This document shows positions 1 through 44,360 of a DNA stretch of 44,360 nucleotides, piece after piece. The DNA is from Pseudopelagicola sp. (lineage in GTDB: Bacteria > Pseudomonadota > Alphaproteobacteria > Rhodobacterales > Rhodobacteraceae), in the NCBI GenBank assembly GCA_026195905.1, contig JAPHRE010000014.1, positions 1 through 44,360 of the forward strand, written 5' to 3'. Within the stretch, counting starts at the first letter, position 1, and the number at the start of each line of letters is the position of its first letter. The position numbers and the translations under genes are program-made. Under the pieces are notes generated by a model. It was given only the letters and a program-made list of their open reading frames with translations. It had not been told where the DNA came from and did no database searches.

Positions 1-1179
1 CAGTAGATCGTCGATCGCGGCCATGAAAATGGCTGTGCCGGTCGGGATCAGACTATCGGGAAAGTCATAATCCGGGTTGTGCAGAGCGGGCGCGCTGAGA
101 CCGCTTCCCAGAAGGAACATGGCCGATTGCGCCACATCCGCAAAGCGCCCGAAATCCTCGGAGGCCCGCATTGGCAGGTGCCCGTCGTCCTTGATAAGCC
201 CAAGCCGCCGGACCGCGCGGTCAAGCACGGCGGTGGCCTCGGGATCGTTGGTGCAGGCGCGGAAGTAATCATGGTAGGCGAGGGATACCTGAAGGCCGTG
301 ATCATCCGCGATTTGATGCACAGCGTTTTCAGCCTCGCGACACAGACGTGCCATGCCCGTGTCCGTCAGGCTGCGCAGCGTGACCCAAAGCGCAGCGTCG
401 CCGGGCGCAACGCCAAAGGCGGGTTCTCCGACGCGGATATGGGTGATCGTGGCAAGCGCGAAATCGGCGTGGGTTTCGGGCGCTGCGGCGCTTAGGCTTT
501 GCAGGGCGGGAACCAACGCGGCGATGGCCGGGGTCGGCGGCACGCCGGTTTCAGGCTGTGAGGCGTGGGCGGTGCGTCCTGCGAGGCGAATCTCAAGCCC
601 ACATGAGGCACAGTTGGCGGGACCATCCTGAAGCGCGACATGACCGAGGGCGAGGCCGGGCATGTTATGCAGCGACAGGGCGTAGTCGATTGAGATAGAG
701 GCGAAATTCGTGTCCTCCAGGACTTTTGCCGCGCCTGATCCATCCTCTTCTGCGGGTTGAAAGAGCAGGATAACGCGCCCCTTTTGAGGCCGATGGCGCG
801 ACAGATTCCGTGCGACGCCCATCAGCATGGCCATGTGGCCATCATGGCCGCAAAGATGCCCCTTGCCCGGTATGGTAGAGCGGTGATCGGCGTCGGAATG
901 TTCCTCGATGGGAAGCGCATCCAACTCGCAGCGCAGGAGGACGGTAGGTCCGTCTCGGGCACCTGCGTAAAACGCGGCGATGCCGTGGCCGCCAAGCCCG
1001 GTCAGAACCTCGTCCGGCCCGGTCGTCGCGAGGGCCGCCGAGATGCGTTTGGCGGTCTCGGCCTCTTGTCCCGAAAGTTCGGGGTGACGGTGCAGATCAT
1101 GGCGCAGCGCAGTGAGGCCTGCGATGTCCTCGGCGGTGAGGGTGGGCAGGGCGTTGTTCTGGGCGGTGTGATCCGTCAT
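1..1179 (-). CDS. M20 family amidohydrolase/peptidase (C-terminus cut by window edge)
   Basis: Partial gene: the frame starts at an ATG at 1179 and is still open at base 1, giving 393 residues, close to the usual family length, so only a few residues are probably missing. It belongs to the M20D amidohydrolase group (hippurate/N-acyl amino acid hydrolases), cytoplasmic di-metal enzymes that hydrolyse an amide bond. Visible family motifs are LRHDLHRHPELSGQE near the N-terminus, LLRCELDALPIEE (normally R-A-D-M-D-A-L-P), CGHDGHMAML with metal-binding His/Asp, FQPAEEDGSGA with the catalytic Glu pair, and LHNMPGLALG. The gene starts 4 bp after the metG stop, so the two are probably cotranscribed. 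The natural substrate cannot be read from the sequence. Confidence 0.88.
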   Translation of the reverse strand, partial: MTDHTAQNNALPTLTAEDIAGLTALRHDLHRHPELSGQEAETAKRISAALATTGPDEVLTGLGGHGIAAFYAGARDGPTVLLRCELDALPIEEHSDADHRSTIPGKGHLCGHDGHMAMLMGVARNLSRHRPQKGRVILLFQPAEEDGSGAAKVLEDTNFASISIDYALSLHNMPGLALGHVALQDGPANCASCGLEIRLAGRTAHASQPETGVPPTPAIAALVPALQSLSAAAPETHADFALATITHIRVGEPAFGVAPGDAALWVTLRSLTDTGMARLCREAENAVHQIADDHGLQVSLAYHDYFRACTNDPEATAVLDRAVRRLGLIKDDGHLPMRASEDFGRFADVAQSAMFLLGSGLSAPALHNPDYDFPDSLIPTGTAIFMAAIDDLL

Positions 1180-1183
1180 CGCG

Positions 1184-2896
1184 TCAATCGCGGGTGCCTG
1201 CGAAACGCTCTTGCCAGTCTTCGCGCTCGGCGTCGGTGATCTTGCGGAAAGTCACGTCTGGCACGGTGAAAGCATGGCCGGGGGGCAATGCGGCGAGTGC
1301 GGCGGGGACATCATCGGGCCAAGCGTCATTGTCGGTTTGCATCGCGGTGAGCAGCGCATCTTTGGCGTCGGGGATGAAGGGGGCCGACAACACGGCGTAG
1401 AACCGGATTAGGCTCAGCGCGAGGCGGATTTGCGCGGCGGCTTTGTCCGGGTCTTCTTTGAAGGTCGACCAAGGCGCGGCGTTTTGCAGGTATTCGTTGC
1501 CTGCAACCCAGATCGCGCGCAATTCCTGCGCCGATTTGCGCACCTCCATCGCCTCCATATGGGCCTCATAGGCGCGGGTGCGGGTGGTGAGTTCTTCGAT
1601 CAAGGCCTGTTCGGTCTCGCCAAACGTCCCGCCCGAGGGCACCTTTTCGCCGAATTTGGAGCGGCAGAATTTGGTCACGCGGGAGACGAAATTCCCGAGC
1701 ACGTCGGCAAGGTCTTTGTTCACCGATTGCTGGAAATTTTCCCAAGTGAATTCGGCGTCCGAACTTTCGGGAGCGTGCGAAAGCAGCCACCAACGCCAGT
1801 AATCAGCGGGCAGGATTTCAAGCGCCTGATCCATGAAAACGCCACGCCCGCGCGAGGTCGAGAATTGGCCTCCGTCATAGTTTAAGTAGTTGAAAGACTT
1901 GATATAATCGACAAGTTTCCACGGCTCACCCGAGCCGAGAATCGTCGCCGGGAAAGACAGCGTGTGGAAGGGCACATTGTCCTTGCCCATGAACTGGGTG
2001 TAGCGGACGTCGTCGGCGCCTTTGTCGGTGCGCCACCAGCGTTGCCAGTCGGTGCCTTTGCCGGTGTCGACCCATTCCTTGGCGCAGGCGATATATTCGA
2101 TGGGGGCATCGAACCAGACGTAAAAGACCTTACCCTCCATGCCGGGCCAGTCTTCGGTGCCTTTCTTGACCGGGATGCCCCAGTCGAGATCGCGGGTGAT
2201 GCCGCGGTCCTTAAGGCCGTCGCCATCGTTGAGCCATTTCTTGGCAATCGAGGTCGTCAGGATCGGCCAATCGGCCTTGGAATCGATCCAGGCCTCAAGC
2301 TCATCCTTCATCTGCGACTGGCAGAGATAGAGGTGTTTTGTCTCGCGCATCTCAAGATCGGTCGAGCCGGAAATCGTCGAATGCGGGTTGAGAAGATCGA
2401 CGGGATCAAGCTGTTTTGTGCAGTTGTCACACTGATCGCCGCGCGCCGATTCAAAGCCGCAATTGGGGCAGGTGCCTTCGATATAGCGATCCGGTAGAAA
2501 CCGCCCGTCGGCCTTGGAATACATTTGATTTTCAACGACTTCGCGGATCAGCCCCCGGTCGGCAAGGACGCCTGCGAAGTGTTGGGTGAGGGCGTGGTTT
2601 TCCGGGCTGGACGAGCGGCCAAAATGGTCAAAGGAGAGGCGAAAGCCATCGGCAATTTTCGCCTGCACGTCATGCATTTCGGTGCAGTAGTCGGCGATGG
2701 GCTTGCCGGCTTTGGCGGCGGCGAGTTCTGCCGGGGTGCCGTGTTCGTCGGTGGCGCAGAGAAACAGCACCTCGTTGCCGCGTCCGCGTTGGTAGCGGGC
2801 GAACAGATCGGCGGGCAATTGGCTGCCGACGAGGTTCCCGAGATGCTTGATTCCGTTGATGTAAGGAATGGCCGAGGTGATGAGGTGGCGCGCCAT
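1184..2896 (-). CDS. metG: Methionine--tRNA ligase
   Basis: 570-residue class I methionyl-tRNA synthetase, which charges tRNA-Met in the cytoplasm. The N-terminus [21 protein letters not shown] carries the HIGH-type signature as HLGN. A zinc-binding insert contains CPNCG and CDNC pairs at about residues 143-160. The catalytic domain continues with [13 protein letters not shown] and [10 protein letters not shown]. The KMSKS loop reads QFSTSRG, so both lysines of the textbook motif are absent; FSTS-type loops are known in related MetRS, but Gln for the first Lys is less usual. There is no C-terminal EMAP-like tRNA-binding domain. The ATG at 2896 follows a GGAAGAG-type ribosome site. The downstream amidohydrolase is 4 bp away. 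A copy of the dispersed 47-bp element lies about 90 bp upstream. Confidence 0.97.
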
Positions 2897-2988
2897 GAGG
2901 TCTCTTCCGTTGTCCCGCTAGTCTTGCCCTCCCTAGACCAAAGCGGCGCGTGTTTCCAGCGGATGTTTGGCGCGAAAACGGGCAAAAT

Positions 2989-3035
2989 CGGGGGTCTGTA
3001 TCACGTCGGTATTGCGTCGGTATTGCGACAGTGCG
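2989..3035 (+). repeat. Dispersed 47-bp element, copy 1
   Basis: Read on the plus strand this stretch is CGGGG followed by three tandem 11-bp units: GTCTGTATCAC (2994-3004), GTCGGTATTGC (3005-3015) and GTCGGTATTGC (3016-3026), then GACAGTGCG (3027-3035). The same 47 bases occur without a mismatch at 43542-43588, and a diverged copy lies at 30545-30586. It occupies the gap between the MFS stop and the metG start. No protein is predicted from it. Confidence 0.85.
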
Positions 3036-3049
3036 GTTTTTGGGCAGGC

Positions 3050-4288
3050 TTAGGCGCCGTTTTCGGGGCCACGGTCGCGCTGACGGCCCATGAGGCGGCC
3101 GATGGTGAAGGTGGTGCGCGGGGCATAGACATAGCGCGTTTTGTTTTCGACCGTAGGGCGAATGCGCATCCGGGTCATGCCAAAGACAATCAGCACACCA
3201 TGTCCGATGGCAATCATCACGAAGAGGGCCGAGGGGCCGAAACGGTCGATCAGGCCGGAGGCAAAAAGCGGCGCGGCAATCGCGCCGAGGGCAAAGAAGA
3301 ACATCAACGCCGCTGAAAGTTCGACCCGCTCTTCGGGGCTGGCAAAATCATTGGCATGGGCCGAGGCGACGGAGTAAATCGGGAAGGCCGTCAGGCCGAA
3401 CACCACGGCGTTGAGCATGATGATATTGGTGCCTAGATTGCCGGTCAAAACGGTCGAGACGCAGGACAGCACCGCCGCCGCCGAAAGCCAGATCAAAACC
3501 CAACGGCGATCAAATTTATCCGCAAGCCAGCCAACCGGGTATTGTGCGAGCGCGCCGCCAAGGACAAAGGCGGCGAGAAACCAAGCGACCTGATCCGTGG
3601 CAAGGCCGACTTGTGTGCCGTAAACGGGGCCGATCATGCGGAAGGAGGCCGAGCTTAGCGCCGCGACGACCACACCGGCGGCGGCAAGCGGCGAGCGCGC
3701 GACCGCCAGCATGGGGCGCAGGCGCGGGGCGTGGGGCGTTTGGGGTTGGGAGGATTTGCTTAGGGTGATGGGCAAGAGCGCGGCGCAGCACAGGATCGCA
3801 AGCAGGTTGTAAGAGACATAGGAGGCGGGTTCGAGGATGGAAATGACCATCTGTGCCGCCAAGGACGCGCCCATATCGACAACCCGGTAAGTGCCCATAG
3901 CGCGGCCCCGGTTTTCGTTGGTGACGCGCGCCTGAAGCCAGGCCTCGATGACGGTATAACAGCCCGCAACGCAGAGACCGGAGGCGATACGCATCAGCGC
4001 CCAGGCCATTGGATCAATGACGAGGAAATGCGCAATAAGGCCAATGGCGCCGGTGGCGGTAAAGGCGGCGAAAGCGCGGGAATGGCCGATGCTGCCCATC
4101 AGGCGGGGCGCCCACCAGCAGCCGATAAAAAAGCCCAGGAAATGCGCCGAGCCGAGGAGGCCGATTTCCTTGGTGCTAAAGCCCAGTGTCAGGCCGGAGA
4201 GCGCATCCAAGGGGCCAACCCCGCCCGTGCTCAGTTGTAGCAGGATGACCGAGAGGAAGAGGGCAGCGGAGGTTAACAAAAAGCGCAT
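3050..4288 (-). CDS. MFS transporter, YcaD-like
   Basis: 412-residue inner-membrane major facilitator protein with about 12 hydrophobic segments. It resembles the YcaD branch: RIASGLCVAGCYTVIEAWL followed by NENRGRAMGTYRVVDMGAS, and ALAQYPVGWLADKFDRRWVL as the cytoplasmic GWxADKxDRR loop between helices 8 and 9. The frame is open upstream to 4384, but I chose the ATG at 4288 because the first membrane helix (RFLLTSAALFLSVILL) begins directly after it and the upstream extension is hydrophilic. No strong Shine-Dalgarno is visible there. It is divergent from the agmatinase-like gene, with 223 bp between them. Substrate unknown; YcaD itself has no firmly established substrate. Confidence 0.9.
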   Translation of the reverse strand: MRFLLTSAALFLSVILLQLSTGGVGPLDALSGLTLGFSTKEIGLLGSAHFLGFFIGCWWAPRLMGSIGHSRAFAAFTATGAIGLIAHFLVIDPMAWALMRIASGLCVAGCYTVIEAWLQARVTNENRGRAMGTYRVVDMGASLAAQMVISILEPASYVSYNLLAILCCAALLPITLSKSSQPQTPHAPRLRPMLAVARSPLAAAGVVVAALSSASFRMIGPVYGTQVGLATDQVAWFLAAFVLGGALAQYPVGWLADKFDRRWVLIWLSAAAVLSCVSTVLTGNLGTNIIMLNAVVFGLTAFPIYSVASAHANDFASPEERVELSAALMFFFALGAIAAPLFASGLIDRFGPSALFVMIAIGHGVLIVFGMTRMRIRPTVENKTRYVYAPRTTFTIGRLMGRQRDRGPENGA

Positions 4289-4511
4289 GGGGATCAGCTT
4301 GGCGCGGCGCGGGCGGTCGGGTCTTGCGGATAATCGACACCCGGCGTCGTTTTTAGCCCTCTGGTGAGTTGGGAATGGCACCATGCGCGCATGGCGGTGG
4401 CCAAGAGTCCAGCCGCCTTATGCCTTGTGCAAAGGTTTGGGGGCGATGGCTATTGCCGGGGCGGGAAAATCTGCGCAGGTTGGCGCAAAGATAGCGAAAG
4501 AGGAGGCACAG

Positions 4512-5471
4512 ATGGCGGATCATAGGTATGAGACAGGGCGGCTCGACCTGCCATTTGTCGGGATTTCGACATTTGGCAAGCGCCCCTATGTGAGCGACTG
4601 GGATGCTATAGAGGCGGATGTGGCCGTGATGGGCGCACCGTTCGATTTTGGCACGCAATGGCGACCCGGCGCGCGGTTTGGGCCGCGGGCGGTGCGCGAG
4701 GCCTCGACGTTGTTTTCCTTTGGCCATGCCGGGGCGTATGACCATGAGGACGATGCGACCTACCTGCCGGAAAGCGTTCGGATCGTGGATATTGGCGATG
4801 CGGATATCGTGCATACGGATACGATGAAGAGCCATGCCAATATCGAAGAAGGCGTACGCAAGATGCTTCAGGCCGGGGCGCTTCCGGTGGTGATCGGGGG
4901 GGATCATTCGGTCAATATCCCTTGTATCAACGCGTTCGATGGCGATGGCGATATTCATATCCTGCAAATCGACGCGCATCTTGATTTTGTCGATGAGCGT
5001 CATGGGGTGCGGTTCGGGCATGGCAACCCGATGCGGCGGGCGGCGGAAAAGCCTTATGTCACCGGGCTGACGCAGGTCGGGATCCGCAATGTGTCGTCCA
5101 CCGCCAAGGAGGGCTATGACGCGGCGCGGTCGATGGGGAGCGATATTCTTTCGGTGCGACAGGCGCGGGCGATTGGGGCGGAGGCCTTGATTGCGCGTAT
5201 CCCCGAGGCGGCGCGGGTCTATGTCACGATTGATATTGACGGGTTTTGTCCGTCAATCGCGCCCGGCACTGGCACGCCGAGCCACGGGGGATTCCTCTAT
5301 TACGATGTGCTTGAGATAATGCAGGCGCTCGCCAAGCGGCACGAGGTTGTGGGCATCGACCTTGTCGAGGTGGCACCGGATTATGACCCGACGGGATCGA
5401 CGTCGGTCCTTGCGGCGCAGGTTTTGCTCAATACGTTGGGCTTTATTTTTCATGCGCGTGGGGCGCGCTGA
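4512..5471 (+). CDS. speB: Agmatinase-like ureohydrolase
   Basis: 319-residue arginase/agmatinase family enzyme, hydrolysing a guanidino group to urea with a di-manganese centre. All six expected metal ligands are visible: His132 in GGDHS, Asp154/His156/Asp158 in DAHLDFVDE, and Asp241/Asp243 in TIDIDGFCPS. The loop PGTGTPSHGG follows. The usual third Asp of the D-x-D-x-x-D-P signature is replaced by Cys246 and Pro by Ser, outside the direct metal ligands. The start at 4512 has a strong AGGAGG at 4501-4506; a longer in-frame extension upstream lacks such a site. Agmatine is the family default, but guanidinobutyrate or guanidinopropionate are possible, so the symbol is tentative. Followed after 29 bp by the aldo/keto reductase. 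Confidence 0.88.
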   Translation: MADHRYETGRLDLPFVGISTFGKRPYVSDWDAIEADVAVMGAPFDFGTQWRPGARFGPRAVREASTLFSFGHAGAYDHEDDATYLPESVRIVDIGDADIVHTDTMKSHANIEEGVRKMLQAGALPVVIGGDHSVNIPCINAFDGDGDIHILQIDAHLDFVDERHGVRFGHGNPMRRAAEKPYVTGLTQVGIRNVSSTAKEGYDAARSMGSDILSVRQARAIGAEALIARIPEAARVYVTIDIDGFCPSIAPGTGTPSHGGFLYYDVLEIMQALAKRHEVVGIDLVEVAPDYDPTGSTSVLAAQVLLNTLGFIFHARGAR

Positions 5472-5500
5472 ACGGATTTGACGGAAAGGAAACGCGACAG

Positions 5501-6544
5501 ATGAAGATGAAACCGCTTGGCCGGACGGGGATCGAGGTCTCAGAGCTTTGCCTTGGGACGATGACCTTTGGCACCCAGACGCAAGAGGCCGAGGCCCATG
5601 CGCAGATGGAGGTGGCGCGCGATCACGGGATCAATTTCTTTGATGCCGCCGAGATGTATCCGGTCAACCCGATCAGCGCCGAGACGGTCGGTCTTACCGA
5701 GGAAATTGTCGGCAATTGGTTTGCCAAGACCGGGCGGCGCGATGAGGTTGTGATGGCGACCAAACATTCGGGGGCCGGGTTCAAACACGCGCGGGACGGG
5801 GCGCCGATTTCGGCCAAGACCATTGCGGAGGCGATTGAGGGGTCGCTGCGGCGTCTGAAGACGGGGTATATCGACCTGTATCAATTCCACTGGCCCAATC
5901 GGGGGTCGTATATGTTCCGTCAGAACTGGGGGTTTGATCCCTCCACGCAGGACCGTGAGGCGACGCGGGCGCATATGGAAGAGGCGCTTGAGGCGCTTCA
6001 GGCACAGGTTGATAAGGGCAATATCCGCGCCTTTGGTCTTTCGAACGAGAGTGCCTGGGGCACGGCGGAATGGCTGCGCATCGCGGGGGAAAAGGGCGGG
6101 CCGCGGGTGGCGTCGATCCAGAACGAATATTCGCTTTTGTGCCGTCTTTATGACACCGACCTTGCGGAGTTGAGCGTCAATGAGGATGTGGGCCTATTGG
6201 CGTTTTCGCCGCTGGCGGCGGGGCTTTTGACGGGCAAGTATCAGCACGGGCGGGTGCCGGAAGGGTCGCGCATGTCGATTGTCGAAACCCTTGGCGGGCG
6301 CAAGTCGGCGCGGGTCTTCGGGGCGGTGGATGCCTATCTCGCGATTGCCCAGACGCATGGGATTGACCCTGTGCATATGGCGATGGCCTTCACGTTGCAG
6401 CGGCCTTTCATGTGTGCGTCGATTTTCGGGGCGACGCATCTTGATCAGCTTGAGCATATCCTCAAATGCACCGAAGTGACGCTTACGGAAGAGATCATGC
6501 AGGATATTAACGATGCGCATCGCGCCCATCCGATGCCCTATTGA
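5501..6544 (+). CDS. tas: Aldo/keto reductase, Tas family
   Basis: 347-residue NADPH-dependent aldo/keto reductase, very close in length and motifs to E. coli Tas (346 aa): VSELCLGTMTFG at the N-terminus, NFFDAAEMYPVNP, and QFHWPNRGS. The catalytic tetrad is complete: Asp48, Tyr53, Lys88 and His130. The beta8/nucleotide-binding end is recognisable as FGATHLDQLE. A GGAAAGGAAA ribosome site precedes the ATG at 5501. It sits in a same-strand run with the agmatinase-like gene and the small membrane protein, suggesting cotranscription. The physiological substrate is unknown; Tas proteins have been linked to starvation and tyrosine suppressor phenotypes in E. coli, which does not fix the reaction here. 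Confidence 0.93.
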   Translation: MKMKPLGRTGIEVSELCLGTMTFGTQTQEAEAHAQMEVARDHGINFFDAAEMYPVNPISAETVGLTEEIVGNWFAKTGRRDEVVMATKHSGAGFKHARDGAPISAKTIAEAIEGSLRRLKTGYIDLYQFHWPNRGSYMFRQNWGFDPSTQDREATRAHMEEALEALQAQVDKGNIRAFGLSNESAWGTAEWLRIAGEKGGPRVASIQNEYSLLCRLYDTDLAELSVNEDVGLLAFSPLAAGLLTGKYQHGRVPEGSRMSIVETLGGRKSARVFGAVDAYLAIAQTHGIDPVHMAMAFTLQRPFMCASIFGATHLDQLEHILKCTEVTLTEEIMQDINDAHRAHPMPY

Positions 6545-6594
6545 GCACGCCCCCGCCTTGCGATAGGGCGGAGCGTCAGAGGAAGGAACACGAG

Positions 6595-7086
6595 ATGGCA
6601 GACCAGGAAATCCTTGCAGAATTGCGCGCCTCGGCGCCGCGCCGGTGGATGGGGGTTGCCATCATGGCCGCGCTTGGCGGGTTGTTGATCTATATCGCGC
6701 TTGTCACGCCACCTGAGGTCTTGGCGTGGCAGGCCTTCCTATTGGTGCTTGGGGGCTTGTCGCTCTGGTTGGCGCAGGCGACGCGGCGGGCGACCGAGCT
6801 GACCCTGACGCTGACAGAAGAGGGGATCGTCGATAGCGCGGGCGAGACCGTGGCGCAGATTGGCGACATTGAAGGCGTGAGCCGTGGGATGTTTGCCATG
6901 AAACCCTCGAACGGCTTCACGCTACGGCTTCGTCGCCGGGATGTGGGGCGTTGGCGTCCGGGGCTTTGGTGGCGGTTTGGCAAACGCGTTGGCATTGGCG
7001 GCGTGACGCCCGGACCACAAAGCAAGATGATGGCGCAGATGATTGAGGCGCTTGTGGCGCAGCGCGGGCCGGGCCACGACGCCTAA
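6595..7086 (+). CDS. Small two-helix membrane protein of unknown function
   Basis: 163 residues. I do not recognise a named family. The sequence shows a short N-terminal cytoplasmic segment (ADQEILAELRASAPRRWMG), two closely spaced membrane helices at about residues 19-37 and 43-60, and a soluble C-terminal part of about 100 residues with alternating hydrophobic residues (ELTLTLTEEGIVDSAGE) that could form a small beta domain. A TTG at 6541 would give an 18-residue longer product, but the ATG at 6595 has AGGAAGGA just upstream and is preferred. It lies 50 bp after the tas gene on the same strand. Confidence 0.8.
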   Translation: MADQEILAELRASAPRRWMGVAIMAALGGLLIYIALVTPPEVLAWQAFLLVLGGLSLWLAQATRRATELTLTLTEEGIVDSAGETVAQIGDIEGVSRGMFAMKPSNGFTLRLRRRDVGRWRPGLWWRFGKRVGIGGVTPGPQSKMMAQMIEALVAQRGPGHDA

Positions 7087-7101
7087 GGCGGCTTGGCCGC
7101 T

Positions 7102-7665
7102 TTAGACGTTGTTGTCGCCGTCGCTCCAGACGAGTTGGGGCGCAAAACGCGGGCGTGTGAAGATGAACGTCTCAATGGTGATATCGCCAAGTCCAACATC
7201 CAGCGCCGGTTCGTAGGTCGAAAGCGTTTCCACAACGATCAGCGTTTCACCGCCAGCGATGGTTGGTAGAAGCGGTGTGAACTCGTTTAGCTTGGCGGCG
7301 GCAAGTGCTTCCATATTGCCGATGGTTTTCGACCATTCCAGCGTGTGTTTCTCGGTCACGTCGCTATAGCTTACGACGGTGACACGCAGGCCAGAAGGGG
7401 AATCCGACTGGGCAAGAAGATCAAAGAGCTTGCGCGTGCTGTCAAGGTAATAGTCGTCGATTGCCGTCGTCTCACGCGAGAGCATGTCAGAGATGGTAAA
7501 GGCGGCCTTCTCGGTCATGGAACGTGTTTTGTAGCCGTCGAAGAAGACGAACATCGCGATATAGGCCCAGAACAGCATCGGCAAGATGATGGCGGCCTCA
7601 ACAGCGACAGAGCCGCGTGTCTCGTCACGAAAGTTTTCAAGGGCGGTTTTGAGTTTGATCCACAT
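7102..7665 (-). CDS. TadE-like pseudopilin-type membrane protein
   Basis: 187 residues. The N-terminus has the TadE/TadG signature: a short basic stretch, then RGSVAVEAAIILPMLFWAY with the conserved Glu at the start of a single membrane helix (about residues 18-43), and a periplasmic remainder. In this family the Gly/Ala-x-x-x-Glu segment is related to the type IV pilin processing region; TadE and TadF are minor pseudopilins of Flp/Tad pili. It is the third gene of a minus-strand set after TadG and TadE (5-bp gap to the latter). The soluble part has no motif I recognise. No Tad secretion ATPase or platform genes lie in this window. Confidence 0.85.
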   Translation of the reverse strand: MWIKLKTALENFRDETRGSVAVEAAIILPMLFWAYIAMFVFFDGYKTRSMTEKAAFTISDMLSRETTAIDDYYLDSTRKLFDLLAQSDSPSGLRVTVVSYSDVTEKHTLEWSKTIGNMEALAAAKLNEFTPLLPTIAGGETLIVVETLSTYEPALDVGLGDITIETFIFTRPRFAPQLVWSDGDNNV

Positions 7666-7670
7666 GACGC

Positions 7671-8195
7671 TTACCTCGGCTCCTGCACGAAGGCGGAAAG
7701 CGCAACGATCGGCACATCGCCATTGCTATCCTTGTTGAGATAGGGGCCGATGCCCTTGTCGCCGAATATCGGGGTGATCTTGGCGCACGCGCGCAGCACC
7801 ATCAATTGGTTGTCCATGCCGTTTTGGAACGTGGTCACGGGTTGGCTTTCCTCGGCCTGATTGGTGCAGGTTGTCTTGTGCGGCAAGTCCGACCATGAAC
7901 GCATATCGACAATCTGCATCTCAAGCATGAGGTTCTCGTTGCAGTTTTTGACGACCTCGTTGGTGGCGCAAATGCGGCGGCGGATTTCGTCGTGATCGGG
8001 CGCGGTTCCCGTCGATAGGCGGATGTCACGCACCACCAGATCAAGCGCACGCTCCAAGAAGGCCGAGCGCATGGTAATCATGCCGATGTCGATGGACGAC
8101 ACCATGATCCAGAAGAACAGCGGAAACATGATCACGAACTCTATCGAGGCGTGGCCGCTGTCGTCCTTGCGGAGTATGTTCAAGAGCCGTTTCAT
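7671..8195 (-). CDS. TadE family protein
   Basis: 174 residues. It begins KRLLNILRKDDSGHASIEFVI and continues with MFPLFFWIMVSSIDIGMI: the TadE-type motif with Glu at the start of a single membrane helix (about residues 14-37). The periplasmic domain has Cys residues in RRRICATNEVVKNCNEN, KTTCTNQ and VLRACAKI that could form disulfides. Its ATG overlaps the TadG stop codon (ATGA at 8195-8192), so the two are translationally coupled. It probably acts as a minor pseudopilin or envelope-anchored partner of the TadG protein upstream. Confidence 0.87.
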   Translation of the reverse strand: MKRLLNILRKDDSGHASIEFVIMFPLFFWIMVSSIDIGMITMRSAFLERALDLVVRDIRLSTGTAPDHDEIRRRICATNEVVKNCNENLMLEMQIVDMRSWSDLPHKTTCTNQAEESQPVTTFQNGMDNQLMVLRACAKITPIFGDKGIGPYLNKDSNGDVPIVALSAFVQEPR

Positions 8196-10084
8196 TGGGT
8201 CAACTTCAGTTGGGCGATGGACGACGCGATCGCCGCGAACGCATCGGAGATTTCAAGGCCGTCCACATCGAAGTAATGGGCATCGGTGCTGGCGCAGTCT
8301 TTGAGAACGGCGCGCCCGTCGCTTGGAGCCTCAAAACCGATGGTGAAGACCACGATATTCTTGGCCTTGGCGGCGTCGCAGATCGCCTTGGTGCGGGCGT
8401 TCTTGGTCGAGTTGCCGATGGATTTGCGCACGTCATAATACCAATCGTCCCAGGCATCATTGTCGTTCATCCAGGGTTCGTAATGTTCCTCGACGTTATA
8501 TTTGAGCGAAGTATAGGCCCAGAGGTCGGGATATTGCAGGCGGATCGCTTCGCCGTTCTCGGAGACCTCGGTCGTGATCTCTTCATAAGAGGTGCGGTTG
8601 CCCCATTTTTTACACTGACCGCGTTTGCTTCCCCATGTGTAGTAGCGTTTGCAATAGGCCTCTACATGTTCGATCCATTCGGACGTGGTAATGACGCCAT
8701 TACCATAGGGGTGGTCATACCAGCCTTCTTGCCAGTCGCCGTTTTGATCGGTGTGACCGGGCCAGTAGTAGAGAGGGTCGTCATACTCGTCGTTGTCGTT
8801 GTAGTCGTAGTAGTCAATGCCGACATAGACGGAATAGACTTCTTTTTCATCGTTCCACCAGATGTTCGATTCCCCGGTGCGGAAGGCACTGTCGACGTAA
8901 TATTGGCTGGTGTTTTGACCGTCGGTCATAAGCACCACGACCTTGAGCGCGTCGCCGCCTTCATATTTGGTCGGACGGTCGGCGAAATCGTCGGACACCA
9001 TCTCCTCGTCGATGAGGTGGTCTATGATGGGCTGGGTCGAAGGGTCTAGCAGGGCCACGCCCCATTTCATGCCGATATCAATCGAGGTATTTCCCTCCGC
9101 CTTAAGGCCATTGATATGGCTCTTGAGCACGGCTGTGTTCTTGGAGAGGGCCAGCACCTCGCTTGAGGCGTCATACTCTGAGTATGCCTCGGCATCGCGG
9201 CAGACAGGCGAACTGACGAGTTTTTTCGGATCGTTGTCGCGCCCGTCATAGTCGCTCCACGGGCTGAAATGCATCGCTTGGGTCCAGCGGTCGGAAGGGT
9301 TGAGCGTTGTTGTCTCAAAGTCACTGCCGGAGAAGTGCAGGCAATGGGAATAGCCCTGCTGGTTCGCGGCAGCGTCGACGCCGGTTGCATTGGGGTTGAT
9401 GGCGGTATCCACATCCATGTCGCCGTTGATCGACGCGTTCAGCGTATCAAAAAGCTTTTTGTGCACCGCGACCTGCGTTGCGTAGGGCACGATGGAGATC
9501 GAGAGTTTGCCGTCCTCGGTATTGGCATCCATCGTGTCGATGAAATCCTTGGCGGCGGTCTTGAGGTTGCTCAGGCGGCTGTTGGAGCCCATAGAGCCGG
9601 AGACGTCAAGGACGAGCGAAATCTCGACCCCGCCAATACGTTCCTCGGCGCGCCCTGCGGAAGTCGATTGCAGGGCTTCGACGCCCGCAAGTTTCATGAA
9701 ATTGGTTTTGGTCTGGCGCTCGGCGCGGGCGGTGACGACGCGGTAGTTCAGCCCGGTGTCGTCATCCACATACGTCAGCGTATCGCTCAGCCCGGATTTG
9801 GCGAAATAGTCACGCACCACGCTTTTGGGGTCGAGCGACTGGCTCATGTCGGCGGCGGCGAGCACGGCGCGGTCGAGCGTATGTTGCATCCGGGTGCGGT
9901 TCATCTCGGAGCGCATCAGGTCAATGCCGATCCCGCCGACCAGCAAGATGATCAGGAATAGGAAGATGGAAAAGCCGACGAGAACGCCGCTTTCATCGCG
10001 TTGAAAACCGCGCAGCCAGCGTTTGCACGCTTTACCCGTGCGCATTTGCGTCACGCGATTGGGGTCTGTTGTTTCATACGACAT
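8192..10084 (-). CDS. TadG-like protein with von Willebrand factor A domain
   Basis: 630 residues from the ATG at 10084, which follows GCAGGTGAAACGA. An N-terminal TadE/TadG segment (RDESGVLVGFSIFLFLIILLV) forms a membrane helix at about residues 36-55. A vWA domain begins at EISLVLDVSGSMG with the MIDAS set Asp160/Ser162/Ser164, GNTS at 331-334 and TDG at 387-389, so metal-dependent ligand binding is likely retained. Between the TDG strand and the last strand NIVVFTIGF (about 576-584) lies an insert of roughly 170 residues, rich in Asp, Tyr and Trp (for example DYYDYNDNDEYDDPLYYWPG). First gene of a three-gene operon with two TadE-like proteins. Such proteins are thought to act at the cell surface with Flp/Tad pili. 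Confidence 0.9.
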   Translation of the reverse strand: MSYETTDPNRVTQMRTGKACKRWLRGFQRDESGVLVGFSIFLFLIILLVGGIGIDLMRSEMNRTRMQHTLDRAVLAAADMSQSLDPKSVVRDYFAKSGLSDTLTYVDDDTGLNYRVVTARAERQTKTNFMKLAGVEALQSTSAGRAEERIGGVEISLVLDVSGSMGSNSRLSNLKTAAKDFIDTMDANTEDGKLSISIVPYATQVAVHKKLFDTLNASINGDMDVDTAINPNATGVDAAANQQGYSHCLHFSGSDFETTTLNPSDRWTQAMHFSPWSDYDGRDNDPKKLVSSPVCRDAEAYSEYDASSEVLALSKNTAVLKSHINGLKAEGNTSIDIGMKWGVALLDPSTQPIIDHLIDEEMVSDDFADRPTKYEGGDALKVVVLMTDGQNTSQYYVDSAFRTGESNIWWNDEKEVYSVYVGIDYYDYNDNDEYDDPLYYWPGHTDQNGDWQEGWYDHPYGNGVITTSEWIEHVEAYCKRYYTWGSKRGQCKKWGNRTSYEEITTEVSENGEAIRLQYPDLWAYTSLKYNVEEHYEPWMNDNDAWDDWYYDVRKSIGNSTKNARTKAICDAAKAKNIVVFTIGFEAPSDGRAVLKDCASTDAHYFDVDGLEISDAFAAIASSIAQLKLTQ

Positions 10085-10411
10085 TCGTTTCACCTGCGTC
10101 CTCTCGACGCGCGCCGAGCCAGGGGACTCGTCACATTCTGCGCCACGGTTACTTTCCGCGCGAAATAGGGCGTAACTTGGGCCTAAGTGGTGCGGCATTG
10201 CGGTTTTCACCCGAAAATTCATCAGGATTTAAGGGTTTAGGAAACAATCAGGCGTATTGCTTCGATACCGTTTCGTAAAACGGCGCTTGCTCACATTCCG
10301 GGCAGTTTCTGTTTTTCCCCCTCGCAATTGTGGCGGATGTGTTTGTAGGGTCGAGGCAGAGGGGTGCGGCGACGAGTCGCGCAAAGCCGGTGGTTCAGGG
10401 AGGCCGTTTCA
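10085..10411 (+). other. Divergent promoter region between tadG-like and gdhA
   Basis: 327 bp without a credible gene. It must hold the promoters of the minus-strand Tad-type operon and of the plus-strand dehydrogenase. The middle (10200-10300) is AT-richer than its surroundings. One inverted repeat is visible: CCGTTT (10268-10273), spacer CGTA, AAACGG (10278-10283), which could be an operator or a small hairpin. I could not match it to a known regulator. The dehydrogenase ribosome site AGGGAGG lies at the right end. Confidence 0.5.
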
Positions 10412-11842
10412 ATGACACAACCAACAGAGCCGAGTTTCCGCGAGAGCGTCGATCTCATGTTCAACCGTGCCGTGGCGCTTATGGATTTGTCGCCGGGGCT
10501 TGAGGAGAAAATCCGGGTCTGCAACGCGACCTACACGGTGCGCTTCGGGGTGCGGCTTCGGGGGAAAATTCAAACCTTTACGGGCTATCGGTCGGTGCAT
10601 TCCGAACATAAAGAGCCGGTCAAGGGCGGTATCCGCTACGCCATCGGCGTCAATCAGGACGAGGTTGAGGCGCTGGCGGCGCTGATGACGTATAAATGCG
10701 CCCTCGTCGAGGCCCCGTTTGGCGGCTCCAAGGGGGGCTTGCGGATTGATCCGCGCCAGTATGATGAGCATGAGCTTGAGCGCATCACCCGCCGGTTTGC
10801 CTATGAATTGGCCAAGCGCGACATGATCCATCCATCGCAAAACGTCCCGGCTCCGGACATGGGCACGGGCGAGCGTGAGATGGCGTGGATCGCGGATCAA
10901 TATGCCCGGATGAACACCACCGATATCAACGCGATCGCCTGTGTCACCGGCAAGCCGCTCAATGCGGGGGGCATATCGGGACGCGTCGAAGCCACGGGGC
11001 GCGGTGTGCAATATGCGCTGCGCGAGTTTTTCCGCGACCCGCGCGACATCGAAAAGGCCGGTCTTACGGGTACGCTTGATGGCAAGCGGATCATTGTGCA
11101 GGGGTTGGGCAACGTGGGCTTTCACGCGGCCAAGTTCCTCAGTGAGGAAGATGGCGCAATCATCACCGGGATCATCGAGCATGATGGCGCGTTGTTCAGC
11201 GAAAAGGGGCTTGATGTCGAGGCCGTGCGCGCATGGATCGTCAAATATGGCGGGGTCAAGGGCTTTCCCGATGCACTTCATGCCGAGAATGGGGCGGCGG
11301 TTCTTGAGAGCGACTGTGACATTCTTATACCGGCGGCCCTTGAGGGGGTGATCAACCTCTCGAATGCGGCCCGGATCAAGGCGCCCCTTATAATCGAGGC
11401 GGCGAACGGTCCTGTCACGGCAGGCGCCGATGATATCCTGCGCAACAAGGGCACGGTTATCATTCCCGACATGTATGCCAATGCCGGCGGTGTGACGGTG
11501 TCGTATTTTGAATGGGTCAAAAATCTGAGCCATATCCGCTTTGGTCGGATGCAGCGCCGTCAGGAAGAGGCGCGCCACCAGCTTGTGGTGGATGAATTGC
11601 AGAAGATTTCCGAGGCGATGGGCAACACCTATACGCTCTCGGATCGGTTCAAGCAGAAATACCTGCGCGGGGCGGATGAGTTGGAGCTTGTGCGCTCGGG
11701 TCTCGATGACACGATGCGGATCGCCTATCAGTCGATGCGCGATGTCTGGCATGCGCGCGGCGATGTCGATGACCTGCGCACGGCGGCCTACCTCGTGGCG
11801 ATCGAGAAAGTGGCGGCGAGCTATCGGGCCAAGGGGTTGTAA
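10412..11842 (+). CDS. gdhA: Glu/Leu/Phe/Val dehydrogenase (probable glutamate dehydrogenase)
   Basis: 476-residue amino acid dehydrogenase interconverting glutamate with 2-oxoglutarate and ammonia. N-terminal substrate domain: TGYRSVHSEHKEPVKGGIRYA, Lys95 in TYKCALVEAPFGGSKGG, and the catalytic Asp149 in PAPDMGTG. Rossmann domain: IIVQGLGNVGFHAAK with the GLGNVG loop at 231-236, and an acidic Glu256 at the end of the second strand (IIEHDG), which I take as a hint of NAD preference. ANAGGVTVSYFEWVKNLSH is typical of the family. The ATG at 10412 has AGGGAGG upstream; the frame is open further upstream without a better site. The Cys-rich GFA-like gene starts 2 bp after its stop, so the two form an operon. 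Confidence 0.94.
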   Translation: MTQPTEPSFRESVDLMFNRAVALMDLSPGLEEKIRVCNATYTVRFGVRLRGKIQTFTGYRSVHSEHKEPVKGGIRYAIGVNQDEVEALAALMTYKCALVEAPFGGSKGGLRIDPRQYDEHELERITRRFAYELAKRDMIHPSQNVPAPDMGTGEREMAWIADQYARMNTTDINAIACVTGKPLNAGGISGRVEATGRGVQYALREFFRDPRDIEKAGLTGTLDGKRIIVQGLGNVGFHAAKFLSEEDGAIITGIIEHDGALFSEKGLDVEAVRAWIVKYGGVKGFPDALHAENGAAVLESDCDILIPAALEGVINLSNAARIKAPLIIEAANGPVTAGADDILRNKGTVIIPDMYANAGGVTVSYFEWVKNLSHIRFGRMQRRQEEARHQLVVDELQKISEAMGNTYTLSDRFKQKYLRGADELELVRSGLDDTMRIAYQSMRDVWHARGDVDDLRTAAYLVAIEKVAASYRAKGL

Positions 11843-11844
11843 GC

Positions 11845-12432
11845 ATGGTGGATATTCCGTTTTCCTGTTCTTGTGGCACGGTCAAGGGGCACCTTGTCGA
11901 CATAGATCGCAAGGCAGGAAGCCGGATCACCTGTTATTGCAAGGATTGCCAGACGGCGGCGCGGGCGCTTGGGCGCGAAGAGCTTTTGGATGACCGGGGC
12001 GGATCGGAACTCTATCAAACCACGCCCGCACATATTCGCCTTGATGCGGGCGAGGCGGATGTGGCCTGTTTGCGGCTTTCGCCGAAAGGGTTGATGCGGT
12101 GGTATGCCGGGTGCTGCAACACGCCGCTTTTTAACACGCTGGCCCAGAATAAACTCTGTTTTGCGGGGGTGCTTGTGCATTCGGTTGCGCCCGAGGCGCG
12201 CGCGCCGCTTGGGCCGCTCATCGCGCAGACCTTTACCAAGGGCGCGGCGGGCGGCGTGCCGGTGCGCCAATATGGTTTTGCCAAGACGGGGCTTAATATT
12301 CTGCGTCGCCATGTGCGCGCCAAATTCGGCGGTCGCGCCGCGATGGCCCCGTTCTTTGACCCGGACGGCACGCCGATGCGGCAGGCGCGTATCCTGACCC
12401 TTGAAGAGCGCAACGCGGCGCGGCCTGAATAG
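11845..12432 (+). CDS. Cys-rich GFA/DUF6151-like protein
   Basis: 195 residues. The N-terminus FSCSCGTVKGHL, then ITCYCKDCQT and later YAGCCNTPLFN gives the C-x-C … C-x-C-x-x-C … C-C pattern of the glutathione-dependent formaldehyde-activating (GFA/Mss4-like) zinc fold; the length and the CYCKDCQTAAR motif fit the DUF6151 branch. The start ATG follows the dehydrogenase stop by 2 bp. The neighbouring sarcosine oxidase operon produces formaldehyde when tetrahydrofolate is limiting, so a role in formaldehyde or thiol chemistry is tempting. That is inference from context only; many GFA-fold proteins have no shown activity. Confidence 0.75.
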   Translation: MVDIPFSCSCGTVKGHLVDIDRKAGSRITCYCKDCQTAARALGREELLDDRGGSELYQTTPAHIRLDAGEADVACLRLSPKGLMRWYAGCCNTPLFNTLAQNKLCFAGVLVHSVAPEARAPLGPLIAQTFTKGAAGGVPVRQYGFAKTGLNILRRHVRAKFGGRAAMAPFFDPDGTPMRQARILTLEERNAARPE

Positions 12433-12548
12433 GCGCGGGGTCGCTGGCAGACATGTTCGTGACGGAAACTTGGGGGGGCCGCGCAGCAAGTCATTGCTAA
12501 GTTGATCGTGACTTGGTTCAGTCGAGTCAGGCGAAATTTGGAGGCGAC

Positions 12549-13805
12549 ATGCGGTTTTCCGGGTTGCGGGTTCTCAAGGAGGGTCTTGGCGGCAACAAAG
12601 GGTGGCAGGCGCAGTGGCGCGATGCCCAGCCCAAGCCGGGCTATGACATGATTATCATTGGCGGCGGCGGGCATGGGCTTTCGACCGCCTATTACCTGGC
12701 GCGCAATCACGGGATCACCAATATCGCGGTGCTTGAGAAGGGCTATCTTGGCGGCGGGAATGTGGGGCGCAATACGACGATTGTGCGGGCGAATTATTTC
12801 CTGCCGGGCAATTCGGAGTTTTATTCGCATTCGCTCAAGCTCTGGGAGGGGCTTGAGGAAGACCTCAATTACAATGTGATGCATTCGCAGCGCGGATTGA
12901 TAAACCTGTTTCATAGTGATGGGCAACGCGATGCCTTTGTGCGGCGCGGCAATGCGATGGTCAATCAGGGCGATGATGCGGTGCTATTGGACCGCGACGG
13001 GGTGCGCAAGCATCTGCCCTATCTCGATTTCGAACAGACCCGGTTCCCGATCTATGGCGGGCTATATCATCCGCGCGGCGGCACGGCGCGTCATGATGCG
13101 GTCGCGTGGGGCTATGCGCGCGGGGCGTCGGAGCGGGGCGTCGACCTGATCCAGAATTGCGAGGTCACGGGGATTGATATTGCCAATGGTGTGGTGCGCG
13201 GCGTTCAGACCACGAAGGGGCCGATCAAGGCAGGCAAGGTCGGGATCGTCGTGGCCGGGCGTTCGGGACAGGTTGCGGCGATGGCGGCGCGGCGTATCCC
13301 GGTCGAAAGCCATGTGTTGCAGGCCTTTGTCACCGAGGGTTTGAAGCCCGTCATAGATCATGTCGTCAGCTTCGGCATGGGCCATTTCTATATCAGCCAA
13401 TCCGACAAGGGCGGGTTGGTCTTTGGTGGCGACCTTGATTTCTATGCCTCTTATGCGAGCCGGGGCAACCTGCCGATGGTGGAGCATGTGATGGAAGCGG
13501 GGATGACCCTGATGCCGATGATCGGCAAGGCCAAGGTTTTGCGATCTTGGGGCGGGATTATGGATATGACCCCGGATGGCAGTCCGATCATCGACAAGAT
13601 GGACGGGGTTGAGGGGCTGTATATTGATTGCGGCTGGAATTACGGGGGCTTCAAGGCGGTGCCGGCCTCGGGCTGGTGCATGGCGCATCTTATGGCGACG
13701 AATACGCCGCATGAGGTGGCCGAGAGGTTCCGGCTTGATCGGTTCCGCACGGGGATCAACCTGATGGATGAAGAGGGCACGGGTGCCCAGCATAACCTGC
13801 ACTAA
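12549..13805 (+). CDS. soxB: Sarcosine oxidase subunit beta
   Basis: 418 residues, the usual length of the beta subunit of heterotetrameric sarcosine oxidase, which oxidatively demethylates sarcosine to glycine in the cytoplasm. FAD-binding Rossmann motif YDMIIIGGGGHGLSTAYYLA at about residues 32-51. The region LYHPRGGTARHDAVAWG contains His174, placed where the family anchors FMN covalently. The C-terminal FAD motif is DMTPDGSPIIDKMDGVEGLY, followed by CGWNYGGFKAVPASGW. The ATG at 12549 has GGAGG 4-5 bases upstream; a TTG at 12513 is in frame but without such a site. First gene of soxBDAG. The preceding 116 bp hold the likely promoter. Confidence 0.97.
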   Translation: MRFSGLRVLKEGLGGNKGWQAQWRDAQPKPGYDMIIIGGGGHGLSTAYYLARNHGITNIAVLEKGYLGGGNVGRNTTIVRANYFLPGNSEFYSHSLKLWEGLEEDLNYNVMHSQRGLINLFHSDGQRDAFVRRGNAMVNQGDDAVLLDRDGVRKHLPYLDFEQTRFPIYGGLYHPRGGTARHDAVAWGYARGASERGVDLIQNCEVTGIDIANGVVRGVQTTKGPIKAGKVGIVVAGRSGQVAAMAARRIPVESHVLQAFVTEGLKPVIDHVVSFGMGHFYISQSDKGGLVFGGDLDFYASYASRGNLPMVEHVMEAGMTLMPMIGKAKVLRSWGGIMDMTPDGSPIIDKMDGVEGLYIDCGWNYGGFKAVPASGWCMAHLMATNTPHEVAERFRLDRFRTGINLMDEEGTGAQHNLH

Positions 13806-13819
13806 CGGAGGGAAAGGCC

Positions 13820-14104
13820 ATGCGGATCAAATGTCCTCTGTGTGGGGAGCGCGACAGGCGGGAATTCTACTACGTGGGCGATGCGGTTCTGATTGAGCGG
13901 CCCGATGCGGAGGCCGGGGATCAGGTCTGGGACGATTATTTGCACAATAGGGACAATCCGGCGGGCATCACGCGCGACCTCTGGCAGCATGAGGGCGGCT
14001 GTGGGGCGTGGATCGTGGTCTCGCGCAATACGGTTACGCATGAGACCCTTGGCGTCGAATTGGCCGAGGCGCGCGCCCGCAAGATTGGGAGGGGAGCCTC
14101 ATGA
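13820..14104 (+). CDS. soxD: Sarcosine oxidase subunit delta
   Basis: 94 residues, the typical delta-subunit size. It has the zinc-binding pattern of the family: CPLCGERDRREF at the N-terminus and LWQHEGGCGAWIVVSRN with His and Cys. Delta is a structural subunit bound to the alpha subunit of the complex. A GGAGGGAAAGGCC ribosome site precedes the ATG. Its end overlaps the soxA start (ATGA at 14101-14104), a translational-coupling arrangement common in this operon. Confidence 0.96.
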   Translation: MRIKCPLCGERDRREFYYVGDAVLIERPDAEAGDQVWDDYLHNRDNPAGITRDLWQHEGGCGAWIVVSRNTVTHETLGVELAEARARKIGRGAS

Positions 14105-17034
14105 GGGTTGCAGACAAAGGGCTTGTAGATCGCAGCAAGCCGGTGCGGTTTTCTTTTGACGGGCACAGTTTTGAGGGGCTTGCAGGCGATACGTTGGCGT
14201 CGGCGCTTTTGGCGCATGATGTGCGGTTTGTGGCGCGGTCGTTCAAGTATCACCGCCCGCGCGGGATCATGGGGGCCGGGAGCGAAGAGGCCAGCGCGCT
14301 TGTCACGGTGGGCAGCGGCGGGGCGCAGGAGCCGAATATACGCGCCACCGTGCAAGAGATATACGACGGGCTTGAGGCGCGGTCGCAGAATTGCTGGCCG
14401 TCGCTCAACTATGATGTGCTAAGCTTCAACGACCTTTTCGCGCCCTTCCTTGGGGCGGGGTTTTATTACAAGACATTCATGTGGCCCAAGGCGTTTTGGG
14501 AGCGGGTTTACGAGCCGATCATTCGCCGCTCTGCCGGGATTGGGGCGCTGAGCGGCACGCATAACGCGGATCAATACGAGAAGGCATTTGCCTTTTGTGA
14601 TGTGCTTGTGATCGGAGCCGGGCCTGCGGGGCTTATGGCGGCGTTGACGGCGGGGCGTGCGGGGGCGGATGTGATCCTGTGCGATGAAGATAGTGTTCTG
14701 GGCGGGCGGCTCAATGGGGAGACGCTGGAGGTTGGCGAGATGGCCGGGGCCGATTGGGCCGCCGGGGCGGTGGCGGAACTTGGGGCGATGAAGAACGTGC
14801 GCCTGTTGCCGCGCACCGCCGTGACGGGCGCCTATGACCAAGGCACCTATGGCGCGCTTGAGCGGGTGTCGCATCATGCTGCGGCGCGTGAGGGGCGTCC
14901 GTTGGAGTGTTTCTGGCGCATTGTGGCCAAGCGGGCGATCCTTGCCGCCGGAGCGATTGAGCGGCCCATCGCATTTACCAACAATGACCGACCCGGCATT
15001 ATGATGGCGGGCGCGGTGCGCACCTATCTCAACCGCTATGGCGTTGCGCCGGGTCAACGGATCACGGTCTTTGCCAACAACGACGATGCGCATCGCACGG
15101 CGCGCGATCTGGTGGCGGCGGGTGTGCATGTCGCCGCCGTGATCGACAGCCGGGAGGCCGCGCCACAGGGTGATGGCTATGAGGTTATCAGCAACGCGCA
15201 GGTGTGCGGCACCGAAGGGCGCAAAGGGGTGGAGGCGGTGAGTTATTGCCGGGCGAACGGAACGGTGGATAAGATCCAGTCCGATTGCCTTGCGATGTCG
15301 GGGGGGTGGAATCCGACGGTGCATCTGACGTGTCATATGAACGGGCGCCCCAATTGGCATGGCGGCATTCACTCGTTCGTGCCGGTGCCGGGGGCCATTC
15401 CAGGGTTGGAGGCGGTGGGCGCGTGCAATGGCGCGTTTTCGACGCATCGCGCCTTGGTCGAGGGGGCGGAAGCGGCGCTTCGGGCGCTGGGCGAGGTCGG
15501 GCTTCAGGGCCAGAAACCCCTCGTGCCACAGGCCGAGGACGCGCGGTATCGGATCGCACCGCTCTGGACGGTTGAGGGCAAGGGGCGCGCGTGGCTCGAT
15601 TTTCAGAATGACGTGACGGTCAAGGATGTGCGCGGCGCAGCGCAGGAGAATTTCCGCTCGGTCGAGCATATGAAACGCTACACGACCCAAGGCATGGCCC
15701 CGGATCAGGGCAAGAGTTCCAACGTCGCCGCACTTGCGGTTTTGGCCGATGCAACGGGGCGCGGGATCGAAGAGACCGGAACGACGACGTTTCGCCCGCC
15801 CTTCGTGCCTGTCGCCATTGCGGCGCTGGGCGCGGGGGCGCAGGGCAAGGGGTTTGCGCCCGAGCGGCACACGACCAGCCACGCCGAAAGCCTGCGACGC
15901 GGCGCGCCGATGATCGAGGCCGGGCTTTGGTATCGGCCAAGCTATTTTCCGGCGCTGGGCGAGCGCACGTGGCGGCAAAGCTGTGACCGCGAGGTCAATA
16001 TGGTGCGTAATGCAGTCGGGGTTTGCGATGTATCCACCCTTGGCAAGATCGACATTCAGGGGTCGGATGCGGCGGCGTTTCTTGATTTTGTCTATGCCAA
16101 CACCCTCTCGACGCTAAAGCCCGGCAAGGTGCGCTATGGGATCATGCTGCGCGAGGATGGGCATGTTTTGGATGATGGCACCACGGCGCGGTTGGGCGAG
16201 GATCATTTTGTAATGACCACGACCACGGCGGCGGCGGGGCAGGTGATGCGGCATTTGGAGTATGTGCATCAGTGCCTTTGTCCCGATCTTGACGTGGCGA
16301 TGATCTCAGTCACCGAGCAATGGGCGCAGTTCGCCGTCGCGGGACCAAAGGCGCGCGATCTTCTGAATGGGGTCGTGCAAGAGAGCATCGACGCGGAAAG
16401 CTATCCTTTTATGGGCTGCGGAGCGGTCACGGTTGCGGGGGTCGAAGGACGATTGTTCCGCATCTCGTTCAGCGGCGAACATGCTTATGAGATCGCCGTT
16501 CCGGCACGCTATGGAGAGAGCCTTTTCAAGCTCTTGGTCGGCAAGGCCGAGGCGCTGGGCGGTGGTGCCTATGGGATGGAGGCGCTCAATGTGTTGCGGA
16601 TCGAGAAGGGATTTATCACCCATGCGGAAATACACGGCCGGGTCACGGCGGAGGATATCGGCATGGGGCGAATGGTCAGCGCCAAGAAGGATTGCATTGG
16701 CAAAACCATGAGCGAACGCCCCGGCCTTTCGGGACCAGAGCGCGCGCAACTGGTTGGGTTGCAGCCGGTGGGCGTTGTGAAACAGATGACCGCCGGGGCG
16801 CATGTGTTCCCGCTCGGGGCGGCGCCGGTTCGGGCCAACGCCCAAGGCTATATCACCTCGGCCTGTTTCTCGCCGACATTGGGTAGCACGCTGGCGCTGG
16901 CGTTTCTTGAGAACGGTCGTGCGCGGCATGGCGAGGAAATCGTGATGGTGGATCATTTGCGCGGTGTGACAACGCGGTGCAAGGTTTGTGACCCGGTGTT
17001 TTTTGATCCGCAAGGAGGGCGTGTGCGTGGGTAA
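14101..17034 (+). CDS. soxA: Sarcosine oxidase subunit alpha
   Basis: 977 residues, full length. Domain order: an N-terminal ferredoxin-like fold without its cluster (RFSFDGHSFEGLAGDTLASALL and the family motif SFKYHRPRGI), an NAD-binding Rossmann domain starting VLVIGAGPAGLMAALTAGRAG at about residues 165-185, and a C-terminal GcvT-like tetrahydrofolate domain (about 600-970) with SFSGEHAYEIAVPARYGE and GMEALNVLRIEKGFI. The alpha subunit converts the imine from the beta-subunit reaction with tetrahydrofolate to 5,10-methylene-THF; without folate, formaldehyde is released. The soxG ribosome site AAGGAGG lies inside its last codons. Confidence 0.97.
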   Translation: MRVADKGLVDRSKPVRFSFDGHSFEGLAGDTLASALLAHDVRFVARSFKYHRPRGIMGAGSEEASALVTVGSGGAQEPNIRATVQEIYDGLEARSQNCWPSLNYDVLSFNDLFAPFLGAGFYYKTFMWPKAFWERVYEPIIRRSAGIGALSGTHNADQYEKAFAFCDVLVIGAGPAGLMAALTAGRAGADVILCDEDSVLGGRLNGETLEVGEMAGADWAAGAVAELGAMKNVRLLPRTAVTGAYDQGTYGALERVSHHAAAREGRPLECFWRIVAKRAILAAGAIERPIAFTNNDRPGIMMAGAVRTYLNRYGVAPGQRITVFANNDDAHRTARDLVAAGVHVAAVIDSREAAPQGDGYEVISNAQVCGTEGRKGVEAVSYCRANGTVDKIQSDCLAMSGGWNPTVHLTCHMNGRPNWHGGIHSFVPVPGAIPGLEAVGACNGAFSTHRALVEGAEAALRALGEVGLQGQKPLVPQAEDARYRIAPLWTVEGKGRAWLDFQNDVTVKDVRGAAQENFRSVEHMKRYTTQGMAPDQGKSSNVAALAVLADATGRGIEETGTTTFRPPFVPVAIAALGAGAQGKGFAPERHTTSHAESLRRGAPMIEAGLWYRPSYFPALGERTWRQSCDREVNMVRNAVGVCDVSTLGKIDIQGSDAAAFLDFVYANTLSTLKPGKVRYGIMLREDGHVLDDGTTARLGEDHFVMTTTTAAAGQVMRHLEYVHQCLCPDLDVAMISVTEQWAQFAVAGPKARDLLNGVVQESIDAESYPFMGCGAVTVAGVEGRLFRISFSGEHAYEIAVPARYGESLFKLLVGKAEALGGGAYGMEALNVLRIEKGFITHAEIHGRVTAEDIGMGRMVSAKKDCIGKTMSERPGLSGPERAQLVGLQPVGVVKQMTAGAHVFPLGAAPVRANAQGYITSACFSPTLGSTLALAFLENGRARHGEEIVMVDHLRGVTTRCKVCDPVFFDPQGGRVRG

Positions 17035-17578
17035 GTTGGATGCAAAATCGCCCTGTGATGGTCTGTTGCCGATCGAGATCGGGGCGGCGCGGCTCAGCGA
17101 GGTGGAGATGACCCGCCTGACCTCACTGGCCCCGAAGCCGGGGCAGGAGGCGGCGTTTTCCAAGGCGCTCAAGGCGGCGCATGGTATGGCGTTGCCTGCG
17201 CCGAACCGGGCGACGGGCAAGGCGGGGGCGCGGGCGCTTTGGTTTGGCAAGGGGCAGGGGATGCTTATCGGGCCAGAGCCGGAGGCGGGGTTGGCGGCGC
17301 ATGCGGCGCTGACGGATCAGTCGGATGCCTGGGCGATGGTGCGCCTTGAGGGCGCGGCGGCGGAAGATGTGTTGGCGCGGTTGGTGCCGGTTGACCTGCG
17401 CCAGAGCGTTTTCAAGCGGGGCCATACGGCGCGCACGATGCTTCAGCATATGGCCGTGTCGATCACCCGCATCAGCGGCGAGGCGTTTTTGATCCTCGCC
17501 TTTCGGTCGATGGCCGGGACTTTGGTTCACGATCTCGAGACCGCCATGAAAGGGGTTGCCGCGCGGCGGGGAGCCTGA
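17027..17578 (+). CDS. soxG: Sarcosine oxidase subunit gamma
   Basis: 183 residues. It matches the gamma family by position and by features such as LWFGKGQGMLIGPEP, ALTDQSDAWAMVRLEGAAAEDVLARLVPVDLR, FKRGHTARTMLQHM and the C-terminal ILAFRSMAGTLVHDLETAM; the fold is GcvT-like. I chose the GTG at 17027 because AAGGAGG at 17012-17018 sits 8 bases upstream; the GTG at 17021 would be too close and no ATG fits. The gene therefore overlaps soxA by 8 bp. Gamma is a structural subunit contacting alpha and beta. Confidence 0.93.
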   Translation: MGKLDAKSPCDGLLPIEIGAARLSEVEMTRLTSLAPKPGQEAAFSKALKAAHGMALPAPNRATGKAGARALWFGKGQGMLIGPEPEAGLAAHAALTDQSDAWAMVRLEGAAAEDVLARLVPVDLRQSVFKRGHTARTMLQHMAVSITRISGEAFLILAFRSMAGTLVHDLETAMKGVAARRGA

Positions 17579-17610
17579 CATTTTTGGCGCAGTTCGAAGG
17601 AAAAAGGTAA

Positions 17611-17919
17611 ATGATCATGCGTTTTCTCGTTCCCGTCACTGTGGCGGCTTTGACCCTGTTCGCGTCTCCGGCGCTGGCCGATAAGGCGGAAGATTGTCAG
17701 ATGCAGGCCGATATCGTGAGCCGCGCCGTGGAGCTGCGCCAAGAACGCACACGCCAGGCCAAAACGGTTGAGATCATGGCGTCGGGCGAGGATGCGGCGG
17801 TGGCCGAGAAATACCTCGGGGCGGTGCCGCATATCGTTGATTGGGTGTATTCGCTCAAGCGCAAGGAGCTCAAGCTTGATCCCGGTGCGTCCTATTATGA
17901 GGCATGCCTCAGTCAGTAA
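17611..17919 (+). CDS. Small exported protein of unknown function
   Basis: 102 residues with a clear Sec signal peptide: MIMRFLVPVTVAALTLFASPALA, cleavage expected after ALA near residue 23. The mature part of about 79 residues is mostly charged and helical (RAVELRQERTRQAKTVEIM) and has two Cys, in EDCQMQ and YYEACLSQ, that may form one disulfide between its ends. I do not recognise a family. A ribosome site AAGGAAAAAGG precedes the start; the ATG at 17617 is an alternative. It lies 32 bp after soxG and 41 bp before dnaG, and the predicted dnaG promoter lies just past its end. Confidence 0.8.
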   Translation: MIMRFLVPVTVAALTLFASPALADKAEDCQMQADIVSRAVELRQERTRQAKTVEIMASGEDAAVAEKYLGAVPHIVDWVYSLKRKELKLDPGASYYEACLSQ

Positions 17920-17925
17920 GGCGTC

Positions 17926-17954
17926 TGGACGAAGGGCGAGCCGCTCCCTATATT
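17926..17954 (+). promoter_or_regulatory. Candidate sigma-70 promoter giving a leaderless dnaG transcript
   Basis: TGGACG at 17926-17931 (4 of 6 matches to TTGACA) and TATATT at 17949-17954 are separated by exactly 17 bases. Transcription would start about 6-7 bases later, at or next to the dnaG ATG at 17961. The region directly before that ATG has no Shine-Dalgarno. Both facts fit a leaderless mRNA. Found by eye, not by a scored matrix. Confidence 0.5.
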
Positions 17955-17960
17955 TGCACT

Positions 17961-19910
17961 ATGAGCCTGCCCCCCGGATTCTTGGATGAACTGCGTAGCC
18001 GCACGAGCCTGACCCATGTGGTGGGGCGTAAGGTCATGTGGGATCAGCGCAAATCCAATCAGGGCAAGGGCGACATGTGGGCGCCTTGCCCGTTCCATCA
18101 CGAAAAAACCGCGTCTTTTCATGTCGATGATCAGAAGGGGTATTATTATTGCTTTGGCTGTCATGCTAAGGGCGATGCGATTTCCTTTGTCCGTGAAACC
18201 GAGAATGTCGATTTCATGGAAGCGGTGCGAATCTTGGCGGATGAGGCCGGGATGCCGATGCCCGCGCGCGACCCACAAGCCCAGCAAAAGGCCGACCGAC
18301 GCACCGAGCTTGCCAATGTCATGGAGCAGGCGGCGCAGTTTTTCCGCCTTCAGCTCAAGACCGGCGGTGGCACGGCGGCGCGCGATTATCTTGAGGGGCG
18401 CGGATTGTCCGATGCGGCGCGGGAGCGCTGGGAGATCGGTTTTGCGCCCGATAGTTGGCAGGGGTTGTGGGATCATCTGACGGGCAAGGGTGTGTCGGAG
18501 GATTTGATCCTTGGCTGTGGGCTTGCCAAGGCGTCGACCAAGGGCAAACGGCCCTATGACACGTTTCGCAATCGGATCATGTTCCCGATCCGCGATGCGC
18601 GCGGGCGCTGTATCGCCTTTGGCGGGCGGGCGATGGACCAAAATGACAACGCCAAATACCTCAATAGCCCCGAGACCGAATTGTTCGACAAGGGGCGCAG
18701 TCTTTATAACCACGGCCCGGCGCGCGAGGCGGCGGGCAAGGGTCAGCCGTTGATCGTGGCCGAAGGGTATATGGATGTCATCGCGCTTGCCGAGGCCGGG
18801 TTTGGCGCGGCGGTGGCCCCGTTGGGAACGGCCGTTACGGAAAACCAGTTAGAGCTTTTGTGGCGCATCTCGCCGGAGCCGATCATCGCGCTTGATGGTG
18901 ATACGGCGGGGGTGCGGGCGGCGATGCGGGTGATTGATCTCGCGCTGCCGCTTCTTGAGGCGGGCAAATCGCTTCGGTTCGCGCTTATGCCGGAGGGGAT
19001 GGACCCGGATGACCTGATCCGCGCCAAGGGGGCGAGCGCGGTGCAGGCGGTGCTCGATCAGGCGAAACCGATGGTCGACCTGCTTTGGCAGAGGGAGACC
19101 GAAGGCAAGGTCTTTGACAGTCCCGAACGCAAGGCGGCGCTTGATAAGGCGCTACGCGACAAGCTCAAGCTGATCCGTGATCCGTCGATCCGGGGCCATT
19201 ATGGCCAAGCGGTCAAGGACATGCGCTGGAACCTGTTTCGTCCGCAGCGTGCGACGGGCGGTAAGGGAGCGTTCAGGGGCTGGACGCCAAAACCTGTTGT
19301 GCAGAGCCATACCAAGGGGTCGATGCTCGCCGCAGCGCAGGGGGCGGTCGAGCAACAATTGCGCGAGGCGGTGGTTCTTGCCGTGGCGATCCTCACGCCT
19401 GAGCTGCTCGACGATTTCGAGTATGAGATCGAGCGGATGGAGTGTCGCCATGCGAGCAATGCGCGGTTGCGCGATGCTCTGTTGCGTTTTGCCAACAGTC
19501 CCGATCCGAAAGCCGATATTGAGGCCGCGCTTGGGGCGGAAGCGGTTGAAACGCTTTTGCGCCATCCCCATGTCGCGATCACGCCGGCGGTGCGTCATCC
19601 CGGCGATGCCGATTTGGCGCGGCTGACATTGGCCGAGGAGTTGGCCAAGATGAAGACCGAAAGCGGCCTTGTGGCCGAGGTTGCCGAAGCCGCAGAAGAC
19701 CTTATGGGGCTTGCGGATGAGGCCGTGACATGGCGCCTTGGGCAGGCAGCGCAGGCGCGCAATAATGCGCTACGTGTGCGTCAGGAAGATGCCGCAGAGT
19801 ATGATCAAGCCCCCAATGGCGTGGCGATAGACCGCGAAGAGCGCAAGGCGCTCAACGCATTGACCGAGGGAATCGATTTCACCAAGGGCGGACGTGGACG
19901 TCGCTCATGA
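17961..19910 (+). CDS. dnaG: DNA primase
   Basis: 649 residues; synthesises RNA primers for DNA replication. The N-terminal zinc ribbon has Cys43/His46 in APCPFHHEK and Cys64/Cys67 in YYYCFGCHAKGD. The catalytic core carries YLNSPETELFDKGRSLYN, then TOPRIM motifs VAEGYMDVIALAEAG and ALDGDTAG. The C-terminal part (about 450-649) is the helicase-binding region. The start MSLPPGFLDELRSR matches alphaproteobacterial primases; upstream in-frame residues have no family resemblance. The start lacks a ribosome site and may be leaderless. rpoD follows after 117 bp, the usual dnaG-rpoD pairing, but rpsU is not upstream. Confidence 0.97.
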   Translation: MSLPPGFLDELRSRTSLTHVVGRKVMWDQRKSNQGKGDMWAPCPFHHEKTASFHVDDQKGYYYCFGCHAKGDAISFVRETENVDFMEAVRILADEAGMPMPARDPQAQQKADRRTELANVMEQAAQFFRLQLKTGGGTAARDYLEGRGLSDAARERWEIGFAPDSWQGLWDHLTGKGVSEDLILGCGLAKASTKGKRPYDTFRNRIMFPIRDARGRCIAFGGRAMDQNDNAKYLNSPETELFDKGRSLYNHGPAREAAGKGQPLIVAEGYMDVIALAEAGFGAAVAPLGTAVTENQLELLWRISPEPIIALDGDTAGVRAAMRVIDLALPLLEAGKSLRFALMPEGMDPDDLIRAKGASAVQAVLDQAKPMVDLLWQRETEGKVFDSPERKAALDKALRDKLKLIRDPSIRGHYGQAVKDMRWNLFRPQRATGGKGAFRGWTPKPVVQSHTKGSMLAAAQGAVEQQLREAVVLAVAILTPELLDDFEYEIERMECRHASNARLRDALLRFANSPDPKADIEAALGAEAVETLLRHPHVAITPAVRHPGDADLARLTLAEELAKMKTESGLVAEVAEAAEDLMGLADEAVTWRLGQAAQARNNALRVRQEDAAEYDQAPNGVAIDREERKALNALTEGIDFTKGGRGRRS

Positions 19911-19978
19911 GTCACTTTGGTGAGGAACAGGTAAAGAAAACAGGGTAAACGGGTGTGCGAATCACCAGATCGCGCTAT

Positions 19979-20000
19979 TGATTCGGGTTAAACCGAATCA
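19979..20000 (+). other. Perfect hairpin in the rpoD leader
   Basis: TGATTCGG (19979-19986), loop GTTAAA, CCGAATCA (19993-20000): an 8-bp perfect stem ending 27 bases before the rpoD ATG. There is no U-tract after it, so it is not an intrinsic terminator. It may be a processing site between dnaG and rpoD, an operator, or a translational control element. Confidence 0.6.
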
Positions 20001-20027
20001 CCCACGCCCTTTCCGCAGGAGCACCGC

Positions 20028-22007
20028 ATGGCCGCTAAAGACACCGACGACCAGAAGCCCGCCGATCAGGACGCGGAAATCTCGCTTGATATGAGCCAGA
20101 CCGCCGTCAAAAAGATGATCGCCGAGGCGCGGGAGAAGGGCTATATCACCTACGATCAGCTCAACCAGGTTTTGCCGCCCGAGCAGGTCAGTTCCGAGCA
20201 GATCGAAGATGTGATGTCGATGCTGTCGGAGATGGGCATCAACATCATCGAGGACGAAGAAGCCGAGGAGGAGGAGCAGAAATCCACCGCCGTGGTCGAT
20301 GCGTCTTCGGCCAATCGCGAAATCACACTCGGCTCTGGCACCAGCGAAAAACTTGACCGGACGGATGACCCGGTGCGCATGTATCTGCGCGAAATGGGGT
20401 CGGTCGAACTCCTCAGCCGTGAAGGCGAGATCGCCATTGCAAAGCGGATCGAGGCCGGTCGCAATACGATGATCGCGGGGCTTTGCGAAAGCCCGCTGAC
20501 CTTTCAGGCGATCACCATTTGGCGCGACGAACTTTTGTCCGAGGACATCCTGCTGCGCGATGTGATCGACCTTGAGGCGACCTTCGGCAACCAGATGGAC
20601 GAGGACGAGGAAGAATCCGTCGTCGAAACTGCCAATGTCGATGGCGCGCCGAAGAAAGAAGACGAAGGCCCGGAGCTTGACGCCGATGGCAACCCGATTG
20701 CCAAGGATGATGACGATGATGAAGACGAGCAGGCGAATATGTCGCTTGCCGCGATGGAGGCCGCGCTCAAACCTCGTGTTCTAGAGACCCTAGACCGGAT
20801 CGCGCAGGATTATGTGCTTTTGTCGGACATGCAGGACGTACGGATTTCGGCGACGCTCAACGAAGATGATAGTTTTTCGGAGGGCGAAGAGAAGAATTAC
20901 CAAAAGCTGCGCTCGGAAATCGTTCTTCTTGTGAATGAGCTGCACCTTCATAATAACCGTATCGAAGCCCTGATTGACCAGCTTTACGGCATCAATCGCC
21001 GTGTGATGCAGATCGACTCGTCGATGGTTAAACTCGCCGATCAGGCGCGCATCAACCGCCGGGAATTCATCGAAGCCTATCGCGGGCGCGAGCTTGATCC
21101 GACATGGCTTGAGGATATGGCGCAAAAGCCGGGGCGCGGCTGGCAGATGTTCATGGAACGCTCGACTGACAAGGTTGAGGAATTGCGCGCAGATATGGCG
21201 CAGGTCGGTCAATATGTCGGTCTCGACATCAGCGAATTCCGCCGCATCGTGCAGCAGGTTCAGAAGGGCGAGAAAGAAGCCCGTCAGGCCAAGAAGGAAA
21301 TGGTCGAGGCGAACCTGCGTCTGGTGATCTCGATTGCCAAGAAATATACCAACCGCGGCCTTCAGTTCCTTGACCTCATTCAGGAAGGCAACATCGGCCT
21401 GATGAAGGCGGTGGACAAGTTCGAATACCGCCGTGGTTATAAGTTCTCGACCTATGCGACATGGTGGATCCGTCAGGCGATCACCCGCTCGATCGCCGAT
21501 CAGGCGCGCACGATCCGTATTCCGGTGCATATGATCGAGACGATCAACAAACTTGTGCGCACGGGCCGTCAGATGCTGCATGAGATTGGCCGCGAGCCGA
21601 CGCCGGAGGAACTCTCGGAGAAGCTCCAGATGCCGCTTGAGAAGGTGCGCAAGGTGATGAAGATCGCCAAGGAGCCGATTTCGCTTGAAACGCCGATTGG
21701 GGATGAAGAAGATAGCCAGCTTGGCGATTTCATCGAGGACAAGAACGCGGTTTTGCCGCTCGACTCGGCGATACAGGAAAACCTCAAAGAGACGACAACA
21801 CGGGTTCTGGCGTCGCTTACGCCGCGGGAAGAGCGGGTTTTGCGGATGCGGTTTGGGATCGGCATGAATACCGACCATACGCTTGAAGAGGTCGGGCAAC
21901 AGTTCAGCGTGACGCGCGAACGGATTCGTCAGATCGAGGCCAAGGCGCTTCGCAAGCTGAAGCATCCGAGCCGCAGCAGGAAGCTGCGTAGCTTCTTGGA
22001 TCAATAA
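20028..22007 (+). CDS. rpoD: RNA polymerase primary sigma factor RpoD
   Basis: 659 residues. Region 1.1 lies in the first 90 residues ([22 protein letters not shown]), region 1.2 at [16 protein letters not shown], and an acidic non-conserved insert with runs of Asp and Glu at about 185-240. Core regions 2.1-2.4 contain [18 protein letters not shown] and [17 protein letters not shown]. Region 3 follows, and region 4.2 is the helix-turn-helix [20 protein letters not shown]. It directs RNA polymerase to housekeeping promoters. The ATG is preceded by CAGGAGCACCGC. An intrinsic terminator follows at once, ending the dnaG-rpoD unit. Confidence 0.98.
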
Positions 22008-22014
22008 CGGACAG

Positions 22015-22049
22015 AGCCGGGCAGTGTGCCCGGCTTGCTCCGCTTTTTG
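22015..22049 (+). terminator. Intrinsic terminator after rpoD
   Basis: Stem AGCCGGGC (22015-22022) with GCCCGGCT (22028-22035), a 5-base loop AGTGT, then TGCTCCGCTTTTTG. An 8-bp GC-rich stem with a downstream T-run, 8 bases after the rpoD stop. Confidence 0.85.
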
Positions 22050-22112
22050 TGATTTGAACTGCTCGGGCCGAGGGTTATGTCCTTGTTCAGGATAAAGCAG
22101 AGAGGGTCCCCC

Positions 22113-22538
22113 ATGCGCGCGTTTCTTCTGGCATTCTTCGGCGTTGGTCTGACAGCATCGGCGGCGCAGGCGTTTACAGCGATCAATGACCTTGAGGTCA
22201 ATCCCCTCCAGCAGGGTTTTGAAGTGGTCGTCAAGGACGGCGCCGGGCCGCGCCAGATTTGGTGCGCGGCGGCGCAATATGCGCGCCGGGTGCAAGGCAA
22301 TGGACCAACCACGCGGATTTATATCACCGATGGCTATGGGCCAAGCGCCACAAGTCCGGGGCGGCGGGCGGTAGCGTTCACCACGCAATCTGCGTCCGTG
22401 TCAAATAGCGTGCGACCGGGGGAGGGCGGCAATTATTCCGTGTCGATCCGCAAACCGGGTTACACGCTGACCGTCGCACATGCCGAGAGTTTTTGTTCGG
22501 ATGTCTTTGAAGATCGGTTCGACTGGCCGGTCAAATAG
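22113..22538 (+). CDS. Small exported protein of unknown function
   Basis: 141 residues. The N-terminus MRAFLLAFFGVGLTASAAQA is a clear Sec signal peptide with cleavage expected after AQA at about residue 20. The mature protein contains VNPLQQGFEVVVKDGAGPRQIWCAAAQYARR, an ITDGYGPSATSPGRRAVAF stretch and the end ESFCSDVFEDRFDWPVK; the two Cys (IWC and SFC) probably form a disulfide. Similar small periplasmic proteins are common in Rhodobacterales, but I cannot assign a function. An ATG at 22077 is in frame, but the one at 22113 begins the signal peptide and has GAGAGGG upstream. Confidence 0.82.
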   Translation: MRAFLLAFFGVGLTASAAQAFTAINDLEVNPLQQGFEVVVKDGAGPRQIWCAAAQYARRVQGNGPTTRIYITDGYGPSATSPGRRAVAFTTQSASVSNSVRPGEGGNYSVSIRKPGYTLTVAHAESFCSDVFEDRFDWPVK

Positions 22539-22630
22539 CGTAGGCGCGCCAAGGGCGGAAAGGTGCCTATGGGCATCGCGGGGCGTCGGTTTTTCGATAC
22601 AAGATGAGGGTGTTGGTATAACGATAGTCT

Positions 22631-22681
22631 ATGGCGGCGCGGTTGCCGTCTGCGGCCTTTTATTTATAGGGCCGCCGCCAT
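22631..22681 (+). promoter_or_regulatory. Structured 5' leader with two mutually exclusive hairpins
   Basis: Outer stem: ATGGCGGCG (22631-22639) pairs perfectly with CGCCGCCAT (22673-22681). Inner stem: GCGGCC (22652-22657) pairs with GGCCGC (22670-22675). The two right arms share bases 22673-22675, so both cannot form fully. The element ends 20 bases before the ATG at 22702. It could be a leader switch, a small RNA or an operator; no function is shown. Confidence 0.45.
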
Positions 22682-22701
22682 GTTTGCAGAGGAATAGTAA
22701 C

Positions 22702-22962
22702 ATGGAACAAGCCAAAACCCCGCTCACAGAAGAGCAAAAAATGCGGCGCCGGGTTGTCCGCCTGTTGGGCCGCACGTCCTGGTTTCAGGAATTCAAAGCG
22801 CAAAACCCCACGGCGACCAAAGAAGAGCGTGATGCCGCATGGAAGGACGCCCGAAAAGAGGCGACCAAGCGCGGCTCAAGGCTCATGAAGGTCTTGACCA
22901 AAAGAGGCTATAGCGTGGCCCATACGCCAGTTGAGACGGTAGAACAAACGGCCGCAGAATAA
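22702..22962 (+). CDS. Small basic protein of unknown function
   Basis: 86 residues, predicted all-helical, rich in Lys and Arg: LTEEQKMRRRVVRLLGRTSW, QNPTATKEERDAAWKDARKEATKR, and the end YSVAHTPVETVEQTAAE. No signal peptide or membrane segment. I do not recognise a named family; the basic helices could bind nucleic acid, but that is a guess. The ATG at 22702 has AGAGGA upstream. It is flanked by a structured leader and a strong terminator, so it is probably a single-gene unit. Confidence 0.75.
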   Translation: MEQAKTPLTEEQKMRRRVVRLLGRTSWFQEFKAQNPTATKEERDAAWKDARKEATKRGSRLMKVLTKRGYSVAHTPVETVEQTAAE

Positions 22963-22972
22963 CGCGGTTTCC

Positions 22973-23006
22973 GGCCCGCCCGAACACGGCGGGCCGTTGT
23001 CGTTTT
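22973..23006 (+). terminator. Intrinsic terminator after the 86-residue protein gene
   Basis: Stem GGCCCGCC (22973-22980) with GGCGGGCC (22988-22995), a 7-base loop CGAACAC, followed by GTTGTCGTTTTG. It lies about 10 bases past the stop codon. Confidence 0.85.
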
Positions 23007-23076
23007 GCGGGTATGTTTGCCTGCCGCCTTCTGCAAGGTTTTGACGCAAGGCCGCCGTGTGGCTATGGCTTGTGTC

Positions 23077-23496
23077 ATGCAGACGCTTTTCAATATTTCG
23101 ACCCACGGGCAGGGGCTTTATGAGTTCAGCCGCGAGGTGCGGCGCTGGCTACAGGGCAGCGGGCAGACCGAGGGGCTATTGACGCTTTTTGTGCGCCACA
23201 CGTCCTGTTCGCTTTTGATCCAAGAAAACGCCGATCCAGACGTGCAGACGGATTTGCGCACCTTCTTTCATCGCTTGGTGCCGCCGACAACGGATCCGTC
23301 CATGCGGTATTTGACCCATACCTATGAAGGCCCGGATGATATGCCTGCCCATATCAAGGCGGCGATGCTGCCGGTGTCGCTCTCCATTCCGGTCAGCGGC
23401 GGGCAGGTGGTCCTTGGGACATGGCAGGGGATTTATCTTTTTGAGCATAGAAATGCGCCGCAAACGCGGAGTGTTGCGGCGCATCTTGGGGGATGA
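23077..23496 (+). CDS. yjbQ: YjbQ family (UPF0047) protein
   Basis: 139 residues. Family motifs are complete: LFVRHTSCSLLIQENADPDV, HTYEGPDDMPAHIKAAML and LGTWQGIYLFEHRNA. YjbQ proteins form small trimers, and some have weak secondary thiamine-phosphate synthase activity; the main role is unsettled. I placed the start at 23077 because QTLFNISTHGQGLYEF aligns with the family N-terminus. An ATG at 23065 would add four residues, and neither has a good ribosome site. Preceded by a terminator, so it has its own promoter somewhere in 23006-23076. Confidence 0.92.
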   Translation: MQTLFNISTHGQGLYEFSREVRRWLQGSGQTEGLLTLFVRHTSCSLLIQENADPDVQTDLRTFFHRLVPPTTDPSMRYLTHTYEGPDDMPAHIKAAMLPVSLSIPVSGGQVVLGTWQGIYLFEHRNAPQTRSVAAHLGG

Positions 23497-23561
23497 ATTG
23501 GATATAAACGGGACGGATCCCGACCCTTGCGATAGAGCATATGGGTGACGCGTCCGGGCGA

Positions 23562-23679
23562 CAGGGGGAAAAGCGGCGTTTTTTCCCTCTGCCCCTTATG
23601 TTGGGGGTCTATTTCCCCTCTACCCAAACCCTAGAGGCTCGCCTATAGTGCCTGTGGATAAGTTGGGAGCATACCCAAC
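23562..23679 (+). promoter_or_regulatory. Three consecutive inverted repeats upstream of nrdR
   Basis: First, CAGGGGGAAAA (23562-23572) pairs with TTTTCCCTCTG (23581-23591) with one G-T wobble; it may end yjbQ transcription. Second, CCTCTA (23617-23622) pairs with TAGAGG (23632-23637). Third, GTTGGG (23662-23667) pairs with CCCAAC (23674-23679) around AGCATA. The third lies about 40 bases before the nrdR ATG and could be an operator. None matches the classical NrdR box. Confidence 0.5.
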
Positions 23680-23717
23680 ACCCAATGAGGCGGAAAAGAC
23701 GAGAGAAGGGGAAGGCC

Positions 23718-24185
23718 ATGCGCTGCCCGTTTTGCGGAAATATCGACACACAGGTTAAGGACTCGCGCCCAGCCGAGGATCATGTCGCCATCCGGCGCCG
23801 CCGGTTCTGTCCGGCCTGCGGCGGGCGGTTTACGACCTATGAGCGGGTTCAGCTCCGCGATTTGGTGGTGGTCAAGACCAATGGTCGGCGCGAAGATTTC
23901 GACCGCGACAAGCTTGAGCGCTCTATTCGCATTTCGATGCAGAAACGCCCGGTTGATCCAGAGCGCATTGACCAGATGATTTCCGGCATTGTCCGCCGCC
24001 TTGAGAGTATGGGCGAGACGGATATTCCCTCAAAAACCATTGGCGAGATCGTGATGGAAGCCTTGGCGCGGATCGACACCGTGGCCTATGTCCGGTTTGC
24101 CAGCGTTTATAAGAATTTTCAGGCGGCAGACGATTTCGACAAGTTCGTCTCGGAATTGCGCCCTACGCCGCCCGAGGAGAGTTAA
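23718..24185 (+). CDS. nrdR: Transcriptional repressor NrdR
   Basis: 155 residues, the normal size. The N-terminal zinc ribbon is [21 protein letters not shown] with [18 protein letters not shown]; the ATP-cone domain follows ([21 protein letters not shown]). NrdR senses ATP/dATP and represses ribonucleotide reductase operons. The ATG at 23718 has GAGAAGGGGAAGG upstream; an 11-residue in-frame extension does not resemble the family. ribD begins almost at once after the stop, the standard alphaproteobacterial nrdR-ribD order. The three inverted repeats upstream may serve its control. Confidence 0.97.
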
Positions 24186-24186
24186 A

Positions 24187-25278
24187 CTGTCGGACCATCG
24201 CTATATGAGGCTCGCTCTGGAATTGGGGCGGCGGGGTCAGGGGCGCACGTGGCCCAACCCGGCGGTTGGCTGTGTGATTGTCAAAGAGGGACGGATTGTC
24301 GGACGCGGCTGGACCCAGCCGGGCGGGCGGCCCCATGCCGAGCCAGTGGCGCTTGAGCAGGCAGGGGCCGCAGCACGCGGGGCAACGGCCTATGTCACGC
24401 TTGAGCCTTGCGCCCATCACGGGCAAACGCCGCCATGTGCCGAGGCATTGATCGGTGCGGGCGTGGCACGGGTTGTTGTGGCGCTTGGGGATCGCGATGA
24501 GCGGGTCTCGGGGCGTGGCTTTGAGATGTTGCGCGCGGCGGGGATCCTCGTTGAGACCGGGGTGTGCGCCGAAGAGGCCGCGCGCGATCTCAAGGGGTTC
24601 TTTCTTCGGGTTGACGCGGGGCGACCGTTCCTGACCCTGAAGCTGGCGGCGTCTTTGGATGGGCGTATCGCCACCGCCACCGGCGAGAGCCAGTGGATCA
24701 CTGGACCAGAGGCGCGGCGCATGGTGCATGCGATGCGGGCGCGTCATGATGCCGTGATGGTTGGCGCAGGCACGGCGCGGGCGGATGATCCGTCGCTGAC
24801 CGTGCGCGACCTTGGGATCGAGGATCAACCCGTGCGCGTTGTGGTCTCGCGCCGGTTGGATGTTCCGTTGATGAGCCAATTGGCACGGACAGCGCGCGAT
24901 GTGCCGGTTTGGATTGTGCATGGCGAGGATGCGGATCCGACGTTGCAGCGCACATGGGAAGACCTTGGGGCGACCCTTCTTGTCTGTGAGCGCGAGGGCA
25001 GCCATTTGGCACCGGCGGGCGTTTTGCGGGCGCTTGGCGACATGGGTTTGACGCGGGTGTTCTGCGAAGGCGGTGGGGCGCTGGCGGCGTCCTTGCTTGG
25101 GGCCGGGGTTGTGGATGAGCTTGTGACATTCAATGCCGGTCTGGCGCTTGGGGCCGAAGGCTATCCCGCGATTGGCGCGATGGGGGTTGAGCGATTGGCC
25201 GCTGCGCCGCGCATGACGCTGGTCGAACAGGCCCGCTGTGGTGCGGATTTGATGGCGGTCTGGCGCGCCTCTGCCTGA
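24187..25278 (+). CDS. ribD: Bifunctional riboflavin biosynthesis deaminase/reductase RibD (apparent CTG start)
   Basis: About 363 residues. N-terminal deaminase: WPNPAVGCVIVKEGRIVGRGW, PHAEPVALEQA with the zinc His and catalytic Glu, and TLEPCAHHGQTPPCAEALI with the zinc Cys pair. C-terminal reductase: LTLKLAASLDGRIATATGESQW, then VCEREGSHLAP and FCEGGGALAASLL. It performs the second and third steps of riboflavin synthesis. No ATG, GTG or TTG lies at the expected start. A CTG at 24187 gives LSDHRYMRLALELG, which aligns residue for residue with the E. coli N-terminus, and GAGGAG lies 7 bases upstream at 24174-24179. The first ATG is at 24205, without a ribosome site. Confidence 0.93.
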   Translation: MSDHRYMRLALELGRRGQGRTWPNPAVGCVIVKEGRIVGRGWTQPGGRPHAEPVALEQAGAAARGATAYVTLEPCAHHGQTPPCAEALIGAGVARVVVALGDRDERVSGRGFEMLRAAGILVETGVCAEEAARDLKGFFLRVDAGRPFLTLKLAASLDGRIATATGESQWITGPEARRMVHAMRARHDAVMVGAGTARADDPSLTVRDLGIEDQPVRVVVSRRLDVPLMSQLARTARDVPVWIVHGEDADPTLQRTWEDLGATLLVCEREGSHLAPAGVLRALGDMGLTRVFCEGGGALAASLLGAGVVDELVTFNAGLALGAEGYPAIGAMGVERLAAAPRMTLVEQARCGADLMAVWRASA

Positions 25279-25280
25279 GC

Positions 25281-27293
25281 CTATCCGCGCCGCCAAAGGG
25301 CGGCATGTGACGCCAATGCGCCCTGCAGTTTTGCCAACACGCGGTTGACCGCGCCGGGACGAGGGAGGTTGGCCTGGGCCAGTCGCTCGACGGCGACCTC
25401 AACAGGGCAGGGACGTCCGGTTACGGGGTCCAAGTAGCGCGGATAGTCGATCAGGGCGGCATGGGCGAGACCATAGAGCGAGACCTCGGTGCTGCGCCGG
25501 GCCGGGATGGTGCCGCGATCGTCGGTCAGCGCCCAACCAGCATAGAAGGGTGCGCCATAGGTCACCACACGACGCCCGCGCAAAAGCGCCTCAAAGCCGG
25601 TCCCGGAGGTCATGGTCCAGACCTCATCGACCGTCTCAAGGAGGGCGGCCATGTCGACGTTTTCAACGATCACATCGGCCAGATTTGCAGCGTCGGGGAC
25701 ATGTCCGGGGCGCAGGCCGGCGCTTACATCGGGGTGAGGTTTGTAGAGGATCACAGCGTCGGGATTGTCCGCGCGCACCTGTGACAGAAGCGCGGCATTG
25801 GTGCGGATTTTTCCCGCCCCAAGGAGGATCGAGGCATCGTCTTCGACCTGACCGGGGACAAGGATGCGCCGCCCCGCGGGAAGGTCGGGAGGCGGTGTGC
25901 CGACATTGTATTTGCTCAGGCCAAGATCGCGGATGGCCTTGACGAGATGCTCGGCGCGCAAGGCCTGATCGGGGCGAAGCTCGGCGCGGGCGGCGATAAA
26001 CGCCTCAAGGCGGCTGGGATGTGTGGGGTCATATGAGAGGCCAAGGTCGTCAAGAACGAGCGACAGCGGCGGCACGAGTTTCGCCCCGAGCCCGCGTGAG
26101 CGCAGGAATCCGTCCTCGACCCGCACGGCCCCTTTTGGACCATCGAGACGGCCCCAGACCATATCGCGCCGGGGGCTTTGCTTGCGGTCGTCAAAGAGCA
26201 CCGGGCGGTGCTGGCCGAAAAAGCGCTGAAGGTGGCGGCGTTTCCAAAGGCGCATGCCATGTGCGTTCCAGCCCTGGCGATCCTCGCGCCATGCACGGGC
26301 CTCGGCCTCAAGCTGATCAATGACGGTTTCGATCTCGCAAAGACGGTCGCGGATTGGATCATACCAGAGCGGATAGAGGATCATCGCGGCGGCAAAAAGC
26401 TGGGCGCGGGTCAGGGTGCGTTGGCGGCGTGGCACGGGGCGTTCATCGACCGTCAGCCCCCAGCCGGCATAGAACGGCTGGCCAAAAACGCGCGGTTTGT
26501 GACCGGCAAAGATCGCCTCAAAACCGATCTGCGACGATATGGTATAGATGCCCACCGCCCCCTCGAAAAGCGCCCACGGGGAATAGGGCGCATCTATGAG
26601 TTTGACGCGGTCGCTTTCGTCATCGGGGCCGAAATAGCCGGACCTGTGGCCCTGCGCGGTTTCGGGGTGCGTTTTGATGAGGACGTTGCAGCCAGGGTTT
26701 TCTTCCTGTGCAAAGACGAGCATCTCGCGAAAATCCGCGTCGTCGGCCCCGCTTGCGGTGACGGAGGCATCGCCGCGGGTTTGGTCGATCACAAGGACAT
26801 AGCCGGGCGATGGCGGCGTCAGGGATGGGTCGACGGCGCAGTATTTGCTCAGATGGGCCTCGCGAATGCGCGCAATCGCGGCGCGGGCGCGGTTGAGGAG
26901 GGCGGTATCGTCAAGCGGCGCGGTGGCAAGCAGATGTTCAAGGTCGGTGGGGTGCGACGGATCGAAATGCGGCCCGCACCGATCCAGAAACAGGCCAATG
27001 GGCGGCTGGCCTCCGGCGCGACCGGGAAACAGCGACCGCAGGAAGGCATCTTCGACAAAAAGGCGCTCGGTCTCATAGCGCGTGGCCACGGCCGCGCCGC
27101 GCCAAGCGGTTGGGCTTTGGCCCCAGATGGCGACGCTATCGTCGCTTTTGGGCCGTCCGAGACGCAGATCATACCCGGCAAGCGAGAGCATGCGCCGCAG
27201 GCGTTTTTGCAGGAAAAAGCCGCCATTAAAGGCATAAAGCCGCCGGCGCATGGTCGCGTCGGCGGCTTTATCGGTTTGCCCCGTGGGGCGCAT
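25281..27293 (-). CDS. kpsC: Capsular polysaccharide Kdo transferase KpsC
   Basis: 670 residues. KpsC builds the beta-Kdo linker on lipid for group 2/3-type capsules in the cytoplasm. The protein is visibly duplicated: RLFVEDAFLRSLFPG and SKYCAVDPSL with VLVIDQTRGDASV in the N-terminal half match AVRVEDGFLRSRGLG and SKYNVGTPPP with ILVPGQVEDDASI in the C-terminal half. GFEAIFAGHKPRVFGQPFYAGWGL and GFEALLRGRRVVTYGAPFYAGWAL are also paired. These are the two glycosyltransferase modules (GT99 and GT107 in the family). The ATG at 27293 shares one base with the upstream stop (TGATG). It converges on ribD with 2 bp between stops. Confidence 0.93.
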   Translation of the reverse strand: MRPTGQTDKAADATMRRRLYAFNGGFFLQKRLRRMLSLAGYDLRLGRPKSDDSVAIWGQSPTAWRGAAVATRYETERLFVEDAFLRSLFPGRAGGQPPIGLFLDRCGPHFDPSHPTDLEHLLATAPLDDTALLNRARAAIARIREAHLSKYCAVDPSLTPPSPGYVLVIDQTRGDASVTASGADDADFREMLVFAQEENPGCNVLIKTHPETAQGHRSGYFGPDDESDRVKLIDAPYSPWALFEGAVGIYTISSQIGFEAIFAGHKPRVFGQPFYAGWGLTVDERPVPRRQRTLTRAQLFAAAMILYPLWYDPIRDRLCEIETVIDQLEAEARAWREDRQGWNAHGMRLWKRRHLQRFFGQHRPVLFDDRKQSPRRDMVWGRLDGPKGAVRVEDGFLRSRGLGAKLVPPLSLVLDDLGLSYDPTHPSRLEAFIAARAELRPDQALRAEHLVKAIRDLGLSKYNVGTPPPDLPAGRRILVPGQVEDDASILLGAGKIRTNAALLSQVRADNPDAVILYKPHPDVSAGLRPGHVPDAANLADVIVENVDMAALLETVDEVWTMTSGTGFEALLRGRRVVTYGAPFYAGWALTDDRGTIPARRSTEVSLYGLAHAALIDYPRYLDPVTGRPCPVEVAVERLAQANLPRPGAVNRVLAKLQGALASHAALWRRG

Positions 27294-28432
27294 CACTGGC
27301 CGCTAAGTGTAGAGGCCGCGCCAACCGTTGAGGACAGCGTTCCGGTCACAGCCGAAATGGTCTTGTTCCATGTGGTGATCGGGGCTTCGGTGACGTAGAG
27401 CGTATCGCCATCGCGCACCACGAAATCACGGGCCACGAACATACCGTTGGGTTGGGTCAGGTCGAGCACGTAGACCATGCGCTGCGCCCCGGCGAGATCA
27501 TTTCGACCGAGCACCTGATTGGCGATGTCCTGCGCTTCGTTGCGGAAAATGAAGACGCCGGTCGGATCGCCCACTGAGGACTGAATGCCGCCGACCTGTG
27601 CGATGGCTTCGATGGCGGACATGTTCTTGGATTCGAAATTGACGCGGCTTTGTGCGCCGGTCGCCCCAAGCGAGGTAAAGGCGCGGGTATCTTCTTCGAT
27701 GAGGATACGGTCACCGCCGCGCAACGCGATATCAAGTTCCGGGTTCTGGTAGAGATCCTGAAGCCAGATCTGACCGCGTACATTGCCGCGCAGAACCGTC
27801 ACACGGGCGATTTCGGGGGTGATGGTCACGCCGCCCGCCTTGGCCAGCATGGTCGAGAGTGTGCGCGTGGGGCGTTCGATGGGGTAGACCCCCTGCGCAC
27901 CGATAGAGCCAACGAGCGACACCGTCGCCCCGTCGCCCGCAACGCGGCGCACTTCGACCTGTGGGTCGGGGGTTTGTTCTTCGAGCTTGCCCGAGATCAC
28001 GCGGCGGATCGATTCCGGCGTATTGCCCGCAGCGCGGATGCGCCCGGCATAAGGCACAAAGATAAATCCTGCGCCGTCGACTTGCACTTCGTTGAGAATG
28101 GCTGCGACTTGTCCTTCGGGGCCAAGAAGCGGTTTGTCGACGTTTTCCCAGATCGTCAGCGAAAGAATATCGCCGGGGCGGATCGTATCCGACCCAAGCT
28201 GTCCGGCGTTTTTGAAGGCATCGGAAAACCCAAGCGCAGGCACCACCGCTGTGGACCGTGTCACGCGGTCATTGACCGCTACGATAAAGGAATCGCCCTG
28301 ACGTTGCACGGAGCCTGCGTAGATTTCACGCTTGTTTGGGCCGGCCCTTGGAAGAACGTCACAGGATGACACCATAGACATAGCCGTCAATATCGCCACG
28401 GCTTTCGCCCAGCGTTTTGCCAAGATTTTCAC
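27293..28432 (-). CDS. Polysaccharide export outer-membrane protein, KpsD/Wza type
   Basis: 379 residues. The N-terminus VAILTAMSMVSSCDVLPRAG is a signal peptide with a lipobox-like end, Cys24 being the likely lipidated residue, though M-V-S-S-C is not a perfect lipobox. Polysaccharide-export motifs follow: IRPGDILSLTIWENVDKP, VDGAGFIFVPYAGRIRAAGNTPESIRR, and SLBB-like repeats beginning VSLVGSIGAQGVYPIERP and ALRGGDRILIEED. It probably forms the outer-membrane channel of the capsule export machine. The start is a GTG at 28432 with GAGGAG 8 bases upstream. It overlaps the kpsC start by one base and lies 96 bp after kpsS. Confidence 0.9.
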   Translation of the reverse strand: MKILAKRWAKAVAILTAMSMVSSCDVLPRAGPNKREIYAGSVQRQGDSFIVAVNDRVTRSTAVVPALGFSDAFKNAGQLGSDTIRPGDILSLTIWENVDKPLLGPEGQVAAILNEVQVDGAGFIFVPYAGRIRAAGNTPESIRRVISGKLEEQTPDPQVEVRRVAGDGATVSLVGSIGAQGVYPIERPTRTLSTMLAKAGGVTITPEIARVTVLRGNVRGQIWLQDLYQNPELDIALRGGDRILIEEDTRAFTSLGATGAQSRVNFESKNMSAIEAIAQVGGIQSSVGDPTGVFIFRNEAQDIANQVLGRNDLAGAQRMVYVLDLTQPNGMFVARDFVVRDGDTLYVTEAPITTWNKTISAVTGTLSSTVGAASTLSGQ

Positions 28433-28528
28433 TGCTCGGTCTCCTCGACCTGTTATTTTTCTGCCTCAGGCTTTTTTTCTAAACTACCGGAATCCGAAAT
28501 GAAAATCCAGCGCTAGACCTTGTGTGTG

Positions 28529-29821
28529 TCACTTGGCGAGACGCAAGTGTTGCCTTGGTGCCGCCTTGCCGGAACTTAGGGCGTCATAGGGATCATCGGG
28601 GGAAAGCATCATGTCGACAACGTGGCGTAACAAAAACCGTCGCCCCCGCGCGGAGTAAAAGCCACCGGCGACTTGGCTCGTTTCAAGAAGGAAACGGCGG
28701 TAGGTCTTGTAGGCGCGGGCGTCCGGGCGGCGCGCCGCCGAGAAAAAGTCGGACAGGGGTTGGTCGCTGACGAATTCGGGTTTGTCGTAGACGGCCTTGC
28801 CGAAAAGTTTGATCGGAATGCCGCGCCAAAGCACCTGTTGGGCGGCGGTGGAATTGACGGTAATGGCGCTGCGGGTTTCGTTGAGGAGCTGTGCCAGTTT
28901 GCCGCCGCCGACATAATGCACACGGTCGCAAATATCATGCAGGCGACAGAGGCGGTTGAGCTCGGGGCGCAGCGAGGCGCGACCATCTTCGAGCGGGTGC
29001 GCTTTGAACACAAGATGATGATGGGCCGGGGCGTTTTGGGCAAAGGCCGTCAGGATCACCTCAAGGAACTCGGTCATCGAGGAAAAGGGCGAGTGTTTTT
29101 GAAAGCTGCTGTCATGTTCGAGCTGCAAAAGCACCAGATGATAGGGAAACCCGCCATATTTTATGCGCCATGTCGCGATGCGGCGGTCGATGGCATGAAA
29201 GGGCATCAGCAGAAGGCGGCGCAGGTAGAGTTGGAATTCGCGCGTGACCGGAAGGGCGCGATGGGGGCGGAAATTGCGGTATTTGCGGTTCGCGAACATC
29301 ACGAACCAATGGTAGAGCGCGCCATAGAAGACGTGCTGTCGCATGTCGCCCCAATGGCCGGGGGGCAGGTTTGTATCGGTATCAGACCCTTCCAGCGCGT
29401 GTTGCATGTCGTCGACGGGCATCGTCATCAGGCGCGAATGACCGTTCGAGCCGCCGCGCTCATACGTGACCCAGTAGGGGCGCAGATAGCCCTCCTCAAA
29501 GACATGCACCATAAGCCCCAGATCGCGAGCGCGCTGGATGGCGGTGGCGTGAATGTCGCGGACATCGCCGTAAAGAACGATATCGGTAATGCCTTTGTCG
29601 GCGACGATTTTATCAAACCGGTCGGGCCATGTCTCTGGCGGGGCGGTGAAGGGGATATAGGTTGCACGGTCGGGCCAGAACACGCGATCCCCGGCGTTGA
29701 ATCCAACACGCCAGACAGATGCCCCAGACCGGCGCAACATCTTGCCCAGCCTATGAAAAAACGGCCCGTGCGGACCCTGAAGGAACAGGAATGTCCTGTT
29801 GCTGCCACTCGAAATCGCCAT
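28529..29821 (-). CDS. kpsS: Capsule polysaccharide Kdo transferase KpsS
   Basis: 430 residues. It has the typical start RTFLFLQGPHGPFFHRLGKML, then DIVLYGDVRDIHATAIQRARDLGL, VHVFEEGYLRPYWVTYERGG, FKAHPLEDG and ITVNSTAAQQVLWRGIPIKLFG. KpsS adds the first beta-Kdo to (lyso)phosphatidylglycerol, and KpsC then extends the linker. First gene of the minus-strand capsule block kpsS - export lipoprotein - kpsC. The ABC transporter genes (kpsM/T/E) are not in the window, so the rest of the capsule locus must lie elsewhere. Confidence 0.92.
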   Translation of the reverse strand: MAISSGSNRTFLFLQGPHGPFFHRLGKMLRRSGASVWRVGFNAGDRVFWPDRATYIPFTAPPETWPDRFDKIVADKGITDIVLYGDVRDIHATAIQRARDLGLMVHVFEEGYLRPYWVTYERGGSNGHSRLMTMPVDDMQHALEGSDTDTNLPPGHWGDMRQHVFYGALYHWFVMFANRKYRNFRPHRALPVTREFQLYLRRLLLMPFHAIDRRIATWRIKYGGFPYHLVLLQLEHDSSFQKHSPFSSMTEFLEVILTAFAQNAPAHHHLVFKAHPLEDGRASLRPELNRLCRLHDICDRVHYVGGGKLAQLLNETRSAITVNSTAAQQVLWRGIPIKLFGKAVYDKPEFVSDQPLSDFFSAARRPDARAYKTYRRFLLETSQVAGGFYSARGRRFLLRHVVDMMLSPDDPYDALSSGKAAPRQHLRLAK

Positions 29822-29948
29822 GATCGGCCTGATTGTTCACAAAGTCTTGAGGGCACGCTATCCCGTTTCAACGGCAAAAGTAAGGCGGCTTGCGGACGCG
29901 GGGGGGGCGGGGTAGGTCTGGGGGAGGTTGTCCAAGGGGAGCAGGCGG

Positions 29949-30536
29949 ATGTTCACAGGGATCATTACGGATATGGGTGCGGTGCGGGCGCTGGAGACGC
30001 GCGGCGACCTTCGGGCGCGGATTGGCACCGGCTATGACACCAGCACGATCGACCTTGGAGCGTCGATTGCCAGCGATGGTGTCTGCCTGACGGTGATCGA
30101 GATCGGGCCGGATTGGTATGATGTCGAGATCAGCGCCGAGACCGTATCCAAGACCAATCTTGGCGATTGGGAGGTTGGCAAACGGGTCAATCTTGAACGC
30201 GCGCTCAAGGTCGGAGACGAGCTTGGGGGGCATATCGTGTCGGGGCATGTCGATGGTGTGGCAGATATTGTGACCATGAGCGATGAGGGCGATTCAACCC
30301 GCGTCACGCTTCGGGCACCGGAAAACCTTGCAAAATTCATCGCGCCCAAAGGGTCCGTCGCGCTAAACGGGACGTCCCTGACGGTCAACGAGGTCGATGG
30401 CTGTGACTTTGGCATCAACTTCATCCCACACACCAAAGAGGCCACCACATGGGGCGCGGCCAAGGTCGGGGACCGGGTCAATCTCGAGATCGACACGCTG
30501 GCGCGCTACGTCGCACGGCTGGCGGAAATGTCCTAA
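29949..30536 (+). CDS. ribE: Riboflavin synthase, alpha chain
   Basis: 195 residues; the trimeric enzyme dismutates two molecules of dimethyl-ribityllumazine to riboflavin. The start MFTGIITDMGAV is the family signature. Two similar barrel halves are visible: GASIASDGVCLTVIEIG with VSKTNLGDWEVGKRVNLERAL, and KGSVALNGTSLTVNEVDG with INFIPHTKEATTWGAAKVGDRVNLE; HIVSGHVDG lies in the first half. The ATG at 29949 follows AAGGGGAGCAGGCGG; earlier in-frame codons do not fit the family. It is separated from ribD by the capsule block on the other strand. A degenerate copy of the 47-bp element starts 8 bp past the stop. Confidence 0.96.
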   Translation: MFTGIITDMGAVRALETRGDLRARIGTGYDTSTIDLGASIASDGVCLTVIEIGPDWYDVEISAETVSKTNLGDWEVGKRVNLERALKVGDELGGHIVSGHVDGVADIVTMSDEGDSTRVTLRAPENLAKFIAPKGSVALNGTSLTVNEVDGCDFGINFIPHTKEATTWGAAKVGDRVNLEIDTLARYVARLAEMS

Positions 30537-30836
30537 AAACCCACGTCTGTATCGCGTCGGTATTGCGTATGTATCACGGTGGTGCGGTTTTGGCCGAAGG
30601 GTTGGCGCGGTTTGCGTGGGCTTCGTGCGCTTTCTGGGAGAGGCAGGTCTGGGCGGGAAGTGTGAATTCGCGGGACTTGCGAAGGCATCCGGTCAAAGAC
30701 GTGAAAGCGGCCATTCAAGGCTCAGGTTCAAGACCCCGCCATGCTGCACCATAGACCAAAGTCAGCAATGCGCAGGAAGCGGGATTTGCAAACTTGAGCA
30801 CAAGACCCCTCGTTGCCCTGCGCATGTTCTCATCCG
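30537..30836 (+). other. Gene-free stretch after ribE
   Basis: 300 bp between the ribE stop and the DUF4365-type pseudogene. It begins with the degenerate copy of the 47-bp element (30545-30586). The rest has no open frame with coding character, no clear terminator and no RNA gene that I can recognise. Base composition falls towards the right end, where the low-GC insert begins. Confidence 0.5.
30545..30586 (+). repeat. Dispersed 47-bp element, diverged copy 2
   Basis: Three 11-bp units in register: GTCTGTATCGC (30545-30555), GTCGGTATTGC (30556-30566) and GTATGTATCAC (30567-30577), then GGTGGTGCG (30578-30586). Compared with copies 1 and 3, unit 1 has one change and the tail has drifted. Unit 3 ends in GTATCAC, like unit 1 of the other copies, rather than GTATTGC. 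It starts 8 bases after the ribE stop. Confidence 0.75.
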
Positions 30837-31715
30837 CTACATTTCGTCGTGAGAGTCTTGGTCACTCCAGAGGACAAAATCGTGATCATCGGGATGAAAC
30901 GGCGGCAAATCAGAGTTATAGAAGTCTTCTAACGCCAGTATCGAACGGCCCACTTCCGAAAGCTTGATCTCAAGCACATGCTCGGCAACCTCATTGTAGT
31001 AGTTTTCCGCGCCTATGTATTCGTGCAACTCCCAATCTAGCCAAGGAAAAAACACTGCCATAAAATAGTCGACTGTGTATGCGGGAATTCCAACTTCGAA
31101 CTTTTGCCAAACCTCGCCATCGGGATCATCACCGATAATAATTGTCGGATAACGGAAGTTTAGCGTTTTGTTCACCCAATCTTGGATGCGCATATACCCT
31201 TCGCCATGCTCTACGATTTCTCGAATAAGAGGGATGTCGAGTGCAAGTCGAGCTCGCTTTATGCTGGATAAATCGCTTGCTATTCCTGCCGCTATGAAAT
31301 GCTCATGGGCTTCGTCGAGTGTTTGATCTGCGGGTATGGCGATCGCCCAACGACCATCCTTGCCCTCCTCAATGAGATGCCTCTCTATGCGTTGCCAGAG
31401 GGTAAGGCCTATCTGAGGATCGGTGTAGTATTAAGAATACCTGAAGCGAAGGATTGGTCCAATACTCACGATGGCGTGCTTCCCCATAATAAACATATCC
31501 ATCACCACGTCGCCGGAAATATGAAGCGCCGGTTTTGATTTGCAACGCGATGAGCTTTCCGCCGGCCGTGCTGTCAGAGTTTAGCTTTTCGCCTGAGCGT
31601 CGATGCCATAATCGCTTGTCGGCTGCTCTCGAAATATCCATTTTAGCCTTGTGAAAATGGCACCAACAGCATGTATTCCAGCGCGGTCCGTCTGATCGGT
31701 TGATAATATTGCCAT
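30837..31715 (-). pseudogene. DUF4365-type gene disrupted by two frameshifts
   Basis: Three pieces in two frames join into one about 292-residue protein. Piece 1 (31715-31581) starts MAILSTDQTDRAG and reaches WIFREQPTSDYGIDAQA, then stops at TAA. Piece 2, in the next frame (about 31590-31425), reads GGKLIALQIKTGASYF, GDGYVYYGEARHREYW and PSLQVFLI. Piece 3, back in the first frame (from about 31430), reads YTDPQIGLTLWQRIERHLIEEG, continues through IKRARLALDIPLIREIVEHGEG and ends at 30837 with WSDQDSHDEM. The DYGID…QIKTG pattern is typical of DUF4365, which looks like a PD-(D/E)xK nuclease-type core. The shifts are an apparent 1-base loss near 31590-31592 and a 1-base gain near 31420-31430. Sequencing error is the main alternative. 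Confidence 0.75.
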
Positions 31716-32093
31716 CTGGTTGTCCCGCCCAGCAGTGTTTCGCCAAAGCCTTCTAATTGCGCTCTCTTGTAGTCTTGTAACCGGTGCTTTGGAACCGCCG
31801 CAACCAACATATCTTCGATAGGCTCGCCAACGACCGTTCCGTCCGCACTGCCGACCTTCACCCGCCGAAAATGCTGCGCGATGGACGAATGGCCGGTCTG
31901 GTTAAGTTGAAGCGCAGCGCTTGGCCCCGCGGCCAAAGTCTGCACTGGGCCGTTTTCGCTGTTTGGTGACGGTGCCGTCCGTCCCTCATCCCTCCATGCC
32001 GTCACGTCCCATACCCTCCCTGTCGGTTGCGGCTCTGGCCAAGGGGGGGCTGTTGCGTTATTTGCGGCTTCAGACGATATCGAGAGAGAGCCC
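31716..32093 (+). other. Gene-free stretch before ribB
   Basis: 378 bp with no credible gene. A minus-strand frame of 181 codons (31643-32188) crosses it, but that frame overlaps both the DUF4365-type gene and the ribB start and has no coding character. The right end carries the ribB ribosome site GAGAGAGAGCCC. I saw no FMN riboswitch signature. The stretch looks like decayed sequence flanking the low-GC insert. Confidence 0.45.
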
Positions 32094-33215
32094 ATGACAT
32101 TCGAGACACCCGGCCCCGTGGAAGAATCGCTGCGTGATGCGATTAGTCCGATTGAGGAGATCATCGAGGATGCGCGGCAGGGGCGCATGTATATCCTTGT
32201 CGATCACGAGGATCGCGAGAATGAAGGCGACCTTATTATTCCCGCCGAATTTGCCGATGCGAAGGCGATCAACTTTATGGCGACGTATGGGCGCGGGTTG
32301 GTTTGCCTGCCGATGACGGCCGAGCGGGTCGACCGGCTTGGGCTGCCGATGATGGCGGTCAATAATTCAAGCCGCATGGAAACGCCGTTCACCGTCTCTA
32401 TCGAAGCGCGTGAAGGCGTGACCACCGGGATTTCGGCGGGCGATCGGGCGCTGACCGTGGCGACGGCGATCAACGAGCAAAACACAATGGCGTCGCTTGC
32501 CACGCCGGGCCATGTGTTCCCGCTGCGGGCGCGCAATGGCGGGGTTTTGGTGCGGGCCGGGCATACCGAGGCCTCGGTCGATATTTCGCGGCTTGCGGGA
32601 TTGAACCCGTCAGCGGTCATTTGCGAGATCATGAATGAGGATGGCACCATGTCGCGCCTGCCCGAGCTTGTGGAGTTTGCCAAGGCGCATGACCTCAAGA
32701 TCGGCACGATTTCGGACCTGATTGCCTATCGCCATCAGCATGACAACCTTGTGCGCGAAACGCGGCGCGAGACGGTCACGGCGGATGTTGGCGGCACATG
32801 GGAGTTGCGCGTCTTTACCGATGTGATTCACGGGGTCGAGCATCTTGCGCTGCTCAAGGGCGATGTCACGACGCCGGAGCCGGTTCTGGTGCGCACCCAT
32901 GCGCTGAGTGAAGTGTCGGATGTGCTTGGGATCGGACCCAAGCCGCGCGACGAGTTTGCAAAGGCGATGGAGATCGTTGCCAAGGAAGGGCGCGGGGCGG
33001 TGATCCTGTTCCGTGAGCCGCATCCCAAACTTGATTTCGGGGAAGAAGAGGATCGCCCCCGGATCGTCAAGCATACCGGGCTTGGATCGCAGATCCTTGC
33101 GTCACTTGGGATGCGCGAGCTTGTCTTGCTGACCGACTCGCCGCGGACCCAGTATCTCGGCATTGATGCCTACGGGTTGTCCATCGTGGGCACCCGCCCG
33201 ATTTCCAAGGAGTAA
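32094..33215 (+). CDS. ribB: 3,4-dihydroxy-2-butanone-4-phosphate synthase with degenerate cyclohydrolase II domain
   Basis: 373 residues. The N-terminal RibB domain is intact: VDHEDRENEGDLIIPAEF with Glu42, GISAGDRALTV, and VRAGHTEASVDISRLAG with His157. It makes the four-carbon unit of riboflavin from ribulose 5-phosphate. The C-terminal domain (about 225-373) aligns with GTP cyclohydrolase II by length and by SQILASLGMRELVLLTDSP and YLGIDAYGLSIVGTRPI. It lacks the three zinc-binding Cys (no E-C-L-T-G-D or C-D-C-G motif), so cyclohydrolase activity is unlikely. This is the RibBX-type arrangement; a separate ribA would be needed. ribH follows after 4 bp. Confidence 0.94.
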   Translation: MTFETPGPVEESLRDAISPIEEIIEDARQGRMYILVDHEDRENEGDLIIPAEFADAKAINFMATYGRGLVCLPMTAERVDRLGLPMMAVNNSSRMETPFTVSIEAREGVTTGISAGDRALTVATAINEQNTMASLATPGHVFPLRARNGGVLVRAGHTEASVDISRLAGLNPSAVICEIMNEDGTMSRLPELVEFAKAHDLKIGTISDLIAYRHQHDNLVRETRRETVTADVGGTWELRVFTDVIHGVEHLALLKGDVTTPEPVLVRTHALSEVSDVLGIGPKPRDEFAKAMEIVAKEGRGAVILFREPHPKLDFGEEEDRPRIVKHTGLGSQILASLGMRELVLLTDSPRTQYLGIDAYGLSIVGTRPISKE

Positions 33216-33219
33216 CCCA

Positions 33220-33771
33220 ATGGCAGGCGCAGAACAGCATTATATCCTTCCCCGTCCGACGTTTGATGCTCCGGTCAAGATCGCCATCGTGATCTCGCCT
33301 TATTACAAGGACATCGCGGACAATATGCTTGCCGGGGCGACCGCCGAGATCGACGCCGTGGGCGGCCGTTATGAGGTTGTCGAAGTGCCCGGCGCGCTTG
33401 AGATTGCGACAGCGATCGGGATTGCCGAACGGATGAGCAATTTTGACGGCTATGTCGCGCTTGGCTGCGTCATTCGGGGCGAGACGACGCATTACGAGAC
33501 GGTGTGCAACGATTCGAGCCGGGCGCTTCAGCTTTTGGGGCTTCAGGGGCTTTGTATCGGCAACGGAATCCTCACGGTTGAGACCCGCCCGCAAGCCGAG
33601 GTGCGCGCCGATCCGAAAGATCAAAATAAGGGCGGTGGGGCGGCTGCGGCGGCCTTGCATCTTATCGCGCTCACGCGTAAGTGGGGCGGCCAGCGCAAGG
33701 GGGTCGGTTTCATGCCGTCCTCTGAGGAATACAAGATCGCTGGGGAACTCAAGGACAATCCGACCGCATGA
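33220..33771 (+). CDS. ribH: 6,7-dimethyl-8-ribityllumazine synthase
   Basis: 183 residues; condenses the RibB product with the pyrimidine intermediate. Family motifs: IAIVISPYYKDIADNMLAGA, VVEVPGALEIATAIGIA, ALGCVIRGETTHYETVCNDSS with the catalytic His, IGNGILTVET, and KGGGAAAAALHLIAL. The ATG at 33220 has AAGGAG at 33207-33212 and starts 4 bp after ribB. Its stop overlaps the nusB start (ATGA at 33768-33771), giving translational coupling of ribB-ribH-nusB. Confidence 0.97.
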   Translation: MAGAEQHYILPRPTFDAPVKIAIVISPYYKDIADNMLAGATAEIDAVGGRYEVVEVPGALEIATAIGIAERMSNFDGYVALGCVIRGETTHYETVCNDSSRALQLLGLQGLCIGNGILTVETRPQAEVRADPKDQNKGGGAAAAALHLIALTRKWGGQRKGVGFMPSSEEYKIAGELKDNPTA

Positions 33772-34235
33772 CCCTTTCCGGCAACCAGAAACGCAAGATG
33801 AAATCCGCGGCCCGGCTTTATGCCGTGCAGGCGCTCTACCAGATGGAGCTGCGCGAGCAGACCGTTGACAAGGTCCGGCTTGAATTTCTGGATCATCGCT
33901 TTGGCGAGCAGTTTGATGAGTATGACATGGTCGAGGGCGATGCCGACCTGTTCACCAAGACGCTTGAAGATGCGGTCAACTATCAGGCGGCCATTGACCA
34001 GATGACGGACCGGGCTTTGGTCGCGAAATGGCCGATTGCGCGGATTGATTCGACGCTGCGGGCGCTTTTCCGGGCGGCGGGGGCCGAGGTCACGCATGGC
34101 GAGGCTCCGCCGAAGGTTGTCATCGCGGAATATGTGGCGCTTGCGGAGGCGTTCTATCCCGGCGGCAAAGAGCGGCAGTTCGTTAATGCGGTGCTTGACC
34201 ATATGGCACGCGAGGCCCGGCCCGAAGCGTTCTAA
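33768..34235 (+). CDS. nusB: Transcription antitermination factor NusB
   Basis: 155 residues, all-helical. The N-terminus KMKSAARLYAVQALYQMEL is the RNA-binding arginine-rich helix of NusB; LRALFRAAGAEVTHGEAPPKVVIAEYVALAEAFYPGGKERQFVNAVLD is the conserved C-terminal part, written here in overlapping order only. NusB binds boxA with S10 (NusE) during rRNA antitermination. It overlaps ribH by 4 bp, the usual place in alphaproteobacteria. The next gene starts 99 bp downstream. Confidence 0.95.
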   Translation: MTLSGNQKRKMKSAARLYAVQALYQMELREQTVDKVRLEFLDHRFGEQFDEYDMVEGDADLFTKTLEDAVNYQAAIDQMTDRALVAKWPIARIDSTLRALFRAAGAEVTHGEAPPKVVIAEYVALAEAFYPGGKERQFVNAVLDHMAREARPEAF

Positions 34236-34334
34236 GCATCGGCCAAAATCCACGCAAATTGCCGCGCTTTGGGGTTTCCCCTTGCCATATGCAGGTATTG
34301 GCATAACTTGAGCCTAACAGAGGGAGGCTCGAAT

Positions 34335-34649
34335 ATGCCCAAATTGATCCGTTTGTATATCACGCAGGTTCTGGCCGGGTTCGGCCTTTCGGCGATTTTT
34401 GTCGGCTTGCTGCTTTATTTCAACGTCGCCAATCTATGGCATCTTGTGACGCATACCTCTGGCGGGTTGATCGCGGTTGTGATGCTGTTCATGTTGAACG
34501 GTATCGTCTTTGCGGGCGTGCAGTTCGGCATTTCCATCATGCGCATGGCGGGCGATGATCGCCCCGGTGGCGGCAAACGGGATGATCTTCCGGTCATGCC
34601 CGCGCGCCTTGTGCCGGTCCCGGCTGAGGCGGCGAAGGCGCGCAAGTAA
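34335..34649 (+). CDS. Small two-helix inner-membrane protein
   Basis: 104 residues. Two membrane helices: about residues 10-32 (VLAGFGLSAIFVGLLLYF) and 45-70 (GLIAVVMLFMLNGIVFAGVQ). The C-terminal tail of about 35 residues is polar and Pro/Arg-rich (DDRPGGGKRDDLPVMPARL). I do not recognise a named family. The ATG at 34335 is preceded by AGAGGGAGG; an upstream in-frame start adds residues that do not look like protein. It follows nusB by 99 bp on the same strand and ends at a shared terminator. Confidence 0.8.
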   Translation: MPKLIRLYITQVLAGFGLSAIFVGLLLYFNVANLWHLVTHTSGGLIAVVMLFMLNGIVFAGVQFGISIMRMAGDDRPGGGKRDDLPVMPARLVPVPAEAAKARK

Positions 34650-34672
34650 GCGCCACGCGACGAGAGTTTTGC

Positions 34673-34700
34673 AAAGGCAGGGGCGGTGCTCCTGCCTTTT
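34673..34700. terminator. Bidirectional intrinsic terminator
   Basis: AAAGGCAGG (34673-34681) pairs with CCTGCCTTT (34691-34699) across a 9-base loop. The stem has A-runs on one side and T-runs on the other, so it can stop both the plus-strand membrane protein gene and the convergent nitroreductase, whose stop lies 2 bases further on. Confidence 0.85.
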
Positions 34701-34701
34701 G

Positions 34702-35394
34702 TCATTCATAGACCGTCAGAATGTCGTCGAGTGGTTTCTTGATCGTGGCCACCGAGGGGATGGTTGCGTTGTCCGAGGGGTGCCCCACGGCGAGGATCAT
34801 CACCGGCTTTTCGGCCTCGGGGCGGTCCAGCGCGGCGTTGAGGAATTTCATCGGGTTTGGCGTATGGGTCAGGATCGACAGCCCGGCCTGATGCAGGGCT
34901 GAAATGAGAAAGCCGGTGGCGATGCCGACGCTTTCGGGGACGTAGTAATTCTTGTAGCGGGTGCCGTCTTCGAAGGTGCCGTAGCGTTGGGCAAAGATCA
35001 CGATGAGCCACGGGGCGATGTCGAGGTGGGGCTTGTCGGCATTGGTGCCGATGGGTTCGAGCGCCTTGATCCAGTCATCTGGCGCGCCGCCGTCATAAAA
35101 GCGGCGCTCTTCTTCTTCGGCGGCGGCGCGGATTTTGGATTTGAGCGCCGGGTTGGCGATGGCGACGAAATGCCAAGGTTGATGATTGGCCCCCGAGGGC
35201 GCGCGGCCTGCGGTCTTGATACAGGTGTCGATCACGGCGCGCGGCACGGGGCGGTCCGAGAAGTCACGGATCGTGTGGCGGGTTTTCATCGCGTTGAAAA
35301 AGGCGTCGGCGGCGGCCTGCATCTCGGCGTCCGTTCTCTCGGGGCGCGCGGGCAGAGGGAGGGCTTTGTAAGAGAGGGCGTCGCGGGCGAACAT
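34702..35394 (-). CDS. Nitroreductase family protein
   Basis: 230 residues; an FMN-dependent nitroreductase-fold enzyme. Motifs: MKTRHTIRDFSDRPVPRAVI with the FMN-phosphate Arg pair, CIKTAGRAPSGANHQPWHFVAI, YVPESVGIATGFLISALHQAGL, and VGHPSDNATIP. The SGANHQPWHF and LTHTPNPMKFLNAALDRP segments place it near the iodotyrosine-deiodinase-like branch, but the substrate is unknown. The ATG at 35394 has AAGGAG 7 bases upstream; the frame is open further upstream only because of the palindromic repeat there. It diverges from mmcB. Confidence 0.9.
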   Translation of the reverse strand: MFARDALSYKALPLPARPERTDAEMQAAADAFFNAMKTRHTIRDFSDRPVPRAVIDTCIKTAGRAPSGANHQPWHFVAIANPALKSKIRAAAEEEERRFYDGGAPDDWIKALEPIGTNADKPHLDIAPWLIVIFAQRYGTFEDGTRYKNYYVPESVGIATGFLISALHQAGLSILTHTPNPMKFLNAALDRPEAEKPVMILAVGHPSDNATIPSVATIKKPLDDILTVYE

Positions 35395-35447
35395 GGGCAA
35401 GCTCCTTCGGGTTTCGCGCAGGAGACTAGGCGCAAGAGCAACCGGGT

Positions 35448-35494
35448 CCAAGGCTTTTCGAAAAGCCTTGGGCAAGCGTTTTGCAAATCGCTTG
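35448..35494. repeat. Two adjacent palindromes
   Basis: The first is a perfect 24-bp palindrome: CCAAGGCTTTTC (35448-35459) followed by its exact reverse complement GAAAAGCCTTGG (35460-35471). The second is CAAGCG (35473-35478) and CGCTTG (35489-35494) around a core that contains TTTGCAAA (35480-35487), with a single T-T mismatch. They could be a mobile palindromic unit, a regulator-binding pair, or hairpins in an RNA. I see only this one copy in the window. Confidence 0.7.
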
Positions 35495-35550
35495 GCCGTT
35501 GCGCGGGTGGGAAAGTGGCGGGCCCGCAATCGCAGCCGTGTGGTTATCTC

Positions 35551-35698
35551 ATTCCCGAGGACCTGTATGTACAGGTGGGCGCCAGGTAATCAGACCAAGG
35601 CCTGAACAGAGCCAGCTCCCTCGGAATTGCTTAAGGCCACTGGAATGCAACCGTATCACGAGAAGGGCAGAACCCGCCTGTAAGACAGGTAGTCCTTC
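35551..35698 (+). ncRNA. Candidate structured RNA of unknown class
   Basis: Several nested helices can form. CCTGT-ATGT-ACAGG (35562-35575) is enclosed by ATTCCCGAGG (35551-35560) pairing with CCTCGGAAT (35619-35627) with one bulged C. CCTGT-AAG-ACAGG (35677-35689) is enclosed by GAAGG (35662-35666) with CCTTC (35694-35698). CCCTCG (35618-35623) can instead pair with CGAGGG downstream (35698-35703), so two folds compete. It does not match RNase P, tmRNA, SRP RNA or a riboswitch that I know. Strand is assumed from the pairing and from mmcB downstream. Confidence 0.35.
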
Positions 35699-35744
35699 GA
35701 GGGGGCTACGACAAGGGGGGAGATGTCAGAAGGGCTTGATTTTT

Positions 35745-35759
35745 GTTCATGGATTGTTC
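35745..35759 (+). promoter_or_regulatory. LexA operator (SOS box) of mmcB
   Basis: GTTC (35745-35748), seven bases ATGGATT, GTTC (35756-35759). This is an exact match to the alphaproteobacterial LexA recognition sequence GTTC-N7-GTTC. It ends 11 bases before the mmcB ATG, so bound LexA would block its transcription. Confidence 0.85.
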
Positions 35760-35770
35760 ACCTTCGCGGC

Positions 35771-36223
35771 ATGGATGAGACCCTACAACCCGGACAGCGC
35801 CTTGCGCGTGGCGTTTGTCGTCATTTGCGCAGTCATGGGTTTGTGTCTGTCGAGGAATTCGTGCCCGAGCGCGGTTTGCGCGCCGATGTGATGGCGCTTG
35901 GGCCGAAGGGCGAATTGTGGATCGTCGAATGCAAGTCGAGCCGGACGGATTTTCAAAGCGACACGAAGTGGCAGGGCTATCTTGCGTGGTGTGATCGTTA
36001 TTTCTGGGCCGTGGATATGGCGTTTCCGACAGAGCTATTGCCCGAGGACACCGGGCTTATCATCGCCGATGCCTATGACGCCGAGATCGTGCGCATGGCA
36101 CCGGAGGACAAGCTCGCCCCGGCGCGGCGCAAGAGGATGATCCAGAAATTTGCCACGGATGCGGCGCGGCGCTTGCATCGCTTTCGCGACCCCAAACTTA
36201 TCGCGCTACCGGGCGAGGATTAA
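35771..36223 (+). CDS. mmcB: MmcB family DNA repair protein
   Basis: 150 residues. The MmcB/PF06319 family is involved in alphaproteobacterial DNA-damage tolerance. Family motifs: LQPGQRLARGVCRHL, ERGLRADVMALGPKGELWIVE, ECKSSRTDFQSDTKWQGYLAW, and FWAVDMAFPTELLPEDTGLI. Asp39 and Glu53-x-Lys55 form a PD-(D/E)xK nuclease-like set. I chose the ATG at 35771 because the LexA box ends just before it; an ATG at 35723 is in frame but would place the operator inside the gene. The start has no Shine-Dalgarno, so the mRNA may be leaderless. Regulation by LexA is strongly suggested by the perfect box. Confidence 0.92.
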   Translation: MDETLQPGQRLARGVCRHLRSHGFVSVEEFVPERGLRADVMALGPKGELWIVECKSSRTDFQSDTKWQGYLAWCDRYFWAVDMAFPTELLPEDTGLIIADAYDAEIVRMAPEDKLAPARRKRMIQKFATDAARRLHRFRDPKLIALPGED

Positions 36224-36226
36224 CGC

Positions 36227-36565
36227 CTAGAACAGGTCAAGCACAGCCTCGGGCGGGCGGCCAAGGGCGGCTTTGCCATTGGCAAAAACAATGGGGCGCT
36301 CGATCAGTTTCGGCTCTTGCGCCATCGCGGCGATGAGGGTCTCGTCATCGTCGGTTTTGGTAAGGCCCATGTCCTTGAAGGCCGCCTCCTTGGGGCGCAT
36401 CATGTCGATGGGGTTGAGGCCAAGCAGGTCAAGCGCGGCGCGGATGTCCTCTGCGGTGGGGGCGTCTTCGAGGTATTTGCGCACGGTGATCGCGCCCTTG
36501 CCTTCAATGAGGGCGAGGGTCTGGCGCGATTTGGAACAGCGCGGATTGTGCCAGATGGTGATCAT
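36227..36565 (-). CDS. arsC: ArsC-type reductase (glutaredoxin-dependent arsenate reductase family)
   Basis: 112 residues, the usual ArsC/YfgD length. The N-terminus [19 protein letters not shown] contains Cys10, the catalytic thiol that attacks arsenate. The downstream [22 protein letters not shown] holds the family Arg residues. Arsenate reduction needs glutathione and glutaredoxin. No arsenite pump or ArsR regulator lies nearby, and the gene is coupled to pyrD by an ATGA overlap (36565-36562), so a role unrelated to arsenic is possible. Confidence 0.9.
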
Positions 36566-37620
36566 AGCCAGGCCTCGCGCCTGGAGCCGACGGCCTCGGA
36601 GACATTGGCAAAGCCGTCCTGTTCAAGAAGGGCGTCGAGGCCTTGGGCGATTTCGCCGACAAGGGACATGCCGCTATAGACCAGGGCGCTATAGAGTTGG
36701 ATGACGTTGGCCCCGGCGCAAATCTTGTCATAGGCGTCTTGGGCGTTGCAGATGCCGCCCACCCCGATCAGGGGTAGTTTACCGTCGGTCAGGGCCGAAA
36801 GGCGGGCCAGAACGCGGGTTGATTTGGTAAACAGCGGCGCGCCGGAGAGGCCGCCTTTTTCGTCTTTGTGCGCGGACACGAGGGCGGTGCGGTCGAGCGT
36901 CGTATTGGTGGCGATCACGGCGTCGAGCCGAGCCTCTAGCGCGACCTCTGCGATCTCGGACAGTTCGGCCTCGGAGAGATCGGGGGCGATCTTGAGGAAG
37001 ATCGGGATCGGGCGCGCAAGGGCATCGCGGGTTTGCATGACCCCCGACAGGAGCGCAGAGAGGGCCGCCTTGCCCTGAAGGTCGCGGAGTTTCTCGGTAT
37101 TGGGCGAGGAGACGTTGACCGTGGCGAAATCGAGATGCGCGCCGCAGGTGGCGAGGACTTTGGCAAAATCGCTGGCGCGGTCGTCGCTATCCTTGTTGGC
37201 CCCGAGGTTGAGGCCGATCACCGCCCCCGAAGGGCGTTTGGCAAGGCGCGCGGCGATGGCGTCCATACCGTCATTGTTAAAGCCAAAGCGGTTGATGACG
37301 CCGCGATCTTGCGAAAGGCGGAACAGGCGTGGTTTGGGGTTGCCGGGCTGGGGGCGCGGCGTGGCGGCGCCGACCTCGACAAAGCCGAAACCCGATTTGG
37401 CGAGGCCATCGAGCGCGGTGGCGTTTTTATCGAACCCGGCGGCAAGGCCGATGGGATTGGGGAGATCAAGGCCCGCGAAGGATGTCTTGAGGCGCGGCGA
37501 GGTGATGGGGCCGGGCGCGGGCGCAAGGCCGGACTGAAGCGCCTTGATGGCGAGGCCGTGGCCGGTTTCGGGATCAATACGATGCAGGGCCAAAAGCCCG
37601 AGTTTTTCAAGCAATGTCAT
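36562..37620 (-). CDS. pyrD: Quinone-dependent dihydroorotate dehydrogenase
   Basis: 352 residues, class 2 enzyme of pyrimidine synthesis, associated with the inner membrane through its N-terminal helices ([21 protein letters not shown]). Motifs: [60 protein letters not shown] with the catalytic Ser in V-S-S-P-N-T, and [21 protein letters not shown] for FMN phosphate. It overlaps the DUF952 gene upstream (37617-37620) and arsC downstream (36562-36565) by 4 bp each, so the three are one operon. Confidence 0.96.
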
Positions 37621-37958
37621 AGGCCAAGCCCCGCTGGAAACTGATGCGTGCCATTTTCAAGCGGAAGCGGTTGCGCCCATGCCACATCGTCGAGCCGCAG
37701 GGCGCGGTAGAGATGGGGAAACAGCGCACCGCCACGTGAGGGTTCCCATTTGAGCGCATCGCCAAGGGCGTCGGCCTCAAGCCCAAGCAGGAACAGGTTC
37801 GCCTCGCCAGAGAAATGTTTGGCGGCGGTCTCGGCGACCTGATCGGCGGTCGAGAAATGCACGAAGCCGTCAGCAATATCGACCGGCGCGCCAGCGGTTT
37901 CGCCGCTCGCGCGCAGGGCAGCCCATTCGGGGGCGCGGAAAATCTTGAAAATCAGCAT
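37617..37958 (-). CDS. DUF952 family protein
   Basis: 113 residues. The features [39 protein letters not shown] and [17 protein letters not shown], with the H-F-S-T and F-P-H-L-Y motifs, mark the DUF952 family, a small cytoplasmic fold related to ADP-ribosyltransferase-like proteins but with no established reaction. The start at 37958 begins the conserved region; no clear ribosome site is visible and an upstream GTG is possible. First gene of the DUF952-pyrD-arsC operon, divergent from the yedK-type gene. Confidence 0.88.
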
Positions 37959-38068
37959 GGCGCTGACATGCACCCGCGCCGGTGCGAGGTCAAGCATCGG
38001 CTTGACTCTGGGCGGATCGGGGCGGAGTTTCCAGGGTGCGGAATGGGTCGTATGGCAAGGGGGCGGGT

Positions 38069-38728
38069 ATGTGTGGACGGTTTGCAATCACCTTGCCCAA
38101 TGATGCTATGGCCAAGCTATTTGGCGCGGCCCCGGCCAATGTTCTTCCCGAGATGCCAAATTATAACGTCTGCCCGACGACGCGCATTCATGTGGTGCGC
38201 GCGGGTGCGGGCGGGCGGCAGCTTTTGGCGATGCGCTGGGGCTTTGTGCCGACATGGTACAAGGCGCTGGACGATGGCCCGCTTCTTATCAATGCCCGCG
38301 CCGAGACCCTTGCCAGCAAGCCCGCGTTTCGCGAAGCCTGTCGGGCGCGGCGGTGCCTGATTCCGGTGTCGGGGTTCTATGAATGGACCAAGGATGGCGA
38401 TGGGGTGCGCTGGCCTTGGTATATTCACGGCGAGGGGCCGTTGGCGCTTGCCGGGGTCTGGCAGGGCTGGGACGGACCGGAGGGGCGGCTTGAGACCTGC
38501 GCCATTGTGACCACGGGGGCAAATCATAGCATGGCGCGGCTGCATCACAGGATGCCGGTTGTCATCGGGCATGAGGATTGGCCGCTTTGGCTTGGCGAAG
38601 CGGGGCATGGGGCGGCGGCGGTGATGCGGGCCGCGCCGGACGATCTTTTGCGGTTTCATCAGGTGGACCGGGCGGTCAATTCCAATCGCGCCACCGGGCC
38701 GGAGTTGATCGCGCCGCTTGAGCGGTGA
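38069..38728 (+). CDS. yedK: SOS response-associated peptidase / abasic-site DNA-protein crosslinker (YedK/HMCES)
   Basis: 219 residues. The catalytic set is complete and at the same positions as in E. coli YedK: Cys2 (MCGRFAI), Asn75 (LINARAET), Glu105 (GFYEWTKDG) and His160 (LHHRMPV). The protein links its Cys2 to abasic sites in single-stranded DNA, protecting them. The initiator Met must be removed, which fixes the ATG at 38069. I see no LexA box in the 110 bp before it, so SOS control is not supported here in spite of the family name. Confidence 0.95.
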   Translation: MCGRFAITLPNDAMAKLFGAAPANVLPEMPNYNVCPTTRIHVVRAGAGGRQLLAMRWGFVPTWYKALDDGPLLINARAETLASKPAFREACRARRCLIPVSGFYEWTKDGDGVRWPWYIHGEGPLALAGVWQGWDGPEGRLETCAIVTTGANHSMARLHHRMPVVIGHEDWPLWLGEAGHGAAAVMRAAPDDLLRFHQVDRAVNSNRATGPELIAPLER

Positions 38729-38834
38729 TTATCAAATATTGCCAACGAATGTTTCATGGGGGCAAGACGCGGAACGCATTGGACCGGGGCCGTGGGACGG
38801 GGCATGATGGGGCAAGCCGATGGAGTAAACCCAG

Positions 38835-39647
38835 ATGACCCAATATTACGCGCCCAAGGGCGGATTGCCGCCCCAGACCCAACTGCTCACGGATCGCGCG
38901 ATGTTCACCGAGGCCTATGCGGTCATTCCGCGCGGCACCATGAGCGATATCGTGACCTCGCAGATACCGTTCTGGACCGACGCGCGGTTTTGGGTATTGG
39001 CGCGGCCCTTGTCGGGGTTCGCCGAGACGTTTTCGCATTACATCGCCGAGGTGCGTCCGGGCGGTGGCAGCACGCGCCCGGAGACCGACCCGGACGCGCA
39101 AGCGGTGCTTTTCGTGGTCGAGGGCGAGATCGTGCTGACCCTTGAGGGTACACGGCACGCGTTGGCGCCGGGCGGCTATGCCTATATCCCGGCAAGCAGC
39201 GAGTGGAGCCTTGGCAACGAAAGCAGCGCCCCGGCGCGGTTCCATTGGGTGCGCAAGGCCTATGAGGCCGTTGATGGGCTTGAGATGCCGGAAGCGTTTG
39301 TCACCAACGAAACAGAGATCGCGCCGACAGAGATGCCGGGCACGGATGGCAAATGGGCCACGACCCGGTTTGTGGAACCCGATGACCTACGTCATGACAT
39401 GCATGTCAATATCGTCACTTTCGAGCCGGGCGCGGTCATTCCGTTTGCCGAGACGCATGTCATGGAACATGGGCTTTACGTGCTTGAGGGCAAGGCGGTG
39501 TATCGGCTCAATCAGGACTGGGTTGAGGTCGAGGCGGGCGACTATATGTGGCTACGCGCCTTTTGCCCGCAGGCCTGTTATGCGGGCGGGCCGGGCAAGT
39601 TCCGTTACCTGCTTTACAAGGACGTCAACCGGCATATGCCGCTCTAG
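38835..39647 (+). CDS. allE: (S)-ureidoglycine aminohydrolase
   Basis: 270 residues, a bicupin of purine catabolism that turns (S)-ureidoglycine to (S)-ureidoglycolate and ammonia. The start TQYYAPKGGLPPQTQLLTDRA is typical. The C-terminal cupin has the full manganese set: Glu206, His208 and His212 in AETHVMEHGLYVLEG, and Gln246 in FCPQACYAGG. The N-terminal cupin lacks such ligands. The ATG at 38835 follows GGAGTAAACCCAG. No other allantoin genes are in the window, so its pathway partners are elsewhere. Confidence 0.93.
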   Translation: MTQYYAPKGGLPPQTQLLTDRAMFTEAYAVIPRGTMSDIVTSQIPFWTDARFWVLARPLSGFAETFSHYIAEVRPGGGSTRPETDPDAQAVLFVVEGEIVLTLEGTRHALAPGGYAYIPASSEWSLGNESSAPARFHWVRKAYEAVDGLEMPEAFVTNETEIAPTEMPGTDGKWATTRFVEPDDLRHDMHVNIVTFEPGAVIPFAETHVMEHGLYVLEGKAVYRLNQDWVEVEAGDYMWLRAFCPQACYAGGPGKFRYLLYKDVNRHMPL

Positions 39648-39671
39648 GGTCTGCCCCGTATTGGCGGGGGC

Positions 39672-39688
39672 GTGATAGGTCTTATCAC
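39672..39688. promoter_or_regulatory. Candidate operator upstream of the GAPDH-like gene
   Basis: GTGATA (39672-39677), five bases GGTCT, TATCAC (39683-39688): a perfect 6-bp dyad 62 bases before the ATG at 39751. The half-site spacing does not fit FNR (TTGAT-N4-ATCAA). The regulator is unknown. Confidence 0.4.
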
Positions 39689-39750
39689 GAAAACGCGCTT
39701 GTTCTTGGCCGCGAAACCCTGTGAAACAGGGGAAAGAGCGGGAGACGCAT

Positions 39751-40764
39751 ATGGGTGAGCACACAACCAAGGTATTCCTCAATGGGTTCGGGCGCATTGG
39801 CCGGACCTTGCTGCGGATTTTGGGGCAGGGCGGGTTCGACGATATCGAGATCATGGGGATCAACGATATCGAACCGCTTGAGACCTGTGCCTATCTTTTC
39901 GAATACGATAGCGTCTATGGCCCCTATCGCGGCACGGTTGAGACCGCGCCGGGGCAGTTGATCCTTGATGGCAAAGCAATCCCGTTTCATGGTGTGCGCG
40001 ATTTGTCGGCGCTCGATCTTGGCGAGGTGGATCTGGTTCTGGAGTGCACCGGCATGGCCGGGTCGCGTGCCGTGGCCGAGCGGGGGCTTGCCGCCGGGGC
40101 GACATCGGTGTTGATCTCCGGCCCTTCGGACGAGGCGGATGTGACCCTCGTGATGGGGGCGAACGAGGCGCAGCTTGGGGCGCATCGGATCGTGTCCAAC
40201 GCCTCTTGCACGACCAATGCGCTTGCGCCACTTCTCAAGGTTCTGGATGCGTCTTATGGGCTTATTAGCGGCCATATGACCACGGTGCATTGCTATACCG
40301 GAAGCCAGCCAACGGTCGACAAGCCGCGCGGCGGAGGATTGGCGCGCAGCCGGGCGGCGGCCCTGTCAATGGTGCCGACCACGACCAGCGCGGGGCGGTT
40401 GATCGACGTGGTGCTTCCCGATCTCGCGGGGCGTGTTCTGGCGCGGGCGATCCGGGTTCCGACGGCGTCCGTCTCGGCGATTGATCTCACGATTCAGACC
40501 GAGGTCGCGACCACGGTTGAGGGCGTCAATGCGCTCTTTCAGGCGGAGGTGGCGCGCGGTGGGGTTCTTGGCTGGACACAAAAGCCGCTTGTTTCGACCG
40601 ACCTGCGGGCGCGGCCCGAGTCGCTTATCCTTTCGGGGCGGGAGACCTCGGTCTCGGTTGGTGGCTTGTTGCGGGTGTTTGGCTGGTATGACAACGAATG
40701 GGGCTTTTCCTGCCGGATGCTCGACATGGCGCGCCTGATGGCGGCGCGCGGCAAAACTTTCTAG
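39751..40764 (+). CDS. Glyceraldehyde-3-phosphate dehydrogenase family protein (divergent)
   Basis: 337 residues, full length. N-terminal NAD(P)-binding NGFGRIGRTLLRIL at 11-24, catalytic Cys153 in NASCTTNALAP (SASCTTN in the classical enzyme), and His180 in TTVHCYTG. It retains SRAAALSMVPTTTSA and FGWYDNEWGFSCRMLDMARL. The segment after His180, SQPTVDKPRGGG, replaces the standard N-D-Q-x-x-x-D, which contacts phosphate and cofactor, so the preferred substrate or direction may differ (gluconeogenic or erythrose-4-phosphate-type). The ATG at 39751 has GCGGGAG upstream. A dyad operator candidate lies 62 bases before it. It converges on the SLC13 gene. Confidence 0.87.
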   Translation: MGEHTTKVFLNGFGRIGRTLLRILGQGGFDDIEIMGINDIEPLETCAYLFEYDSVYGPYRGTVETAPGQLILDGKAIPFHGVRDLSALDLGEVDLVLECTGMAGSRAVAERGLAAGATSVLISGPSDEADVTLVMGANEAQLGAHRIVSNASCTTNALAPLLKVLDASYGLISGHMTTVHCYTGSQPTVDKPRGGGLARSRAAALSMVPTTTSAGRLIDVVLPDLAGRVLARAIRVPTASVSAIDLTIQTEVATTVEGVNALFQAEVARGGVLGWTQKPLVSTDLRARPESLILSGRETSVSVGGLLRVFGWYDNEWGFSCRMLDMARLMAARGKTF

Positions 40765-40780
40765 AAAACTGTCACCGGTC

Positions 40781-42553
40781 TCAGAGCGGCCAGAACAGCA
40801 GGATCGCAGGCACCGAGACCGCCACGACGAGGATTTCAAGCGGCAGCCCCATGCGCCAGTAATCGCCAAAGCGATAGCCGCCGGGGCCAAGGATCAGCGT
40901 ATTGTTCTTATGTCCGATCGGCGTCAGGAAGGCCGAGGACGCGGCCACGGCCACCGCCATCAGGAACGGATCGGGCGACACGCCAAGCGTTTGCGCCATC
41001 TGGATGCCGACGGGGGCGGCGACGATGGTTGTTGCGGTGTTGTTGAGCACATCCGAGAGTGTCATTGTCACCATCATCAAAAGCGTCAGCACGGCCCAGA
41101 TCGGCATGCCGTCGGTGATCGAGACCAGCGAGCCAGCGATCAGTTCCGTGCCGCCCGCATCTTCCAGCGCCGCGCCAAGCGGGATCATCGAGCCGAGCAG
41201 AACCACCACGGGCCATTCGATCTGGTCATAGATTTCGGCCATTGGCAGGATGCCCGAGAGCACATAGGCGATGACCACAAGGCCAAGCGCGATCGGCAGA
41301 TAGACGAGGCCGATAGAGGCTGCGAGCACGGCGGCCCCAAACATGCCAATGGCCAGCCAGACCTTGCGATTGTTCGTCACGGCATAGCCGCGATTGGCCA
41401 GTGGCAGACAGCCGAGCCAGTCGGTGATATCCGCACCGCGGGATTTGGGCACCAATAGCAGGAGGATGTCACCGGGGCGCACTTGGGTTTTGCGGATGCG
41501 GCTACTGATGCGGCGGCCTTCGCGCGAAATTCCAAGCAGCACCGCGCCCTGACGCCATGACAGGCCAAGCGATTGCGCCGATTTGCCGTTGATCCGTGCG
41601 GTCTCGGGCACCACGACTTCAATCATGTCCAGACCTTCGCCCGCCGCCTTGAGATGTTCCTCGCGTTTGGAATCGGCAAAGTCGAGATCAAGTGCGGCGC
41701 GAAATTCATCAAGCGCGTCCGGGGTGGCCTCGATCAGGATCGCGTCGCCAGCCTCAAGTATCGTGTTGCGCGCCGCGCCATAGCGGCGTTTGTCGTCCCG
41801 CATCAGGCCGATCAGGGCCACGTCGGCATCATCGGCCTGTTCCTGCAATTGGCCCAGGCGCTTGCCGATCAGTTTGCTTTCCTCGGGCACAGTCAGTTCC
41901 GCAAGGTATTGATCAAGATCGGAAACTTTCTTGCCCGCATCTTCGCGCGCGGGGATCAGCCGCCAGCCGATGAGCGCCACAAAGACCAACCCGGCAAGCG
42001 CCGTGATGCCGCCCACCGGGGCAAAATCGAACATCTTGTAAGGCGCGCCGAGGGCGTCTTCGCGGATTGAGGCGATGATGATATTGGGCGGGGTGCCGAT
42101 CAGCGTTGCCATGCCGCCAAGGATTGTCGCAAAGGACAGCGGCATCAGCGAGAGCGCGGGGCTGCGCCCGGCTTTGCGGGCGGTCTGGATATCGACGGGC
42201 ATCAGCAGAGCAAGGGCCGCGACATTGTTCATAAAGGCCGAAAGCACCGCGCCGATCCCGCCCATAAGGGCGATATGGCCGCCGAGTTTACGCGAACTGT
42301 CGACCAGGGTCCGGGTGATGAGAAACACCGCGCCCGACCGCATCAGACCCGCCGAAACCACGAGCACAAGCGCCACGACAATCGTGGCCGGGTGGCCAAA
42401 GCCGTTAAACGCGGCGTCCACCTTCACAACCCCGGTCACGACGCCGACCATCAGCGCCGAAAAGGCGACAAGATCATAGCGGAACCGCCCCCAAAGCAGC
42501 AGCGCGAACACCGCGCCAAACAGGGAGAACAGGATGATCTGGTCTTGGGTCAT
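40781..42553 (-). CDS. SLC13-type permease with two RCK_C (TrkA-C) domains
   Basis: 590 residues, an inner-membrane anion/citrate-type transporter. The first half has helices with GHPATIVVALVLVVSAGLM and AFMNNVAALALLMPV (the N-N-V motif); TLIGTPPNIIIA follows. Two regulatory RCK_C domains occupy about residues 205-285 and 300-385 (VPEESKLIGKRLGQLQEQADDAD; VVVPETARINGKSAQSLGLSW). The second half repeats the pore motif: LSDVLNNTATTIVAAPVG and SSAFLTPIGHKNN. Such proteins carry dicarboxylates, sulfate or other anions; the substrate is not clear here. The ATG at 42553 has AAAGG upstream; 20 earlier in-frame residues are unlikely. Confidence 0.92.
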   Translation of the reverse strand: MTQDQIILFSLFGAVFALLLWGRFRYDLVAFSALMVGVVTGVVKVDAAFNGFGHPATIVVALVLVVSAGLMRSGAVFLITRTLVDSSRKLGGHIALMGGIGAVLSAFMNNVAALALLMPVDIQTARKAGRSPALSLMPLSFATILGGMATLIGTPPNIIIASIREDALGAPYKMFDFAPVGGITALAGLVFVALIGWRLIPAREDAGKKVSDLDQYLAELTVPEESKLIGKRLGQLQEQADDADVALIGLMRDDKRRYGAARNTILEAGDAILIEATPDALDEFRAALDLDFADSKREEHLKAAGEGLDMIEVVVPETARINGKSAQSLGLSWRQGAVLLGISREGRRISSRIRKTQVRPGDILLLLVPKSRGADITDWLGCLPLANRGYAVTNNRKVWLAIGMFGAAVLAASIGLVYLPIALGLVVIAYVLSGILPMAEIYDQIEWPVVVLLGSMIPLGAALEDAGGTELIAGSLVSITDGMPIWAVLTLLMMVTMTLSDVLNNTATTIVAAPVGIQMAQTLGVSPDPFLMAVAVAASSAFLTPIGHKNNTLILGPGGYRFGDYWRMGLPLEILVVAVSVPAILLFWPL

Positions 42554-42720
42554 GATATGCCTTTCACGCGTTGCCCTACCCAAACGCAGGCAGACCGGGA
42601 TAGCAAGCGCCACTTGCGGGGAAAAACGCCGATGTGCGCTCAGCTTGCAGCCCGGCCCGCGGTTGCGCTATAGGACACTGAACTCAGCAATGATCAGCAA
42701 CATACGGGGCGCACGAATTT

Positions 42721-43461
42721 ATGGCCGGCCATAGTAAATGGGCAAATATCCAGCACCGCAAGGGACGGCAGGACGCCGCGCGGTCGAAACTTTTCTCCAA
42801 GCTTTCCAAAGAGATCACGGTCGCGGCCAAGATGGGCGACCCCGATCCCGAAAAGAACCCGCGCTTGCGGCTTGCGGTTAAGGAAGCCAAGGCGCAATCG
42901 GTTCCCAAGGACGTGATTGAACGCGCGATCAAGAAATCCACCGCCGGGGACGGCGATGATTACGAAGAAATCCGCTATGAGGGCTATGGCCCCAATGGGG
43001 TTGCGGTGATCGTCGAAGCCATGACCGACAACCGCAACCGGACGGCCTCGACGGTGCGGTCGACCTTCTCCAAGAATGGCGGCAACCTTGGCGAGACCGG
43101 CTCTGTTGGGTTCATGTTCGAACGCAAGGGCGAAGTCACCTATCCGGCTTCGGTTGGCGATGGCGACACGGTTATGATGGCGGCGATTGAGGCCGGTGCG
43201 GAAGACGTTGAATCGAGCGAGGACGGGCATGTGATCTGGTGCGCGGATACCGATCTCAACGATGTGTCCAACGCGCTTGAGGCGGCGCTTGGCGAGTCTG
43301 AGTCAACCAAGCTGGTCTGGAAGCCGACGACCACAACGGAGATGGATCTCGAGGGGATGCAGAAGCTGATGAAGCTTATTGATGCGCTTGAGGATGACGA
43401 CGATGTGCAGCGCGTCACGACCAACTTTGAGGCCTCTGACGAGGTTATGGATCAACTCTGA
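42721..43461 (+). CDS. yebC: YebC/PmpR family transcriptional regulator/translation factor
   Basis: 246 residues. Signature start [22 protein letters not shown], then [47 protein letters not shown], and the glycine-rich [20 protein letters not shown]. YebC proteins were described as DNA-binding regulators, and newer work links them to translation of proline-rich stretches. The ATG at 42721 begins the family signature though its ribosome site is weak. An intrinsic terminator follows 31 bp after the stop, then copy 3 of the 47-bp element. Confidence 0.96.
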
Positions 43462-43492
43462 TCCAGCCCAAAACATCGACGAACTGACCGAT

Positions 43493-43522
43493 AAAACGGC
43501 GTCCTGCGGGGGGCCGTTTTTT
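43493..43522 (+). terminator. Intrinsic terminator after yebC
   Basis: AAAACGGC (43493-43500) pairs with GCCGTTTT (43513-43520) across a 12-base loop, ending in a run of six T. It is 31 bases past the yebC stop. Confidence 0.88.
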
Positions 43523-43541
43523 CATGTCTTGGCCTCTGAAA

Positions 43542-43588
43542 CGGGGGTCTGTATCACGTCGGTATTGCGTCGGTATTGCGACAGTGCG
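43542..43588 (+). repeat. Dispersed 47-bp element, copy 3
   Basis: Identical over all 47 bases to 2989-3035: CGGGG, then GTCTGTATCAC (43547-43557), GTCGGTATTGC (43558-43568), GTCGGTATTGC (43569-43579) and GACAGTGCG (43580-43588). It lies about 20 bases after the yebC terminator and about 70 bases before the LysE-type gene. Confidence 0.85.
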
Positions 43589-43613
43589 TTCTTGGCGCGT
43601 TTTCGGCGCGGAT

Positions 43614-43641
43614 TTTTGACAGGATGATTTTGACAGGATGA
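43614..43641 (+). repeat. Tandem 14-bp duplication before the LysE-type gene
   Basis: TTTTGACAGGATGA occurs twice in direct succession (43614-43627 and 43628-43641). The second copy leads directly into the ribosome site AAGGAG. Each unit also contains TTGACA, the consensus sigma-70 -35 hexamer, so the duplication may have doubled or shifted a promoter element. Confidence 0.8.
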
Positions 43642-43656
43642 TAAGGAGCGACATAG

Positions 43657-44256
43657 ATGTTCGAGGCTGCAACCGCCGGGTTTGCCCTTGGCTTTTCGCT
43701 GATCCTTGCGATTGGGGCGCAAAACGCCTTTGTGTTGCGGCAGGGATTGCGCGGCGAACATGTGCTGGCGGTGGTGCTGGTCTGTGCGATCTCGGATGCG
43801 GTTTTGATCGCGGCGGGGGTTGCGGGGTTTGGCGTTCTTGTCGAACGGTTCCCGGCGGCGGTTGAGATCGCGCGCTGGGGCGGGGCGGCGTTTCTCGTGG
43901 TCTATGGCTGGCTGAGCTTTCGCGCGGCGCTGCGCGGTGGGGCGGCACTTGAGACCGTAGGCCGTGAGCGGGTGTCGCTGCGTGCGGCGCTGTTGACCTG
44001 CCTCACGCTGACATGGGCCAACCCGCATGTGTATCTTGATACGGTGGTCCTCTTGGGAGGGATCTCGGCGCAATATAGCCCGGCCCTCGGCTTTGGAGCT
44101 GGTGCGGTTCTGTCGAGCTTTGTGTTTTTCTTTTCGCTTGGCTTTGGGGCGCGGTTGTTGCGGCCCTTGTTCACAAACCCGCGCGCGTGGCAGGTTTTGG
44201 ACGTGCTGGTCGGGCTGACGATGTGGGCGATTGCGGTCAAGTTGGTGCTTGGCTGA
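43657..44256 (+). CDS. LysE/ArgO family amino-acid exporter
   Basis: 199 residues with about six membrane helices. The family start is GFALGFSLILAIGAQNAFVLRQG, where G-A-Q-N-A-F-V-L-R-Q-G is the LysE/ArgO signature. LTWANPHVYLDTVVLLGGIS in the middle is the second conserved motif. It exports basic amino acids such as arginine or lysine across the inner membrane in characterised members. The ATG at 43657 follows AAGGAGCGACATAG. The upstream region holds the 47-bp element and the 14-bp tandem duplication. No LysR-type regulator lies in view. Confidence 0.93.
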   Translation: MFEAATAGFALGFSLILAIGAQNAFVLRQGLRGEHVLAVVLVCAISDAVLIAAGVAGFGVLVERFPAAVEIARWGGAAFLVVYGWLSFRAALRGGAALETVGRERVSLRAALLTCLTLTWANPHVYLDTVVLLGGISAQYSPALGFGAGAVLSSFVFFFSLGFGARLLRPLFTNPRAWQVLDVLVGLTMWAIAVKLVLG

Positions 44257-44360
44257 TCCCGTGGAGGCAGAGATTTGAGGCCTCCGGCGGGAGTATTTGC
44301 CACAGAGAAGAAGACAGGGCCGCGCGCTTTGGTTTCTTTTTGGGGAAAATACCTCGGGGG
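44257..44360. other. Unannotated right end with possible dispersed intergenic motif
   Basis: 104 bp to the window edge. It contains GAGGCCTCCGGCGGGAGTAT (44277-44296) and, near the end, AAAATACCTCGGGGG (44346-44360), which is close to an inverted version of the first (G-A-G-T-A-T-T-T versus its complement). Similar sequences are common between genes of Rhodobacterales in my experience. No gene is visible before the edge. Confidence 0.3.

Follow-up and report, generated by a model that had tools for sequence, protein, structure and literature searches.

The window, that is, the whole 44,360-nt stretch of DNA analysed here, contains three copies of a short intergenic element, all on the plus strand. 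Element 1 (2989–3035, +) lies 97 bp upstream of metG, encoding methionyl-tRNA synthetase (1184–2896, −), and 23 bp from the 3′ end of an MFS gene on the minus strand (3050–4384 by open reading frame, 3050–4288 by the gene caller). Element 2 (30545–30586, +) is located 8 bp 3′ of the stop codon of ribE, encoding the riboflavin synthase alpha chain (29949–30536, +). Element 3 (43542–43588, +) lies 85 bp 3′ of a yebC-type regulator gene (42721–43461, +) and 77 bp 5′ of a LysE-type gene (43657–44256, +). All five gene names come from reading the translations, and the gene calls were made with a simple codon-score caller that is sound for direction and third codon positions rather than for exact starts.

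Each copy consists of three tandem 11-bp units and a tail: units 2994–3004, 3005–3015 and 3016–3026 with the tail GACAGTGCGG in element 1, and units 30545–30555, 30556–30566 and 30567–30577 with the tail GGTGGTGCGG in element 2. The unit order is GTCTGTATCAC / GTCGGTATTGC / GTCGGTATTGC in elements 1 and 3 and GTCTGTATCGC / GTCGGTATTGC / GTATGTATCAC in the diverged element 2; the commonest form of the unit in these copies is GTCKGTATYRC. With up to three mismatches allowed, a two-unit pattern matches the window six times, always within the three elements, against a chance level of 0.02 on average and 1 at most (100 dinucleotide shuffles of the window), and all five exact occurrences of GTCGGTATTGC in the window lie inside elements. 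The initial annotation had read this architecture correctly: the 47-bp identity of elements 1 and 3, a diverged copy (30545–30577 plus its tail), three units in strict 11-bp register, a single orientation and closeness to gene ends or starts (about 100 bp, with 8 to 97 bp found here).

A dispersed family of intergenic elements

The genome from which the window derives carries at least 87 elements, dispersed and intergenic. At up to two mismatches the pattern gave 194 matches and the same pattern read backwards gave none, which clearly removes the reservation that the element might be confined to three places or arise equally often by chance. The number of tandem 11-bp units ranges from two to four and is three in 60 of 66 elements of the window's genome. 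Elements usually end at the 3′ side of the array in a GTCGGTGC-like half unit, measure roughly 40–60 bp and occur about once per 40–50 kb. The element was found in 20 of 23 relatives within the genus and is patchy in other genera; the genomes G005, G008 and G012 make up an element-free clade. Spacing is over-regular in both genomes tested (G314, p = 0.0002; contig C18 of G023, p = 0.0008 among the matches listed). Recent spread, proposed in the initial annotation, fits four copies in the window's genome, which have the 33-bp array and the first nine tail bases in common, but other sites are old: the ribE-downstream element is conserved in position and direction in 15 of 25 genomes of the genus. 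The metG-upstream element is conserved in the same way in 15 of the 21 examined, and the yebC-side element is present at its site in 3 of 25, the window's genome being included in all three counts.

Carriage by insertion sequences, phages or plasmid replicons was rejected on plasmid and viral contig searches. Plasmids gave no match to 141 bp of the window and three weak matches, outside Rhodobacterales, to a 61-nt query; three stretches of viral contigs matched, one of which has an array like those of the window's genome and 69% similarity to DNA of that genome over 1.8 kb. We saw no sign of an insertion sequence, in agreement with the earlier reading, which had also set the element apart from REP hairpins. 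Here, too, the data concur: folding each of the three window elements as RNA from either strand (six folds) gave z-scores of −1.50 to +0.72 with no stable hairpin, and the Y1/RAYT-type transposase family PF01797 has no member in the window's genome (97% complete). PF01797 is present in 8 of 25 genus genomes, including the element-free G012. An Rfam search of the window gave no match.

Left flanks are enriched in GTTAA boxes, mainly near −19, −30 and −42, that is, at steps of roughly 11–12 bp. In the window's genome, AAAAC is enriched in the left flank and GTTTT in the right, and a T run is common in the tails. Elements there lie between convergent genes in 21 of 64 cases and between divergent genes in 4 of 64, with the right-hand gene directed towards the element in 48 of 64. 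Two familiar candidates were rejected: an intrinsic terminator, as the window elements form no GC-rich stable hairpin (z-scores of −1.5 or above), and a transcription-factor operator, as the placement between genes is not that of promoters. No description of the motif was found in the literature, mostly at the level of titles and abstract starts, and six 11-mers occurring in papers showed no link to the subject in titles or abstract starts among the matches listed.

Strand skew around the elements

The element is polar, and it is well supported that the strand reading GTCGGTAT is the locally G-rich, C-poor strand. Across the window the plus strand has positive GC skew, at 0.06 to 0.18 in each of the 11 complete 4-kb windows and at 0.20 in the final 360 bases. 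It is also the strand of the three elements, whose common orientation reflects local strand GC skew and is not gene-related, a point that the initial annotation had missed. Throughout the window's genome, skew is positive in element orientation at 58 of 66 elements (mostly 12-kb stretches), and the skewed domain covers about 10 kb around most elements, reaching further downstream. Skew at third codon positions (GC3 skew) in this genome is +0.13 in co-oriented and −0.26 in opposed genes, so that the skew belongs to the strand rather than to the gene, and gene orientation as its mediator is rejected. Element orientation tracks strand skew and has no relation to genes beyond the second neighbour. 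The element strand is likewise the G-rich strand in 20 of 22 cases in G023, where all 25 of the elements among the matches listed at 0–1.0 Mb of contig C18 share one direction and skew is steady.

Element and replication fork were compared in G314, a single 3.6-Mb contig with 72 elements, whose origin was inferred from gidA and skew, so that its replichores and fork direction are presumed. Skew has the sign expected from the element in 41 of 46 cases and that expected from the presumed fork in 29 of 46; the regression coefficients are 0.170 (se 0.017) for the element and 0.058 (se 0.017) for the fork, the observed mean lay beyond all 20,000 label permutations, and downstream skew exceeds upstream skew in 26 of 30. 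Element orientation is concordant with the presumed fork in 45 of 72, and the best two-arc split does not exceed chance (p = 0.33). Where elements point against the presumed fork, local skew follows the element in 16 of 20, the other four lacking the predicted sign, and the average local reversal over these 20 extends from about −8 to +14 kb, centred on the elements. Agreement of 4-kb windows with the nearest element runs outward from 46/52 (<3 kb) through 73/85 and 49/57 (6–10 kb) to 16/24, 18/36 and 15/34 (>30 kb), while absolute skew falls from 0.203 in the nearest to 0.067 in the farthest class; this tabulation uses all 72 elements, and a version limited to elements inside the stretches read had the same outcome. 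Eighteen strong-skew runs in the longer stretches hold a matching-sign element in 14 cases, none in 4 and an opposite one in 0. All eight negative runs have a minus-strand element; the four element-less runs are all positive, and one of them (2164001–2172001) runs against the presumed fork. Further exceptions are the element at 3118669, which has no domain, and those at 2142319 and 2155573, which are unlike their surroundings. Orthologues whose nearest elements are oppositely oriented, in the stretches read, differ as predicted in 133 of 143 cases; for same-orientation orthologues near versus far from an element the difference is small (+0.062, se 0.041, n = 19, with a negative value in one of five bins).

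From a correlation alone it does not follow which is cause and which is effect. At the three genes adjoining the window elements, genomes with and without the element were compared, and at two of the three loci the neighbouring gene is less skewed where the element is missing. GC3 skew of metG is 0.30 with the element and 0.15 without (effect +0.153, p = 3.5 × 10−6 with lambda fitted at 0; +0.164, p = 0.0008 on a full Brownian model), the ranges overlapping slightly (lowest with the element 0.198, highest without 0.208). The effect is +0.124 at ribE (p = 0.031; Brownian p = 0.042) and is not significant at yebC (+0.053, p = 0.18; 3 genomes with and 22 without the element). In element-free G008, skew is weak across the 120 kb read. 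On the element strand, 4-fold sites of metG change from C 0.357 and G 0.462 without the element to C 0.239 and G 0.516 with it.

Plain C-to-T deamination as the sole cause of the skew was rejected because TA skew at 4-fold sites near elements stays small (means of −0.06 to +0.09) while GC skew is about 0.2–0.29. A passage of Koppenhofer et al. 2022 (PMC9836097) allows that deamination may not be responsible for skew peaks, or may play a smaller role. GC content at 4-fold sites climbs towards elements. GC-biased gene conversion is not supported: 4-fold GC of metG is 0.756 with the element and 0.820 without, and a footprint of GC-biased recombination is therefore not seen. Asymmetry of k-mers near elements reflects G-richness in general, with no dominant Chi- or KOPS-like word.

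Interpretation and comparison with known systems

The association of element and skew is well supported by these counts; its cause and mechanism we infer. Our leading reading, held tentatively, is that the element is a polar site directing a strand-asymmetric DNA transaction over about 10–15 kb, likeliest Chi-like recombination or repair synthesis. A candidate oligomeric protein would sit on the array, with one unit to each helical turn, and read its direction; an oligomer on one face of the helix, as suggested in the initial annotation, fits the 11-bp register. The bound site might then start or redirect a one-way transaction, most likely of the recombination or repair type as at Chi, in which the element strand would remain single-stranded immediately upstream and be resynthesised downstream. 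Over evolutionary time, many such rounds could deplete C on the element strand and produce a local GC-skew domain.

The main rival, which we consider unlikely, is that the element marks replication polarity in the manner of KOPS or AIMS and is selected for the leading strand, the skew being made by replication; inverted segments would bring element and old skew along together, and skew would peak at elements because these sit in old core blocks. The uniform direction and steady skew on C18 of G023, the fork component persisting in G314 (0.083 at 16–30 kb from elements), the weak near-versus-far contrast between orthologues and the core-gene-rich skew peaks described in part of PMC9836097 all suit this explanation. 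It is harder to reconcile with the poor fork concordance and two-arc split in G314, the reversal about 20 kb wide centred on discordant elements, the dependence of metG and ribE skew on element presence and the weak skew of G008. It is improbable that cause runs the other way, a copying element settling or surviving on the G-rich strand of pre-skewed DNA and making no skew itself. Sets of identical copies with genome-specific tails do suggest copying, and the association alone gives no direction, yet the 20-kb polar domains would need another source, old elements occupy fixed orthologous sites at over-regular spacing, and no Y1/RAYT transposase was found in the window's genome. Quite improbable, too, is a DNA-transfer signal, either a pac-like start of GTA packaging or a sparse uptake or transfer sequence, through which flanks would be moved and recombined with a fixed strand polarity. 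A GTA headful is about 4 kb, and the domains of this polar, chromosome-wide element are biased downstream and span a few headfuls; skew, however, rises several kilobases upstream too. Part of PMC9836097 describes GTA genes as well conserved in Rhodobacterales and lying within skew peaks, and GTA clusters as widespread in the order, whereas the element is patchy. Least probable is a transcription or RNA element (a site at the ends of genes that acts as terminator, insulator or regulator): the scarcity of divergent pairs, the many convergent pairs and inward-directed right-hand genes, and the AAAAC and GTTTT flanks of the window's genome favour it, but the window elements have neither a stable fold nor an Rfam match, and orientation follows strand skew rather than genes beyond the second neighbour.

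GC skew is widely taken to reflect the direction of replication and serves to locate origins, inversions and misassemblies. It is a real if less than probable prospect that much of the GC skew in these Roseobacteraceae has been written by dozens of dispersed polar elements, each launching a strand-specific transaction over 10–15 kb, and not by replication, such that flipping or losing an element would flip or erase the local composition. If polar elements set skew locally, such inferences would fail in this group, the core-gene skew peaks published for Rhodobacterales would gain a physical address, and an unknown DNA-processing or chromosome-handling protein would be indicated, its sites now mapped. 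Direct testing is feasible, as the group has cultured members, Shimia aestuarii and Thiosulfatihalobacter marinus.

Among known systems, Chi is polar, lies on one strand and acts over kilobases in one direction, but is 5–8 bp long, frequent and inside genes. The element is likewise polar and keeps to one strand of its DNA domain; unlike Chi, it is long, sparse and intergenic, and exact single units in the window are confined to elements. The rolling-circle origin of pMV158, bound by RepB, has iterons of three 11-bp direct repeats. The element, too, strings three 11-bp units head to tail in phase with the helix, but it is chromosomal and present in tens of copies, with no initiator or nick site recognised. 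OmpR/PhoB-family sites, including the CtrA site TTAA-N7-TTAA, are 11-bp tandem direct half-sites, which recalls the tandem units and the GTTAA boxes stepped near the array, although the elements between convergent genes have no promoter to control. Similar to REP/BIME sequences, the element occurs in many copies dispersed at gene ends and rarely between divergent genes; in contrast to them, it is polar, lacks a stable hairpin and occurs in a genome in which no Y1/RAYT transposase was found. KOPS and AIMS are short words biased by replichore, and the element resembles them in being polar and chromosome-wide, as on C18 of G023, but its orientation in G314 shows no clear replichore bias and skew centres on the elements. 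AIMS are given as 8-bp sequences in part of PMC5993296. A parallel in the order itself is with the Rhodobacterales GC-skew peaks of PMC9836097, which are local peaks of G over C and may be element-centred domains; the passages of that study describing the peaks tie no sequence element to them, whereas the domains described here centre on a polar element.

A dispersed family of 11-bp arrays

The three arrays reported in the initial annotation at 2989–3035, 30545–30586 and 43542–43588 of the window were borne out as described, and matches to a two-unit pattern allowing up to three mismatches were confined to them in the window (0.02 expected by chance from shuffles). The units mostly follow GTCKGTATYRC in strict 11-bp register, and a shortened unit (GTCGGTGC, GGTGGTGC or GACAGTGC) usually comes after the array; in this genome the left flank is AAAAC-rich and the right flank is often GCGGNTTTT. 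No Rfam family matched the window, and on neither strand did the window elements fold clearly better than shuffles (z −1.5 to +0.7). The window is contig C43 of a 3.06-Mb, 80-contig genome that contains 194 pattern matches at up to two mismatches and none to the reversed pattern. Manual merging of the places listed for these matches gives at least 87 elements, extending the proposed dispersed intergenic family beyond the window's three places. Among the 66 elements located in the window or in the other stretches retrieved, the search pattern counted three units in 60, four in five and two in one. At least seven of the at least 87 elements are no more than about 300 bp from a contig end (C5, C7, C8, C15, C18, C20 and C32; one or two expected by estimate), an excess that may reflect repeats breaking the assembly.

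GTTAA boxes are enriched in the left flanks, at 3.76 per kb in this genome, 2.66 in G314 (a genome outside the genus) and 8.59 in G023 (another genome examined), compared with 0.47, 0.80 and 0.54 per kb in other intergenic DNA. They lie mostly at about −19, −30 and −42, and their phase is non-uniform for periods of 10.5–12, which could also come from shared ancestry of the copies. Four copies in this genome (window 2989–3035 and 43542–43588, C3:17403 and C15:87937) have in common the 33-bp array and the first nine tail bases, and the copies at metG in sister genomes differ, which points either to copies changing in concert or to a core that was recently copied apart from its flanks. In G314, many copies have a longer right-hand part in common (GTCGGTGGACCCGAACGG, with TTAA at +33); this subfamily is specific to that genome and suggests that its members were copied or homogenised.

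Twenty of the 23 relatives in the genus bear the element (14 to 174 matches each); G005, G008 and G012 gave no pattern match and form one clade in a three-protein tree. When the order was sampled evenly, matches turned up in 23 of 292 genomes (this one included) and 9 of 112 genera, seven of them with just 1–5; the reversed control matched once in each of two genomes. Beyond the genus, the element is plentiful in G314, G056, G204, G210 and G142, followed by G040 and G126 with 12–16. Named genomes with an exact match are Shimia aestuarii, Thiosulfatihalobacter marinus and one Rhodobacteraceae MAG, and the Shimia locus is 86–87% identical to a locus of the present genome over 4.5 and 2.4 kb, which makes the window probably that of a Shimia relative.

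Element-centred skew and replication polarity

Local GC skew is positive in element orientation at 58 of the 66 elements of this genome, and agrees with the element in 31/34 (first set) and 41/46 (later set, local 10-kb skew) cases in G314, 20/22 in G023 and 5/5 named-genome loci, three of these from one MAG. Because genes of both directions show it, the skew is a strand effect. At fourfold-degenerate sites it reaches 0.26–0.29 less than 1.5 kb upstream and, where sites suffice, 0.10–0.15 at 5–12 kb upstream, declining more slowly on the downstream side; TA skew at such sites near elements is about zero. Koppenhofer et al. (2022; PMC9836097) described local GC-skew peaks in Rhodobacterales that hold core and GTA genes and have G-rich codons, and wrote of ‘a distinct evolutionary process’ in the order; the portions of that paper drawn on here name no sequence element behind the peaks, for which the present family may be a candidate.

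Replication polarity would also give the orientation pattern of G023 contig C18, where all 25 listed elements in the first 1.0 Mb are co-oriented and those listed at 1.0–1.565 Mb comprise 6 + and 7 −. On C18 the uniform stretch is the one remote from gidA; orientations become mixed in the roughly 0.5 Mb closest to that gene, and skew in this part is mostly close to zero. G314, a single 3.60-Mb contig, carries gidA (C1:2931362–2933191) about 1.58 Mb from dnaA (C1:1348429–1349760). As gidA lies there and skew tends to flip sign near it, we inferred an origin near 2.93 Mb and a terminus near 1.10 Mb; the skew suggests an origin near gidA, not dnaA. Element orientation agrees with the presumed fork in 45 of 72 cases, and no two-arc split of orientations did better than random. 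Where elements oppose the presumed fork, local skew follows the element in 16/20; mean skew in the orientation of these elements is −0.145 at −20 kb, zero near −8 kb, +0.10–0.17 from −2 to +4 kb and zero again at +14 kb, with 9–10 elements in the outer bins. Skew is greater downstream than upstream in 26/30 G314 cases, and windows agree with the nearest of the 72 listed elements in 168/194 cases at up to 10 kb, 16/24 at 10–16 kb and 33/70 beyond. Across the longer G314 stretches (about 0.7 Mb), 18 skew runs (at least two 4-kb windows whose GC3 strand skew exceeds 0.1 in magnitude) include 14 with a matching-sign element, four, all positive, with none, and none with an opposite element. Counter-cases are the ‘−’ element at 3118669, which has no domain, the misfitting elements at 2142319 and 2155573, and the positive run 2164001–2172001, which opposes the presumed fork and holds no element. 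Element-centred skew in G314 probably does not simply reflect replication.

Placement and spacing

Gene calls are avoided by 65 of the 66 elements. With both neighbours called (n = 64), gene directions about the element (E) are <E< in 27, >E< in 21, >E> in 12 and <E> in 4, so divergent pairs are rare; the counts are 10, 11, 11 and 2 in G314 (n = 34) and 5, 8, 5 and 3, with one unknown, in G023 (n = 22). Gaps between G314 elements are more even than random (CV 0.70 versus 0.98, P = 0.0002), with 2 below 10 kb versus 13 expected (P = 0.0002). The 38 listed elements of G023 C18, probably not all those present beyond 1.0 Mb, give a CV of 0.61 versus 0.96 (P = 0.0008) and 3 such gaps versus 8 expected (P = 0.02). 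Such spacing would be unexpected of a family that did no more than copy itself. An element adjoins dnaA in three genomes, 94 bp beyond its 3′ end in G314 (C1:1348313) and about 1 kb upstream in G023 (C16:75124–75156) and G204 (C2:1190530); a decayed copy lies upstream of dnaA in G004, and in G008 and G017 the surroundings of the gene showed no element.

Presence–absence comparisons and a possible mechanism

We compared the same gene with and without an element (called at up to four mismatches), taking skew on the element strand. Mean GC3 skew of metG is 0.299 in the 15 of 21 genomes with the element and 0.148 in the six without, the ranges just overlapping (0.198 with, 0.208 without); among the six, the three bearing elements elsewhere average 0.142 and the three bearing none 0.153. 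Corresponding values are +0.033 (15 genomes) versus −0.113 (10) for ribE and 0.001 (3) versus −0.044 (22) for yebC. Phylogenetic regression gave effects of 0.153 for metG (P = 3.5 × 10−6 at fitted λ = 0; full Brownian 0.164, P = 0.0008) and 0.124 for ribE (λ = 0.95, P = 0.031; Brownian P = 0.042); that for yebC, 0.053, was not significant (P = 0.18; Brownian P = 0.22). Orthologue pairs whose nearest fetched elements are opposed differ as predicted in 133/143, and same-orientation near–far pairs show no significant difference (+0.062, s.e. 0.041, n = 19). Relative to element-free G008, orthologues in this genome, G023 and G314 show stronger skew in the direction of the element in 22/24. GC3 strand skew in G008 is weak over 120 kb, with 28/30 windows between −0.04 and 0.17 and the remaining two, whose raw skew is positive, at −0.25.

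The simplest model fitting these data would be a polar site that starts a one-way, strand-specific process, with a shorter range upstream of the element and a longer one downstream. On the element strand of metG, C is lost to G, T and A, which would be expected were this strand exposed or recopied in an error-prone manner, other causes being possible; A likewise decreases near elements in G314. The 11-bp phase and flanking boxes suggest a putative oligomeric reader. Chi-type repair, with a 3′ single strand upstream and recopying downstream, has in principle the same shape as the upstream–downstream asymmetry of the element.
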